IMG/VR virus record: IMGVR_UViG_3300043015_000867
Location: 1 to 41,946 of that record
Direction: 5' to 3' (one strand)
Length of the DNA stretch: 41,946 nucleotides
From: a virus
A program made the position numbers and the translations under genes. This document shows, piece after piece, positions 1 to 41,946 of this stretch; positions within the stretch are counted from its first letter, which is position 1, and each line of letters begins with the position of its first letter. A model generated the notes under the pieces. It did no database searches and had not been told where the DNA came from. It was given only the letters and a program-made list of their open reading frames with translations.

Positions 1-306
1 AAATTCAAAATCAACATGCGGATCGTGATATTCATCTTGCTGTTGTCCTGAATAAAATATAAACCCAACACGGCAACGTATTAGATCAATATCTCCTAGT
101 AGTGCTTTTACAGGATTAAGCAAAACTGCAAGACTAGGATTTTCAACTTTGTTATCTTCAAATACATTTGTACTGAATCCATACTGCATTTTACCTTCAC
201 CGTATGCTACATTGTGATTATAGGTCCACGGTGTAAGATTACTAGTTAAGTTACTTTCCAACAACTTCAATTTGTCATTTGCTATTGCATTTTCGATCTT
301 AATCAT
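1..306 (-). CDS. 2OG-Fe(II) oxygenase-like protein, C-terminally truncated by the window edge
   Basis: The 102 visible residues start at an ATG (304-306) and remain open to base 1, so the C-terminus lies outside the window. The last residues contain an H-x-D motif (HVD, about residues 97-99), preceded by YHDP and a beta-strand-like segment (RCRVGFIFY). This is the usual look of the first half of the metal-binding facial triad in small phage 2-oxoglutarate/Fe(II) oxygenases. The distal His and the 2OG-binding Arg would be downstream and cannot be checked. The start overlaps the end of the primase gene by 8 bases, so it is probably translated from the same message. The substrate is unknown. Confidence 0.65.
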   Translation of the reverse strand, partial: MIKIENAIANDKLKLLESNLTSNLTPWTYNHNVAYGEGKMQYGFSTNVFEDNKVENPSLAVLLNPVKALLGDIDLIRCRVGFIFYSGQQQDEYHDPHVDFEF

Positions 307-1309
307 TAAAATAACTTTTCGCTAATAGTTCTATTTTAAGTTTGTTAGTTTCAATGCTGTTGATAATTTTTGTCATAGTGTATACTCTACCATACTTTTG
401 TACAGCATCATTTACATCTTTTATATCATCGTCCCAGTCAGGAAAACTAACACTCCAGCCATAGTGCAATGCACTTTCTAAAAGGTCAGCACCTGCTTTG
501 TCTCTATCAGGAACTACAACAATCTGTCTTTGTAAACTGTTTATTAGTGTTGCTTGTGTGTCTTTAACGTCATTACTTAACACAGCAACACCATCTATAC
601 TAATTGCATCAACAGGTCCTTCTACTACAAAACAATAACGTCTATAGTAGTTTTGTCTATCTAAGTTAAACACATATCCTGGTTGACTGTCTGTAATATA
701 TTTGGGGGAGCCATTTCCTATCTTTCTCGCAGTGTAGCCGACTATGTCCCCTTGATAATAGAACGGAATAATTAGCCTTGACTTATAGGAACCTTCCGGT
801 GTCCACATAAAATTATAATCATCTATCATCAGGCCTCTACTCAAAAGATATTCAATGGCTCCAAATAAATCTGGATCCAACCCTGACGGCTCTAGTGCCT
901 TCCAGTCTGCACATTCCATAATTGGTCTTGCTCCAACTGGCAGTTCCTTACTCTGAAACGTAGGCGTAATAAAGTGTTCTTCTGATGAATCTGATTCAGT
1001 TTGTATTATCTTTAAAGCCTCAAGACTAAGTCTTGTTATTTCAGAATCTGGCACACCAAGCCAGCCAAGTAGTTTACGCATCTTGTATGATATGTTTCTA
1101 CCTGGAACATAACTTGCAGTATATCCACAGTTAAAACAATGATAACTCACTGTACCATCTGTGTTATGCATCATACCGCCACGCATACGTTTGTCTGCAT
1201 TTTCTCCATTATACACACAACATGGTGCATTGAAACTAGTCCACCCACTAGGAGTTTTCTTATGTTTCGGAGGTAAGGCGGTTAGTAATGTTTGTTGTAT
1301 CAGATTCAT
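299..1309 (-). CDS. gp61: DNA primase (T4 gp61-like, zinc ribbon plus TOPRIM)
   Basis: This 336-aa protein would make RNA primers for lagging-strand synthesis with the replicative helicase gp41, which is not in this window. An N-terminal zinc-ribbon-like region has Cys at about 30/31 and a CFNC pair at 58-61. The middle holds the primase core, and a TOPRIM-like segment follows with the acidic motif VEGPVD (about 230) and a later PDRDKAG (DxD type). The length matches phage gp61 primases. It sits 9 bases downstream of the virion-like gene and overlaps the oxygenase gene at its end, as part of the minus-strand replication block. The family call rests on the zinc ribbon and TOPRIM motifs. Confidence 0.85.
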   Translation of the reverse strand: MNLIQQTLLTALPPKHKKTPSGWTSFNAPCCVYNGENADKRMRGGMMHNTDGTVSYHCFNCGYTASYVPGRNISYKMRKLLGWLGVPDSEITRLSLEALKIIQTESDSSEEHFITPTFQSKELPVGARPIMECADWKALEPSGLDPDLFGAIEYLLSRGLMIDDYNFMWTPEGSYKSRLIIPFYYQGDIVGYTARKIGNGSPKYITDSQPGYVFNLDRQNYYRRYCFVVEGPVDAISIDGVAVLSNDVKDTQATLINSLQRQIVVVPDRDKAGADLLESALHYGWSVSFPDWDDDIKDVNDAVQKYGRVYTMTKIINSIETNKLKIELLAKSYFND

Positions 1310-1318
1310 ACTAGTATT

Positions 1319-2125
1319 TTACGATCTTACTAGTACTTTGTCAAGTGTTCCTGTGTTCGAATTGGAAGGAATATGCTTAATTCTTAGCCAATTGTATACT
1401 CCATTTACATTGAAGTAATCATTAACTGTTGCATTTGATAGGGTGATAGTTTTGATACTTACCCAATCTGTTCCATTACTAGGTTGATTATCTAGTGTTG
1501 CTTCTAGTTCAATAGTACCATCATATCCGGTAGTATAATATTGAACTGTGTGTAAATCATTTGCACGTTTTAATCTTGCGTTAGCATTTATATGACTGCT
1601 GTAATAACTTGAAACTTGTGTGTCGGGATCGGTGGTTTCAGAAAACGTTGTAACTTCATCACTGGCCTCATGCATAGCGTAACATGCATCTAATATTTCT
1701 ATTCTTCCACATGCGTCATGATAGGTGTTTACATACATTGGTTTAATTTTGTTATCCACAGTTCTTGTAATGCTGAATCTATACATTTGTGAAACTAGAT
1801 CAATTGTATCACTTTCGTTTAAATCAATTGTAACTACACCACGTGTAGAACGTGTGCTACCGTCATCTACCACAGTCATTGTTTTGTTTAGGAAACTTGC
1901 GCCGTTTTCTTTGTCAAGTATTGTAAATTTAAACGTGTTGCCTGAACTGATGTCAATAGGCTTTTGATCCTGATTCTTTACTGTAAATTTAAGGGTGTTT
2001 GCGACACCTTTAAAAACCTTTAAATCATTCTGATACATAGGTGCATATCCTTGTTCTACTCCGGTGTCCAAATCACTGTAAATGGTACTACCGGTTTCAT
2101 AAATATATATTGGTACTTTGAGCAT
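1319..2125 (-). CDS. putative virion protein, beta-rich (fibre/baseplate-associated type), unknown function
   Basis: This 268-aa protein has no signal peptide or membrane segment. The N-terminal half (about 1-130) reads as a beta-sandwich, with a stretch resembling the N-terminal domain of phage upper-baseplate or fibre-attachment proteins: alternating hydrophobics and a DISSGNTFKFTI-type strand. The second half is Ser/Thr/Asn-rich and ends in a strand-rich module (WLRIKHIP). A perfect T4 late box, TATAAATA (2146-2153), lies just upstream, which fits a late structural gene although the neighbours are replication genes. A three-codon ORF precedes the start. The function is inferred from promoter and composition only; no specific family is recognised. 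Confidence 0.6.
   Translation of the reverse strand: MLKVPIYIYETGSTIYSDLDTGVEQGYAPMYQNDLKVFKGVANTLKFTVKNQDQKPIDISSGNTFKFTILDKENGASFLNKTMTVVDDGSTRSTRGVVTIDLNESDTIDLVSQMYRFSITRTVDNKIKPMYVNTYHDACGRIEILDACYAMHEASDEVTTFSETTDPDTQVSSYYSSHINANARLKRANDLHTVQYYTTGYDGTIELEATLDNQPSNGTDWVSIKTITLSNATVNDYFNVNGVYNWLRIKHIPSNSNTGTLDKVLVRS
2098..2105 (+). promoter_or_regulatory. possible late promoter box for the plus-strand gene at 2153
   Basis: CATAAATA on the plus strand matches the NATAAATA late consensus and would start RNA near 2111, 42 nt before the ATG at 2153. It lies inside the coding region of the oppositely oriented gene, and 7-base AT matches are common in DNA this AT-rich, so support is weak. Confidence 0.25.
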
Positions 2126-2145
2126 ATCATTGTGTCATCCAATTG

Positions 2146-2153
2146 TATTTATA
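2146..2153 (-). promoter_or_regulatory. T4-type late promoter for the 1319-2125 gene
   Basis: The minus strand reads TATAAATA, the exact T4 late consensus (positions -13 to -6). The predicted +1 is near 2140, giving a leader of about 15 nt before the ATG at 2125. The leader contains an ATG-ACA-CAA-TGA mini-ORF (2127-2138) and only a weak GGATGA as a possible ribosome site. Confidence 0.7.
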
Positions 2154-2533
2154 TGAAAGACATGACTATTAAAAACGAAGATTTAGAACAAACAATACCG
2201 TTCGTAAGCGGCATAAAACATGCATCTAACGAGTATGTAGGTATTATCATCAATCAAGATCATGCTGTAACGAGCATCTACGATCTAGCAAATTGCTCCG
2301 ACGAGGAGAAAAAACTGATACTGCAATGCGGTGAAGTATGGTGGTGGGAATCAAATAGAAAAATTCCTATTAACATTTTTATGAAACGTGAAATGCAAAA
2401 CTTTAAACACATGATAAAAAGTTTTAATACTAAAGATGTTGAAATACTATTTGGTCCTGTTGTTAGACTACACGACATTGCACAAAAACGTGTAAAGCGT
2501 AAAAGTATTCAGTTAGTTAGAAAGTTGAAGTAA
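2153..2533 (+). CDS. conserved-looking hypothetical protein (126 aa)
   Basis: This plus-strand gene is isolated among minus-strand genes. I place the start at the ATG at 2153; the ATG at 2162, preceded by GAAAGAC, is an equally fair choice. The reading frame is open further upstream to 2051, but that part overlaps the divergent gene and looks non-genic. The protein is basic at its C-terminus (KRVKRKS, then RKLK) and has a Trp-rich patch (EVWWWES). No catalytic motif is visible. Its 3' end overlaps the convergent gene at 2517 by 17 bases. I do not recognise the family; RNA or DNA binding through the basic tail is only a possibility. Confidence 0.65.
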   Translation: MKDMTIKNEDLEQTIPFVSGIKHASNEYVGIIINQDHAVTSIYDLANCSDEEKKLILQCGEVWWWESNRKIPINIFMKREMQNFKHMIKSFNTKDVEILFGPVVRLHDIAQKRVKRKSIQLVRKLK

Positions 2534-2753
2534 TCTTTTTATACTGTATGTATATGATGTAATCAATTATTAGATAATTGATAAAAAGTCCAACCGGTGT
2601 ATATGTTATTCCAAACAACATAGGAATACCAACCAAAAAAAGTGCAATCTTAAGCACATAATCAAATGCCAACTCTTCTGGTGAACTCCAAAAAGGCCAA
2701 CTACCTAAATTAGGTTTTTTAGGTGGTCTTGGATTTTGCATTTCTGGAATCAT
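2517..2753 (-). CDS. small membrane protein (78 aa)
   Basis: The start is the ATG at 2751-2753, which overlaps the TGA of the upstream DnaE-like gene (ATGA), a typical translational-coupling junction. An upstream in-frame start at 2786 is less likely because it would overlap that gene more deeply. The N-terminus is Pro-rich (PRPPKKP). Two hydrophobic segments follow: about 33-52 (VLKIALFLVGIPMLFGI) and about 55-70 (VGLFINYLIIDYIIYI). A short basic tail follows. It is probably an inner-membrane protein of unknown role. It ends in a 17-base overlap with the convergent gene at 2153-2533. Confidence 0.6.
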   Translation of the reverse strand: MIPEMQNPRPPKKPNLGSWPFWSSPEELAFDYVLKIALFLVGIPMLFGITYTPVGLFINYLIIDYIIYIQYKKITSTF

Positions 2754-3334
2754 GATCCTGCCCTTTGTTGGCTTACCATTTCGCACAACAAGTTCATGTG
2801 TACAACTATTGCATGAGCATAAGCAACTGCGTGTGCTTTTTTAAAATAATAACTTCCGTCAGTTGGTTTCGTCCACACTTCGTTCATCACCGTATCCCAC
2901 TTCTTCCCAAGCAAATGTCTCTTCGCTGGACGGATAATTGCTAGTACTGCCGCTAGTTGTTCTATGCTCTGTGGTTTCATTTCTTTTAATATTGTACTGT
3001 GTTCTGCGACGTGAAATAGATTGTTGCTGAATTCTGGTTCTGTAAGTAATTCCCATAATGGCTCCTTGGCTAGTAGAGTATTTAAGTGTTCTTCGTTTCT
3101 CACACCTTCATATATGTGAACATTTAGCATGTCAATTTTAAAGTAGCCACGCTCGTCTGCTTCTTTATGATCAATAGTACATAGTTCTGTAAATGGATTT
3201 ATAGGAGCGTCATGAAAGTAAACACCTGTATTATGTTTTTTCAATTCACCCTTTTCAACTCGTGATGCTTTAACGTGCTTAAACTTTTCAAGCACTGCGT
3301 CACGATCAAAAAAATCTAAATCAATATCAGGCAT
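2750..3334 (-). CDS. miniature DnaE-like (Pol III alpha / C-family polymerase-related) protein
   Basis: This 194-aa protein opens with PDIDLDF at residues 2-8, matching the DnaE palm motif that carries two catalytic Asp. About 60 residues later comes GYFKIDML, resembling the FDFLG motif with the third catalytic Asp. The next part (about 108-140) resembles the DnaE stretch with L-K-x-x-x-P, E-D/Q and a RPAKR segment (RPG in DnaE). The end has FKKAHAVAYA, resembling the DnaE FNKSHAAAYA. The order of motifs is conserved but fingers, thumb, PHP and C-terminal domains are missing (DnaE is over 1,000 aa). Polymerase activity therefore seems doubtful; a structural or primer-handling role is possible. 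The ends overlap both neighbours (TAATG and ATGA). Confidence 0.6.
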   Translation of the reverse strand: MPDIDLDFFDRDAVLEKFKHVKASRVEKGELKKHNTGVYFHDAPINPFTELCTIDHKEADERGYFKIDMLNVHIYEGVRNEEHLNTLLAKEPLWELLTEPEFSNNLFHVAEHSTILKEMKPQSIEQLAAVLAIIRPAKRHLLGKKWDTVMNEVWTKPTDGSYYFKKAHAVAYAHAIVVHMNLLCEMVSQQRAGS

Positions 3335-4017
3335 TAAAGTATATTTGCTTCCTTTATAATTTCTTTTACTAGTTTAACATCTTCTGTATTTTTTGTAAAG
3401 TGTTTTTTCCAAAAAGAAATATCCAAAGCAGGTTCAACAATTTCTAAATGTTCATCATTAAAACTACCAACAAGTTCAATACCAGCAGGTGTGTTTAACA
3501 GCAACCAAGGACTTATGCGTCCATATCTAATATCGTTAACTGCTCTATTATGATTTACATACTTGAAGTAATCATTATAAGGTGCTTCGTTTTTATCACC
3601 CCACTCCATCATTGTTTGTAAAGATCTTCTTACTGCACCTTCTACTGGTTCTAGTTTGATCATTTCAAATAGATATGTATCATATAGTTCATCTCTGCAC
3701 CAATGATCTAATTTAACTCCGCTTTTAATTACAAAGTCAATGAACTTTTCAGGATAGATACAACTTACATTTGTAACAAAACTACCAAACTTTACAAACG
3801 CATTGTAATAACTGCTTTTGCAAAAGTCTTCGTATGTCTTTTCTTTTGAACGTTGTACTTGTTGATACCAACGATTGAATGTTAAAAAGCCTACTTGAAC
3901 ACGCTTCTCATCTTTTTGTAGATGTCTACGCTTAGGCTCGCACACATGAGCAATCAGCGTTTTTTCTTTTTGAAACGCTTTGCCGCAATGCACACATTCA
4001 AAATCTCTACTTGGCAT
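3334..4017 (-). CDS. C2H2-type zinc-finger protein, conserved in marine T4-like phages, unknown function
   Basis: The start is taken at 4017 (MPSRDFEC), which overlaps the upstream stop by 11 bases; the 24 codons further upstream lie inside the neighbouring gene and look like read-through. Of 227 aa, the first 30 hold a zinc-finger motif CVHCGKAF...HVC (Cys-x2-Cys...His-x-Cys). The remainder is helical and rich in aromatic and charged residues, with RISPWLLLN in the last third. I recall proteins of this layout in marine T4-like phages but know no function. It sits in an operon with the 150-aa gene before it and the DnaE-like gene after it, so a replication or transcription accessory role is an inference. 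Confidence 0.65.
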   Translation of the reverse strand: MPSRDFECVHCGKAFQKEKTLIAHVCEPKRRHLQKDEKRVQVGFLTFNRWYQQVQRSKEKTYEDFCKSSYYNAFVKFGSFVTNVSCIYPEKFIDFVIKSGVKLDHWCRDELYDTYLFEMIKLEPVEGAVRRSLQTMMEWGDKNEAPYNDYFKYVNHNRAVNDIRYGRISPWLLLNTPAGIELVGSFNDEHLEIVEPALDISFWKKHFTKNTEDVKLVKEIIKEANIL

Positions 4018-4459
4018 TTGGATCCTGTTCTTCCATATATTCTTTTTGTTCGCTTTTTGACATAACACTTGATAAGGTTGTTGCATCATCTACCTTCATA
4101 TTAGGATTCTTATCTAAAAGATATTGTTCAAATTTATTCTTTGCTTGTTTCTTTGGCGCCGCTACATACTGATGAAAAAAGTTTTCATACGCACCACACA
4201 TTGCCATTAGTTTCCAAAGCAAGCCTTTATGATTTTTGCTTAGAGTCCAATGATGTTTGTTAACAAACTCATTTGTCATTTCTAAATAATGTTCTTGAAA
4301 AAACCTATCACCTTTTACATTGCTTACGTAACGCATAGCAATAAACGGAGCAAATAACTTTTTATCATCATCGCTAAGTTTATTATACCAGTCCTTGTCA
4401 CGTTTGTCTACTGCACGTAACATTGCTTTTAAATCAAGAAACTTTTTCTTTTCAGCCAT
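4007..4459 (-). CDS. conserved hypothetical protein (150 aa), replication-block gene
   Basis: The start is fixed at the ATG at 4457-4459, preceded by GGAAAGAG and overlapping the cupin stop by 8 bases; a longer frame to 4537 exists but lies inside the cupin gene. The protein is basic and helical, with the sequence pattern DLKAMLRAVDKRDKDWY, then SPF-like APFIAMRYVS, a TNEFVNK segment and a Lys-rich middle (PKKQAKNK). I recall similar proteins in marine T4-like phages. A clamp-loader (gp62) identity was considered and not supported. It is co-directional and coupled with the zinc-finger gene, which suggests a shared process. Confidence 0.6.
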   Translation of the reverse strand: MAEKKKFLDLKAMLRAVDKRDKDWYNKLSDDDKKLFAPFIAMRYVSNVKGDRFFQEHYLEMTNEFVNKHHWTLSKNHKGLLWKLMAMCGAYENFFHQYVAAPKKQAKNKFEQYLLDKNPNMKVDDATTLSSVMSKSEQKEYMEEQDPNAK

Positions 4460-4778
4460 ATCTCTTTCCATCAAATACGCAAACAAAATATAATTCTTCG
4501 TTGCCTGCATGTACACGATGAAACACACCGTCTTCAATCAGTACAGTATCACCTGCTTCAACATTGTGTGTAACATCATCAAGTTCCATAGTTCCATAAC
4601 CTTCTAGAAACATGTAAACTTCTTCTTGTCCTTCATGTTTATGTCCGCTTGTGCTTTTGCGTGGATTTAATCTTGTACTACTAACAACAAGATTTTTTAA
4701 TGTTGTGTTGTCTTTAACAATATAACGATCATCATTTTTTACAACCGTTCCTTCTATACTAGAACTTTTAAACTTCAT
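4452..4778 (-). CDS. single-domain cupin protein
   Basis: This 108-aa protein is essentially one cupin barrel. Motif 1 is GHKHEGQEEVYMFLEGYG (about 45-62), with the His-x-His and Glu that bind metal. Motif 2 is AGDTVLIEDGVFHRVHAG (about 76-93), with the last metal His. A GGAG sequence 7 nt upstream supports the start, and its ATGA overlaps the oxygenase stop. Small cupins of this type include sugar-phosphate isomerases/epimerases and binding proteins; the substrate cannot be read. It lies beside a 2OG oxygenase gene and a second cupin is 1.5 kb away. Confidence 0.75.
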   Translation of the reverse strand: MKFKSSSIEGTVVKNDDRYIVKDNTTLKNLVVSSTRLNPRKSTSGHKHEGQEEVYMFLEGYGTMELDDVTHNVEAGDTVLIEDGVFHRVHAGNEELYFVCVFDGKRYG

Positions 4779-5371
4779 CGTTTTACTCCTACTATATTCA
4801 TACTCATAACAATTCTATTTTCATTAACTTTGTTTTCTTGCACTCTATGTGATAACCATGCAGGAAATAGTAACACATCGTTAGTATTACATTGTACTTC
4901 CTGATAGAAGTCTTGTCTACTAAAATCTGTATGACTTCTTGGCATATATGTCCAACTTGAATGTAAAGGATTTCGGAACTCTATGTTACCGCTATCTTTA
5001 GGTTTATTTAAATAAACGCTAGCCGCCATATGTGCTGGACTATGATCGTGTTCGATTACATATCCTTTTTGATTTGTAATATTAGTCCAACTATTCATTA
5101 CTTCTAATGGAATATCTTGCATATCCCATTCTTTCCAAACTTGATTTACTATAGGTTGCAACCAAACCATAAAATCATGTAGTTCTTCCCATAGATGAGG
5201 ATCTAGTATATTATGATTTGCATTTGTTTTTCCGCCGCCACGCATACTACCTGCGTTCTCCGGCATAAGCATTGTATCTTTAATAGCACGAGAACTTGCA
5301 GATGAAAAATCACCTGGGTATGTTGCTTTCCATACAAGATTAGGTGTTGTATTAATCGGTGTAATGCTCAT
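4775..5371 (-). CDS. putative 2OG-Fe(II) oxygenase
   Basis: This 198-aa protein has a double-stranded beta-helix pattern. It carries a metal-binding His cluster (IEHDHSPAHMAASVYL, about 110-125), then SGNIEFRNP, and a distal block DVLLFPAWLSHRVQEN with His followed by an Arg (ENRIVMSMN) for 2-oxoglutarate. This arrangement matches the family of small phage and bacterial putative 2OG-Fe(II) oxygenases with an LFP(A/S)WL.H core. Its likely activity is hydroxylation of an unknown protein or small-molecule target. It overlaps the preceding small gene by 20 bases and the cupin by 4 bases, so the three are co-translated. Confidence 0.75.
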   Translation of the reverse strand: MSITPINTTPNLVWKATYPGDFSSASSRAIKDTMLMPENAGSMRGGGKTNANHNILDPHLWEELHDFMVWLQPIVNQVWKEWDMQDIPLEVMNSWTNITNQKGYVIEHDHSPAHMAASVYLNKPKDSGNIEFRNPLHSSWTYMPRSHTDFSRQDFYQEVQCNTNDVLLFPAWLSHRVQENKVNENRIVMSMNIVGVKR

Positions 5372-5591
5372 GATCTTCTTTTGTCAAATAGTAGATTGTT
5401 TTTAATTTTTTTAACATTTCTTGTAGTGTTCTATTACCTTCGTTTGCATAATCTACAATTTCACTTATCTCTAATTCTGTTAAATGCCATTCGGGCAATA
5501 TTTCTTTTTCAATACAAATACGATCCCCAGTTTTAGTATCACGTTCGTAAACTGTTTTACCTCCATCTGGGGATTCGTATATCTTAACCAT
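5352..5591 (-). CDS. hypothetical small acidic protein (79 aa)
   Basis: The N-terminus reads as a short beta-hairpin (KIYESPDGGKTVYERD), followed by a linker and a helical C-terminus rich in Glu and Leu, ending in KEDHEHYTD. No family is recognised. The start is the only ATG that keeps the full frame; the upstream ribosome site is weak. The 3' end overlaps the 2OG oxygenase by 20 bases. It may be a small regulator or accessory protein, but nothing in the sequence says more. Confidence 0.55.
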   Translation of the reverse strand: MVKIYESPDGGKTVYERDTKTGDRICIEKEILPEWHLTELEISEIVDYANEGNRTLQEMLKKLKTIYYLTKEDHEHYTD

Positions 5592-5594
5592 ATG

Positions 5595-6215
5595 CTATAC
5601 TTTAGCACCTACTTTATTTCTAAGATAAGCAAGTAGCATACCATATGCTGGTAGGAACACAATAAGTCCTACTACAATTTTAGTAAGTGTATTATTAAAC
5701 GCTACGCCATGTACCCAAGGTGCAGGATAAAACGCTGTATAGAAGAACGTGTACGTATCAATAATATTTGCCACGATAGTTGAAATCGCTGGCGCCGCCC
5801 ACCATGCTTCTGTATAACGCTCTCTAATGTGCTGGAATACATATACGTCAAGCATTGTACCAACTGCATAAGCAGTACCTGATGCAATACCTACTCTGTA
5901 TGCGTGTTCATCACCAAGTGCTAATAGTACAAGCACTGATGCAACAATCGCAGGAATAATAGCCATTGCTACAACAGCACGACCTGCTTCTTTACCAACA
6001 AGACGTACAGTCAAGTCAGTGGCAACAACTACGATCGGAAATGTAAATGCCGCCGCCGCAAGTGGAAACGAACCAAACAATGGTAAGTCTGCGCCAGGGA
6101 ATACATCAAATCTAATTGTTACTAAGTAATTACTAACAGCAATTACAAGTGTGTGTAGAATTACTAACTTGCTTACAAGAGCCTTGTCTACACCTTCTAA
6201 CATTTTAGTGAACAT
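5595..6215 (-). CDS. yhhQ-like: queuosine-precursor (preQ0/preQ1) transporter-like membrane protein, VUT/YhhQ family
   Basis: This 206-aa integral membrane protein has about six hydrophobic segments (near 15-33, 50-65, 80-100, 110-128, 140-160 and 175-198). Features typical of the YhhQ/VUT family are visible: the ATDLTVRLVGKEAGR block after the second segment (about 65-79), RVGIASGTAYAVGTMLDVYVF, and a late block with AISTIVANIIDTYTFF. E. coli YhhQ imports 7-deazaguanine precursors used for queuosine in tRNA; phage copies have been linked to 7-deazaguanine use. A very strong Shine-Dalgarno, AAGGAGGA, precedes the ATG, unlike most genes in this block. No preQ biosynthesis or DNA-insertion gene is in the window. 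Confidence 0.8.
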   Translation of the reverse strand: MFTKMLEGVDKALVSKLVILHTLVIAVSNYLVTIRFDVFPGADLPLFGSFPLAAAAFTFPIVVVATDLTVRLVGKEAGRAVVAMAIIPAIVASVLVLLALGDEHAYRVGIASGTAYAVGTMLDVYVFQHIRERYTEAWWAAPAISTIVANIIDTYTFFYTAFYPAPWVHGVAFNNTLTKIVVGLIVFLPAYGMLLAYLRNKVGAKV

Positions 6216-6234
6216 ATAGTTCCTCCTTATTTTA

Positions 6235-6591
6235 TTACTTTATTTTAGTACCGACAGTGCGTCTCACAATATCATCATGATTAAACTCTGCCCAATACAG
6301 TTCAAAGGCAACTCCGTCTTCAATGCCTTCAAATTGATGAACCTTACCAGGCTTAACCTGTGTAAATTCACCAGGACCAAGAATAGTTTCATCAACTAAT
6401 CCTTCTTGGTCATCTTGCCAAACACGAACAAGCATCTTGCCCGACTCAACAAAGAATCCATTCCATTTGTAACGATGCTCATGCTCGCTACACTTGTAAC
6501 CTTTCTTAAATTCAATACGGTGAAACTCTAGTACACCGTTAGCATGGATCAATTCTGTTTGACCCCAAATCTTTCCTGCTTTCATAGTCAT
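6235..6591 (-). CDS. single-domain cupin protein
   Basis: This 118-aa protein is one cupin barrel. Motif 1 is CSEHEHRYKWNGFFVESG (about 34-51), with the His-x-His pair but a substituted Glu position. Motif 2 is GPGEFTQVKPGKVHQFEG, with the distal His. The ATG at 6591 overlaps the preceding stop; a second ATG two codons later is possible. The C-terminal EFNHDDIVRRT is typical of small sugar-related cupins. Substrate and reaction are unknown. The gene sits immediately upstream of the transporter with an 19-base gap, so they are likely co-transcribed. Confidence 0.7.
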   Translation of the reverse strand: MTMKAGKIWGQTELIHANGVLEFHRIEFKKGYKCSEHEHRYKWNGFFVESGKMLVRVWQDDQEGLVDETILGPGEFTQVKPGKVHQFEGIEDGVAFELYWAEFNHDDIVRRTVGTKIK

Positions 6592-7298
6592 TGCCCTTTC
6601 TCCTTCTGCATTCGCAGTCTTTGTTTGAAATTATTAACTCTCCATCCTTTGTAATTGTCTAAACGATGAAACTCTTCTGTTGTTACTAGGTGATGGTTTA
6701 CTTTAATTGGTTTATCATTTAATGGTATAAGTTGTGCAATAGGATCGCCAGGCTCTAAAGATAACCTACTTCCGTGTGGTAAAAAGAAATTAAATTCTGC
6801 TATATGTGTATATTTAAAATTGATAGTTCCGGGACTACTCCAATGGCTAAGAGGATTTTTTTGATGCCATGTGGGTTGCATCCATAGCCATTCAATGTCT
6901 TGACTAGTTTTAATTCTCCATGGCAAAGGAAATTTAATATGATGATAACCAGGCTTGTGATCAGCATAGTCATCTGAACTATGACTGCTAGGCTGTTTAA
7001 ATTTTTCTGGCATAACATCAAATGCAATCTTACCGTCCATAAAACGCTGTATCACAAAACTTGCAGGACTAGGAATAATAATACCACGTTTCATAATGTC
7101 TATAATTGCAGGGCAAGTTTTCATACCTGCAACTTCTAAACCTTGTACATGAACGTGTTCGTGATTGTCTGGTCTTGATATAGGTAACTTTTTCCACCAA
7201 CGTGGAATAAAATATTTAGACAAGTTTGGCCTAAACATGTCGTATGCATGTTGATCGTCTGTGTATAAATCTACTGTGATAGGTTTATTAAAAAACAT
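6588..7298 (-). CDS. hypothetical protein with a dUTPase-like sequence stretch
   Basis: This 236-aa protein is rich in Trp, His and Pro. Its central-to-C-terminal part contains SSPGTINFKYTHIAEF and, after a short loop, LEPGDPIAQLIPL. These resemble the PGTID-x-DYRGE and xxxGDRIAQLVI strands of trimeric dUTPases and dCTP deaminases in order and spacing. The rest (IPRWWKKLP near the start, RWRVNNF near the end) does not match a dUTPase, so an enzymatic call is not justified. I recall related proteins of unknown function in marine phages. The stop overlaps the cupin start, and it directly follows the 167-aa gene. Confidence 0.55.
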   Translation of the reverse strand: MFFNKPITVDLYTDDQHAYDMFRPNLSKYFIPRWWKKLPISRPDNHEHVHVQGLEVAGMKTCPAIIDIMKRGIIIPSPASFVIQRFMDGKIAFDVMPEKFKQPSSHSSDDYADHKPGYHHIKFPLPWRIKTSQDIEWLWMQPTWHQKNPLSHWSSPGTINFKYTHIAEFNFFLPHGSRLSLEPGDPIAQLIPLNDKPIKVNHHLVTTEEFHRLDNYKGWRVNNFKQRLRMQKEKGQ

Positions 7299-7802
7299 TT
7301 AAAACAACAAACTATAATCTAGTGTTTCACTTGAACGAGAAATTTCTTTTACAAAAAATACACATTCAGGATTGTCTGCATCGCCCAACGGTGTGGTTAA
7401 TAATTGCCCTGCTTTTAGTTTAGGAAAGTACCATTTCACATCTTGATACACATTAACAACATCTACACTAACAAAGTCAGGTCTAAAAGATGTTAATGGA
7501 TTGAATTGAAATGCTTCAAATCCTCTATCATTTAAACTTGTTAATGGTAGTACTTCCAGATCGCCGCCTTCGCTTGATCCAATTAACATAGACCATTCTA
7601 GTGGCATTTGTACTTGATGTTTTCCTACTTGAAGTACAACAGCAGGTGCTGAAAAACTTTCTAAATATATTAAAGGCATAAAGAAATAATCCGGCTCTTT
7701 AGGATCCGAATTATCTAATACTGAATATCTAATGTCCTCGTTGATTTCTTTTGGAAGATTATTTAGATCATATGATTTGTTTTCTAGTGTTAATATTTTC
7801 AT
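7299..7802 (-). CDS. conserved hypothetical protein next to uvsW in marine T4-like phages
   Basis: This 167-aa protein has a beta-rich pattern and no catalytic signature. Recognisable segments are EPDYFFMPLIYLESFSAP (about 37-54), LEVLPLTSLNDRGFEAF (about 81-97) and VKWYFPKLKAGQLLTTPL (about 122-139). From memory, proteins with these blocks lie next to uvsW in cyanophages and pelagiphages, always annotated as unknown. It abuts uvsW (stop of uvsW at 7803) and the following gene without gaps, so it belongs to the same transcript. A virion or DNA-handling role cannot be distinguished from sequence. Confidence 0.65.
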   Translation of the reverse strand: MKILTLENKSYDLNNLPKEINEDIRYSVLDNSDPKEPDYFFMPLIYLESFSAPAVVLQVGKHQVQMPLEWSMLIGSSEGGDLEVLPLTSLNDRGFEAFQFNPLTSFRPDFVSVDVVNVYQDVKWYFPKLKAGQLLTTPLGDADNPECVFFVKEISRSSETLDYSLLF

Positions 7803-9257
7803 TTAATCAATTGTTATCCTTTCGATTGTAAAGGGGTAATTAGCCTCTTTATAAAATTTTTTACGTTGTGTAAGATGCCTTTTTGCAAACTTACATCTGC
7901 TTGTGATGTCCCATATTTGGACATGGTCTTTATCTTCAGCCTTTCTAATTCCTCTACCAATTGACTGAATAACACGTACAAAAGACTTACCAGGCTCAAT
8001 AAGAATAAGGTTAAAAATCCTAGGAATGTTAATACCAACTGCGGCAACACCATAAGTTGCAATAAGAACTTTATTTTCAGCAGTTTTAACCTCGTCATAT
8101 TGTTCCTTTCTATCATTGGCTTTTGTTTCGCCAGAGATAAAAACACTATTCTCTATATGTGATTGTAACATCTTTCCTGCAGAAAGTCTATCTACAAGTA
8201 CCAAAGTATTGCCATTTTCGCTTATTTTGGCAATTAATTTTGAAATCCATTCTATTCTTTTTTCATTAGTTGTTAGATATTTTAATTCTTCTTGATAAGA
8301 TCTAAACTCTTGTACATCTTCAGTTTGAATAACATTAACATGACAGTTAGCAAGTACACCTTTTGCTTGTAGATCACTTGCACTAATATGATTAATAACT
8401 TCTCCTAGTCCTGCTCTAATACCTTGAAACTCAAATTGTTCTTTTGGAATAGTACCTGTAAGTCCCCAACGAATTGGAACGTGTGCAAAGTTTTGTGTAA
8501 GCAGTTGCTTCAAAACATCTGCTTTTGCTTGATGCACTTCGTCAACAATAATACAACGTACATCTTCCATTGCTTCTTGAAAAGTTACAGCCGCTTCGTG
8601 GTTCTTAGTTTTCTTACTAAGAATGTTTAGACTTTGCCAAGTACAGATTGTATGTGTTCTACCTAATTCTTTTCGATCACCAAAGTATACACCAACATCT
8701 AATCCGCAATTAACATAGTCTTCTTCTGTCTGCGTTACTAACGATTTGTTAGGAACAATAACTAGGCTACGTCCATATGGTTCACACAGATGCGAAAGTG
8801 TAGCAGTGATAATAGTTTTACCTGCACCAGTAGCAACTTCTTGTAGTGCTTGTGGATTAGATAAAAAGTTGTTAATAACTTCAAGTTGGTAGTCACGTAA
8901 ACGAATTGGTTGTCCTTCTGCTGGATGTCCTTTAGGCCAACAAGTGTCTCCCCAGTAGTCTTCTCTTATTTCATTAAATTTAATTTGTATAGGAGTTCGC
9001 TGATCTTCAACTTCAACGTAAACACCTTTTTCGTCTAGTGCTTCTAAAACTTCTTTCAGCATACTAACATAAGTTGTACCGCCCAGTCCAAAGAAACTTA
9101 CGGTACCGTCCCAACGTCCTAGTTTATATGCTGGCAAGTAACGTGCATACGGAATGTCATACTTAAACTTATTAACCAAGTGCTTACGCATTGATAAGTC
9201 CAAGCCTTCAAACTTTACGTTTACTTCATCTCTAATTACTAATTTACAGGATGCCAC
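7803..9257 (-). CDS. uvsW: UvsW-like RNA-DNA / DNA-DNA helicase (SF2)
   Basis: UvsW unwinds branched DNA and R-loops and helps switch T4 from origin- to recombination-dependent replication. An N-terminal UvsW-type domain with GRWDGTVSFF is followed by the helicase core: VATGAGKT (Walker A, near residue 145), DEVHQ (motif II), GLTGT (motif III), and QSIGRGIRK (motif VI). I place the start at GTG (9255-9257): GGAG lies 9 nt upstream and the protein then begins VASCKLVIRDEVNVKFEG. The ATG at 9308 would add 17 residues inside the neighbouring gene without a ribosome site. This gives 484 aa, with a 14-base overlap with the upstream gene. Confidence 0.92.
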   Translation of the reverse strand: MASCKLVIRDEVNVKFEGLDLSMRKHLVNKFKYDIPYARYLPAYKLGRWDGTVSFFGLGGTTYVSMLKEVLEALDEKGVYVEVEDQRTPIQIKFNEIREDYWGDTCWPKGHPAEGQPIRLRDYQLEVINNFLSNPQALQEVATGAGKTIITATLSHLCEPYGRSLVIVPNKSLVTQTEEDYVNCGLDVGVYFGDRKELGRTHTICTWQSLNILSKKTKNHEAAVTFQEAMEDVRCIIVDEVHQAKADVLKQLLTQNFAHVPIRWGLTGTIPKEQFEFQGIRAGLGEVINHISASDLQAKGVLANCHVNVIQTEDVQEFRSYQEELKYLTTNEKRIEWISKLIAKISENGNTLVLVDRLSAGKMLQSHIENSVFISGETKANDRKEQYDEVKTAENKVLIATYGVAAVGINIPRIFNLILIEPGKSFVRVIQSIGRGIRKAEDKDHVQIWDITSRCKFAKRHLTQRKKFYKEANYPFTIERITID

Positions 9258-10452
9258 TTGCAGAGTCTCCTTTAAATGTATAATGTACCAACAATGGTTT
9301 ATTTGCAAGATACGTTTGTGTTTTGTAATGACTAGGTTCAGTTGCTAAGTCAACTATAACAACATTAGGTGTGATGTTATATTTTACAAAGTTCTTATTG
9401 ATTTTTTCGTTAGTAAGTATAATTTTGCTTTCAGGATCAAACTTATTAACTTTCCTATCTTTAATATAATCGTTCATTTCTTTGTTCTTAGGATATCTAA
9501 ATGCTACCGATGTTTGGTTTGAAAGACCTGCCCATTCTAGCAATTCAATCCATTTAATCAGACTTTCATGCTCTACACTGCTTACCATAATAAGTGTTTG
9601 TTTACTAGGCTTAATAAGTTCCAAGAAATTTTGACGCTCGTGAACTTTTCTATTAACTGTCCAACGTGATTGGTCTCCTAACAATATTTTTCTAAATGTT
9701 TTATGTCCTAGTTTTTTAACCACCGGTGAATCATAAACAGTTACACCAAGCATTTTACTATACAATATTGCCTCAACAGGATCGTCAATATCTTTTAAAG
9801 GTTGCAAGTAATCTGCAGGGATATCTGAATTATTAATTGTAAACTCGTTGTCTTGAATTGTCAACAACGGAAAATATTTTAATCCTTCTTTTTTAACTGT
9901 ATCTGTTTTCTTTTTAATGTCTGTAAGATTTTCGTCAATAGAAAAACCTTTTCCTCTTACAGCATCGAGTAAAAATTCAATATTTTTTTCGTTAAAAGGA
10001 AAACTCCATTCTTTGTTTTCTCCGTTGTATGTACCAGCAAGATACACATGTTTTTTTCTTTTCTTAAACTTATTAACTAGGTCTGCGATGAATGGACTTT
10101 TACAAACAATTTGGTCGCCGTCGATGTGTAACGTTTTTGTTTTATCAATTACCCTAAACGGTCTTGCAAAAACTTTCTTAGTAATTAGTGTTTCAGTATC
10201 AAAACCAATCTTGCGTAGTGCCGGTTCGTATCTTTTAACAACCCGTAGTCCAATTTCTCCTTGCTTTTCAGTAAGTGCAAGATTTCGTTCTAGTTGCATT
10301 GCTAAACTTTTTACAATGTTTAGATCATATTGATTGATTGCAACAGTAGGAAGTTGTTCATTACTAAAGTTATAGGCCCATAGAGTTCCGCCTAAAAACT
10401 GTATTGCGTCATCGATTGTGTTGTTGATTCCTTGAGGTAATTTATTCACCAT
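9244..10452 (-). CDS. hypothetical protein upstream of uvsW, with HARP-like and helicase-like stretches
   Basis: This 402-aa protein has no Walker A or DEAD box. Residues about 115-165 contain SPFIADLVNKFK ... KEWSFPFNEKNIEFLLDA, resembling the HARP motif of annealing helicases such as SMARCAL1 (a short helix, then W-S-F and a Leu-rich helix). The last 120 residues (TLIMVSSVEHESLIKWI ... SKIILTNEKINKNF ... NVVIVDLATEP) have the rhythm of a RecA-like second helicase lobe without its arginine finger motif. It is directly coupled to uvsW and is the first gene behind the sigma70 promoter at 10491-10518. It may be a partner of UvsW; that is inference. Confidence 0.6.
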   Translation of the reverse strand: MVNKLPQGINNTIDDAIQFLGGTLWAYNFSNEQLPTVAINQYDLNIVKSLAMQLERNLALTEKQGEIGLRVVKRYEPALRKIGFDTETLITKKVFARPFRVIDKTKTLHIDGDQIVCKSPFIADLVNKFKKRKKHVYLAGTYNGENKEWSFPFNEKNIEFLLDAVRGKGFSIDENLTDIKKKTDTVKKEGLKYFPLLTIQDNEFTINNSDIPADYLQPLKDIDDPVEAILYSKMLGVTVYDSPVVKKLGHKTFRKILLGDQSRWTVNRKVHERQNFLELIKPSKQTLIMVSSVEHESLIKWIELLEWAGLSNQTSVAFRYPKNKEMNDYIKDRKVNKFDPESKIILTNEKINKNFVKYNITPNVVIVDLATEPSHYKTQTYLANKPLLVHYTFKGDSASGIL

Positions 10453-10490
10453 GACTATGTCACCAATGTTAAGTTATAAGTTATGTTTTA

Positions 10491-10518
10491 ATTATAGCAG
10501 ATTATACAGTTTTGTCAA
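10491..10518 (-). promoter_or_regulatory. sigma70-type (early) promoter for the uvsW-primase block
   Basis: The minus strand reads TTGACA (10513-10518), a 16-bp spacer, then TATAAT (10491-10496). Both hexamers match the consensus. Predicted +1 is near 10484, giving a leader of about 32 nt to the ATG at 10452. The -35 and spacer lie inside the last codons of the glycan gene 10502-11362, so the replication block has its own host-polymerase promoter. Confidence 0.75.
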
Positions 10519-11362
10519 CCAAAAATTCATTTAATTTTGGCAGTAATCTTGCCAAAGGTAGACCTTCTGCTATTTCATCAACGGTCCATTCTGTATGTGC
10601 GTAATCATTTAACCACTGTTGTCTTTCAGGCTTTATAGGGTCTTCAATAGTATCAAAACTGTGATTAGCAACGTCATATGCTAAACTTGATTGGCCTACA
10701 AATGCAGGAACTCCGCCTATAATACTTTGAATTCCTGGATTACTTGTCCAACTTACAACAGCATGAGCACCTTTAAAACTAAAATCAAAGTCGTCATATG
10801 TTCCTGTAACATGCAATGGTATTTGTCTAAACACATTTTTGAATTCGTGTTCTATTCCAGGTAACTGACATCTTGGGTGTGGCCTAAAGTATATTTTTCT
10901 TTCGGAGTATTTTCTAATTTCATCTATAACGTCTGATATCCATTTGCTCATAGGAGGCATATCACGCCATTGATGACTTTTATCATGTTGTCCACAAATT
11001 ACAATATGTTCTCCAAATGACCACGGCTTTAATTCGAGTCCGAGTCGTCTAGCCCTACTGCTATCATTACTGCTAGGACCAAAAAAAGCATCTCTATTGA
11101 TTCCATTTATTCCTACCTTCCATGTTGTTCCTCTTTTGATTCCGCCTACTTCTAATACTATTACAGGGATATTATTTTTTTGACAATATTCCCACACAGG
11201 CTGATTATTTTTCATACGACCATGCCAGAGCACACTCCAAATAACTGCTACGTCAAAGTCTTCGTGTTCTTCGTGTCCTAGGTGTTTTAATCCTGTGCTA
11301 AATGCATCAAAAACTGCTGTACTGTTTAATGCACCATTCTCTCTGAATAATTTGAACTTCAT
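10502..11362 (-). CDS. RPHP-motif glycan transferase, paralogue D (286 aa)
   Basis: This is one of four related proteins in the window. Shared blocks are HIVICGQ (start of the C-terminal half), W-I-x-x-V-I-D-E-I-R-K-Y-S, KIYFRPHPRC (the RPHP motif), AHAVVSWTSNPGIQSIIGGVPAF, DTIEDP and a C-terminal WTVDEIAEG. Capsule and teichoic-acid transferases of the GT-B kind (KpsS/KpsC and CDP-glycerol glycerophosphotransferases) share the RPHP and the S/N-x-x-x-E-x-x-x-x-G-x-P logic. The donor is unknown. Divergent from the plus-strand cassette, it is separated from it by a 46-bp late-promoter-like region. It is likely part of virion or host surface glycan synthesis. Confidence 0.6.
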   Translation of the reverse strand: MKFKLFRENGALNSTAVFDAFSTGLKHLGHEEHEDFDVAVIWSVLWHGRMKNNQPVWEYCQKNNIPVIVLEVGGIKRGTTWKVGINGINRDAFFGPSSNDSSRARRLGLELKPWSFGEHIVICGQHDKSHQWRDMPPMSKWISDVIDEIRKYSERKIYFRPHPRCQLPGIEHEFKNVFRQIPLHVTGTYDDFDFSFKGAHAVVSWTSNPGIQSIIGGVPAFVGQSSLAYDVANHSFDTIEDPIKPERQQWLNDYAHTEWTVDEIAEGLPLARLLPKLNEFLVDKTV

Positions 11363-11371
11363 CTATTGCCT

Positions 11372-11398
11372 ACTAAATATACGTATATTATATTTATT
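11372..11398. promoter_or_regulatory. divergent late-promoter-like region with a 14-bp palindrome
   Basis: The minus strand carries AATAAATA (11391-11398), 28 nt before the ATG at 11362. The plus strand carries ACTAAATA (11372-11379), a one-mismatch late box, with predicted +1 near 11385 and a GAGG ribosome site before the ATG at 11409. Between them lies the perfect palindrome AATATACGTATATT (11376-11389), which could be an operator or just reflect AT-rich composition. Confidence 0.45.
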
Positions 11399-11408
11399 AG
11401 AGGATAAA

Positions 11409-12224
11409 ATGTCAAGAAAATTTGCGGTTGTTACAACGTTCAATAAAGCAGGCATGGACTTGTACGGACAAAAAATGATAGACAGTTTTGAAAAAAACTG
11501 GCCTGCTGAAGTTGATCTTTATGTATATGCAGAAGGTTGCACACCTAACAAAACTAGAAACAATACATACGTTAGAGAATTGATGCAAAATGCAGGCATT
11601 GTAAAATTTAAAGCAAAGTGGAAAGACGTTCCTAAGGCAAATGGATTAGAAAATCCAAAAGGTAGAGTAGATGCACACAAGGGGTTTAAGTGGGACGCTA
11701 TTAGATTTTGTCATAAAGTTTTTGCTATCTTTGACTGTGCGAAAAGCCTAGACGGCTCAAATGTTGATGAATTAATTTGGATGGATGCTGATACACTGTG
11801 CCATAGTGCAATGCCAAAAGATTTCTTAGACAAATTTATTCCACACAATAGTCATATTTGTTATTTTAGTAGAGAACCTAAATGGCCTGAGTGCGGATTT
11901 TATTCTATGAAACTAAAAGAAGATATTACTAAAAAGTTTTTAAGTAGATTTCAATGGGTATATGATCATGCCGAAGAAGGTATTTTTACAATGAAGGAAT
12001 GGCATGACAGTTTTGTATTCTATGAAATTGTAAAAGAATTTAGACAGGTGCAAGGTTTTGTAGAACATAGTTTAAGTAATGTAACAATACAAGGTGAAGG
12101 ACATCCTATTATCAACAGTAAGTTAGGTGCATATATCGACCATATGAAGGGCAATAGAAAAGTTGATGGAAAGTCATATGCAAAAGATCTTAAAGTAAAA
12201 CGTAAAGAAGATTACTGGAAATGA
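11409..12224 (+). CDS. glycosyltransferase, GT-A fold with DxD (GT8-like)
   Basis: The start is the ATG at 11409, five nt after GAGG; the longer frame from 11295 runs through the promoter region. The protein is 271 aa. It begins FAVVTTFNKAGMDLYG, followed by a K-x-x-x-D-S-F helix typical of nucleotide-sugar binding. The catalytic metal motif is ELIWMDADTLCH (D-x-D, about residue 120), then a region with W-x-E-C-G-F-Y and a C-terminal YIDHMKG. It is a paralogue of the 16891-17625 gene, which shares WLDSD and THYKGK. Donor and acceptor are unknown. First gene of the five-gene plus-strand cassette. Confidence 0.75.
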   Translation: MSRKFAVVTTFNKAGMDLYGQKMIDSFEKNWPAEVDLYVYAEGCTPNKTRNNTYVRELMQNAGIVKFKAKWKDVPKANGLENPKGRVDAHKGFKWDAIRFCHKVFAIFDCAKSLDGSNVDELIWMDADTLCHSAMPKDFLDKFIPHNSHICYFSREPKWPECGFYSMKLKEDITKKFLSRFQWVYDHAEEGIFTMKEWHDSFVFYEIVKEFRQVQGFVEHSLSNVTIQGEGHPIINSKLGAYIDHMKGNRKVDGKSYAKDLKVKRKEDYWK

Positions 12225-12850
12225 AGAAAAGTTTATTTGGCCCGTGGTCTAGTTTACTAGATGTTATGTTCAAAGATGCCGAAAGTGTTTCTATATGTGA
12301 AATAGGAACGCACAGAGCAAAAACAGCAGAACAAATATGCTTACACATATTACAAAATCATAATTGCAAGTTGCGTTATGTAGGTTATGATGCCTTTGAA
12401 TTAGCAACCCCAGATAGTGACAATGACGAAATAAATGGAAAAGGTCCGGGTGATTATATGTATGCTAATCATATGCTTAGACGTATAAACAACAAAAATT
12501 TTAAATTCAAACTAATCAAAGGTTGGACACAAAACACACTAGAACAAGGCAAGTACGATCTAGTTTATATAGATGGCGGTCATAGTTATGAAACTGTAAA
12601 ACATGATCACGAAAAGTTAGAAATGAGCAATATTGTAGTGTTTGATGATTATCAGATACCTGATGTAAAGAGATATGTAGATGAATACATATATAAAAAT
12701 TCTATTGTACAAGTTGATTGGGATTTAGATAAAATAAAAAATCTAAACGAAACTGTATATTCGTTTATGCCACACAAAGTCAAGAAACAAAAACAGTTTG
12801 TTCTTGGACAACCAACAGGACACATACAGCCTGTAATATTTAGGAAGTAA
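12221..12850 (+). CDS. class I SAM-dependent methyltransferase
   Basis: This 209-aa protein has a Rossmann-like methyltransferase order: SICEIGTHRAKTAEQI (motif I, about 23-38), YVGYDAFE (acidic end of strand 2), KLIKGWTQ (strand 3) and YDLVYIDGGHSYETV (motif with Asp-Gly-Gly-His, about 109-123), then VVFDDY. This resembles the small Methyltransf_24/CmcI-like group used on sugars. The start overlaps the previous stop (ATGA). A related protein is encoded at 14416-14994 (VYIDADHSYESV). Its likely role is O-methylation of a glycan; the target is unknown. Confidence 0.75.
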   Translation: MKKSLFGPWSSLLDVMFKDAESVSICEIGTHRAKTAEQICLHILQNHNCKLRYVGYDAFELATPDSDNDEINGKGPGDYMYANHMLRRINNKNFKFKLIKGWTQNTLEQGKYDLVYIDGGHSYETVKHDHEKLEMSNIVVFDDYQIPDVKRYVDEYIYKNSIVQVDWDLDKIKNLNETVYSFMPHKVKKQKQFVLGQPTGHIQPVIFRK

Positions 12851-12851
12851 T

Positions 12852-13721
12852 ATGATTATTGATGCATTTCCATATTTTAATGAAGAAGAACTTTGTTTAA
12901 TTAGATTAAACTATCTTCAAGATGCAGTAGACAAATTTATAATTGTCGAAAGCAATCAAACATGGCGTTGTCGCCCTAACAAACAAAAGTTTTTGAAAGT
13001 TTTAGAAAAAGTTCCACAACACATAACAGATAAAATAGTTTACAAATGGGTAGAACACCCTGACGAGTATTTAGACAGTGAAGAACACACTAACCTTAAA
13101 ACAATACAAAATATTACTAGAGATAACCTAGTATATGAAGCACGTAAAATAACTGACAAAGCAATTTTCTTTTACAGTGACCTAGATGAAATTTGGGATA
13201 AAAGAGGATTGGCAGAAATTAAACGTTTGTTAAAAGCAGGAGAAAAACAAATTGTTTGTGATCAAGATTTAAGAGTTGTATATCTTGATTGGTATGCACG
13301 TATGCGTAATTGGCCTGGTACACGAATTACTAATTTAGAAAATCTACCAGAAGAAAAGCCATTAAGCACAGGTGCGTTCAAATACACTAAAGCAGGTGCT
13401 TTTAAAAGACACACTGTAATTAAAAATGGTTGGCACTTTAGTTACTTTGGCAGTGATAATCAACGTACTGAAAAAATTGCAAACATTAAAAATGCAATGG
13501 ATTGGGAACGCAAAGCAGGAATGAGTTATGCACAAATTGCCACAAGAGTAAAAACAATACAAGAGTGGAATAACGTTGTACGTAAAAAGAAAATTCAAGG
13601 CAGACAACTAGATGATAATTTACAAATAGATACAAGTTTACAAAAAGAGTTTTTAAAATTTGATCTACTAAGTCCTTGGTTTAAAAACAAATATGAATCA
13701 CATTTAAGGAGTACAAAATGA
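12852..13721 (+). CDS. GT17-like N-acetylglucosaminyltransferase-family glycosyltransferase
   Basis: This 289-aa protein starts with DAFPYFNEEELCLIRL (about 4-19) and continues VDKFIIVESNQTW. It has the acidic metal site FFYSDLDEIWD (about 108-118), WYARMRNWPGTR, and the C-terminal GWHFSYFG. These are the blocks of family GT17 (bacterial and viral relatives of beta-1,4-mannosyl-glycoprotein GlcNAc transferase). The gene begins one base after the preceding TAA. The sugar and acceptor cannot be read, but a surface or virion glycan is the likely product. The third gene in the plus-strand cassette, coupled at its end to the FkbM gene by ATGA. Confidence 0.8.
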   Translation: MIIDAFPYFNEEELCLIRLNYLQDAVDKFIIVESNQTWRCRPNKQKFLKVLEKVPQHITDKIVYKWVEHPDEYLDSEEHTNLKTIQNITRDNLVYEARKITDKAIFFYSDLDEIWDKRGLAEIKRLLKAGEKQIVCDQDLRVVYLDWYARMRNWPGTRITNLENLPEEKPLSTGAFKYTKAGAFKRHTVIKNGWHFSYFGSDNQRTEKIANIKNAMDWERKAGMSYAQIATRVKTIQEWNNVVRKKKIQGRQLDDNLQIDTSLQKEFLKFDLLSPWFKNKYESHLRSTK

Positions 13722-14419
13722 AAAAGTCCGGCGATTGGTGGATATGTGACGAAGAACAAAATATGATGAAGTATACTGAGGTTGCTAAAAGGGGCGATCC
13801 TAGTTGGCAAGGTAACTTTCCTTTATATTTAAATAAGTTTGTACCAGAAGATAAAAGAGGTGTATTTGTTGACATTGGTGCTAATTATGGATTTATGGTA
13901 ACTGCTATGAGTAAGTTCTATAATCGTGTAGAAGCGTTTGAAGTAATTCCAAAAACATTTGACTGTTTAAAATTAAACTGTGAAGGGTTTGATAATGTTG
14001 TATTACACGATTGTGGACTAGGTAAATCAAACGATAAGATGTATGCAAAGCGTAGAAAGAAAACAGCAGGGCATAGTCAAATTATAAATGATCAACAACA
14101 GTTAGATTTATATCTGTCAGGCAAACACCCTAAACAACATATGGTAGAAATTGTAGAAATACCTATTAAAACATTAGATAGTTTTAATTACGATAGAATA
14201 GATTTAATGAAAATTGATGTTGAAGGTTTTGAAGAGTTTGTACTTGCAGGTGCAGAAAAAACCATTAAAAGATGTAAGCCTGTAATTGCACTTGAAGTTA
14301 CACGTGAAAAGAAAACTACTGTAAAACGTAGTAGTATTGATACTGTAAAATTAGTTGAAAGTTGGGGATATAAATTTGTGGAGCAACGTAAAGACGATTA
14401 TATGTTGATTCCTCAATGA
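13718..14419 (+). CDS. FkbM-family methyltransferase
   Basis: This 233-aa protein shows FkbM features: VFVDIGANYGFMVTAMSKF (SAM motif I, about 48-66), VEAFEVIPKTFDCLKLNC (acidic residue after strand 2), an ILDSF-like TLDSF, and the family hallmark MKIDVEGFEEFVLAGAE (about 168-184). FkbM enzymes methylate hydroxyls of sugars and polyketides. It is coupled to both neighbours by ATGA overlaps. A second FkbM gene lies at 21231-21890 on the other strand with the same KIDVEG core, so both arms of the cluster have one. Confidence 0.85.
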   Translation: MKKSGDWWICDEEQNMMKYTEVAKRGDPSWQGNFPLYLNKFVPEDKRGVFVDIGANYGFMVTAMSKFYNRVEAFEVIPKTFDCLKLNCEGFDNVVLHDCGLGKSNDKMYAKRRKKTAGHSQIINDQQQLDLYLSGKHPKQHMVEIVEIPIKTLDSFNYDRIDLMKIDVEGFEEFVLAGAEKTIKRCKPVIALEVTREKKTTVKRSSIDTVKLVESWGYKFVEQRKDDYMLIPQ

Positions 14420-14994
14420 AACACTTTTACCAAGATATTTTAGGGTACACTTATCCACAAAATTTAATTTTCTTTGATATGGTTATTCCTAAACTGCCTA
14501 ATAATAGCACATGGGTAGAGTTAGGATCGTGGACTGGAAAAAGTACGGCGTATTGTGTTGTAGAATTATACAATGCAAATAAGTTAGGAAAGTTTGTTTG
14601 TGTAGATACATGGGAAGGTAGTCCCATACATTTTACAAGAGATACATTGCCCCATGGCTTAGATAATATCGACGATTTATATACTACATTTTTAAAAAAC
14701 ACTAATCCTATAAAAGACAGAATTACACCAATAAAATCTTTAAGTTGGGAAGTGGCTGATCAGTTTGAAGACGAAAGTGTAGATTTTGTTTATATTGATG
14801 CTGATCATAGTTATGAAAGTGTTACTAAAGATCTAATAGCATGGTGGCCTAAAGTTAAAACAGGAAGTTACTTCGGAGGGGACGATTTTACGAAAGGTCA
14901 TCCCGATGTAATACGTGCTACACGAGATTTCTTTAAAGATTTAAAAAGGAAAGTTAGAAAAAAAGGCAGGTGCTGGTACGTTCAAAAAGTTTAA
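14416..14994 (+). CDS. class I SAM-dependent methyltransferase (Methyltransf_24-like)
   Basis: This 192-aa protein contains TWVELGSWTGKSTAYCV (SAM motif I, about 31-47), KFVCVDTWEGSP (strand 2), ITPIKSLSWEVADQF and FVYIDADHSYESVTKDL (about 129-145), then a GDD loop and C-terminal KKGRCWYVQK. It is related to the 12221-12850 protein. As the last gene of the plus-strand cassette, it ends in TAA overlapping the stop of the convergent gene (14991). No terminator is visible between the two converging operons, so antisense transcription is likely. Probably a glycan methyltransferase. Confidence 0.75.
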   Translation: MKHFYQDILGYTYPQNLIFFDMVIPKLPNNSTWVELGSWTGKSTAYCVVELYNANKLGKFVCVDTWEGSPIHFTRDTLPHGLDNIDDLYTTFLKNTNPIKDRITPIKSLSWEVADQFEDESVDFVYIDADHSYESVTKDLIAWWPKVKTGSYFGGDDFTKGHPDVIRATRDFFKDLKRKVRKKGRCWYVQKV

Positions 14995-15917
14995 ACGTAT
15001 TTTCTCATATGGCGCCAACACGTACCATTTTTAAGTTCATCAATACTCCAATGGCTGGCACACAACTTCCATAACCATTCTTTTCTATCAGGACGTTGTG
15101 GAGTTTCAATTTGTGTTAAGTCAATATTAGCAAGAGGGCCTGCTTGACAATCATCTGGATCTGTGGCAAATATAGGAATACCGTTCATTAGTGCCGCAAC
15201 ACTTGGACTTGAATTTTTAACAATCATCGCCCAACAATTTTGTAAGTCATCTAACAGTGTTATTTTAGTAGTATCGCTAACACGAACACCAAATTCTTGT
15301 TCTATTTGTTTGCCGTAGTGTAATGCTGTTTTATCTCCTGGGTGACAACGTATCTTGATAGGTCTATTTGTGTGTTTACGCAATGTTGTTAAGGTATTAC
15401 GTAACCAATCAATAACATGTTCCCCCTTCATGCTCCACCCACCGTTTCTTTGTAGACAGATAAGAACATGGTCGCCGCTGTTTGTATACGGAAGTAATTG
15501 TAGTCCATATCTATTTGCTAATCTGTCCCAGTGCTCTGGAGTAGTAATATCGTGATTACAATAATCTCCTGTTGTAGGAAATACACCATCAAAACTAAAG
15601 CGTATTAATTCACTGTCGTTAAATTTGCCTGTTGCGTAACTAAACATATTACTATCAATAATAACACAGCGTTTAGGTTTTACTGTATTTCTTTGATGTA
15701 CTAGACGCCTAAATTGCAAGTGAGGTGCATTTTTTCCATGTTCATGAACGAAACCTTGCAGTACAGCAACATCACATTCTTGATATGTTGTACCTTCTAT
15801 TGCAACACCTTCGTCACCGGCGGCAGTTACTCCTTGCACATAAGCATGTAACATTGCAGGCTTAGCCGGGTTATTGTTGCGTGGAGGAATACCTCCTAAA
15901 AAACTTACTACTTTCAT
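14991..15917 (-). CDS. RPHP-type glycan transferase, paralogue C (308 aa)
   Basis: It shares the four-member family blocks: GDHVLICLQRNGGWS, W-L-R-N-T-L-T-T-L-R-K-H-T, PIKIRCHPGDK (RCHP instead of RPHP), NCWAMIVKNSSPSVAALMNGIPIFA, a late TQIETPQRPDRKEWLW and SIDELKNGTCW. The N-terminal 100 residues differ from the other members and are rich in His. The Arg-x-His-Pro motif matches GT-B capsule-type transferases. It starts inside the stop of the pyruvyl transferase gene (TAATG) and follows the same transcript. The substrate is unknown. Confidence 0.6.
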   Translation of the reverse strand: MKVVSFLGGIPPRNNNPAKPAMLHAYVQGVTAAGDEGVAIEGTTYQECDVAVLQGFVHEHGKNAPHLQFRRLVHQRNTVKPKRCVIIDSNMFSYATGKFNDSELIRFSFDGVFPTTGDYCNHDITTPEHWDRLANRYGLQLLPYTNSGDHVLICLQRNGGWSMKGEHVIDWLRNTLTTLRKHTNRPIKIRCHPGDKTALHYGKQIEQEFGVRVSDTTKITLLDDLQNCWAMIVKNSSPSVAALMNGIPIFATDPDDCQAGPLANIDLTQIETPQRPDRKEWLWKLCASHWSIDELKNGTCWRHMRKYV

Positions 15918-16870
15918 TAAAGAACTGCCTTGACTTTAGTCCAAAAATCTTTTGTGGCGTTTCTTGCTTCTTCTAATGCGTTAGGGTATATCGGTGCTTC
16001 GTCTAAAGCATCTAGCCAACCTGCGGGTTTACCTAACAAATAAGGTTTGTGTTTTAATGAATAAAATTTTGAACTCCAAGGTCCTAACACAATTACTTTT
16101 TTACCTAAAAGTGTACCCCAGTATGCACCATGATAACTGTTAGTTAAAATTGTATTAGCACTACCTAGTAATTCAATTGTTTGCTCCATATTGGAACCAC
16201 TATTGATAAATCTTGGAACAGGTGTTGGTCCAAAATCGTTACCTTTAATTAATTGTTTTTTGTGTTCAAAAACAATAATATCGTTCTTAACCGGATATTT
16301 TTTGTCAAATGCTGGATGCATACAACTTGCACAAGGAACCCAATCCCAATCAGGATGTTGTGCTTGAAATAGTTCGCCCCAATAATCGCGAACTCCAATG
16401 AGATCAAAATCTTTCATGCGTCTTGGGTATTTTATATTGTGTGAATTTGCAGAATTGTAGTCTCTTTGGTTGTGTCCTGCTCCCCAAATAACTCTTTTAA
16501 CTTCTTTATTTTCTTCTATTTGTCTAATTATATTAACAACATCTTCTTTTAATCTTTTATTAAATTCTGCATATAATTCTTTATATTTTGGATTACACAA
16601 TCTCCAACGATGATCCCACATTTCATTTAATTGGTTAACATCTGGACGATCAAAAACCATGTTTATAGCATCGCCAAAAAATTCGTTGGCTAATAAACCA
16701 CCACCACCATAAATTACAGGAATATCATCTGGAAAAGGGTGCCTACCAATTTGTGTGATATCTACTTTTTCATATTCGCTGTCTTTTAAAAAATATTGTA
16801 ATGGATCACTAGCCATATCTCCAATATTATTTGCGTCTCTTCTGTGAATTACTACTGCTTTTATTGACAT
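15917..16870 (-). CDS. polysaccharide pyruvyl transferase (CsaB/WcaK-like)
   Basis: This 317-aa protein has family landmarks in order: RDANNIGDMASDPL (N-terminal NxGD, about 12-25), PVIYGGGGLLANEFF (about 51-65), VIWGAGHNQRDYN, DLIGVRDYWGELF (VRD, about 155-167), and SANTILTNSYHGAYWGTLLGKKVI, which contains the NSYHG active-site region (about 232-255). These enzymes add ketal-linked pyruvate from phosphoenolpyruvate to sugars of surface polysaccharides. A good ribosome site, AAAGGAT, precedes the start. It points strongly to acidic or pyruvylated glycan synthesis by the cluster. Confidence 0.85.
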   Translation of the reverse strand: MSIKAVVIHRRDANNIGDMASDPLQYFLKDSEYEKVDITQIGRHPFPDDIPVIYGGGGLLANEFFGDAINMVFDRPDVNQLNEMWDHRWRLCNPKYKELYAEFNKRLKEDVVNIIRQIEENKEVKRVIWGAGHNQRDYNSANSHNIKYPRRMKDFDLIGVRDYWGELFQAQHPDWDWVPCASCMHPAFDKKYPVKNDIIVFEHKKQLIKGNDFGPTPVPRFINSGSNMEQTIELLGSANTILTNSYHGAYWGTLLGKKVIVLGPWSSKFYSLKHKPYLLGKPAGWLDALDEAPIYPNALEEARNATKDFWTKVKAVL

Positions 16871-16890
16871 GTATTATCCTTTATTTTTAA

Positions 16891-17625
16891 TTATGTGCGA
16901 ACCTCAAAGGTATCACTTTTCTTGACTTTACCTTTATAGTGTGTCATGTATTCTGCAAGAACGGTGTGCTTAAAAATTGTGTTATGTTTCCTATTACCCA
17001 AATCATTGAAGATATTTCCGTGTTTTTGGAACTCATTTACCACTGCCCCAAACACATCTCCGTCATAAAACCTTCTAAGTTCTGCACCATAACCTCTAAC
17101 GTAGTATTCACGATAGCGATTAACAAAATCTTCAAAATAATAATGTCTAGTGTTTGTAATATAAAACCCTGTTTCACCACAAAGTACAGGTTTTATTTTT
17201 TGAAACCCTTCACCTTTGGTTTTTTTATGGTCATAAACAACAGCCATGTAGGTTGCAAGAAAGTGTCCAGGAGCAAGATTACATAAAAAGTCATAAGGTA
17301 CAGGTTTAAATGTAATTACATCGCTATCTAGCCATATGACTCGATCCACACCCTGAAACTGACAGGCACGTAACCAACTAAATGCTTTATAACTGAAAAT
17401 TTTCACTCTCTTTTTGTAGTCTGTTTCTTGAAAATCTCTAAAATCTTGATCAAGTTCATCAAAACTGTGATACATTACATTGTCGTGATTATCTAATGTA
17501 AAATCTTCAGCAAAAACATGAAGTGTAATTTCTTTTGGCCAATATTTTACAAAACTGTCGATGCAATTTTTTCCTAATTTGTCGTAATAGGCTTTATTCT
17601 GTGTTGTTACTGCTATAAATTTCAA
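16891..17625 (-). CDS. glycosyltransferase, GT-A fold with DxD (GT8-like), paralogue of 11409-12224
   Basis: This 244-aa protein begins FIAVTTQNKAYYDKLGKNCIDSF and has VIWLDSDVITFKPVP (D-x-D near residue 101) and a CGETGFYI acceptor-site strand, ending in EYMTHYKGKVKKS. The start appears to be TTG (17623-17625), overlapping the previous stop (TTGA), with AGGA a few bases before it. It is a paralogue of the first plus-strand gene, so both arms of the cluster contain this type. Donor and acceptor are unknown. Confidence 0.75.
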   Translation of the reverse strand: MKFIAVTTQNKAYYDKLGKNCIDSFVKYWPKEITLHVFAEDFTLDNHDNVMYHSFDELDQDFRDFQETDYKKRVKIFSYKAFSWLRACQFQGVDRVIWLDSDVITFKPVPYDFLCNLAPGHFLATYMAVVYDHKKTKGEGFQKIKPVLCGETGFYITNTRHYYFEDFVNRYREYYVRGYGAELRRFYDGDVFGAVVNEFQKHGNIFNDLGNRKHNTIFKHTVLAEYMTHYKGKVKKSDTFEVRT

Positions 17626-18413
17626 AATCCTAATATCCTTTTTGCAGTACCGTCCTTCAATTCGTCAATATGAAATTGCCCATAGGCTAAATGACATGCC
17701 CATTCATATACTTCGTCTTGATCAGGGTACCTTGGTTGTTCAATTTGTGTCAAATCATCAGATGCCAATTCCATAGCGGCATTTGGAGCCAGTGTAAATA
17801 CTGGTATACCGTATAATATGGCTTCAGTTGCCGCAATGCTTTGTAGTGTTACCACAGCAAACGCATTATCTAGTTCTTGGTAGATTGTTTTTTCAATTCT
17901 TTCTTGTCTTTTGGCTTTTTCTCTAATTACAATAGGTCGATCGGTATGCTTTTTGATCATTTCTACTGTTTCTCGACGCCATTTTACCATATCAATGTTA
18001 TAAAACCTTGCAGGCTTTTCACTTGGCATTACTACAAGAATATTTCTACCATCTCTCTTCCACGTAGGAATGCTAATGCCTAATTTTTCAAGTCTGTCCG
18101 AAGGTCTTTGTTCGACAATATCGTGTTGTAGGTCGTTTTTTACAATTCTATGAAATAATTTAAATCCGTTTGGGTTAATTGGACTTTTATAGTTACCTAT
18201 ATAACCACTATCCATGTAATAGAAGTCTCTTTGTTCTGCCCAACACTGTTGCATTAACTTGAATTTTAAAATTCCACGTAAAAAGATAGGTCCTGATGTT
18301 TCATTAAAATTAAATTGATCAGAATGTGTTGGGGCAACACCAAAACTCTTGGCGAGCATGTTAATATATTCGTCGGAAGCGTTTTTACTTAGGAATGTTA
18401 AATTGTTTTCCAT
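17622..18413 (-). CDS. RPHP-family glycan transferase, paralogue B with degenerate motif (263 aa)
   Basis: It shows the family frame: RNILVVMPSE, W-R-R-E-T-V-E-M-I-K-K-H-T, PIVIREKAKRQE, NAFAVVTLQSIAATEAILYGIPVFTL, TQIEQPRYPDQ and HIDELKDGTAKRIL. Where the other members have R-P/C-H, this one has IREKAK, so the His and Pro of the motif are missing; it may be inactive or use other residues. It is the shortest of the four. The start at 18413 overlaps the preceding gene by 16 bases. Confidence 0.55.
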   Translation of the reverse strand: MENNLTFLSKNASDEYINMLAKSFGVAPTHSDQFNFNETSGPIFLRGILKFKLMQQCWAEQRDFYYMDSGYIGNYKSPINPNGFKLFHRIVKNDLQHDIVEQRPSDRLEKLGISIPTWKRDGRNILVVMPSEKPARFYNIDMVKWRRETVEMIKKHTDRPIVIREKAKRQERIEKTIYQELDNAFAVVTLQSIAATEAILYGIPVFTLAPNAAMELASDDLTQIEQPRYPDQDEVYEWACHLAYGQFHIDELKDGTAKRILGF

Positions 18414-19090
18414 TGTTGACCTGTTTTGTTTGCAGTTTCAATCCACAAATCAGCATAGTCTACATCTTGACAGTTTGCAAACCACGGTCCACCTTCGGTA
18501 AAGTGAATTGCTTTTGGTTTTCCGTCTTGTGGTTCCTTGTACCAACCTTCTAACCAGTTCCACTCATGGCTGATTTGACCAATTTCTTTGTCTTTTAGCC
18601 AACTAAAGCGGTGCATGAACTTTCCAGTTTCTTTGTTTACCATGCTAGGTATAACTTGTTGGTTACTAGGATGTCCACAATTCCATAATACCATTGAACT
18701 CCAGTTTTTTCTTGGATAAAGTGTCTGCTGTTTGCCGTCCATTTTGACACCTTCTTTGGGAGTATAGTCATGATGCACACACATTACTGCATATTTGTCA
18801 TCACGTTGTGATAATAACTTATCAACATCGTCTAACCATAAAAAATCACAATCACAAAACAATGCCCAACCTTTATAATCCATTAGATAAGGAATTAAAA
18901 ATCTTGTAAATGTAAATTCAGTGCTACTAAGCGAATCATGTGGCCTTGTGTATATGCCTTTGTCACGAAGTTCGTTAATTTTTAAATATTTTATGTCAAT
19001 AGGTTCTTCAGTTGTGTGACGTAAACTGTATTCACAAACATCACTTGCAATTGGTTCACGGGAGTCATACCCAATAAAAATAGTGTTCAT
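18398..19090 (-). CDS. glycosyltransferase with DxD (GT8/GT-A-like)
   Basis: This 230-aa protein begins NTIFIGYDSREP, a typical opening for a GT-A family that includes LPS and polysaccharide glycosyltransferases. YSLRHTTEEPI follows, then the metal motif ALFCDCDFLWLDDV (about 76-89, D-x-D), a WSSMVLWNCGH acceptor-side strand, and the C-terminal AIHFTEGGPWF, which reads like the conserved H-x-x-G-G-P-W end of this group. It begins immediately after the TAA of the cytidylyltransferase gene with a purine-rich GAAGGAAAA site. Substrates are unknown. Confidence 0.75.
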   Translation of the reverse strand: MNTIFIGYDSREPIASDVCEYSLRHTTEEPIDIKYLKINELRDKGIYTRPHDSLSSTEFTFTRFLIPYLMDYKGWALFCDCDFLWLDDVDKLLSQRDDKYAVMCVHHDYTPKEGVKMDGKQQTLYPRKNWSSMVLWNCGHPSNQQVIPSMVNKETGKFMHRFSWLKDKEIGQISHEWNWLEGWYKEPQDGKPKAIHFTEGGPWFANCQDVDYADLWIETANKTGQQWKTI

Positions 19091-19884
19091 TATTTTCCTT
19101 CTTTCCCGTAATTTTCATCAACGCCAACACGCTGTATGTCATCTTCAATACAATTATCACCAAATTGTATTTCAATAATTCTTAACGGTTTGTTAGTTTT
19201 GTTTTCTAGTTGGTGCCATTCACCTACATCTATATTTAAACTTTGGAATTTACTAAGTGTTGCCCACTCGTCTAAATCTGTACTACGATCTATAGTGTTT
19301 ACCGTGGCAGTGCCTTCACTTACAAACCATAGTTCATTTCTGTGTTTGTGTTTTTGCATACTCAACCGTTTACCTGGGTCAACTGTAAGTTCTTTTAACT
19401 TAACTTCATTGCCAACACCAAATAAAACTCTATAATAACCCCAAGGACGTTCAGTTTTAGGATATTTGTATTCTTCTAGTATCCAACTGCTTGAATTCTT
19501 TTTATCTTCACCACCTACACCAAACTTAAATGTTAATCTAGGATGAAATACTTCCATTTCTGGAATATTTTCTTTTGTTCTGTCACCGCCGTTAGCAAAT
19601 ATGTAATCTTCTTGTGGCCATTTAGACATAGTTTGTCTAATTGCATCTGATGCTGTGTTATCACTGTCATCGAACGCAATAACTTCGTCTACTACTGCTA
19701 ATTCTTTAACTATTGCTACACGTTCCTCATAAGGCATAAACGGTTTGCCTTTTTTACGTGTTAACCACTCATCAGAATTGACTCCAACAACCAAATAATC
19801 GCCTAATTCTTTAGCGGCTTTAAAGTAGGCAATGTGCCCTGAGTGTAAGGGATCAAACCCTCCAGTTACTATTACAACTTTCAT
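19090..19884 (-). CDS. HIGH-type cytidylyltransferase fused to a mannose-6-phosphate-isomerase-like cupin
   Basis: Residues 1-140 form a cytidylyltransferase: VTGGFDPLHSGHIAYFK (HSGH, about 5-21), VVGVNSDEWL, then a KNSSSWIL signature near 130. This is the RfaE/TagD/glycerol-3-phosphate type that activates a sugar or alcohol phosphate with CTP. Residues about 145-264 form a cupin with ERPWGYYRVL, PGKRLSMQKHKHRNELWFVSEG (metal H-x-H and E) and WHQLEN, the pattern of type II mannose-6-phosphate isomerase. The fusion couples activation with a sugar-isomerase-like domain. A late-type box 5 nt upstream may give its own leaderless transcript. Confidence 0.8.
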   Translation of the reverse strand: MKVVIVTGGFDPLHSGHIAYFKAAKELGDYLVVGVNSDEWLTRKKGKPFMPYEERVAIVKELAVVDEVIAFDDSDNTASDAIRQTMSKWPQEDYIFANGGDRTKENIPEMEVFHPRLTFKFGVGGEDKKNSSSWILEEYKYPKTERPWGYYRVLFGVGNEVKLKELTVDPGKRLSMQKHKHRNELWFVSEGTATVNTIDRSTDLDEWATLSKFQSLNIDVGEWHQLENKTNKPLRIIEIQFGDNCIEDDIQRVGVDENYGKEGK

Positions 19885-19889
19885 GTTAA

Positions 19890-19897
19890 TATTTATT
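19890..19897 (-). promoter_or_regulatory. late-type box AATAAATA, 5 nt before ATG 19884
   Basis: The minus strand reads AATAAATA then TTAAC then ATG. With T4 late geometry the +1 falls on the start codon. The box overlaps the stop codon of the preceding gene (AAATAA), so it could be partly coincidental. No Shine-Dalgarno sequence precedes this ATG. Confidence 0.5.
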
Positions 19898-20336
19898 TGT
19901 AGCAGTCTGCCAGTATGTATTTGTTGATTTTTGCTATTTTTACTGTTGAAAAGTGTTTATTCAATAAAGTAAAAAGTGTATTTTCATTATATACTTGTTT
20001 CCACCCACGAGATGTCTTTGGCGCCTTAATTGCTAAAGCCATAAAGATAAATCTGCTACAAGTTGGTTGTATAGTTTTTAAAAATTTATCTGGATCATCT
20101 AAATACTCAAGGACTCCTAATACAAGTCCTACTTCTGCTGTATGTTTGATTGTAAATTCTTCGTTAAAATCAATTTGATAATCTGCTAAAGGGTTTAAGT
20201 CATATCCTACATAATCTTTAAAAGATAGATAGTTGCAAACAGATTTATCTCCGCAACCAAAATCTAAAACTGTTTTATTTTCTATATTGTAATCTTTTAA
20301 GAAACGATTTCTTTCACTCCACACGGGTTCAGTCAA
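19893..20336 (-). CDS. small class I SAM-dependent methyltransferase
   Basis: This 147-aa protein has KTVLDFGCGDKSVCNYL (SAM motif I, about 18-34), then a short YVGYDLNPLADY and VGLVLGVLEYLDDPDKFLK, the D/E-x-L-x-x-x pattern of class I methyltransferases. It is short and has a weak C-terminal part. Translation probably starts at TTG (20334-20336): AAAGGAG is 7 nt upstream and the ATG-less start overlaps the previous stop by 8 bases. It may act on a glycan intermediate or nucleotide sugar. Confidence 0.7.
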   Translation of the reverse strand: MTEPVWSERNRFLKDYNIENKTVLDFGCGDKSVCNYLSFKDYVGYDLNPLADYQIDFNEEFTIKHTAEVGLVLGVLEYLDDPDKFLKTIQPTCSRFIFMALAIKAPKTSRGWKQVYNENTLFTLLNKHFSTVKIAKINKYILADCYK

Positions 20337-21234
20337 AGTAAACTCCTTTTAAATGTTCCCATGCTGTACCATTGGATATTTCTTCTTTAGTCCATAGCAT
20401 ATATCCAGCATCATAGCACCATTGTGTTCTATCAATATTAACATTAGGGTTTTCAATATTTTCTAATTTGTTTTGATTGCTAATATTCCAAACGACACTT
20501 TCATCACTTAACGGAAATGTAGGAATTCCTTCTAGTGTACTCTCAACTAATGCGTTAGTGTTGTACCCAACAACCGCCCAAGCATTATTAAAATCTTCCT
20601 CTAATGATTTGCCACCTTCTATCTTGTTTCTGTTTTTGAACACTGATGATATTTCTACATTATCTATAGTTGATTTAAATTGTAAGAAGTTTAGTTTCTT
20701 ATGATGTACGTGAGGTCTAATTATTATTTTTCTGTCTGTATATTTTCTAATTGTTTCAATAGTGTATCTAATCCAGTGTTCATAAGTACCATATTTTTCG
20801 TATAAAGAATTAAGTGTGCTGTCACCGGGTTTTTGTAAACACACAAGAATGTTGTCACCAGGTGAACTCCAATCTTTAATTTCTAAATTTTGTAAATCTT
20901 TAATTGTATTCCATCTATCTGCAGGACTATTCTCATTATTAAAATTGCCATTACGCAAAAAATGATTCCAACCTAACCTAAAATAACAACGAGAATCTGT
21001 AATAGGAAAACTGTTTTTTCTAAACAAATTACTTTCGCATACTAGTGTAGGTTTATTTTGTTCTTTAATATATTGATATGATTTTACATTTTTTGTTTTG
21101 CTTTTTTGTACATTAATTTGAAAAAACACATCAGCAGTTTCTTTTAACGAATTATCGTAATCTATTAGGTGCCAATTTGGTAAGTTGAACCCAATGTTAA
21201 AATAATTAATTTCTTTAAAAGATACAATATTCAT
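20329..21234 (-). CDS. RPHP-type glycan transferase, paralogue A (301 aa)
   Basis: It carries the family blocks: GDNILVCLQKPGDS, HWIRYTIETIRKYTDRKI, IIRPHVHHKK (RPH motif), FNNAWAVVGYNTNALVESTLEGIPTFP, LENIENPNVNIDR and a C-terminal WTKEEISNGTAWEHL. The N-terminal 110 residues are specific to this member and contain many aromatic residues. It overlaps the FkbM gene by ATGA at its start and the next methyltransferase by 8 bases at its end. A transferase for a capsule-like or teichoic-type surface polymer is the best guess. Confidence 0.6.
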   Translation of the reverse strand: MNIVSFKEINYFNIGFNLPNWHLIDYDNSLKETADVFFQINVQKSKTKNVKSYQYIKEQNKPTLVCESNLFRKNSFPITDSRCYFRLGWNHFLRNGNFNNENSPADRWNTIKDLQNLEIKDWSSPGDNILVCLQKPGDSTLNSLYEKYGTYEHWIRYTIETIRKYTDRKIIIRPHVHHKKLNFLQFKSTIDNVEISSVFKNRNKIEGGKSLEEDFNNAWAVVGYNTNALVESTLEGIPTFPLSDESVVWNISNQNKLENIENPNVNIDRTQWCYDAGYMLWTKEEISNGTAWEHLKGVYFD

Positions 21235-21890
21235 TTTATTGCTAAAAAGTTGCTCTCGTATACCGTATCTAGAATGCGTTCTTTTTGTGTAATATTAGAA
21301 AATACATCTCTCGGTATTTTATCTAGTGTAATAATACTGTGTATTGTAAAGTTATTTTCTGTAAAAAAGTCATACAAATCATTAGCAGTATAGTTGTACT
21401 CTTGAAAATGTATTTGATTACATTCAAAATAAACTAGACTAGTTTTTTGTAAAGTTTTTACTGCGCCTTGTAGTGCAGGAAGTTCTGCACCTTCTACATC
21501 TATCTTAATAAAGTAAGGATCGATGTTATAACTATCAACGGTTTTACTTTGTAGTGTTAGTTCGTTGTAATTTTCTAATCTATAATGTTTTCTTAATCCA
21601 CTCCACCCTGCACGATCAAGATCTTGATAAAATGTTACACTACCTGGTTCATTAGATACCACATCATTGTATACAAATACATTATTATCTTTTCTATAAC
21701 GACGTTTTAGTCTATTAAAATGATCCGGCAACGCTTCAATACAATGAAATTCTGCATCAGGAAAATATGTTACATAAGGAACCAACCATTTACCTGTGCG
21801 TGATCCTATATCAATCATAGTCATGTCTGTAGGTGCATGAGTTGTAATATAATCGTATATTAATTTTGTATCTTGTTTTTTAAAGTTCAT
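21231..21890 (-). CDS. FkbM-family methyltransferase
   Basis: This 219-aa protein has TMIDIGSRTGKWLVPYV (SAM motif I, about 23-39), a clear strand 2 (EFHCIEALPDHFNRLKRR), a SKTVDSY block and the family signature FIKIDVEGAELPALQGAV (about 132-149), then YFECNQIHFQ. It probably methylates a hydroxyl on a surface sugar. Its start overlaps the previous stop (ATGA), and it sits between the GT25-like gene and paralogue A. It is the minus-strand counterpart of the FkbM gene at 13718-14419. Confidence 0.85.
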   Translation of the reverse strand: MNFKKQDTKLIYDYITTHAPTDMTMIDIGSRTGKWLVPYVTYFPDAEFHCIEALPDHFNRLKRRYRKDNNVFVYNDVVSNEPGSVTFYQDLDRAGWSGLRKHYRLENYNELTLQSKTVDSYNIDPYFIKIDVEGAELPALQGAVKTLQKTSLVYFECNQIHFQEYNYTANDLYDFFTENNFTIHSIITLDKIPRDVFSNITQKERILDTVYESNFLAIK

Positions 21891-22477
21891 ACAAATAATT
21901 TTCTTCTATAATATTTTACATCAAACAGTATACTGTTAAACATTACTCTAGGAATTATCCAACCGTATTTTCTAACCACTTCAAGTGCTTTTTTGCAACC
22001 TAAAGGTGTAATAAGATACGCATCTGCATTCTTTAAACAGTTGTTTTCAAAGTAAGGATAATCATCTCCGCCTATATTGTAATTGGGTTTAGGTAAAGAT
22101 TGTATTGAGTTTTCGTACTCCCATTCACCGGCACTTAAATTTAAAACTTCAGTATAAAAGTCATTTACATTGCCTGGAATAGGCCATTGTTGCCAACAGC
22201 AGTCTTCAATTATTAGGGTTGGTTTATCAGATTCAGCACCCAGTCGCCATGCTTTTAGATGATCATAAAATGTTAAAAAATGACCATTTTCTCTATGGTT
22301 ACTGTTTCTATAATTTTTATATTTTCCGAAAGTTGCTGGAGGTATTTTGTTTACTTGATCGATTGTTCGAATACCTGTAATAGATCTATTGTTATAACCT
22401 AGTTCAACACAACGGTCATAACACTCTTGGTAATTGTTTTGATTGGTTTTTATTATTATAACATCAAAGTGATGCAT
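21887..22477 (-). CDS. GT25-like (LPS-type) glycosyltransferase
   Basis: This 196-aa protein shows the family pattern: IIIKTNQNNYQECYDRC at the start, GHFLTFYDHLKAWRLG (counterpart of the GxxGCxLSHxxxW block, about 65-80), TLIIEDCCW (where GT25 usually has L-E-D-D; here the second acidic residue is Cys), and ADAYLITPLGCKKALEV (about 151-167). The loss of one acidic residue could change metal use. Its first 14 bases overlap the end of uvsY, making it the point where the glycan cluster joins the recombination operon. Confidence 0.7.
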   Translation of the reverse strand: MHHFDVIIIKTNQNNYQECYDRCVELGYNNRSITGIRTIDQVNKIPPATFGKYKNYRNSNHRENGHFLTFYDHLKAWRLGAESDKPTLIIEDCCWQQWPIPGNVNDFYTEVLNLSAGEWEYENSIQSLPKPNYNIGGDDYPYFENNCLKNADAYLITPLGCKKALEVVRKYGWIIPRVMFNSILFDVKYYRRKLFV

Positions 22478-22922
22478 CTTCCATTCCTGCTACACGTAAT
22501 TTAGTAATATTAGTTATCTGCCATTGCTTCATGTCGATGCCTTTTAAGATTCCTAACCACTTGTTACGTAGCAGTGCAAACTCGTTGATAATTTTTTCCA
22601 TATCAACTACGTCTGCTTCGCCGTCAACATATTTTTCAACATCGCGACTGCTTAATGCTCTTTGATAGTTTTCTAAGTATTGCTTAAAATATTTACTTCT
22701 TGTTCTGCGTAGTTCGATGTTTAGGTATTCGAGGATTGCTTCAATTTCTTGTAGTTGTCCAAAACGTTTTTCTACAACACCAGGCAAACTAGAGGCGTTC
22801 TTTTCAAGATTGCCTTTCAAAGCACACTCTATCCTAGCATCTTCCATTTGTCCCTCATACCATAGTATAGCATCAGGAATGCAAGAAATATCAGTTGAAA
22901 TCCTCGAATACCAATTTATCAT
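22464..22922 (-). CDS. uvsY: UvsY-like recombination mediator
   Basis: UvsY loads UvsX onto ssDNA coated with gp32. This 152-aa protein is almost entirely helical and charged, with an ELRRTRSKYFKQYLENYQ segment (about 73-90), the SSRDVEKYVDGEADVVDM loop, and LRNKWLGILKGIDMKQWQI toward the C-terminus. The length is near that of T4 UvsY (137 aa). The identification rests on this pattern and on its place next to uvsX and the small acidic gene. Its stop overlaps the GT25 gene start. Confidence 0.75.
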   Translation of the reverse strand: MINWYSRISTDISCIPDAILWYEGQMEDARIECALKGNLEKNASSLPGVVEKRFGQLQEIEAILEYLNIELRRTRSKYFKQYLENYQRALSSRDVEKYVDGEADVVDMEKIINEFALLRNKWLGILKGIDMKQWQITNITKLRVAGMEDASL

Positions 22923-23180
22923 TTAATAATCTTCCGAATCATATTCATCATAGTCTTCATCATAATCATTATCGTATACCTCTTCGTCGCCATATACTTC
23001 TGTTACAGCGTCTTTGAGATAAGGATCCTGATCTGCTAACTGATATAACATCGGTTCTTCTAGACCATTGTCTACACACCAGTTTATAAACTTGTTAGCA
23101 CAATCTTGTTTGCTTTTAACATCGACAAATTCAGCAAACGAATCCCAAAGGTCAATTAATTGTTCGTCACTTAGATTCAA
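22923..23180 (-). CDS. small acidic protein between uvsX and uvsY (85 aa)
   Basis: The start is most likely TTG at 23178-23180: AGGAG lies 7 nt upstream within the end of uvsX, and the protein then begins with LNLSDEQLIDLWDSFAEF. Longer starts at 23216 or 23252 would sit deep inside uvsX without a ribosome site. The core (KSKQDCANKFINWCVDNGLEE, without its last letters) is recalled from marine T4-like phages; the C-terminus is a run of Asp, Glu and Tyr from about residue 60. Function unknown; a DNA mimic or regulator of the recombinase is only a guess from the acidic tail. Confidence 0.7.
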   Translation of the reverse strand: MNLSDEQLIDLWDSFAEFVDVKSKQDCANKFINWCVDNGLEEPMLYQLADQDPYLKDAVTEVYGDEEVYDNDYDEDYDEYDSEDY

Positions 23181-24270
23181 TTGGAGTCTCCTGTTCAACG
23201 GTTTCTGTATTGTCATCGGCCTCTTGGTCGATTCCGTTATACTTATCACCATTGTTTGCGAAATCCTTCATAATGATTTCGAGTTGGTCTCCAGTCCAAT
23301 CTTTACGATAGTTTAAATGTTCTTGACCTGCTGAGTCCACAAATTTTAGTCTATTGCCTTGTTGTTTTAACAAACCTTGTTTTTCAAACAAATCAACTAG
23401 ACCACTATATGGATCCATACCAGTTTCGTATGGGATTTTTACTTGTACACCTTCAAAAGGTTTTGCGTAACGTGTTTTCATTACCTTACAAGCGGCTCTA
23501 ATACCACGTACATCTGTTACCTTTTTACCGTCTTCATCTTCTTTTAGTTTCAACTTTTTCATTGCTACCACAATAGATGAAGCATACACAAAGCCTTGTC
23601 CTCCACTGATTTTATCATCAGGATCAAACATATCTTGCGATGCGTATGTGTGGTTAGTACATACCATACCTACGTTGTAACTACCAAACATGTTTACACA
23701 GTTACGTACAAGTGCCGTAAGTGCCTTAGGCTTTCTACCCATATCACCTTTTAAGTCACCTTTATCAAACTGATCAACATCTGTTGGTGTTAGCAACATA
23801 CCCAAACTGTCAATTACAAACAATACTTTAGGACGTTCTTGTGGATCAACACCATCATAATCCTCTCTATATTCTTTCATAAAGTTTGAAACAGTTTTTG
23901 CTACGTCATCAATCATACTCATTGACAAACGTAATAGTTTACTTTCGTCTGTATCAACACCAAGTGCTTGTAACCACTTTTCGTCTAGTGCATTCTCTGA
24001 GTCAATTAGTACTACAAAGATACCCTGTTCTTGTGCTGATTTTACAATATTTCCAGAAGCAAAGTAAGATTTACCTGCACCGGATTCGCCGGCAAACACT
24101 GTTACCTTACCTAGCGGAACACCTTTGTGAAAGTCGCCACTAATAAGATAGTTAAGTGCGTAATTGCCTGTGCTTACCCAGTCTGTTGGATCGTTAAAGC
24201 CAACACCAAGTCCTGTAATAGACTTGGTGAGACCTTTACGAAACTTTGATACATCAAATGGTTTCGCCAT
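23167..24270 (-). CDS. uvsX: UvsX RecA-like recombinase
   Basis: This 367-aa protein forms the strand-exchange filament of T4-like phages, used in repair and recombination-dependent replication. Walker A is FAGESGAGKSYFAS (about 59-72), Walker B is VLFVIDSLGML (about 148-158), and the L1/L2 DNA-binding region includes DKISGGQGFVYASS. The C-terminal region (about 290-367) is typical of UvsX and ends in an acidic tail. It follows gp32 with 9 bases between them; GGAGC precedes the ATG. The end overlaps the TTG start of the acidic gene. Confidence 0.95.
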   Translation of the reverse strand: MAKPFDVSKFRKGLTKSITGLGVGFNDPTDWVSTGNYALNYLISGDFHKGVPLGKVTVFAGESGAGKSYFASGNIVKSAQEQGIFVVLIDSENALDEKWLQALGVDTDESKLLRLSMSMIDDVAKTVSNFMKEYREDYDGVDPQERPKVLFVIDSLGMLLTPTDVDQFDKGDLKGDMGRKPKALTALVRNCVNMFGSYNVGMVCTNHTYASQDMFDPDDKISGGQGFVYASSIVVAMKKLKLKEDEDGKKVTDVRGIRAACKVMKTRYAKPFEGVQVKIPYETGMDPYSGLVDLFEKQGLLKQQGNRLKFVDSAGQEHLNYRKDWTGDQLEIIMKDFANNGDKYNGIDQEADDNTETVEQETPIESK

Positions 24271-24279
24271 GTTTGCTCC

Positions 24280-25275
24280 TTACGATTGACGTGAGCGAAT
24301 CATATTCAAAATGTCTTGAGCACGTTCGCTACTTGGTTTGTCATCTTCAGCCGCAGGTGTAGTAGTTTGTGCTGGTGCAGGTTCTGCAACAGTTTCTGCT
24401 ACTGGCTCACTTGCTGGAGTTGGAGTTGGTGTTGCTGGAGCACTTGCCGGAGCAGATGCTTTGTTCGGATCACCAGTTGGAGCACTCATGCCTGGAGCAC
24501 GAAAGTACTGACCAAAACGATCTGGATCATACGCTTCACCATCAACAGATGCTTCAAACATCTCTTGAATGACTTTAACTTCAACTTCTGAAGGTTTCTT
24601 AGGAAGGAAATCATTTAGATTATGCAATCCATGTGCATCAATTGCCGCTTTTTCTTCATCAGTTAAAGCACGTTCTCTACGTGACCATTGTGATGTTGAG
24701 TAGTCAGCATAACCACCTTTTGATGTTTTCTTAATTCTAAAGTCAACACCTCTTGCGTAATCTGTTGGAAGTTCTTCCATCTCCGGATCCATCAAAGCAC
24801 CTTTAATGATTTGGAAAATTTGTGGACCAATAATAAACCTACGAATAGGATTATCTGGAGTTGAATCTTCACTGATCGGATTGTCAGCAACGAAGCCTTG
24901 GAAAATGTATGAACGCTTTTTCCAATACTTACGTCCTTGATCTTCTAGTGAAGGATCTTTAAACCAACCACGTACTTCTGAAAGGACTGGACAGGTCTCT
25001 CCATACATTTCCATGCATGGAACGTTTACTGTAACAGGACGTGAATCTGTTTGTCCTTTAATCCCAGCAAATGGAAGTTTGATCATCAAACGCTCTTTCC
25101 AAAAGAACACGTTCTCTGGATCTGCGTCTGGCAAGAAACGAAGTACTGCTTCGCTACCTTCTGCCATATTCCAATGTGGGTAAATTGCGTTGTCGCCGCC
25201 GCTTGTTGAATTACCGCCGCCTTTACGATCTTCTTGTTCACGTAGTTTTGCACGGATTTCTGCTAATGTTGCCAT
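24280..25275 (-). CDS. gp32: gp32-like single-stranded DNA-binding protein
   Basis: This 331-aa protein would coat ssDNA during replication, recombination and repair. The N-terminus LAEIRAKLREQE is the gp32 cooperativity region. The OB-fold core includes VLRFLPDADPENVFFWKER, a zinc-site-like VPCMEMYGETCPV and GRKYWKKRSYIFQGFV. The long, low-complexity Pro/Ala/Thr/Glu linker (about 265-315) and the short C-terminal end (RAQDILNMIRSRQS) resemble the acidic protein-interaction tail, although this one ends basic. A very strong ribosome site (AAGGAGG) and a sigma70 promoter sit upstream. Confidence 0.93.
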   Translation of the reverse strand: MATLAEIRAKLREQEDRKGGGNSTSGGDNAIYPHWNMAEGSEAVLRFLPDADPENVFFWKERLMIKLPFAGIKGQTDSRPVTVNVPCMEMYGETCPVLSEVRGWFKDPSLEDQGRKYWKKRSYIFQGFVADNPISEDSTPDNPIRRFIIGPQIFQIIKGALMDPEMEELPTDYARGVDFRIKKTSKGGYADYSTSQWSRRERALTDEEKAAIDAHGLHNLNDFLPKKPSEVEVKVIQEMFEASVDGEAYDPDRFGQYFRAPGMSAPTGDPNKASAPASAPATPTPTPASEPVAETVAEPAPAQTTTPAAEDDKPSSERAQDILNMIRSRQS

Positions 25276-25311
25276 AATATAAGCCTCCTTAATGTTTTGC
25301 CTTTATGTGCC

Positions 25312-25335
25312 TGTTGTAGATAGTTTCTAACAACA
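25312..25335 (-). other. 5'-end stem-loop in the gp32 leader
   Basis: In mRNA sense UGUUGU (25330-25335) pairs with ACAACA (25312-25317), 6 bp, with a further UAG/CUA pairing inside the loop. The predicted +1 of the gp32 promoter is near 25337, so this hairpin would sit at the very 5' end of the transcript. A second inverted repeat, GTAGATA/TATCTAC (25316-25322 and 25336-25342), is mutually exclusive with it. T4 gene 32 has a leader structure used for autoregulation; whether this is the equivalent is inference. Confidence 0.45.
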
Positions 25336-25343
25336 TATCTACT

Positions 25344-25372
25344 ATTATATTTAGTCTTTAGGTAAAAGTCAA
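25344..25372 (-). promoter_or_regulatory. sigma70-type (early) promoter for gp32-uvsX
   Basis: The minus strand reads TTGACT (25367-25372), a 17-bp spacer, then TATAAT (25344-25349): one mismatch in the -35 and a perfect -10 with ideal spacing. The predicted +1 is near 25337, giving a leader of about 62 nt before the gp32 ATG with a strong AAGGAGG site. Confidence 0.8.
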
Positions 25373-25391
25373 TAGCGATTTTGAACTTTGT

Positions 25392-26000
25392 TTACCAAAG
25401 TGACTTTTGAGGAGTGAAAACAAAGTTGACAATCATTCTGCGTGGGTTTGCACTGCTTGGATTCGAACTTGCATGGAATCTGTTGCTAGGAAAAACAAAC
25501 ATTCTTCCTCTTTTTGGTTCCACAGTAGTTTCTACTTCTATATTACCCATACCCTGTCTAAGGGAATTTTTGAACAGTCTAGTAGCACCATCACAGTCAT
25601 GTAGATAATAGATCATGCTTAAACTTTCATCATGTGGACTATCAATATGCGGTGGATTGTATACTTTAGTTGGATCACTGCCATCTGCCATCATAAGATT
25701 GCTTTTCACACGTTCAATAGTTTTGATTTGCATACCTGTTTCTTTTTCTAAAAAGTAAAAGATTGGTTTGACCATTTCCCAAGTATAACATGTGATTTGT
25801 TTTGTTGGGTCTAGTACTGTGTGTACAAACTGTGGTGATTCTTTTATTTCTGGATTATCTGCAATAAAAGCAAGTTCCCAATCTTGGAATCCACTTGTGT
25901 TGTCTTGCCACATCCAGACCAAATTTGGATCCTTGAAAGTTAGTTCAAGGTGTTCTTGCATAGAAGTGGGTAATACATCGTCAAATACTTTATACATCAT
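25392..26000 (-). CDS. 2OG-Fe(II) oxygenase (prolyl-hydroxylase-like)
   Basis: This 202-aa protein has the H-x-D metal pair in NPPHIDSPHDES (H118, D120), a beta-strand LSMIYYLHDCDGATRLF, and a distal GRMFVFPSNRFHASS with the third metal His, followed by RRMIVNFVF with the 2OG-binding Arg. The layout matches small phage prolyl-4-hydroxylase-like enzymes. The substrate is unknown. A CTTAAATA box 5 nt before the ATG (one mismatch to the late consensus) suggests expression with the structural genes. The hairpin-like ACTTTG/CAAAGT at its stop lacks a U tract. Confidence 0.85.
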   Translation of the reverse strand: MMYKVFDDVLPTSMQEHLELTFKDPNLVWMWQDNTSGFQDWELAFIADNPEIKESPQFVHTVLDPTKQITCYTWEMVKPIFYFLEKETGMQIKTIERVKSNLMMADGSDPTKVYNPPHIDSPHDESLSMIYYLHDCDGATRLFKNSLRQGMGNIEVETTVEPKRGRMFVFPSNRFHASSNPSSANPRRMIVNFVFTPQKSLW

Positions 26001-26005
26001 ACGTA

Positions 26006-26013
26006 TATTTAAG
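26006..26013 (-). promoter_or_regulatory. late-type box CTTAAATA, 5 nt before ATG 26000
   Basis: The minus strand reads CTTAAATA then TACGT then ATG. There is one mismatch to NATAAATA, so the call is tentative; it is listed because its spacing repeats that of the neighbouring late genes. No ribosome site is seen. Confidence 0.4.
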
Positions 26014-26032
26014 TATTAGATTTTTTTGGGTA

Positions 26033-28447
26033 TTACTTTTTGATTCCGGCTAAATGAATGATTCTGTTTAGATCTTCGTTAGTCTTTTTCAACGCTTTTC
26101 TTACACCTGGATGATCTGATAAACCTTTAGCAATTTTTTCAATAGTGTTAACTGCACCTGAATAGTTACCGCCTTTGTAACGTTTATCATTAAGTACACC
26201 ATAAGCCATTTTTATCTGCTTATCACTAAACTCTTGCTTTTCAGTACCTTCGTGCGTTGTACTAATCTTTTGTTGTACTGCTTCTAAACCTTTTTCTTTT
26301 AGGTCTTCAATAAAATCATTTACTATTGATCTAGCATATCTGTCATCAGCGTCTTTTTCGCTATGGCTATCTCTTAAATGCTCTAGTTCTTCAACAGCAT
26401 CTTCAACAGTACTAGCATTTTCGATAATTTTTTCTGCATCTACTAGTGCCATATCCCAAGCATTACCGCCTTCTGCAACAGGTGCTGATTTTTTCATAGC
26501 CTGTTTTACTTCTTCGGGTGACATGCCTAATTCTTTAGCAATCTCTTCAGCACTCTTCCCTTGTTTATGTAACTTGTACATATACGGTATTGCTTCTTCG
26601 ATATCATCGTTTTCGACTTGTACCTTTTTGCCTGTTAGTTTGGATACAAATCGCTCGACTAGATCCCCTACGGAATCACCAAAACGCTTACGAGCGGAGA
26701 TTACAACACCCGTTTCACCTTTTGGAAACGCTCCAGTTTCTTTATCATAGAATGAGCGAACAAACTCAATGACATCTTCAGTTGATGCTTTTTTATCTTC
26801 AACACCATCATCTTGACCTGCTAATTTCATAGCACCGTCTTTGTCAATTGTTACATCAGTAGTGTCGTCTTCTTGTTTTAGATCACCAAAATCTAAATCG
26901 TCTAACACTTCAGGCATATTCTTTTTAACATAAGAATAAATTAAAGGTCTTACACATGCGTCAGCATCTTTGTCTGCGAGTGCAATAACATCTTTCTTAA
27001 ATGTTTCATCGTCGATAATACCTTCAAGACTACTAATTGCGTTTGTTCCATCTGGCCCTACTGGCAGATGTTTGTTAATCATTTTATTTAATAAAGCAAC
27101 TTTTTGCTTATCTATTGTTTCACTCATTACTGAGTCTGCCCACTGTTCGAATTCATCAATGTCTTCGCCGTGTGCATATTTGTTATCACGCTCTGCCCAT
27201 CTTTCTTCGGCATCTTCTTGAGCGTAGTTCATAAGTTCATCCATGTCTTGCATCTCAAGGTCCATGTCTTTGTCAAAACCTAATTTGCTATTACTATCTT
27301 GTTGGCAACTTATTTCAATTGATTTAGGATGTACAACAGGCTTACCATCAACTACTGTTGCTGTATAATATACAGTGCATGGTGTTGTTTCGCCATCGTC
27401 GCCTACACCATCCCAATCAAATTCACCATCAAAATGATCTGGATCAAAACCTTCTACTACTCCGGATATTACATCGTCGAGATTAACTGTTGTTTCAGCA
27501 ATTCTCTTTTGATGAATCTTATGTAGCAAAGGAAACATGTCAGTTAAATTTTCATTAAACTGTGGAATAGTAAATGCATTGGTAAGATCATTTACAATGT
27601 CTTCTCCCAATTCTGTTCCCGCCTCTAAAGGCATAAAGTTTTCTTTTTGTTGTGTATAATATGTTTGTGTCTGTAATTTTCTGATATGGTTTCTTAAACT
27701 TTCTAATTCAACTGTTGCACCTTCAATAATATCATTTGATGTTGAATTCATAAAGTCTTTGTGTTGTACATATCTTTTGAAAGTTGTTAGTTTTGCAATG
27801 TTCCCAGAAGTTTCAATAATGTGTTTACCAAATTCATCATGCGGCATACCACCGTTAGCAACGTGACGAGCCATTGCCCTTGCACCTGCTAGATGATTGA
27901 ATGGATACTTAAATCTTTCGCCTGATTCGTTTTCAATAAACAGCGTCTGAATGTTACGTGCTCTAGCACCCATTTGTTCTGCGTTTATTTCTTTTTTGTG
28001 TCTAATAATTAACTTAGTTTTGTCTAGGTTTTCATAACTAGACTTTGTACTTCCATACATTGCTGACTCCTGAACTTTGTTACCTAGATATTTATAGTCT
28101 CTTTTATCTAAATTTGTTTTTGCAATATCTCTAGCATCAAACCCCATCATATGTTTTTTACTAAAGAAACGCATTTCCTTTAAAAAAGCATACCAAGCGT
28201 TTTCAACTGCTTCATTAGCGTTTTCAAGCATTCCTTGGCTGTAATACAGTTTAAGTGTATCTGGATCCTTAATGCTTATGCTTACAGCACCTTGATTTTC
28301 TCCGTTAACAATGTAGTCAAAGTCAAAAAATCGTGCCTTGCTATCTTCGCTAGTAGGCGCTCCGTTTTCGTCCCCCATTTCTATGCGTGGGAAGCGAGAA
28401 CGAATCTTCTCAAATAATGATGATGCTATTGAATCTAAACCTTTCAT
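26033..28447 (-). CDS. large acidic virion-like protein (804 aa), unknown function
   Basis: This long, highly charged protein sits directly downstream of the large terminase. Visible features: a Ser/Lys-rich N-terminal third with a KNKVQES-like linker, a central acidic part with many Asp/Glu (about 330-420), an HTH-like segment KSAEEIAKELGMSPEEVKQA near residue 645, and a helical C-terminus ending RIIHLAGIKK. I recall large structural-module proteins of this kind in marine T4-like phages, without known function. A perfect TATAAATA lies 5 nt before the ATG, so it is a late gene; packaging or head association is inferred only from position. Confidence 0.65.
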   Translation of the reverse strand: MKGLDSIASSLFEKIRSRFPRIEMGDENGAPTSEDSKARFFDFDYIVNGENQGAVSISIKDPDTLKLYYSQGMLENANEAVENAWYAFLKEMRFFSKKHMMGFDARDIAKTNLDKRDYKYLGNKVQESAMYGSTKSSYENLDKTKLIIRHKKEINAEQMGARARNIQTLFIENESGERFKYPFNHLAGARAMARHVANGGMPHDEFGKHIIETSGNIAKLTTFKRYVQHKDFMNSTSNDIIEGATVELESLRNHIRKLQTQTYYTQQKENFMPLEAGTELGEDIVNDLTNAFTIPQFNENLTDMFPLLHKIHQKRIAETTVNLDDVISGVVEGFDPDHFDGEFDWDGVGDDGETTPCTVYYTATVVDGKPVVHPKSIEISCQQDSNSKLGFDKDMDLEMQDMDELMNYAQEDAEERWAERDNKYAHGEDIDEFEQWADSVMSETIDKQKVALLNKMINKHLPVGPDGTNAISSLEGIIDDETFKKDVIALADKDADACVRPLIYSYVKKNMPEVLDDLDFGDLKQEDDTTDVTIDKDGAMKLAGQDDGVEDKKASTEDVIEFVRSFYDKETGAFPKGETGVVISARKRFGDSVGDLVERFVSKLTGKKVQVENDDIEEAIPYMYKLHKQGKSAEEIAKELGMSPEEVKQAMKKSAPVAEGGNAWDMALVDAEKIIENASTVEDAVEELEHLRDSHSEKDADDRYARSIVNDFIEDLKEKGLEAVQQKISTTHEGTEKQEFSDKQIKMAYGVLNDKRYKGGNYSGAVNTIEKIAKGLSDHPGVRKALKKTNEDLNRIIHLAGIKK

Positions 28448-28452
28448 ATGTG

Positions 28453-28460
28453 TATTTATA
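28453..28460 (-). promoter_or_regulatory. T4 late promoter TATAAATA, 5 nt before ATG 28447
   Basis: The minus strand reads TATAAATA, then CACAT, then ATG. It is a perfect late consensus whose expected +1 is the A of the start codon. The leader would be zero and no ribosome site is present. It lies in the 16-bp gap after the gp17 double stop (TAATAG). Confidence 0.7.
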
Positions 28461-28463
28461 CTA

Positions 28464-30053
28464 TTAGAACGAAACGAATACCGGCATTGGTAACACTGTT
28501 TCCGAGTTAATATCCTTCATTTTTTCATATATAGCAGGATCCCAATCAGCCAATATCTGTTGCATACGTACATTTAACAGTGTAGCACTAACCAAGTCAT
28601 CATGCTCTCCTGTCTTGGCACCGAACGTTGTTCCGTGTGCTACGTATGCTTTTAATTCGCTTATAAGTGGTTTACTGCGTATCTTAAGTTTGCTTTGCTC
28701 TAGTAAATGCTTGAACTTAGCACAAGCACTCATTTTAGTTTTGTGTGTTGTATTGAATCCTTTTCTAAATTTACGCACATGCCCTTTTCTAATAGGTTCA
28801 CTCAAAAACATACCGTAAATGTTTTCTTCACCGTAGTCTTTGACTGTAACAAGTGCCGCTTCGCCTATGGCGTTGTTTTCAATTGAGTAGTACACCTGTG
28901 GCAAGCGTCCGGTTGCTTCTTCACATTGTTCTTTTATAGTTTTTGTGATATCAGCAAGTATTCGTACTTGTCCTTGTATAGGTGTTAAATTGTGTTGCCA
29001 CTCTGCTACCTGTTCAAAAGTTGGCAATTCGAAAACTTGAATAGCCGCATAGTCACCTCCTGTACCTAAACTTGGGTCCATACTTACAACATAAGTCATC
29101 TTATCGTTGCAGTCTTTGTACCACCGTGTTTGACCCATTTTTCTCAAAGGTTCTTCGCCTTCGAGTTCAGCAAGTCTTACACTGTTGATTAATGTTTCGT
29201 CAAAGATTAAGAATTCACACTCGTGTTCACGTCTAAAACGTTCTTCACCAATGCGTGATTTTTCTTCTGTTGCCCATTGTTCATCTCTGTCCGGATGTTC
29301 ACTCCAATGTGCAGTAAAAGCATAAAATCCATTAATACCTACTTCGGTATCATTACCGTGTTCGTCAAATCGTTTCATTGCTTCTGTCCAAATAAGTGCA
29401 AATTGATCTTCGTCACTGTTTGGAGTAGAAGTAATAATTGCCTTACCACCTGTTGCTAGTGTAGGTGAAATAGCAGTCCAGAATTCTTTGGCAATGGTTG
29501 GGTTAACGAACGCAAACTCATCACAGTATAGTAGTGATATGGACATACCACGTCCTGTGTTGTCTGTAGTTGTTTGTGACACAATACGTGAACCGTTATC
29601 AAATTCCATCGATCCTTTGTTGTATGATACAACACCACAACGTATATGGTCAGGACAATCTTCATATGCATATCTTATTCTATGCATAATCTCTTGAGCA
29701 CCTGCATATTTGTGTGCCGCAATTAGTACGGTAACATCTGGATTAAACATTGCATACCACAGTAGATAACCTGCCGCCGTGGTTGACTTACCTGTCTGTC
29801 TTGGCAACATGTTAATATTGAATCTATAGTTGTGATATGAATCTACAAGACGCTCTTGGAATTCAAAAGGCGCAAACAACAACTTGCCTTTAGTAGGATG
29901 TTGAATATAAAAGAAATTATCCATAAAGAATTTAGCACCTGTAGTAGGATCCATACAGGCCGTAAGTTCTTCAATTTGTTCTTTTGTGTATCTAGTCTTT
30001 GAGTGTGCTTTTTTAACTAGTACACCGTCAAGACTTTTTCCTTGTTGTGCCAT
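28464..30053 (-). CDS. gp17: large terminase subunit (packaging ATPase/nuclease)
   Basis: This 529-aa protein is the DNA-packaging motor. ATPase: MLPRQTGKSTTAAGY (Walker A-like, about 81-95), SISLLYCDEFAFVNP (Walker B, DE, about 172-186) and ITSTPNSDED (coupling motif). Nuclease: VSMDPSLGTGGDYAAIQ (first Asp, about 326-342), SIENNAIGEAAL (Glu) and GEHDDLVSATLL (last Asp pair, near 490). The length is close to phage gp17. It starts at ATG 30053, 5 nt after an ACTAAATA box with no Shine-Dalgarno, and ends in TAA-TAG before the 804-aa gene. Confidence 0.97.
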   Translation of the reverse strand: MAQQGKSLDGVLVKKAHSKTRYTKEQIEELTACMDPTTGAKFFMDNFFYIQHPTKGKLLFAPFEFQERLVDSYHNYRFNINMLPRQTGKSTTAAGYLLWYAMFNPDVTVLIAAHKYAGAQEIMHRIRYAYEDCPDHIRCGVVSYNKGSMEFDNGSRIVSQTTTDNTGRGMSISLLYCDEFAFVNPTIAKEFWTAISPTLATGGKAIITSTPNSDEDQFALIWTEAMKRFDEHGNDTEVGINGFYAFTAHWSEHPDRDEQWATEEKSRIGEERFRREHECEFLIFDETLINSVRLAELEGEEPLRKMGQTRWYKDCNDKMTYVVSMDPSLGTGGDYAAIQVFELPTFEQVAEWQHNLTPIQGQVRILADITKTIKEQCEEATGRLPQVYYSIENNAIGEAALVTVKDYGEENIYGMFLSEPIRKGHVRKFRKGFNTTHKTKMSACAKFKHLLEQSKLKIRSKPLISELKAYVAHGTTFGAKTGEHDDLVSATLLNVRMQQILADWDPAIYEKMKDINSETVLPMPVFVSF

Positions 30054-30058
30054 ACTAA

Positions 30059-30066
30059 TATTTAGT
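30059..30066 (-). promoter_or_regulatory. late-type box ACTAAATA, 5 nt before ATG 30053
   Basis: The minus strand reads ACTAAATA, TTAGT, ATG. One base differs from NATAAATA (C for the first A). The same octamer with the same spacing precedes the tube-like gene at 34814, which argues for function. Confidence 0.5.
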
Positions 30067-30080
30067 GGAGTTTTGAGTGG

Positions 30081-30254
30081 TTAGGCTTTTTTCTTAGCCA
30101 TCTTAGTTGCAGTAGCGTACATTACTGCTTCTGCATCTTTGCCATAGCGATCTTTAAAATCACTCTTTGCTTTCTTCATACCTTTAACGTATTTTTCCTT
30201 GGTCTTTTCTTCTTTCTTAGAAAGTTTACGTTCTGTTAGTTCGTGTATACGCAT
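30081..30254 (-). CDS. small basic protein (57 aa), conserved in marine T4-like phages
   Basis: The sequence begins MRIHELTERKLSKKEEK and continues with KYVKGMKKAKSDFKDRYGK and EAVMYATATKMAKKKA. It is very rich in Lys and should be highly basic. The KYVKGMKK...YGxDA...VMYATATKMA pattern also occurs, from memory, as a tail of larger marine T4-like phage structural proteins. The ATG follows directly after the stop of the 523-aa gene (stop at 30255), so it is co-translated. It could have split off from, or be a partner of, that protein. Function unknown. Confidence 0.7.
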   Translation of the reverse strand: MRIHELTERKLSKKEEKTKEKYVKGMKKAKSDFKDRYGKDAEAVMYATATKMAKKKA

Positions 30255-31826
30255 TTATTTTGTCGATTTAATAATACCGCCAGAAGTTACATTTGGATCT
30301 GAATATTTTTTAAGTGTATTAAATGCCGCAGTAATATCAGTGTCCCCGTCGAATTTTTGTAAACGTTTAAGTAAATTTGCTACTTTAGCATTGCTTGGAT
30401 CTAGGAATATTTTTTCACCAGTTTTTAAGTTTGTTATAACTCTCATTCCGCCTTGGACATCAATTGCAAGATCTGCATTTTTAATAGCGGCTATACCTTT
30501 TAATACACTTGCATTCACTTTTTTAACTTCGTCAATATTTTGAATTACCGGTACTTTGTTTTGTTTACTAAGTTCTTCAACAAGTTTTTTACCTGTTTCG
30601 GCTAATTCATTAGCGGCTTGCTTGTTGGCTTTTATTTTTTTAATCATCATTCCTGATAGTTTGAAAAGGCCAGCGCCGCCAAACATAAGGCCAATATCTA
30701 TATATAAATTTGTAATCATTGCCGCCGCGGCCTGATCAGGCCCGTCACCTTCGTCACTAGTTAGGTTACACCATCCTGCTTTCGCATAACCATGTTCATT
30801 GTAATATGCTCCACACTCTGCTGACGAAGTTTCTTCTGTAAAAGGAAGTGCTTGGATATAAACAGACCAATCACCGTTTCCATCTTCATAAATTCTTATT
30901 AATTTTTTAATCATGCCATAAGTTCCATATATGGATGCGGCCGCAGAACCAATTCTAAGTGCCCATATGAATGCTGGGATGAAAAAGCCTTCGTTTATTT
31001 GTGAGTGGTTAGTCTTTTTTTTTACATCTGCACTTTCGTTAACAAATGTAATGTAGTCTTGGCGTAGTGCCTCTTCGATATCTTCGAGTGGATTATCGCC
31101 TCGCATAGAAAACTTACGAGGTAGTTTTTTGATTTCTGTTTTACCGTATTGTTTTTCTAAACTGTCTACGGGATATGTTTCTTCTTCTTTTTCTTTGCCT
31201 ATTGAATTAGCATAACCTTCTTCGGTTTGCTCGTCTTCATGGTATGCAGGATCTTTTACTCTTAGGTCTTTAGGATTCTTAGAACCATTTAAACCATTTA
31301 AGCCTGCTAGTCTTGTGATGTCATTTGTTGTGCTGTAATGTGCATCAGGCTCATTTGCATAACCTTCGGCTTCGTCTTCACAACCACAGTTGCCATTAAT
31401 ATTGTCATCACCTTTCATAGTCATGTCTGGTGTGTCGCCTTGTGGCATCATGTCTTGACCTACTGGTTCCATACCAGCAAGTTTCATAATTCTTTGTAGT
31501 GCAGGTAAATCATCTGGTGAGTCAGCAGTAATAGTAATTGCTTCGTTTACAGATTCTTTAACTGACTTACCGCAGTCTGGTCCACAATTACAATTAGGAC
31601 CACAGTTACCGCCACATGCACAATCTTCATTGCAATTACATGCTTTGGCTTCGTTAGTCTTTTTCTTTTCTTTATCTTTCACGGCTTTCTTCATTGGCTC
31701 TTTTTTGTTGCCGTCACCGTCAATGTCAATGTAATCAGGTTTTGCTTTTTTACCTTCATCGACTTGATCGTAATAACCTAAGTCTTTTAATTTTTTCATT
31801 ACATCAATCATTTCACGTGTAGCCAT
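30255..31826 (-). CDS. virion-like protein with Cys-rich cluster and two membrane segments (523 aa)
   Basis: Residues about 10-45 hold YYDQVDEGKKAKPDYIDIDGDG, an EF-hand/dockerin-like D-x-D-x-D-G loop used by other marine phage proteins. Next is a Cys cluster (about 62-85): CNC, CAC, CGPNC, CNC and GPDC, eight Cys in under 25 residues, with CGC again near 146, resembling metallothionein spacing. EGYANEPDAHYS-type repeats occur near 155 and 205. Then two hydrophobic stretches, about 275-305 (FFIPAFIWALRIG...) and 370-395 (AAAAMITNLYIDIGLMFGGAG), could be membrane helices. A structural or ejected protein is the best inference; no known family fits. Confidence 0.55.
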   Translation of the reverse strand: MATREMIDVMKKLKDLGYYDQVDEGKKAKPDYIDIDGDGNKKEPMKKAVKDKEKKKTNEAKACNCNEDCACGGNCGPNCNCGPDCGKSVKESVNEAITITADSPDDLPALQRIMKLAGMEPVGQDMMPQGDTPDMTMKGDDNINGNCGCEDEAEGYANEPDAHYSTTNDITRLAGLNGLNGSKNPKDLRVKDPAYHEDEQTEEGYANSIGKEKEEETYPVDSLEKQYGKTEIKKLPRKFSMRGDNPLEDIEEALRQDYITFVNESADVKKKTNHSQINEGFFIPAFIWALRIGSAAASIYGTYGMIKKLIRIYEDGNGDWSVYIQALPFTEETSSAECGAYYNEHGYAKAGWCNLTSDEGDGPDQAAAAMITNLYIDIGLMFGGAGLFKLSGMMIKKIKANKQAANELAETGKKLVEELSKQNKVPVIQNIDEVKKVNASVLKGIAAIKNADLAIDVQGGMRVITNLKTGEKIFLDPSNAKVANLLKRLQKFDGDTDITAAFNTLKKYSDPNVTSGGIIKSTK

Positions 31827-31828
31827 AA

Positions 31829-32326
31829 TTATTCCCCTGCTTGTCTGTCTTTTGCTTCTTTAGCAAGACTTTGCAAAAATGTTTCTTTACCTTTTTCTGT
31901 AACAACTAAGTCGTCTTTGTTAACATCTGGACCATCATATTTGTATTCACCGTCCATTAATTTTGATTCATATGTAGTATCATCTGACTCTTTTTGATAT
32001 TCTTCATATGGCTCACCCGGTCTACGCACTCTAATATTTTCTACGCTTACGTTTGTAAAGTTTGCAATGTAGTGTCTTAATTGATCCTGTGTAGTTGGAT
32101 AATTTAGAGTAGTTTCAAACACAGTTACTTCTGTATGAGTCATTTGTGGAAAGTCTAATGGTACACTCTGAATAGGAGTTTTCTTACCTGCTGTAAGATT
32201 TGCAATTTCATATTTTTTCAAAGCAGTTTCCATCTTATCTTCAAAGCCTTCAGGTAGTTCGCCCGCTACTTTAATGACAAAATCGTATTGTTTATTCGCT
32301 TCTGCTAGATACTTTTTAAAATCCAT
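31829..32326 (-). CDS. conserved hypothetical structural-module protein (165 aa)
   Basis: The N-terminus MDFKKYLAEANKQYDFVIKVAGELPEG, read as an N-terminal helix followed by a strand, continues with KKTPIQSVPLDFPQMTHTEVTVFETTLNYPTT. The rest contains LRHYIANFTNVSVENIRVR and an acidic end. I recall the SVPLDFPQM region from marine T4-like phages. Its place between gp16 and the 523-aa gene and its late box suggest a packaging or capsid-assembly role, but the sequence itself does not say. An AGGAG site precedes the ATG. Confidence 0.6.
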   Translation of the reverse strand: MDFKKYLAEANKQYDFVIKVAGELPEGFEDKMETALKKYEIANLTAGKKTPIQSVPLDFPQMTHTEVTVFETTLNYPTTQDQLRHYIANFTNVSVENIRVRRPGEPYEEYQKESDDTTYESKLMDGEYKYDGPDVNKDDLVVTEKGKETFLQSLAKEAKDRQAGE

Positions 32327-32347
32327 GGTTACTCCTAATATGTATAG

Positions 32348-32842
32348 TTATTTATCTTCTTTCTTGTTTAAAATCTCTTGAATGAGTGAGTTGCGATCGA
32401 TGATTACACCCTCACTATCCACTGTATTTGCAGTATCACCTGCTCTTTGGTCTATTTGTTGCTTTTTAAGTTGCAATTCAACCATTTTTAACTTCTTATC
32501 AAGTTTAGCACTCTTAGCATCAATAGCATTTTTAAGACTGCCTACAGCAACTTCAAAAACACGGCCTGCATAACGGCTTTCTACGTTCATACCCAAATCC
32601 ATTAGATCTTCGTACGTTGCTTTTGCTTTATCTGCAAGTTCGTCTAATTCTTTATCTGCTAATTCTCCAAGTCCTTTTACCATAGGCAACGCCGCTGATA
32701 TTTTATCAAACTCTGCAATGCTTCTTTCCATCTGCTTGGCTTGTTTTGGAGTATCAACTACTTCTTGTTTTGGTTCTTCTACTTGTTCCATAGTTTCTTT
32801 AACTTCTGGGAGATCAAGTAATTCTTCTAATTTCTTCGTCAT
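32348..32842 (-). CDS. gp16: small terminase subunit
   Basis: gp16 recognises DNA and activates the gp17 motor. This 164-aa protein has the same length as T4 gp16. It starts with KKLEELLDLPEVKETMEQ, similar to T4 LLDISDLPGI. Next comes a helical region with SIAEFDKISAALPMVKGLGE and a long coiled-coil-like segment (about 95-135, KNAIDAKSAKLDKKLKMVEL). The C-terminal part ends RNSLIQEILNKKEDK. The order small subunit upstream of gp17 fits. A late-type box overlaps its 3' end for the next gene. Confidence 0.85.
   Translation of the reverse strand: MTKKLEELLDLPEVKETMEQVEEPKQEVVDTPKQAKQMERSIAEFDKISAALPMVKGLGELADKELDELADKAKATYEDLMDLGMNVESRYAGRVFEVAVGSLKNAIDAKSAKLDKKLKMVELQLKKQQIDQRAGDTANTVDSEGVIIDRNSLIQEILNKKEDK
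32349..32356 (-). promoter_or_regulatory. late-type box GATAAATA for the 165-aa gene
   Basis: The minus strand reads GATAAATA within the last codons of gp16. Predicted +1 is near 32343, giving a 17-nt leader with an AGGAG site before ATG 32326. It shows the ordinary late-gene layout in this phage: box, short leader, ribosome site. Confidence 0.5.
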
Positions 32843-32847
32843 AATAG

Positions 32848-32855
32848 TACTTATC
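32848..32855 (-). promoter_or_regulatory. possible late-type box GATAAGTA, 5 nt before ATG 32842
   Basis: The minus strand reads GATAAGTA, CTATT, ATG before gp16. One base differs from NATAAATA (G in the second-to-last third). Its spacing equals that of the leaderless set, so it may be a weak member, but a mismatch in this AT-rich setting makes it uncertain. Confidence 0.3.
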
Positions 32856-33288
32856 TTTTCCCTTGATGGAACAAATCTTTTTCTGTTACAATCCTAAAAA
32901 ATATACCATGCTGTTTAGCATAAGCATTTGCCGCTTCCCATTTTGCTTTGTTTTTTATAAACTGTGCTTGATTGTATGTATTCTTACCAACATTTTCTCT
33001 TACAGTTTGATTCTGAGGTTTAATTTCAATTATTTCTGCTTTTGTTTTTCCTTTTTTATTACTGTACACAATAAAAAAGTCTGGAACATAAATTGTATAT
33101 TTTCCTGTAAGCGGATCTCTATAAGGAATTTTAATTGACTCACTGGCCCATTTAGCAATAGCAGGATGTTCGTCACACAATTTCATAAAGTGCCATTCCC
33201 AACTGCTTCTATACATAGGTGTTTTTGTTCCTATATATTTGTCTGGATTTTTAAGATCGTATCTGCCTTGGGCAAATTTCATAGCCAT
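32851..33288 (-). CDS. gp4: head completion protein, gp4-like
   Basis: This 145-aa protein matches the T4 gp4 (gp50) head-completion pattern: GRYDLKNPDKYIGTKTPMYRS (about 7-27), SSWEWHFMKLCDEHPAIAKWASE (about 28-50), IPYRDPLTGKYTIYVPDFFIVY (about 54-75) and EIIEIKPQNQ. The fold is TnsA/nuclease-like (PDF...EIK). gp4 is added to the filled head before tail joining. It sits next to gp16. The start follows the preceding TAA by 2 bases. Confidence 0.93.
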   Translation of the reverse strand: MAMKFAQGRYDLKNPDKYIGTKTPMYRSSWEWHFMKLCDEHPAIAKWASESIKIPYRDPLTGKYTIYVPDFFIVYSNKKGKTKAEIIEIKPQNQTVRENVGKNTYNQAQFIKNKAKWEAANAYAKQHGIFFRIVTEKDLFHQGKR

Positions 33289-33290
33289 GT

Positions 33291-33671
33291 TTATGCCCCA
33301 TCGATGATATTTCTTTTAGCACTGTTGTCAACTTTTTCTTTTGCAGTTCCTAACGTGCTTGACTTTGGCCTATTGATATTTAAAATTTCTCCAAGTGTAT
33401 CTGTTAATTGCATGTTTGAAGTTTGTCTAAGTTCCTCATAAATTGTCATCGGATCAATTTCATCAATGTTACACTGCTTTAAAATAATATTAGTTGATTG
33501 TTTTGCAGTTTCAGGCGCCATACCTTTTCTTGTTAATAGATCAACAAACGCAGTTACATCACTAGACTTTAAATTTATTTCTTGCTTATTAAAACTATTA
33601 AAAAAATCTAGTGTTTTATCTGCACTATTATTTGCTGATTCACCTACTGTTGTGTATACATTAGTACTCAT
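33291..33671 (-). CDS. conserved hypothetical structural-module protein (126 aa)
   Basis: This small protein has a polar N-terminus, DFFNSFNKQEINLKSSDVTAF and a helical middle (FVDLLTRKGMAPETAKQ, NIILKQCNIDEIDPMTIYEEL), ending in NSAKRNIIDGA. No family could be recognised. It lies between a tail-tube-like gene and gp4, so a baseplate hub or head-tail role is likely. The start uses ATG 33671 with GGAAGA upstream. Confidence 0.6.
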   Translation of the reverse strand: MSTNVYTTVGESANNSADKTLDFFNSFNKQEINLKSSDVTAFVDLLTRKGMAPETAKQSTNIILKQCNIDEIDPMTIYEELRQTSNMQLTDTLGEILNINRPKSSTLGTAKEKVDNSAKRNIIDGA

Positions 33672-33674
33672 TTT

Positions 33675-34814
33675 TTATCTTCCAACGGTTTCTTGATTTG
33701 TAGTATCATTATTCCCGGCACCTTGTTGATTGTTTTCTAATTGACCAGATGCAGTTCCGGATGGATTGCCGGATTCTGCTTTAGTACGTTTTGCCGCATC
33801 AAACTTGTCAGCACCTTTTTGATCAATTGTTTGTCTAGCAGTTCTTATTAAACTTTTTTCTGTAATGCCTTGGATTTCGTTACGTACACCTTCTTTAGTT
33901 AACTGTTTTGCATTATCAATTGTGTTCTTGGCTTTAATTGCAGTACCAATAAATGCAAATGGATTTGCAAAAGCATCACCACTTGCAACATCTCCGAATA
34001 CATCTAAGCCTCCTGCAAGTACACCATTTGCTCCAAAAAATCCTGCTGTTCCTCCTCCCATTACACTTAACGGTGAAGGAGTTCTATCGTAGTGCAGTGT
34101 TGCAAATCCTGTAGGATTATCAGTAGTAATCCTGCCTGTTGCATATTTTACACCTTCATAGATAACAGTCATTTGATTCTCTACAGGTTGTGAACTACCA
34201 GCAGTCATGTTTGGCGGATCCCAACTTTGTATCATAGGATTAATTAGTGTAAATTCAAAAAATCTATGACGTGCTAATTGATATATGCTAACACCTTCAT
34301 TTTGAAAGAAGTTTTTATTTCTATCACTGTTTAAACCAAACTTAACATATTGCTCTGATCCTTGATAAGGTGTTTGCTTATAAAGTTCCTGCCAATATAA
34401 ACTATCGTTGTAGTTTGCTTTAAAATATTGTTGCCAGAACGCATTGGTTAGTCCGTCATTGTCATCATGAAAATTAATTGTAACAGGTGCGTATGTTACT
34501 GCTGTTTGGTAATTTGTTTTTTTACCGTATTGATTTTTTGTATCTGTTTGTACTTGTATTCCAGGTAATTTCACATCCTTAACTAGCATACCGCATTCAA
34601 TTTGTGGACTTGCTCTGTTAAAACTAGCATCTGGTGATCGTAACGCAATATTATTAATATTAAATGTTACATGATATAAAAATCCAACCTTAGGTGCAAG
34701 ACGCATGTAGTCATCAGTAAACAAACGAGCCGCGTGTTGATAATCACGCATGTCGCCTTCACTTCCGAATATACCGTTGAATACGTTTCCTAAAAACTTT
34801 GTTAACTTTGCCAT
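33675..34814 (-). CDS. tail-tube-like baseplate protein (gp48/gp54-type)
   Basis: This 379-aa protein has a tube-fold domain in its first 240 residues: LFTDDYMRLAPKVGFLYHVTF (about 29-49), IECGMLVKDVKLPGIQV (about 72-88), AVTYAPVTINFHDDND (about 104-119), and HRFFEFTLINPMIQSWDPP, all with the beta-strand pattern of gp19/gp48/gp54. The remainder is Gly-rich (GGGTAGFFGANGVLAGGLDVFGDV, cut here) and a hydrophilic tail. gp48 and gp54 initiate tube polymerisation on the baseplate; which of the two this is cannot be said. A late-type box lies 5 nt before the ATG and a terminator sits upstream, so it begins its own unit. Confidence 0.7.
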   Translation of the reverse strand: MAKLTKFLGNVFNGIFGSEGDMRDYQHAARLFTDDYMRLAPKVGFLYHVTFNINNIALRSPDASFNRASPQIECGMLVKDVKLPGIQVQTDTKNQYGKKTNYQTAVTYAPVTINFHDDNDGLTNAFWQQYFKANYNDSLYWQELYKQTPYQGSEQYVKFGLNSDRNKNFFQNEGVSIYQLARHRFFEFTLINPMIQSWDPPNMTAGSSQPVENQMTVIYEGVKYATGRITTDNPTGFATLHYDRTPSPLSVMGGGTAGFFGANGVLAGGLDVFGDVASGDAFANPFAFIGTAIKAKNTIDNAKQLTKEGVRNEIQGITEKSLIRTARQTIDQKGADKFDAAKRTKAESGNPSGTASGQLENNQQGAGNNDTTNQETVGR

Positions 34815-34819
34815 ACTAT

Positions 34820-34827
34820 TATTTAGT
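34820..34827 (-). promoter_or_regulatory. late-type box ACTAAATA, 5 nt before ATG 34814
   Basis: The minus strand reads ACTAAATA, ATAGT, ATG. It directly follows the terminator (34831-34865), so transcription of this gene must begin here or by read-through. The same octamer and spacing precede gp17. Confidence 0.55.
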
Positions 34828-34830
34828 CGT

Positions 34831-34865
34831 AAAAAAAGGCCGGAGATTTTTACGTCTCCGACCTT
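34831..34865 (-). terminator. Rho-independent terminator after gp19
   Basis: On the minus strand AAGGTCGGAGA pairs with TCTCCGGCCTT (11 bp, one G-U), around an 8-nt loop, followed by seven T. It lies 18 bases beyond the gp19 stop and just before the late-type box of the next gene, separating the two tube-family genes. It is the clearest terminator in the window. Confidence 0.9.
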
Positions 34866-34883
34866 AAATTTTAAAAGTTTTTA

Positions 34884-35510
34884 TTAACCTGTTGCTAACG
34901 TTCTAATTGTTCTGCCAATTGCGCCGCCTAAGCCGCTTGGTTGACCTGCACCATTAGTTTGAATAGCATTATCATATTGGATTTGTAGTTGAATATCAAC
35001 TGGATTTGAATCACTGTATGATAACTGGTTGTAGTTAATATCTTGAACAAAGCAACCTACTAACTCGAAAGTTTCAAGTACGCTAGGAGCATTAGCGCCA
35101 TTACCACCATCAAGTATTTCGATTCTACCTTTGAACTTGTAATCAACACCAGATGCCGCACTTGACTGTTCGAAGAAGTCAAATTGCTTCTGAAGTTGCT
35201 CACCGCACAGTTTGTTAACTGAGTTGTTCACATCATCTCTTAGAGTGATTGTGATTGGTTGCCATGTATGTTTACCTGCATAGTAAACTTTTGAGTTGTA
35301 GACATCAATTGCTACAGATTCAAAGTTTACATTAGGTCTTGTTACATCAATAACCTGCTTTGTTAATTCTACACTCGGACTTCCAGCACCAAAATTTTCA
35401 AGTGATACTCTAAAGCGATACTTTAGTTTTGGCATCAACAAACCTTGGGTGGATGCTGACTGGTCACTTGCTAATGGAACTGTAAATCTACTTAAACTTG
35501 AAATTGCCAT
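34884..35510 (-). CDS. gp19: tail tube protein
   Basis: gp19 polymerises into the inner tail tube. This 208-aa protein has the tube fold pattern: KLKYRFRVSLENFG (about 27-40), VELTKQVIDVTRPNVNFESV (about 47-66), WQPITITLRDDVNNS, GRIEILDGGN, and ETFELVGCFVQDINYNQLSY with the conserved strand-turn-strand end. The length is near T4 gp19 (163 aa) with extra loops. A strong ribosome site (AAAGGAG) precedes the ATG and a GATAAATA box lies about 23 nt upstream. Sheath gene gp18 precedes it, as in T4. Confidence 0.92.
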   Translation of the reverse strand: MAISSLSRFTVPLASDQSASTQGLLMPKLKYRFRVSLENFGAGSPSVELTKQVIDVTRPNVNFESVAIDVYNSKVYYAGKHTWQPITITLRDDVNNSVNKLCGEQLQKQFDFFEQSSAASGVDYKFKGRIEILDGGNGANAPSVLETFELVGCFVQDINYNQLSYSDSNPVDIQLQIQYDNAIQTNGAGQPSGLGGAIGRTIRTLATG

Positions 35511-35532
35511 TATCTTGCTCCTTTTACAGTTT

Positions 35533-35540
35533 TATTTATC
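35533..35540 (-). promoter_or_regulatory. late-type promoter GATAAATA for gp19
   Basis: The minus strand reads GATAAATA in the gap after gp18. Predicted +1 is near 35527, leaving a 17-nt leader with an AAAGGAG ribosome site. A normal late-gene layout, unlike the leaderless set. Confidence 0.6.
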
Positions 35541-35544
35541 TTCA

Positions 35545-38500
35545 TTATTGAGCCCCCAAAGTTGCTATTTCGCCTGTGTTCTTTAAGCGTAATGGTATGT
35601 AGATAAATTCAACAGCCTTGACAGGTTCAATAGCAATGTCTAAGTAAAGTTCATTTCTATCAATTCTGCTTGGTGTGTTGTTAGTTTCATCACATACAAC
35701 TAGGAAGTCGTATAGTGCTCTTTGACCTACTAATTCAAGCAATAAACTTTCTGCCGCTTGTTTGATCTCATCACGTGTAATCTTATCGTTTGGTTCAAAC
35801 AAGAACGGTTTAGCAAGTAGATTTAATTGACGTCTTAGGTACGCTGTTAAACGTGCTACGTTAATTCTATCTAATGCACTTGCGTTTCTTGCTCTTGTAA
35901 CTTGTCCAAAGTTAACCAATCCACTTCCAGTAATGAATGTGATTGGGTTAATCTTAGCACCTTGCATTGTATCTCTTGTACCGTCGTTTAATGATACTGG
36001 TGTAAATTCACCTTCATCATTAATATAACCAACACTTGAAGCGTTGCTAATACCACCACGTCTTGTACCTGCTGGTGCAAACCATGGGAACGATACCTGA
36101 TCGCTCAGTGCAATAGTTTTAAGCATCATGTGACTTGGTGGAACAACAATGTTGTTACCAGTTAAGTCTGTTGTAAATCCTGATGGATAAAATGTTGCCA
36201 TATACTCATCATATGTTACAAATCCATCTTCACCATCTGCTAGTGCATTACCTGTGTTGTTACCATAATTTTGTAACGTAGTTGCACTTGCTGATAATCT
36301 AAATGGAGTATCTGCTACAACAAAGCCAGTAATTCCTCTGTCAATGTTTAGATTTACAAGGTTGCTTGTTAGTTCTGGATAACCAGGAGCCGCTAACAAT
36401 GTGTATGCTCTTGTTTCTTCATCTCTTAGATCGTCGTTGGTATCAATTTGTGATTTTAGTGCCGCAACAACTGTTTTACGTTGTGCTTTACGACCAAACA
36501 ATCCTGAACCATCTTCAGCAGTTGTATTCCAACCAACCCATCTATTAACTTTGTAAGAAGCCATTGCCTCGTCTGATCCGCCATCGTAAACAGCGCCAGT
36601 ACCTTGGAATCTCTTATTCCTACCTGAGTTTTCGTTAATATCAATGTGTGTAGTTCTAAAGATTTTAACATTGTTTCCTGAACGTCTAGTGTTCCATAGC
36701 AACATACCTCTTGGATATAATGCTGGATCTGGAGCGTCTGGATCTAAGTAATCACTTACAAGCATATCTTCAATGTCTGCTTTAGTATCACCAGTTACAC
36801 CTGTTTCACCATAACGTGCATCAGCAAATAAGATACCATCTTCTGAAGTTTGGTCTGCTACATCAACAGCCGCCCATTCTAGATTTAAGCCATCGTATTT
36901 GTAAATCTTTTGTCCATAAGTTTCAGTGTTGCCTGAGTCAATCCAAAGATCACCATTTACTAGTGAAGTTCCGTCTGACTGTTGTGTAGGCTCAGTTGCT
37001 GAAACAATAGGGCCTTTAGGATCAGCATCACTATATACTTTGTTATAGCCTCTCCATGTAGTACCATCGTGTACCATAATATCTACTTCATCAAGTGTAG
37101 TATTATACCATAGTGTTCCATTTTCTGGATCACTTGTAGGTGCACCTGCTTTTGCTTCATAACTTAATGGCTTCCAGTTAGAAATAACTAGGTCTTCACT
37201 TGCTTGGCTACCAGCGTCATAAACGTTGTCAACTGAACTTGTAAAGCCTGCTGTTGCTAACGGAGTACCATTTCCGTCTGTTAATCTAATTTCGCCGCCA
37301 ACTGTGTGACTAATTTTAACATTTCCGTTTGCAGTAACTTCTGCAACCACGTTTGTTAATCCTGCGTCACTGATTGCTTCAACTAGTGCATCTGCATCAG
37401 TGCCTGTGAAACTTACACTTGCACTTGTAAATGCTGTTGCACCTGCTGTTGTTTCAGCGATTGTAAATGTTTTTGTACCAGCACTAATAGTTGGGTTAGC
37501 AACACTACCAGTTGCACTTGTAGGACTTGGAATTAGTCTTCTGTGCAATTTGAAGTCTGCAATTTGTTTTGAGTCTTCAGTTGTGTTTGCTAAAGCAAAT
37601 AATGTTCCAGTTGGAATATTTTTTCCACCCTCGGAATCAAGTGCTTTAATTGCTTCTGCCGCACTGTTGTAAATTGGTGTTGCAACAGTTGACCATAAGC
37701 CTGTACCTGTGCTGTATAATTTAACTTTTAAACTTGCACCTAAATTAGGTGTAGTAGTTTTCATGTAAACAGAACCAGTAGGTCTTAATCCACTGTAACC
37801 TGTTCCACCAACTTCAACCCTGTCAGTTGCTCTCCATAATGGAACTGAACTGTGTGCTGAAATTTGTAGTTCTGGTGAATGGAAATATCCTGCTGTAATA
37901 CCTAAGTCAGTTAAAATTTGTCCTGAACCTTCTTCAATTAAAATAGCACCGTCAGTAGTTGTACCATCTGTGCTTGAAGTTCCGTCTGAGTAGATTTTAA
38001 CTCTATCATTAGCATCAAGTTTAGCACCAACACCTGGAATAGCCGCATCGTTAATTGCTTGTACAAATGTTGCTGGTGTTGAACCTGCATTGTTAACCTG
38101 TGTATTGTTAATAATAACGTTTGTGCTTCCTAATGCACTTGGTGTTAGTGTAGCAGTAATTGTTGGCCAACTTGTTTTCCAAGTAGTTGAGTTCCAAGTA
38201 GTTGATGTAGCAAATCCTACCGCATCAAATGCTGACTCGTCATATGAACCAACTTGTACCCAAATGTTATCTTCATTTTTGTACCAAACTTTGTTTTCTG
38301 TATTCCAAGTAACAACAGCATAGTCGCCTTTTGCGCCAACGCTTCCTTTAACACCTGTGTATGTTGCACCACTTACTCCTGTAAGATCTGATGATGCACC
38401 AATAACAGTTGGTGTTTTATTTGTAAATGTTTGTGTAGAACCATTCCATTGGAATAATCCATATAAAGAATCGTCAGTGTCGAACCAATAAGTTCCGTCT

Positions 38501-38892
38501 GCTGGAGCACCTGCTGGTGCATCGTTTGATCCTTGTAATTTTCCTAAGTCTACATTCGCTCTTACAACATACGCTCTGTTAGCCACGCCTAGGTATGAAT
38601 AAGCCGCCTGTAAACCATACTCATTTAATTCGTTACCATGTAGTGGGTTATTAGAAGTGTCTGTATAGAAAGTTGGATTACCAAAGGTTTCTGTTAACTC
38701 TCTCTGACTGGTAATTAAGTAAACTTTATTTTTGTTTGATGCTAGTGTACCTGCCGCAGTTCCTGTCCCTGTGCCTGATGGTTTGCTTTCAGCAGTAGCA
38801 ACAACAATTAAAGGTGTTGTAGCACCAGCGGCTGGGGTATAGAAACTTTCATCGATTACGCTAACTTCAACTCCGGGTGATGATAGTGCCAT
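35545..38892 (-). CDS. gp18: tail sheath protein, oversized (1115 aa)
   Basis: gp18 forms the contractile sheath. The C-terminal part is the conserved sheath core: GAKINPITFITGSGLVNFGQ (about 985-1004), then RINVARLTAYLRRQL, FLFEPNDKITRDEI, and a final PVKAVEFIYIPLRL. The N-terminus (SSPGVEVSVIDESF) is also typical. The middle is enlarged: T4 gp18 is 659 aa. It contains at least four G-x-x-W-x-x-x/Y-x-x-W units (for example GTYWFDTDDSLYGLFQWNG, GTLWYNTTLDEVDIMVHDG, GDLWIDSGN), which look like surface-exposed repeat domains. The promoter at 38931-38938 and a GGAG site drive it. Confidence 0.93.
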   Translation of the reverse strand: MALSSPGVEVSVIDESFYTPAAGATTPLIVVATAESKPSGTGTGTAAGTLASNKNKVYLITSQRELTETFGNPTFYTDTSNNPLHGNELNEYGLQAAYSYLGVANRAYVVRANVDLGKLQGSNDAPAGAPADGTYWFDTDDSLYGLFQWNGSTQTFTNKTPTVIGASSDLTGVSGATYTGVKGSVGAKGDYAVVTWNTENKVWYKNEDNIWVQVGSYDESAFDAVGFATSTTWNSTTWKTSWPTITATLTPSALGSTNVIINNTQVNNAGSTPATFVQAINDAAIPGVGAKLDANDRVKIYSDGTSSTDGTTTDGAILIEEGSGQILTDLGITAGYFHSPELQISAHSSVPLWRATDRVEVGGTGYSGLRPTGSVYMKTTTPNLGASLKVKLYSTGTGLWSTVATPIYNSAAEAIKALDSEGGKNIPTGTLFALANTTEDSKQIADFKLHRRLIPSPTSATGSVANPTISAGTKTFTIAETTAGATAFTSASVSFTGTDADALVEAISDAGLTNVVAEVTANGNVKISHTVGGEIRLTDGNGTPLATAGFTSSVDNVYDAGSQASEDLVISNWKPLSYEAKAGAPTSDPENGTLWYNTTLDEVDIMVHDGTTWRGYNKVYSDADPKGPIVSATEPTQQSDGTSLVNGDLWIDSGNTETYGQKIYKYDGLNLEWAAVDVADQTSEDGILFADARYGETGVTGDTKADIEDMLVSDYLDPDAPDPALYPRGMLLWNTRRSGNNVKIFRTTHIDINENSGRNKRFQGTGAVYDGGSDEAMASYKVNRWVGWNTTAEDGSGLFGRKAQRKTVVAALKSQIDTNDDLRDEETRAYTLLAAPGYPELTSNLVNLNIDRGITGFVVADTPFRLSASATTLQNYGNNTGNALADGEDGFVTYDEYMATFYPSGFTTDLTGNNIVVPPSHMMLKTIALSDQVSFPWFAPAGTRRGGISNASSVGYINDEGEFTPVSLNDGTRDTMQGAKINPITFITGSGLVNFGQVTRARNASALDRINVARLTAYLRRQLNLLAKPFLFEPNDKITRDEIKQAAESLLLELVGQRALYDFLVVCDETNNTPSRIDRNELYLDIAIEPVKAVEFIYIPLRLKNTGEIATLGAQ

Positions 38893-38930
38893 GTTATATA
38901 CTCCTTGTATGGTTTTAGTATTTCTAAAAG

Positions 38931-38938
38931 TATTTATA
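38931..38938 (-). promoter_or_regulatory. T4 late promoter TATAAATA for gp18
   Basis: The minus strand reads TATAAATA, with +1 near 38925 and a leader of about 33 nt before ATG 38892, including an AAGGAG ribosome site. This is the textbook late promoter of the major tail operon. Confidence 0.8.
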
Positions 38939-38994
38939 CAGATCTAGGAAAAATGCTACTTAATATACGTATGAAAAGGGGTTGAAAAGGGCGT

Positions 38995-39002
38995 GATAAA
39001 TA
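38995..39002 (+). promoter_or_regulatory. late-type box GATAAATA, 5 nt before ATG 39008
   Basis: The plus strand reads GATAAATA, CAGTT, ATG. It is the plus-strand member of the set with 5-nt spacing. No ribosome site lies near this ATG, and a GTG at 38993 within the box would be the only longer start. Confidence 0.6.
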
Positions 39003-39007
39003 CAGTT

Positions 39008-39346
39008 ATGACTAGGTCTTTATGTAAGCAATGCAAGAAACGCCCAGTTGCTATTAACTATTACAAGGGCAAAACACCATACTATAGAAGTAAATGTGAT
39101 CGTTGTGCTAGTGGCAGATCACCCGGAATACCGTTTTGGCATAAAGCAGGATATCGTCAAAAAGACAAGTGTGATAAGTGTGGATATTCAAGCAAACACA
39201 CTGAACAGTTCAATGTGTATCATATAGACGGAAACTTAACTAATTGTAAGCATAGCAACTTAAAAACTATTTGTGCTAACTGTCAAAGAATTATGCAAAA
39301 AACAGGTGTTACTTGGAAGCAGGGAGACCTAACACCTGACTTCTAA
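39008..39346 (+). CDS. HNH endonuclease-like zinc protein (112 aa)
   Basis: The start is the ATG at 39008 (a GTG at 38993 would overlap the promoter box). An N-terminal zinc-ribbon pair (CKQCKKRP, CDRCASG) is followed by an HNH-type core: CDKCGY ... VYHIDGNLTNCKHSNLKTICANCQ. The His-x-Asp-Gly-Asn and Asn-Leu parts match HNH folds, but the final His of a classic C-x-x-C-H is Gln here, so catalysis is uncertain. It is inserted in opposite orientation between gp18 and gp1, typical of free-standing homing endonucleases. Its 3' end overlaps the gp1 gene by 38 bases. Confidence 0.8.
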   Translation: MTRSLCKQCKKRPVAINYYKGKTPYYRSKCDRCASGRSPGIPFWHKAGYRQKDKCDKCGYSSKHTEQFNVYHIDGNLTNCKHSNLKTICANCQRIMQKTGVTWKQGDLTPDF

Positions 39347-39971
39347 CAGCGTTACCTAGATCTTCTAAAGTCCCATCATTCTCAATAACACCGTCAACTT
39401 TTTCACCTACCCAAGCATATTCACTAATATGCACATCTGGGTGTTGCTCTTTCATCTTATCAGTAAGTATCATATTCTTAGTAACTAGTGCTTCTTTATT
39501 ATGTTCGTTTTGTTTAATAGCATCATCGAACCATATAGGATTAGGCCCACGTTTGATACGGTATACTTTACCACGCAGTCTTTTGATCATTTTAATTTCG
39601 TTAGGGAAACGTACATCGCTAATAACAGCATCTTGCTTCATTTGTAGCAGTTTGCTTTCTAAACTAGCAATCCATATATCGTCATGAAAACCTTTACGTA
39701 GAACATCTGTACCCCAATATTGCAATATCCAACGTGGAGTAAGTTTTGGCATTTCTAGTTTTTCTGCCCACCATTCATCTACTTCTTCACGCCATGCACG
39801 TGATTCTTCTGTGTTTCCTTCTAGTGCTTCTCGGTCCCAACCAAATACAGCAGAAACAGCATCTTTAAGTGTAGTGGCAAAACTAACACGTTTATACCCA
39901 CCTTCGCTAACAAGGGTGTCAGCACAGGTATCTTTTCCAGAGCCAATCAGGCCAACGAAACCAACAATCAT
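39309..39971 (-). CDS. gp1: deoxynucleoside monophosphate kinase, gp1-like
   Basis: gp1 phosphorylates dNMPs to supply dNTPs for phage DNA synthesis. This 220-aa protein has VGFVGLIGSGKDTCADTL (P-loop, about 3-20), SFATTLKDAVSAVFGWDRE (about 30-48), TPRWILQYWGTDVLRKGFHDD (about 79-98, shortened here) and VISDVRFPNE (about 117-126), the family blocks. T4 gp1 is 241 aa. A sigma70 promoter lies directly upstream, so it is expressed early although it sits inside the structural block. The 3' end is overlapped by the convergent HNH gene. Confidence 0.9.
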   Translation of the reverse strand: MIVGFVGLIGSGKDTCADTLVSEGGYKRVSFATTLKDAVSAVFGWDREALEGNTEESRAWREEVDEWWAEKLEMPKLTPRWILQYWGTDVLRKGFHDDIWIASLESKLLQMKQDAVISDVRFPNEIKMIKRLRGKVYRIKRGPNPIWFDDAIKQNEHNKEALVTKNMILTDKMKEQHPDVHISEYAWVGEKVDGVIENDGTLEDLGNAVRSQVLGLPASK

Positions 39972-40001
39972 AGTAAGTTTATATATCCCATGTAAAAGTT
40001 T

Positions 40002-40030
40002 ATTATATACTAGGTGAATAAAAAAGTCAA
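40002..40030 (-). promoter_or_regulatory. sigma70-type (early) promoter for gp1
   Basis: The minus strand reads TTGACT (40025-40030), a 17-bp spacer, TATAAT (40002-40007). Predicted +1 is near 39995, about 24 nt before the gp1 ATG. Same architecture as the gp32 promoter. Confidence 0.8.
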
Positions 40031-40036
40031 GTGTTT

Positions 40037-40798
40037 TTATCCAATAACAAACGATAATGGAGTAGAACCGTCAACATAGTTTGCCAAATCTTGTTCTAAC
40101 TTCTCAATATCCGATTGTGCATCCGCTTTGAGTGCGTCTCCGTTTAATGAAGTACCTCCTTGCGGTGTTGAAATTGTAGCAAATTTGCCACGTGCTTCAC
40201 CAATCATGTATTTGCACGTTGCAAGTGTATAATCTTTTAACCATTGTCCTGCATAAGGATCACTTAGTAAAATAAAGTCTGGTCGTTGATTGTACACCGC
40301 TAACATAACTTCTTCATCGCCTCTAGGTCTTTGCATTATTGTTAGTTTGTGATTAACTGGATCAAATTTAAAGTTAATAAAAGAGCCAAACATTTTACCT
40401 ACAAGTTCTTGATATCCAGCAAAGGCCATATAAGTTGCCAACCCGCCCATTTGCGTAGAACTTAATAGATAGGTGTTTGTGTATGCAAGGTTGAATGGTT
40501 CAAATATTGTACCACCTTGACCACCACCGCTTCTTGACCCAATACTTCTGCGAAACACTTCTTTGACACTTTGTATTTCATTTGGAAGTATGTAATCGTT
40601 AGTGTCTTCTTTTAATTCTAAAAATGCGTAAGATTCTTCTACAGCATTTTCTGCTCTTTGTCTATATTTGCCAAGTGCTTTCTCTAGTGCTACTTCGTAG
40701 TGATCAACATCTAGTTCAACGTCAATCATACCGTCACCTAGCAACTTCTTGACGTAATTAAACAGTTTTGTTTTTGCGGTATCTAATTGTGTGCTCAT
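40037..40798 (-). CDS. gp13: neck protein gp13
   Basis: gp13 joins head and tail with gp14. This 253-aa protein shows the pattern of marine T4-like gp13: LGDGMIDVELDVDHYEVALEK (about 20-40, cut), YRQRAENAVEESYAFLEL, DYILPNEIQSVKEVFRRS, then a Gly-rich loop and QMGGLATYMAF, and the C-terminal end LANYVDGSTPLSFVIG. A helical N-terminal half is followed by a beta-rich middle. A late-type box lies 5 nt before ATG 40798. It is divergent from gp14, unlike T4, where 13-14-15 form one unit. Confidence 0.92.
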   Translation of the reverse strand: MSTQLDTAKTKLFNYVKKLLGDGMIDVELDVDHYEVALEKALGKYRQRAENAVEESYAFLELKEDTNDYILPNEIQSVKEVFRRSIGSRSGGGQGGTIFEPFNLAYTNTYLLSSTQMGGLATYMAFAGYQELVGKMFGSFINFKFDPVNHKLTIMQRPRGDEEVMLAVYNQRPDFILLSDPYAGQWLKDYTLATCKYMIGEARGKFATISTPQGGTSLNGDALKADAQSDIEKLEQDLANYVDGSTPLSFVIG

Positions 40799-40803
40799 GC
40801 TAT

Positions 40804-40811
40804 TATTTATT
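40804..40811 (-). promoter_or_regulatory. late-type box AATAAATA, 5 nt before ATG 40798
   Basis: The minus strand reads AATAAATA, ATAGC, ATG. It is one half of the divergent promoter pair between gp13 and gp14, with no ribosome site. Confidence 0.6.
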
Positions 40812-40824
40812 CGATCGTCATTCC

Positions 40825-40832
40825 AATAAATA
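40825..40832 (+). promoter_or_regulatory. late-type box AATAAATA for gp14
   Basis: The plus strand reads AATAAATA, then 8 bases to ATG 40841. With the same geometry +1 is near 40838, leaving a 3-nt leader. It shares the 42-bp intergenic space with the gp13 box. Confidence 0.6.
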
Positions 40833-40840
40833 CATTTGTT

Positions 40841-41946
40841 ATGCCCAGATTAAGTTTATACAAACCGGAGAAATCCGCTGATTATCGCTTTATAGACAAG
40901 ACTGTATATGAAGCATTTCAAATCGGTGGAACAGACATATTTGTTCACAAATATGAGGGTCCTGTTGAGCCAGGTGTAGGAACGCCAACTCAACCCAAAG
41001 GAGTAAGTGATATTCCTGAGACTAAAATACAGGATTTATTATTTTTAGAAAATCGTGATAGAAAATATTCAGACGATGTTTATACATTGCGTGGTATTTA
41101 CAATGTACAAGATTTAGATTTTGACTTATCACAGTTTGGAATGTTTTTACAAAACGATACCGTGTTTATTACATTCCATCTAAACAGAAGTGTCGAGTCG
41201 ATTGGTAGAAAACTTATGAGTGGCGATGTATTAGAACTACCGCACTTGGCAGATGACTATGCACTAAATGATTTCCAAGTATCACTAAAACGATTTTATG
41301 TAATTGAAGATATAAGTCGTCCTAGCGAAGGCTTTTCACAAACTTGGTATCCACACTTGTTAAGAGCAAAATGCAAACCAATTATGGACAGCCAAGAATT
41401 TAAAGATATTTTTGATAAAGAGTCAGGTGAAGAAGGCAAGAACTTACGTGATGTGCTTTCTACATATGAAAAAGAAATGCAAATTAATGAACAAGTAATT
41501 GCACAAGCAGAGGCCGATGCACCAAAAACAGGATATGATACAAACCAATATTTTGTTGTACCTACTGATGATGCAGGTGATGTTAATATTGTCGATGACG
41601 GTTCAAACACTCCAACTCTACAAACACCAAGTGGAAACTATTATATTGCATATGGTGGCGGGGACGGATTACCAGCGAATGGTTCACCATATACATTTGG
41701 TACTTCTTATCCTAGCAGTCCTGATAAAGGTGCATATCATTTAAGAACTGACTATTATCCTAATAGACTGTTTAGATATGATGGCAATCATTGGATTAAA
41801 GTTGATGACGGTGCAAGAATGAGTCTTACTAACACTGTACAAAATAGTGTTGTTAATGAATTTACAAACAATACAGAAACATATACAAATAGAAAAGGCA
41901 ACACTCAGCCAGAGAAACAGCCTTTGTCAACTGCATTGAAACCTGA
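40841..41946 (+). CDS. gp14: neck protein gp14, 3' end cut by the window
   Basis: A continuous frame runs from ATG 40841 to the window edge (368 codons), so only the last residues may be missing. Landmarks: RLSLYKPEKSADYRFIDKTV (about 3-22), IGGTDIFVHKYEGP, LLFLENRDRKYSDDVYTLRG (about 76-95), QNDTVFITFHLNRSVESIGRK (about 120-140, cut) and a C-terminal module DKGAYHLRTDYYPNRLFRYDGNHW. These match marine T4-like gp14, which with gp13 forms the neck. The end TALKP is near the usual C-terminus. It is divergent from gp13. Confidence 0.92.
   Translation, partial: MPRLSLYKPEKSADYRFIDKTVYEAFQIGGTDIFVHKYEGPVEPGVGTPTQPKGVSDIPETKIQDLLFLENRDRKYSDDVYTLRGIYNVQDLDFDLSQFGMFLQNDTVFITFHLNRSVESIGRKLMSGDVLELPHLADDYALNDFQVSLKRFYVIEDISRPSEGFSQTWYPHLLRAKCKPIMDSQEFKDIFDKESGEEGKNLRDVLSTYEKEMQINEQVIAQAEADAPKTGYDTNQYFVVPTDDAGDVNIVDDGSNTPTLQTPSGNYYIAYGGGDGLPANGSPYTFGTSYPSSPDKGAYHLRTDYYPNRLFRYDGNHWIKVDDGARMSLTNTVQNSVVNEFTNNTETYTNRKGNTQPEKQPLSTALKP

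Follow-up and report, generated by a model that had tools for sequence, protein, structure and literature searches.

A conserved glycan gene island with late-promoter-like motifs between uvsY and uvsW in marine jumbo-type T4-superfamily phages

Introduction

Large glycan gene clusters are known from marine T4-type phages. The LPS clusters of the T4-like cyanophages P-SSM2, S-SSM7 and S-SM2 lie near hli03 or phoH, the 24 LPS genes of P-SSM2 being split between two clusters (PMC2984593, PMC3037559). Pelagimyophages encode GT8-type transferases, mostly within their host-recognition region (PMC7029224). The Pelagibacter phage Mosig EXVC030M carries relatives of the genes studied here side by side (two GA genes, GT8b, GT_A and FkbM genes), next to its ribonucleotide-reductase genes. 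In the Caulobacter jumbo phages (CcrColossus and its relatives) a GA gene and GT8b are adjacent, the CcrColossus pair following a 5-kb tail gene and preceding the lysis genes. So far, glycan genes in marine phages have been labelled LPS genes or 'stuffer DNA' with no test behind the label.

Here we analyzed a window (the whole stretch of 41,946 nucleotides) of a marine jumbo-type T4-superfamily phage, which likewise carries a cluster of transferase and nucleotide-sugar genes, but between uvsY and uvsW. The cytidylyltransferase domain also occurs in S-SSM7, but no match to GT8b, GA2 or GT_A was found there; Mosig EXVC030M gave no match to the cytidylyltransferase-cupin gene (CTcupin), and no conserved core island was found in the Caulobacter jumbo phages. 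A megablast search of 25 kb against phages returned one weak match and no close cultured relative.

Results

Layout and conservation of the island

A sequence-only reading had placed at least 16 sugar-pathway genes between uvsY and the uvsW block, and we confirmed 16 intact ORFs in this interval with their coordinates unchanged, nearly all of them sugar-transfer, pyruvyl-transfer, methyl-transfer or nucleotide-sugar genes (Table 1). The same reading had described the genes as translationally coupled to uvsY. Overlaps of mostly 4–16 bp were indeed present within each direction, but instead of a single operon coupled to uvsY the genes form three transcription groups. The first, of ten genes, extends leftward from uvsY (22477 to 14991); the second comprises five genes read rightward (11409 to 14994) and converges on the first; the third is the sixteenth gene alone (10502–11362), read leftward from a divergent region of 46 bp. 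X402 (9244–10452) belongs to the uvsW block and lies outside the island, because it is present in the empty locus L124.

Table 1 Features of the island, its flanks and its late-promoter-like motifs.
Feature	Coordinates	Strand	Evidence
uvsW helicase	7803..9308	-	PHROG_16 E=4.3e-76; listed TTG start probably over-extended
X402, conserved uvsW partner, right flank of the island	9244..10452	-	sits between uvsY and uvsW in empty locus L124
GA1, Kdo-transferase-like, core	10502..11362	-	paralog comparison
late-promoter-like TAAATA, 29 nt before GT_A start	11374..11379	+	sequence
late-promoter-like AATAAATA, 28 nt before GA1 start	11391..11398	-	sequence
GT_A, DxD-type transferase, core, same family as GT8a	11409..12224	+	D126, D128, H245, K247 invariant in 43 relatives
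methyltransferase (Methyltransf_24), accessory	12221..12850	+	PF13578 E=8.1e-8
GT17-like transferase, accessory	12852..13721	+	PF04724 E=8.6e-11
FkbM-type methyltransferase a, accessory	13718..14419	+	PF05050 E=8.2e-18
methyltransferase (Methyltransf_24), accessory	14416..14994	+	PF13578 E=5.3e-21
GA2, Kdo-transferase-like, core, modelled paralog	14991..15917	-	pLDDT 95.3; foldseek top matches WbbB/KpsC/KrkA
polysaccharide pyruvyl transferase (PS_pyruv_trans), accessory	15917..16870	-	PF04230 E=2.8e-7
GT8a, GT_A-family transferase, accessory	16891..17625	-	PF01501 E=0.005, below cut-off; GT_A's iterated family; listed TTG start uncertain
GA3, divergent GA paralog, core	17622..18413	-	R190, S236 kept; Q156, H192 lost
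GT8b, GT-A-fold transferase (GT8/GT24-like), core	18398..19090	-	DxD D80/D82 and H196xxxG200 invariant
CTcupin, HldE/TagD-like nucleotidyltransferase and ManC-type cupin fusion, first gene of the core	19090..19884	-	PF01467 E=2.7e-17, PF01050 E=1.4e-24
late-promoter-like AATAAATA, 5 nt before CTcupin start	19890..19897	-	geometry shared by 31/40 relatives
small methyltransferase (Methyltransf_23), accessory	19893..20336	-	PF13489 E=1.2e-7; listed TTG start uncertain
GA4, Kdo-transferase-like paralog	20329..21234	-	QxxxD kept; RPHV instead of RxHP
FkbM-type methyltransferase b, accessory	21231..21890	-	PF05050 E=9.3e-14; TIGR01444
putative glycosyltransferase ('GT25-like'), accessory, overlaps uvsY	21887..22477	-	40-member family in relatives (iterated profile)
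uvsY recombination mediator, flanks the insertion site on the left	22464..22922	-	PHROG_231 E=2.1e-16

Comparison of 19 distinct uvsY–uvsW intervals from relatives revealed an insertion site fixed between uvsY and X402-uvsW. A core of six genes in conserved order (CTcupin, GT8b, GA3, GA2, GT_A, GA1) was found in 17 of them, while one carried other cargo and one (L124) was empty, with 2 bp separating uvsY from the gene beside it. The core genes were under strong purifying selection (median dN/dS 0.08–0.13, similar to uvsX, gp32, uvsW and TerL), a result that, like the motif counts below, derives from related phages whose phylogenetic non-independence was controlled in part only. Judged from these comparisons, the common locus, the widely shared core and the low dN/dS place the island beyond chance. 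A suggestion that it is a swap-able cassette was borne out for the site, which can be empty, and for the accessory transferases and methyltransferases, which vary among relatives; the core, by contrast, is retained, and its distances track those of uvsX (r 0.44–0.68) about as those of gp32 and uvsY do (0.62).

Late-promoter motifs before the core genes

The published late promoters are NATAAATA in cyanophage S-PM2 and TATAAATA in T4 (PMC2984593). A T4-type TAAATA placed 4–6 nt before the start codon preceded CTcupin in 31/40 phages, compared to a shuffled expectation of 0.8%. The same geometry was found before the tail gene tube2 (8/8), vs13484 (16/23) and TerL (12/21), and before none of the recombination genes (0/67 uvsY, 0/72 uvsX, 0/61 uvsW). 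Among CTcupin representatives under 70% identity the motif was present in 16 of 22, with many different upstream neighbours, and absent from six. At a distance of 15–45 nt, TAAATA preceded GT_A in 12/42 cases (5.6% expected) and a late-promoter motif preceded GA1 in 15/46 (5.4% expected). Counts had to be position-specific to be informative: taken by itself, the exact eight-base motif gave a patchy picture until the TAAATA-N5-start geometry was used, and TATAAATA with one mismatch was no commoner than chance across the whole window (98 vs 120 expected). A literature search on leaderless late transcripts in T4-like phages found no paper on point. Overall, the motifs suggest that the core is expressed late, under the promoter type of structural genes. 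The earlier argument that coupling to uvsY implies early to middle expression, and hence a change of the host surface, is thus not supported for the core, given 31/40 CTcupin starts with the motif against 0/200 for uvsX, uvsY and uvsW together. Expression solely by read-through from uvsY could apply only to the four uvsY-proximal accessory genes (19893–22477).

Core and accessory enzymes

Pfam matches bore out the family calls made from the sequence for both FkbM-type genes, the GT17-like gene, the pyruvyl transferase and CTcupin. In CTcupin, H14-x-G-H17 and the cupin residues Q177/H179/E184/H224 were at least 95% conserved among 43 relatives. The GT8-like calls held in part: GT8a and GT8b stayed under the Pfam cut-off (17.0 bits for GT8b against a PF01501 gathering score of 24.3), but the GT8b model (pLDDT 91) had a predicted GT-A fold with a DxD motif and C-terminal His. 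Its PDB matches were WbbM, LgtC, GlyE and UGGT, and it resembles LgtC, GlyE and the O-antigen enzyme WbbM in fold and DxD motif, but at just 12–17% identity. Six records contained GT8b-GA3 fusions. The GT_A profile had no match among solved structures, the 'GT25-like' gene matched no Pfam, PHROG or NCBIfam model, and PHROG gave no function for the GA, GT_A, GT8a or 'GT25-like' genes. No island protein had a clear membrane segment, and neither a flippase nor a polymerase nor a ligase was found in the island.

A family of Kdo-transferase-like paralogs

The largest component of the island, missing from the earlier gene list, is a set of four paralogs (GA1–GA4) without a Pfam or informative PHROG family. 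Among the loci searched the family comprised 310 ORFs, none with a gathering-level Pfam assignment. Its profile matched WbbB (E=0.0014), and GA2, the only paralog modelled (from an alignment that left out rows from cultured-phage records), had a predicted Kdo-transferase fold. When its PDB matches were ranked by E-value, the retaining beta-Kdo transferases WbbB (GT99), KpsC (GT107) and KrkA (GT140) took 18 of the first 20 places, at TM-scores of 0.37–0.60 and about 10–14% identity. For the (K/R)xHP cytidine-binding motif of these enzymes the picture was mixed: an RxHP-type motif was seen in GA1, GA2 and most GA4 (R190 in 109/109 sequences; HP in 26/26 GA2, 35/35 GA1, 13/16 GA4 and 0/32 GA3), while GA4 of the window reads RPHV. 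The catalytic Asp of QxxxD was found in 14/16 GA4, but in only 1/35 GA1, 0/26 GA2 and 0/32 GA3, so that the nucleophile motif is kept by GA4 and lost by the other three, GA3 also lacking the His; the likeness is drawn from sequence and one model. When 16 long relatives and three cultured phages were searched for a CMP-Kdo synthetase (PF02348), only one relative and S-SCSM2R proved to have the gene, and phage-made CMP-Kdo is therefore not general. A genome-collection scan with GT8b, which is better conserved than GA, returned mainly Rhizobiales and other Alphaproteobacteria, most without an adjacent GA gene.

Discussion

Marine phage glycan clusters were already known; the locus, the core, the GA family and the probable late control are new. 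Our results support the idea of a phage glycan pathway. With slightly less than even confidence, we infer that it is expressed late and makes a short, probably acidic glycan, carried by virion proteins more likely than by the host envelope. Late in infection, soluble transferases would assemble the glycan in the cytoplasm, GT8-like enzymes would add hexoses, and GA enzymes may add sugars from cytidine-activated donors (CMP-Kdo-like and mostly host-made, or the CTcupin product), with methyl and pyruvyl groups capping the chain. The glycan would most likely be attached to capsid, tail or fibre proteins during particle assembly, changing adsorption or protecting the particle. The fixed site, purifying selection, late motifs, GA fold, GT8b-GA3 fusions and lack of clear membrane segments are consistent with this and, by analogy, so may be the position of the CcrColossus pair between tail and lysis genes.

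An alternative explanation is that the enzymes modify the host envelope through cytoplasmic extension or capping of lipid A-core or O-chain, which the host would then export; the altered surface would stop rival phages or keep progeny off debris. The GT8, Kdo-transferase-like, HldE-like and pyruvyl transferase families are typical of LPS and capsule, core-LPS enzymes are cytoplasmic too, and late timing is compatible with a late envelope change. Such a role has been proposed for pelagimyophage GT8 genes (PMC7029224) and cyanophage LPS genes (PMC9602691). Moreover, in two single cells of low-GC marine Alphaproteobacteria a GT8b-GA-GT_A-GA set lies on the chromosome beside a polysaccharide-lyase gene, and GT8b lies near KdsA/KdsB in S-SCSM2R. 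However, the core carries late-type promoter motifs, whereas in model T4 phages exclusion genes are expressed early, and the island has neither flippase nor polymerase nor ligase, a gap that export by the host could fill. We consider envelope modification unlikely, though a serious alternative; the balance tilts to the virion because of the probable late timing.

A further proposal is that GA1–GA4 are new cytidine-sugar transferase families, which marine phages would share with marine alphaproteobacteria and, judging by structure, with the alga-infecting Tetraselmis virus 1, and which the phages would use late to coat their virions with Kdo-like sugar acids mimicking a host surface glycan; it appears rather improbable to us.

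Glycosylation of modified bases in phage DNA, for which the position among replication genes and the DNA-modifying transferases of other phages could speak, is very improbable. The probable late timing and the fold matches to polysaccharide enzymes oppose it, and T4-style DNA glucosylation is disfavoured, since eight long relatives (some with partial records) had no thymidylate-synthase-type hydroxymethylase in a search that covered relatives alone and whose control matched in 9/14. A Tet/JBP search gave no match, but no control match either, and was hence uninformative. That the island is functionless host-derived 'stuffer' cargo, as raised for cyanophage LPS clusters (PMC3037559), is hardly credible given that dN/dS is about 0.1, that the ORFs are intact and that both the core order and the promoter motifs are conserved, even though accessory genes turn over and the core is missing from some relatives (L038, L039, L065, L074, L124).

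The island exposes a widespread transferase family with a predicted fold related to the double-displacement Kdo transferases, whose paralogs have kept or lost the nucleophile. That it is functional is argued by its fixed locus, its conserved core and the strong purifying selection on it, and the late-type promoter motifs point to activity while particles are being made; virion decoration therefore becomes directly testable.

Gene content and conservation of the island

The sequence-only reading had placed a surface-glycan cluster between uvsY and uvsW. ORF calls combined with family evidence partly confirmed it, with 16 ORFs filling 10502-22477, while strand changes and four Kdo-transferase-like paralogs (GA1-GA4) had been overlooked. 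In all 16 proteins, mean hydropathy over 19 residues stays at or below 1.51, which leaves no flippase, polymerase or ligase apparent among them.

Island genes in reading order (leftward from uvsY, then rightward, then leftward again) and other features of the window
Feature	Coordinates	Direction	Remarks
First gene beside uvsY	21887-22477	leftward	
FkbM		leftward	
GA4	20329-21234	leftward	
Small methyltransferase		leftward	
CTcupin	19090-19884	leftward	predicted cytidylyltransferase-cupin; core
GT8b	18398-19090	leftward	GT-A-type transferase; core
GA3	17622-18413	leftward	core
GT8a	16891-17625	leftward	
Pyruvyl transferase		leftward	
GA2	14991-15917	leftward	core
GT_A	11409-12224	rightward	DxD-type transferase; core
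Methyltransf_24		rightward	
GT17		rightward	
FkbM		rightward	
Methyltransf_24		rightward	
GA1	10502-11362	leftward	core
X402	9244-10452		about 400 aa; adjoins uvsW in nearly all relatives, empty locus included
Acidic ORF	22923-23252		109 aa; overlaps uvsX end; kept beside uvsY in close relatives
Oxygenase-like gene	4775-5371		2OG-Fe(II) type
Oxygenase-like gene	25392-26000		2OG-Fe(II) type; adjoins gp32; late-type motif
Structural protein	26033-28447		804 aa; virion structural by PHROG; weak Sigma70 region 3 match
Tail sheath	35545-38892		1115 aa
Shine-Dalgarno observation on TAAATA genes	19884, 28447, 30053, 34814, 40798		also relatives

The 41,946-base virus record also encodes UvsX, UvsY, UvsW, a gp32-like protein, TerL, a tail tube and a tail sheath. 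The sheath far exceeds T4-type length, its best cultured relatives being those of the jumbo phages Atu_ph07, Phosso and PA5oct, and a DNA search returned no close cultured relative. Records of its IMG/VR relatives can be long (203 kb, 185 kb), which makes a large T4-superfamily myovirus the likely source. The oxygenase-like genes could conceivably hydroxylate protein ahead of glycosylation.

The locus was compared across 80 uvsX and 80 uvsW relatives plus entire uvsY-uvsW stretches of larger records, with ORFs called on the fetched loci and families assigned with iterated profiles. In 17 of 19 distinct gene orders the core genes CTcupin, GT8b, GA2 and GT_A-type kept their order, GT_A frequently on the opposite strand; individual core families each occurred in 15-17 of the 19. 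At least three core families were present in 23 of the 29 loci reaching at least 7 kb past uvsY, counts here being deduplicated sequences and not independent events, from mostly partial contigs and loci that overlap in origin. Core distances tracked those of uvsX with r of 0.44-0.68, much like gp32 and uvsY (0.62), so the core has mostly been inherited along with the locus and not freely swapped. One locus (L074) carried CTcupin with different cargo. In the empty locus L124, X402 begins 2 bp past the uvsY end, and X402 therefore goes with uvsW; it has no match in Pfam or PHROG and is likely a partner in replication or recombination. Two contigs from a Euryarchaeota MAG (L235) and a Pelagibacter MAG (L280), with uvsW or uvsX/uvsY plus island genes, are apparently phage contigs binned into cellular genomes.

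Predicted enzymes of the island

GA1-GA4 share 21-26% identity, and their profile matched 310 ORFs among the fetched loci. Pfam gave scattered weak matches only (DUF6716, Capsule_synth, DUF354), and a 109-member profile matched WbbB alone in the PDB (E=0.0014). For the GA2 predicted structure (pLDDT 95.3, pTM 0.92), WbbB, KpsC and KrkA made up 18 of the 20 best PDB matches by E-value, with modest TM-scores (0.37-0.60) that point to the same fold class but a distant relation. Published Kdo transferases have their nucleophile in QxxxD and bind CMP at (K/R)xHP (PMC12887879, PMC9587256). The GA4 subfamily keeps QxxxD in 14/16 and HP in 13/16 members, the GA1 and GA2 subfamilies keep Q and HP and have lost D, and in the GA3 subfamily Arg and Ser alone are kept. 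By this pattern, GA4 may be a Kdo-type enzyme of the retaining kind, and GA1/GA2 may do something different; CMP-Kdo is no more than a candidate donor. Position 88 is an acid in 109/109 members and presumably resembles the acid of inverting sialyltransferases. GA-like matches in BFVD were several proteins of CcrColossus and of the alga-infecting Tetraselmis virus 1 (A0A2P0VNK4, A0A2P0VP54, A0A2P0VP74, A0A2P0VP72). 2-keto sugar acids are part of Tetraselmis walls (PMC10762512), which would fit a Kdo-type donor but is no proof of it.

GT8b, the most conserved core protein, is modelled as a GT-A fold (top matches WbbM, LgtC, GlyE and UGGT), and its fusion to a GA domain in six records points to successive steps. 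GT_A and GT8a belong to one family, whose members share DxD and a His-x-Lys in the C-terminal part. CTcupin retains the cupin ligands as well as HxGH, the motif of nucleotidyltransferases.

Late-type motif ahead of the core

Late promoters carry NATAAATA in S-PM2 and TATAAATA in T4 (PMC2984593). In this phage group, TAAATA ended 4-6 nt ahead of the start codon in tube2 (8/8), vs13484 (16/23) and TerL (12/21) and stood 15-45 nt ahead in other structural genes; start-proximal positions lacked it in uvsY (0/67), uvsX (0/72), uvsW (0/61) and primase (0/36). For CTcupin, which opens the core, it was present in 31/40 sequences (shuffled expectation 0.8%; unassigned genes 17/790), and in 16/22 with one sequence per 70%-identity group, where upstream neighbours were many and varied. 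At 15-45 nt it preceded GA1 in 15/46 and GT_A in 12/42 (expectation 5-6%). Within the window it precedes CTcupin, GA1 and, by direct reading, GT_A. For the core, this evidence from sequence motifs contradicts the early to middle expression proposed earlier. The four island genes nearest uvsY have no late-promoter motif and could be read through from uvsY.

Where TAAATA stands 5 nt ahead of the start, Shine-Dalgarno sequences were found in 5% of CTcupin, 4% of vs13484, 12% of tube2 and 23% of TerL genes; they occurred in 92% of uvsX and gp32 and in 4/4 tube genes, whose TAAATA stands 22 nt upstream. Genes of the first kind possibly produce leaderless late mRNAs.

Proposed target of the pathway

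Host-envelope change, favoured by the sequence-only reading, is a serious rival: the island enzyme families are typical of LPS, the same proposal was made for pelagimyophages by their authors (PMC7029224), and GT8b, GA, GT_A and GA lie on chromosomes of two marine alphaproteobacterial single cells. The loci of these low-GC (28.8%) cells (L212, L231) also carry a TPR protein, and L212 a polysaccharide lyase. T4-style DNA glucosylation by the island transferases is disfavoured, as eight long relatives, not all complete, yielded no thymidylate-synthase-type hydroxymethylase (PF00303). A CMP-Kdo synthetase (PF02348) was present in one of 16 long relatives, and family scans took in part of the window ORFs. 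'Stuffer DNA', raised for cyanophage LPS genes (PMC3037559), is not favoured, as a simple counting method, applied to sequence pairs whose dS lay at 0.1-2, gave median pairwise dN/dS of 0.08-0.13 for core genes, no different from uvsX, gp32, uvsW and TerL.

The island set matches an oligosaccharide pathway in the cytoplasm. Virion decoration is the preferred reading, because the core appears to be under late-type control and CcrColossus carries its own GA-GT8b pair inside a tail-to-lysis block.

Follow-up and report, generated by a model that had tools for sequence, protein, structure and literature searches.

The control of late genes in T4-type phages is textbook material, and leaders and Shine-Dalgarno sites are assumed in it. 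Leaderless mRNAs are known in bacteria and phages, for example the lambda cI message transcribed from PRM; they have a 5'-terminal AUG, lack a Shine-Dalgarno site, and strongly prefer AUG as the start codon. The T4 late box is 8 bp long with its first base at -13, according to the consulted part of PMC2988020, and therefore spans positions -13 to -6, as the earlier note had it. In jumbo phages, a multisubunit polymerase encoded by the phage transcribes from the phiKZ late promoter, starting at the G of TATG, and phage transcripts are said in general terms to be often leaderless (both from the consulted part of PMC5312081); phiKZ late promoters overlap TATG and so possibly lie beside start codons. 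Among the matches listed in full-text searches, which covered a minority of subscription papers, leaderless late mRNAs were not seen described for T4-type phages, and the same holds for the consulted parts of PMC2984593, PMC5312081, PMC2988020, PMC7029224, PMC7892664, PMC9004378, and PMC3037559.

The window analysed here is a stretch of 41,946 nt, positions 1 to 41,946 of the IMG/VR record IMGVR_UViG_3300043015_000867. The earlier note had listed seven late boxes whose last base is exactly 5 nt before an ATG, and all seven were recovered on rechecking. The near-start features are as follows.

19890..19897, minus strand: late box AATAAATA, 5 nt before ATG 19884 of the nucleotidyltransferase-cupin gene (19090-19884)
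26006..26013, minus strand: late box CTTAAATA, 5 nt before ATG 26000 of a 2OG-Fe(II) oxygenase domain gene (25392-26000)
28453..28460, minus strand: late box TATAAATA, 5 nt before ATG 28447 of the gene for an 804-aa virion protein (26033-28447)
30059..30066, minus strand: late box ACTAAATA, 5 nt before ATG 30053 of the terminase large subunit gene gp17 (28464-30053)
32848..32855, minus strand: variant box GATAAGTA, 5 nt before ATG 32842 of a gp16-like gene (32348-32842)
34820..34827, minus strand: late box ACTAAATA, 5 nt before ATG 34814 of a 379-aa tail-tube-like gene (33675-34814)
34836..34865, minus strand: intrinsic terminator with an 11-bp stem and a T run ending beside the 34814 late box
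38995..39002, plus strand: late box GATAAATA, 5 nt before ATG 39008 of an HNH endonuclease gene (39008-39346), divergent from gp18
40804..40811, minus strand: late box AATAAATA, 5 nt before ATG 40798 of gp13 (40037-40798)
40825..40832, plus strand: late box AATAAATA, 8 nt before ATG 40841 of a virion protein gene, called gp14 in the earlier note

The hexamer TAAATA occurs 37 times in the window, less often than in shuffled sequences (71.6), and 7 of the 37 copies are followed exactly 5 nt on by the ATG of an ORF of at least 60 aa, the minimum in most counts, shorter ORFs being left out. Fourteen permuted hexamers gave an expectation of 0.36 such pairs (Poisson P = 1.1e-7, or 4.7e-6 allowing for 41 offsets), which bears out the earlier claim that the fixed offset is beyond chance; the next commonest spacings were 22 nt (three pairs), then 8 and 28 nt (two each). 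The whole-genome distance histogram also peaks at 5 nt, as had been predicted: 20 pairs against 0.36 expected were found in G001, a 182-kb IMG/VR relative of the window, and other relatives share the peak. A motif-free count of 6-mers at offsets 0-30, made on the first 30% of frames of at least 80 aa in 17 records, placed TAAATA at offset 5 at the top in seven (the window, G001, G002, G008, G013, G014, and the Pelagibacter phage HTVC008M), second in G006, fifth in G007, and eighth in phage Mosig, and outside the nine top-listed 6-mers in the other seven. Less favourably, hits to the exact pattern and to its reversed form numbered 1 and 1 in G011, 2 and 1 in G012, and 4 and 3 in G013.

For counts across this clade of uncultured T4-related phages, the window was pooled with 80 terminase relatives and another 44 stretches, which partly overlap the same records; repeated N-termini (30 residues) were removed and sites too near a contig end were left out. 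TAAATA precedes 177 distinct ATG starts by 5 nt, and these fall into 40 protein families when joined by blastp at 1e-5. Of the families, 18 have at least two members and 22 a single member, and some of the latter may be chance. At this offset no GTG or TTG and one CTG start codon were found alongside the 177 ATGs. The first two bases of the octamer are loose in the clade.

Comparison with orthologues, in which identical upstream sequences were collapsed to one, revealed that the offset is conserved gene by gene. The motif TAA[AG]TA stands at 5 nt in 43 of 49 upstream sequences of gp17 and in 13 of 14 distinct ones of the 19884 gene, and the box is at 5 nt in 3 of 4 distinct upstreams of the 26000 gene, 36 of 47 of the 28447 gene (within -14..-5 in all 47), 27 of 33 of the 34814 gene, and 12 of 19 of the HNH gene (within -14..-5 in 16). 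Two relatives of gp13 were found; one has the box at 5 nt, and in the other the 42 nt that precede the ATG chosen for it contain no TAAATA. Box identity between orthologues is 0.75-0.90 for the 19884, 28447, terminase, and 34814 genes, against 0.39-0.44 in the flanks. HNH (0.60) and gp16 (0.53) score below these four, and the gp16 value barely exceeds that of the box-less gp19 at the same columns (0.49). The gp16-like product is a weak small-terminase match, and its gene had been proposed as a weaker eighth case; that grading holds, since TAA[AG]TA is kept at 5 nt in 21 of 37 distinct orthologue upstreams, which makes the box real but weaker, and in a separate tblastn count 14 of 35 upstreams carried a far TAAATA instead of a near box. 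The 8-nt gap at 40841 was confirmed, and two relatives found have 7 nt. Wrongly chosen start codons were rejected as a cause, as in tblastn orthologues of the near-box genes an ATG mostly stands no more than a few codons from the start used in the window and, in the first 50 kb of HTVC008M (ORF cut-off 50 aa), predicted starts equal the deposited CDS starts in 9 of 9 cases. As to the host, the best cellular relatives of the 19884 nucleotidyltransferase gene, 6 loci altogether, are divided between MAGs of two groups, SAR86 and Rhodobacteraceae.

Other late genes have the box further away, and the leaders with strong ribosome sites given for them in the earlier note were confirmed as far boxes with AGGAG-type sites.

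32349..32356, minus strand: late box GATAAATA, 22 nt before ATG 32326 of the gene for a 165-aa virion protein, with an AGGAG site
35533..35540, minus strand: late box GATAAATA, 22 nt before ATG 35510 of the tail tube gene gp19, with an AAGGAG site
38931..38938, minus strand: late box TATAAATA, 38 nt before ATG 38892 of the tail sheath gene gp18, with an AAGGAG site

The far box and ribosome site are present in 28 of 28 orthologue upstreams of gp19, and for the 165-aa gene 34 of 37 have the far box and 3 a near box. The gp32 gene likewise has an AGGAG-type site, and no TAAATA was found in the 45 nt before its start. Across the clade (ORFs of at least 100 aa), Shine-Dalgarno-like sites precede 7 of 165 genes with a box at 5 nt and 126 of 177 genes with a box 16-32 nt away, a comparison partly built in because the near box fills much of that region; such a score occurs at 12.2% of ATGs in general.

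The near boxes resemble T4 late promoters (TATAAATA, read with gp55/gp33/gp45) in their TAAATA core, in the absence of a -35 element (TTGACA with up to one mismatch precedes 6 of 177 5-nt starts, and a control position gave 11 of 177), and in the presence of a gp55-type gene in a relative; they differ in the looseness of the first two octamer bases. The late sigma gene lies at 106290-107081 of G001 (phrog_12791, E = 1.3e-80), the one record of 14 searched in IMG/VR to yield it, many of these being short and the window itself partial. A Pfam model of the gp45 clamp matched one of seven records, T4. The T4-type box and gp55-type sigma also distinguish the window's clade from phiKZ.

The register of the near boxes would put +1 on the A of the start codon, so that the late mRNAs would be leaderless, give or take a base or two, and on an mRNA beginning at the start codon the ribosome would start without its usual landing site. 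We consider it highly probable that these boxes are T4-type late promoters giving such mRNAs, translated without a Shine-Dalgarno site. Host RNA polymerase with a phage late sigma factor of the gp55 type would read the boxes, transcription would begin at the canonical +1, six bases after the box, and the host ribosome would initiate at the 5'-terminal AUG; the other late genes, tail tube and sheath included, would use the same box 20-40 nt upstream with a strong Shine-Dalgarno site. The leaderless state predicted from the DNA in the earlier note gains support from the absence of GTG and TTG, the rarity of Shine-Dalgarno sites, upstream terminators, the pyrimidine at -1, the conserved offset, and the sigma-70-like register described below. 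As in leaderless messages such as lambda cI, clade starts with a predicted 5'-terminal AUG mostly lack a Shine-Dalgarno site and are strongly biased to AUG, but here this looks like a standing layout for 40 families across a phage clade, 22 of them seen once.

The alternative that survives best, although we regard it as rather unlikely, is that the boxes are late promoters with +1 at the third to fifth base after the box, or scattered, leaving leaders of 1-3 nt, still without Shine-Dalgarno sites. It draws on boxes at 7-8 nt in some genes, such as 40841 in the window, and at 6 nt in relatives of HTVC008M, and with the 4-nt and 7-8-nt boxes of some orthologues these indicate that the start site may shift by one or two bases. 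Nevertheless, 5 nt dominates in the clade (177 starts, against 26 at 4 nt, 21 at 7, and 7 at 8), and the base before the A is nearly always T (84%) or C (14%). In T4, too, the sixth position past the box is a purine preceded by T, and 122 leadered clade promoters (20-residue N-terminal filter) take the same step as the near boxes, with T at +5 in 54% and a purine at +6 in 77%. A further argument against short leaders comes from promoters of another class, of which the window has one (ORF cut-off 50 aa).

1310..1344, minus strand: sigma-70-like promoter TTGACA-17-TAAAAT, ending 6 nt before ATG 1309 of the DNA primase gene (299-1309)

The -10 element of sigma-70-class promoters is numbered -12 to -7, and a gap of 6 nt would thus place the canonical +1 on the same A of the ATG, a shift by exactly the base expected. 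In the clade, such promoters cluster locally at 6 nt (15 cases; no other gap of 25 nt or less has more than 6), six of the 15 being distinct copies of the primase promoter, the window's included; leadered cases are as numerous (15 at 32 nt, 12 at 37, and 11 at 30). The primase case, the terminators, and the second lineage around HTVC008M are additions to the earlier list.

Translation mainly from longer read-through mRNAs, coupled to the upstream gene and with the box as a secondary promoter, is improbable. Four of the eight near-box genes do follow a same-strand ORF by 8-32 nt (19884, 26000, 28447, and 32842). However, an intrinsic terminator lies within 65 nt upstream of 56 of the 177 5-nt starts, that of 34814 included, against 2 of 359 Shine-Dalgarno genes of at least 100 aa, which may be mostly operon-internal, where no terminator is expected, and 0 of 177 shuffles. 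The gp13 promoter and the 40841 box are divergent partners across a 42-bp gap, and the HNH gene points away from gp18. Thus gp13, the 40841 gene, and HNH have no co-directional neighbour a short way upstream; the scarcity of Shine-Dalgarno-like sites also speaks against coupling.

Still less probable is that TAAATA is an AU-rich enhancer of ribosome binding on leadered mRNAs rather than a promoter. The fixed distance to the ATG and the AT-richness would suit this role, but the same hexamer at 16-32 nt mostly accompanies a Shine-Dalgarno-like site, the hexamer agrees with the late box of T4, a relative carries a late sigma gene, terminators precede the hexamer, and the sigma-70-like case has a different sequence in matching register. 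Chance coincidence in AT-rich DNA, for which nothing was found to speak, has a negligible probability, given the P value in the window alone, the permuted hexamers, the motif-free count, the comparison phages, and recurrence in relatives with diverged flanks.

Among these comparison phages, T4, Syn9, S-PM2, PA5oct, Atu_ph07, and 121Q displayed no clear 5-nt peak. Unlike in the clade, none of the 18 TATAAATA matches in T4 73-123 kb is followed at 5 nt by the start ATG of an ORF of at least 60 aa; 13 are within 60 nt, at 14-32 nt, eight of them at 24-28. HTVC008M has a 5-nt peak (12 against 0.84 expected), and in its relatives 6 nt is commoner than 5 nt (24 against 18). The peak is weaker in Mosig (6 against 0.35), where the exact pattern was hit 11 times and its reversed form 3 times. 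In the methylophage Melnitz, 3 pairs stand at 5 nt where 0.2 are expected, but 4 stand at 29 nt, and the two patterns were hit 5 and 3 times. By taxonomy line, these three phages, the first two being pelagimyophages, belong to the Kyanoviridae, a lineage other than the window's clade. A translation factor encoded by the phages was rejected as an explanation: the distribution of ribosomal protein S21 differs from that of the 5-nt layout, the protein being present in PA5oct, HTVC008M, Mosig, and Melnitz and absent from all seven clade records, T4, and S-PM2, and no initiation factor 3 gene was found in 13 records.

A broader scenario is possible but doubtful: two T4-type lineages would have independently rebuilt their late promoters, and in part their sigma-70-type ones, so that +1 coincides with the start codon, giving genome-wide leaderless late expression with Shine-Dalgarno leaders kept for abundant virion proteins, the initiation mode setting protein dose, perhaps as an adaptation to the host. 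The division itself, with leaders for abundant proteins and leaderless messages for scarcer ones, is speculative.

What we judge to be new is T4-type late transcription feeding leaderless initiation, a variant of known systems. Since the host used to isolate HTVC008M and Mosig was Pelagibacter ubique HTCC1062 (the ocean bacterium SAR11), the prediction is open to testing at single-base resolution. The consulted part of PMC7029224 describes prediction of middle and late promoters in pelagimyophages as unsuccessful, and the near-start layout may help to explain this failure in SAR11 myophages. A clade that skips leaders in dozens of genes would offer a natural test of leaderless translation during infection.

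The octamers that the earlier note had placed before seven genes (named here by the window position of their ATG) are all present in this virus record of 41,946 bases. In each, the last A is separated from the ATG by exactly 5 nt, and the observation stands. The window contains 37 TAAATA hexamers, seven of which have the ATG of an open reading frame of at least 60 aa at 5 nt, while the next commonest spacing accounts for three cases. The count expected from 14 permuted hexamers is 0.36 (P = 1.1e-7, or 4.7e-6 allowing for 41 offsets). Dinucleotide shuffles contain roughly twice as many TAAATA as the window does (71.6 against 37), so AT content does not account for the peak. The shortage itself perhaps reflects selection against stray late promoters. 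The gp13 gene and the 40841 gene are divergent, and the 42-bp gap between them (window positions 40799-40840) holds both late boxes back to back.

The genome-wide count of TAAATA-to-start distances proposed in the earlier note was run on the window and on IMG/VR records related by terminase, and gave a peak at 5 nt. Among the best 80 of more than 597 loci, the gap was 5 nt in 230 cases (runner-up gap, 39). After removal of repeated N-termini, 177 distinct starts at 5 nt remained in the pooled clade (the window, these relatives and 44 further stretches, partly from the same records), and these fall into 40 protein families, of which 18 have two or more members.

Starts at 5 nt in individual relatives (expected at most 0.36 each)
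G001 (182 kb): 20
G002: 17
G003 to G010, in order: 7, 9, 7, 7, 6, 6, 5, 4

The first three of these relatives are not independent of the window, because the G003 terminase is identical to that of the window and the G001 and G002 terminases are equally close to it. Exact-pattern matches in G011, G012 and G013 numbered 1, 2 and 4, where the reversed pattern gave 1, 1 and 3; some of their genes have the box at 4 nt instead. In G007, TAAATA at 7 nt is about as common as at 5 nt (5 and 4).

The spacing is conserved between orthologues.

TAA[AG]TA at 5 nt in upstream sequences of orthologues
19884 gene: 13 of 14 distinct sequences
28447 gene: 36 of 47 distinct sequences
terL: 43 of 49 distinct sequences
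34814 gene: 27 of 33 distinct sequences
HNH gene: 12 of 19; box identity 0.60
gp16: 21 of 37, mostly the TAAGTA variant; box identity 0.53

For the first four genes the box columns are 0.75-0.90 identical, compared with 0.39-0.44 for flanks 21-50 nt upstream. None of 28 gp19 upstream sequences has the motif at 5 nt (the same columns are 0.49 identical), and all 28 carry a far box with a ribosome site.

The T4 late box is described as 8 bp long with its first base at -13 (PMC2988020), so a gap of 5 nt puts +1 on the A of the ATG. In 122 leadered promoters of the clade, the box is followed by T at +5 in 54% and by a purine at +6 in 77%, the same step as the T-A at the start codon of near-box genes (those with the box at 5 nt). 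A pyrimidine precedes the ATG at 98% of the 177 near-box starts, a purine in 27 of 28 gp19 sequences; no GTG or TTG starts were found at 5 nt in the clade pool. Shine-Dalgarno-like sites precede 7 of 165 near-box genes, compared with 126 of 177 far-box genes (box 16-32 nt from the ATG) and 12.2% of any ATGs, a scarcity partly forced because the box occupies that space. Terminators lie at most 65 nt upstream of 56 of the 177 near-box starts, as against 2 of 359 Shine-Dalgarno genes, many of which may be within operons; in the window, a terminator of 11 pairs adjoins the late box of the 34814 gene. These conservation and feature counts overstate independence, because orthologues are related. Leaderless late mRNAs, as the earlier note had proposed for the window, are a prediction well supported in sequence.

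The same spacing occurs in a second lineage, in the Pelagibacter phages HTVC008M (12 starts against 0.84 expected) and Mosig (6 against 0.35) and in the methylophage Melnitz (3 against 0.2). All nine 5-nt starts predicted in the first 50 kb of HTVC008M coincide with deposited CDS starts, and in 80 IMG/VR relatives of this phage the main gaps are 5 nt (18) and 6 nt (24 distinct starts), the next accounting for 6. The authors of a pelagimyophage survey describe their prediction of middle and late promoters as unsuccessful (PMC7029224), and 15 late promoters were reported for Melnitz (PMC9004378).

No clear 5-nt peak was observed in T4 (3 against 0.7 expected; the full octamer at this distance in 0 of 18 cases at 73-123 kb), PA5oct (3 against 1.6), the first 400 kb of Atu_ph07 (2 against 0.7), Syn9 (0), S-PM2 (1) or 121Q (0). 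Counts in these six phages, in PA5oct weakly, peak between about 20 and 32 nt. Among cultured phages, the terminase matched PA5oct-like jumbo phages (56% identity), and one PA5oct 5-nt site, before structural gene gp262, matches the deposited start.

Genes by predicted mode
Leaderless candidates: both terminase subunits (the small one by a weak match), gp13, an 804-aa virion protein, a tail-tube-like gene, HNH, oxygenase, nucleotidyltransferase, primase
Leadered: tail tube, sheath, 165-aa virion protein

This list fits the two translation modes suggested earlier: gp18, gp19 and the 165-aa gene are on the leadered side, and gp32 is preceded by a Shine-Dalgarno sequence without a near box. The major capsid protein genes of G001, G007, HTVC008M and PA5oct likewise have a Shine-Dalgarno sequence and no near box; one speculative reading of the gene list is that abundant proteins keep leaders. 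The best PHROG label of the gene at 25392-26000 (minus strand), endonuclease V, looks wrong; Pfam gives a 2OG-Fe(II) oxygenase domain. The 19090-19884 gene encodes a nucleotidyltransferase fused to a cupin-like domain, and its best cellular relatives, in SAR86 and Rhodobacteraceae MAGs (49-55%), are a weak hint of hosts.

A gp55-type late sigma factor gene is present in G001; a search of 13 further IMG/VR records, most of them short, did not find it. Among seven records, the gp45 Pfam model matched only in T4. Ribosomal protein S21 genes occur in HTVC008M, Mosig, Melnitz and PA5oct and in none of seven clade records; neither S21 nor IF3 tracks the predicted leaderless trait.

Sigma-70-type promoters have 6 nt between the -10 hexamer and +1. 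The clade was searched for TTGACA (up to one mismatch) followed, after 16-18 nt, by a TANNNT hexamer (up to two mismatches to TATAAT). At 6 nt this gave 15 distinct starts with ATG, and no other gap as far as 25 nt had more than 6. The primase accounts for six of them, all distinct copies, of which the profile scan covered the window's copy only.

Sigma-70-like promoter in the window
1309-1344, minus strand: primase promoter, -10 hexamer ending 6 nt before the ATG at 1309

Leadered cases are also numerous in the clade: a gap of 32 nt was found 15 times, one of 37 nt 12 times and one of 30 nt 11 times. HTVC008M and Mosig together have four at 6 nt and five at 11 nt; at 6 nt there were none in T4, PA5oct, Atu_ph07, 121Q or Melnitz and one in the two cyanophages. 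Five times in G007, TTGACA ends 29 nt before the ATG, a layout that might make its sigma-70-type genes leaderless as well. Two promoter classes, each keeping its own register to the ATG, would be hard to explain unless it is the transcription start that is being positioned.
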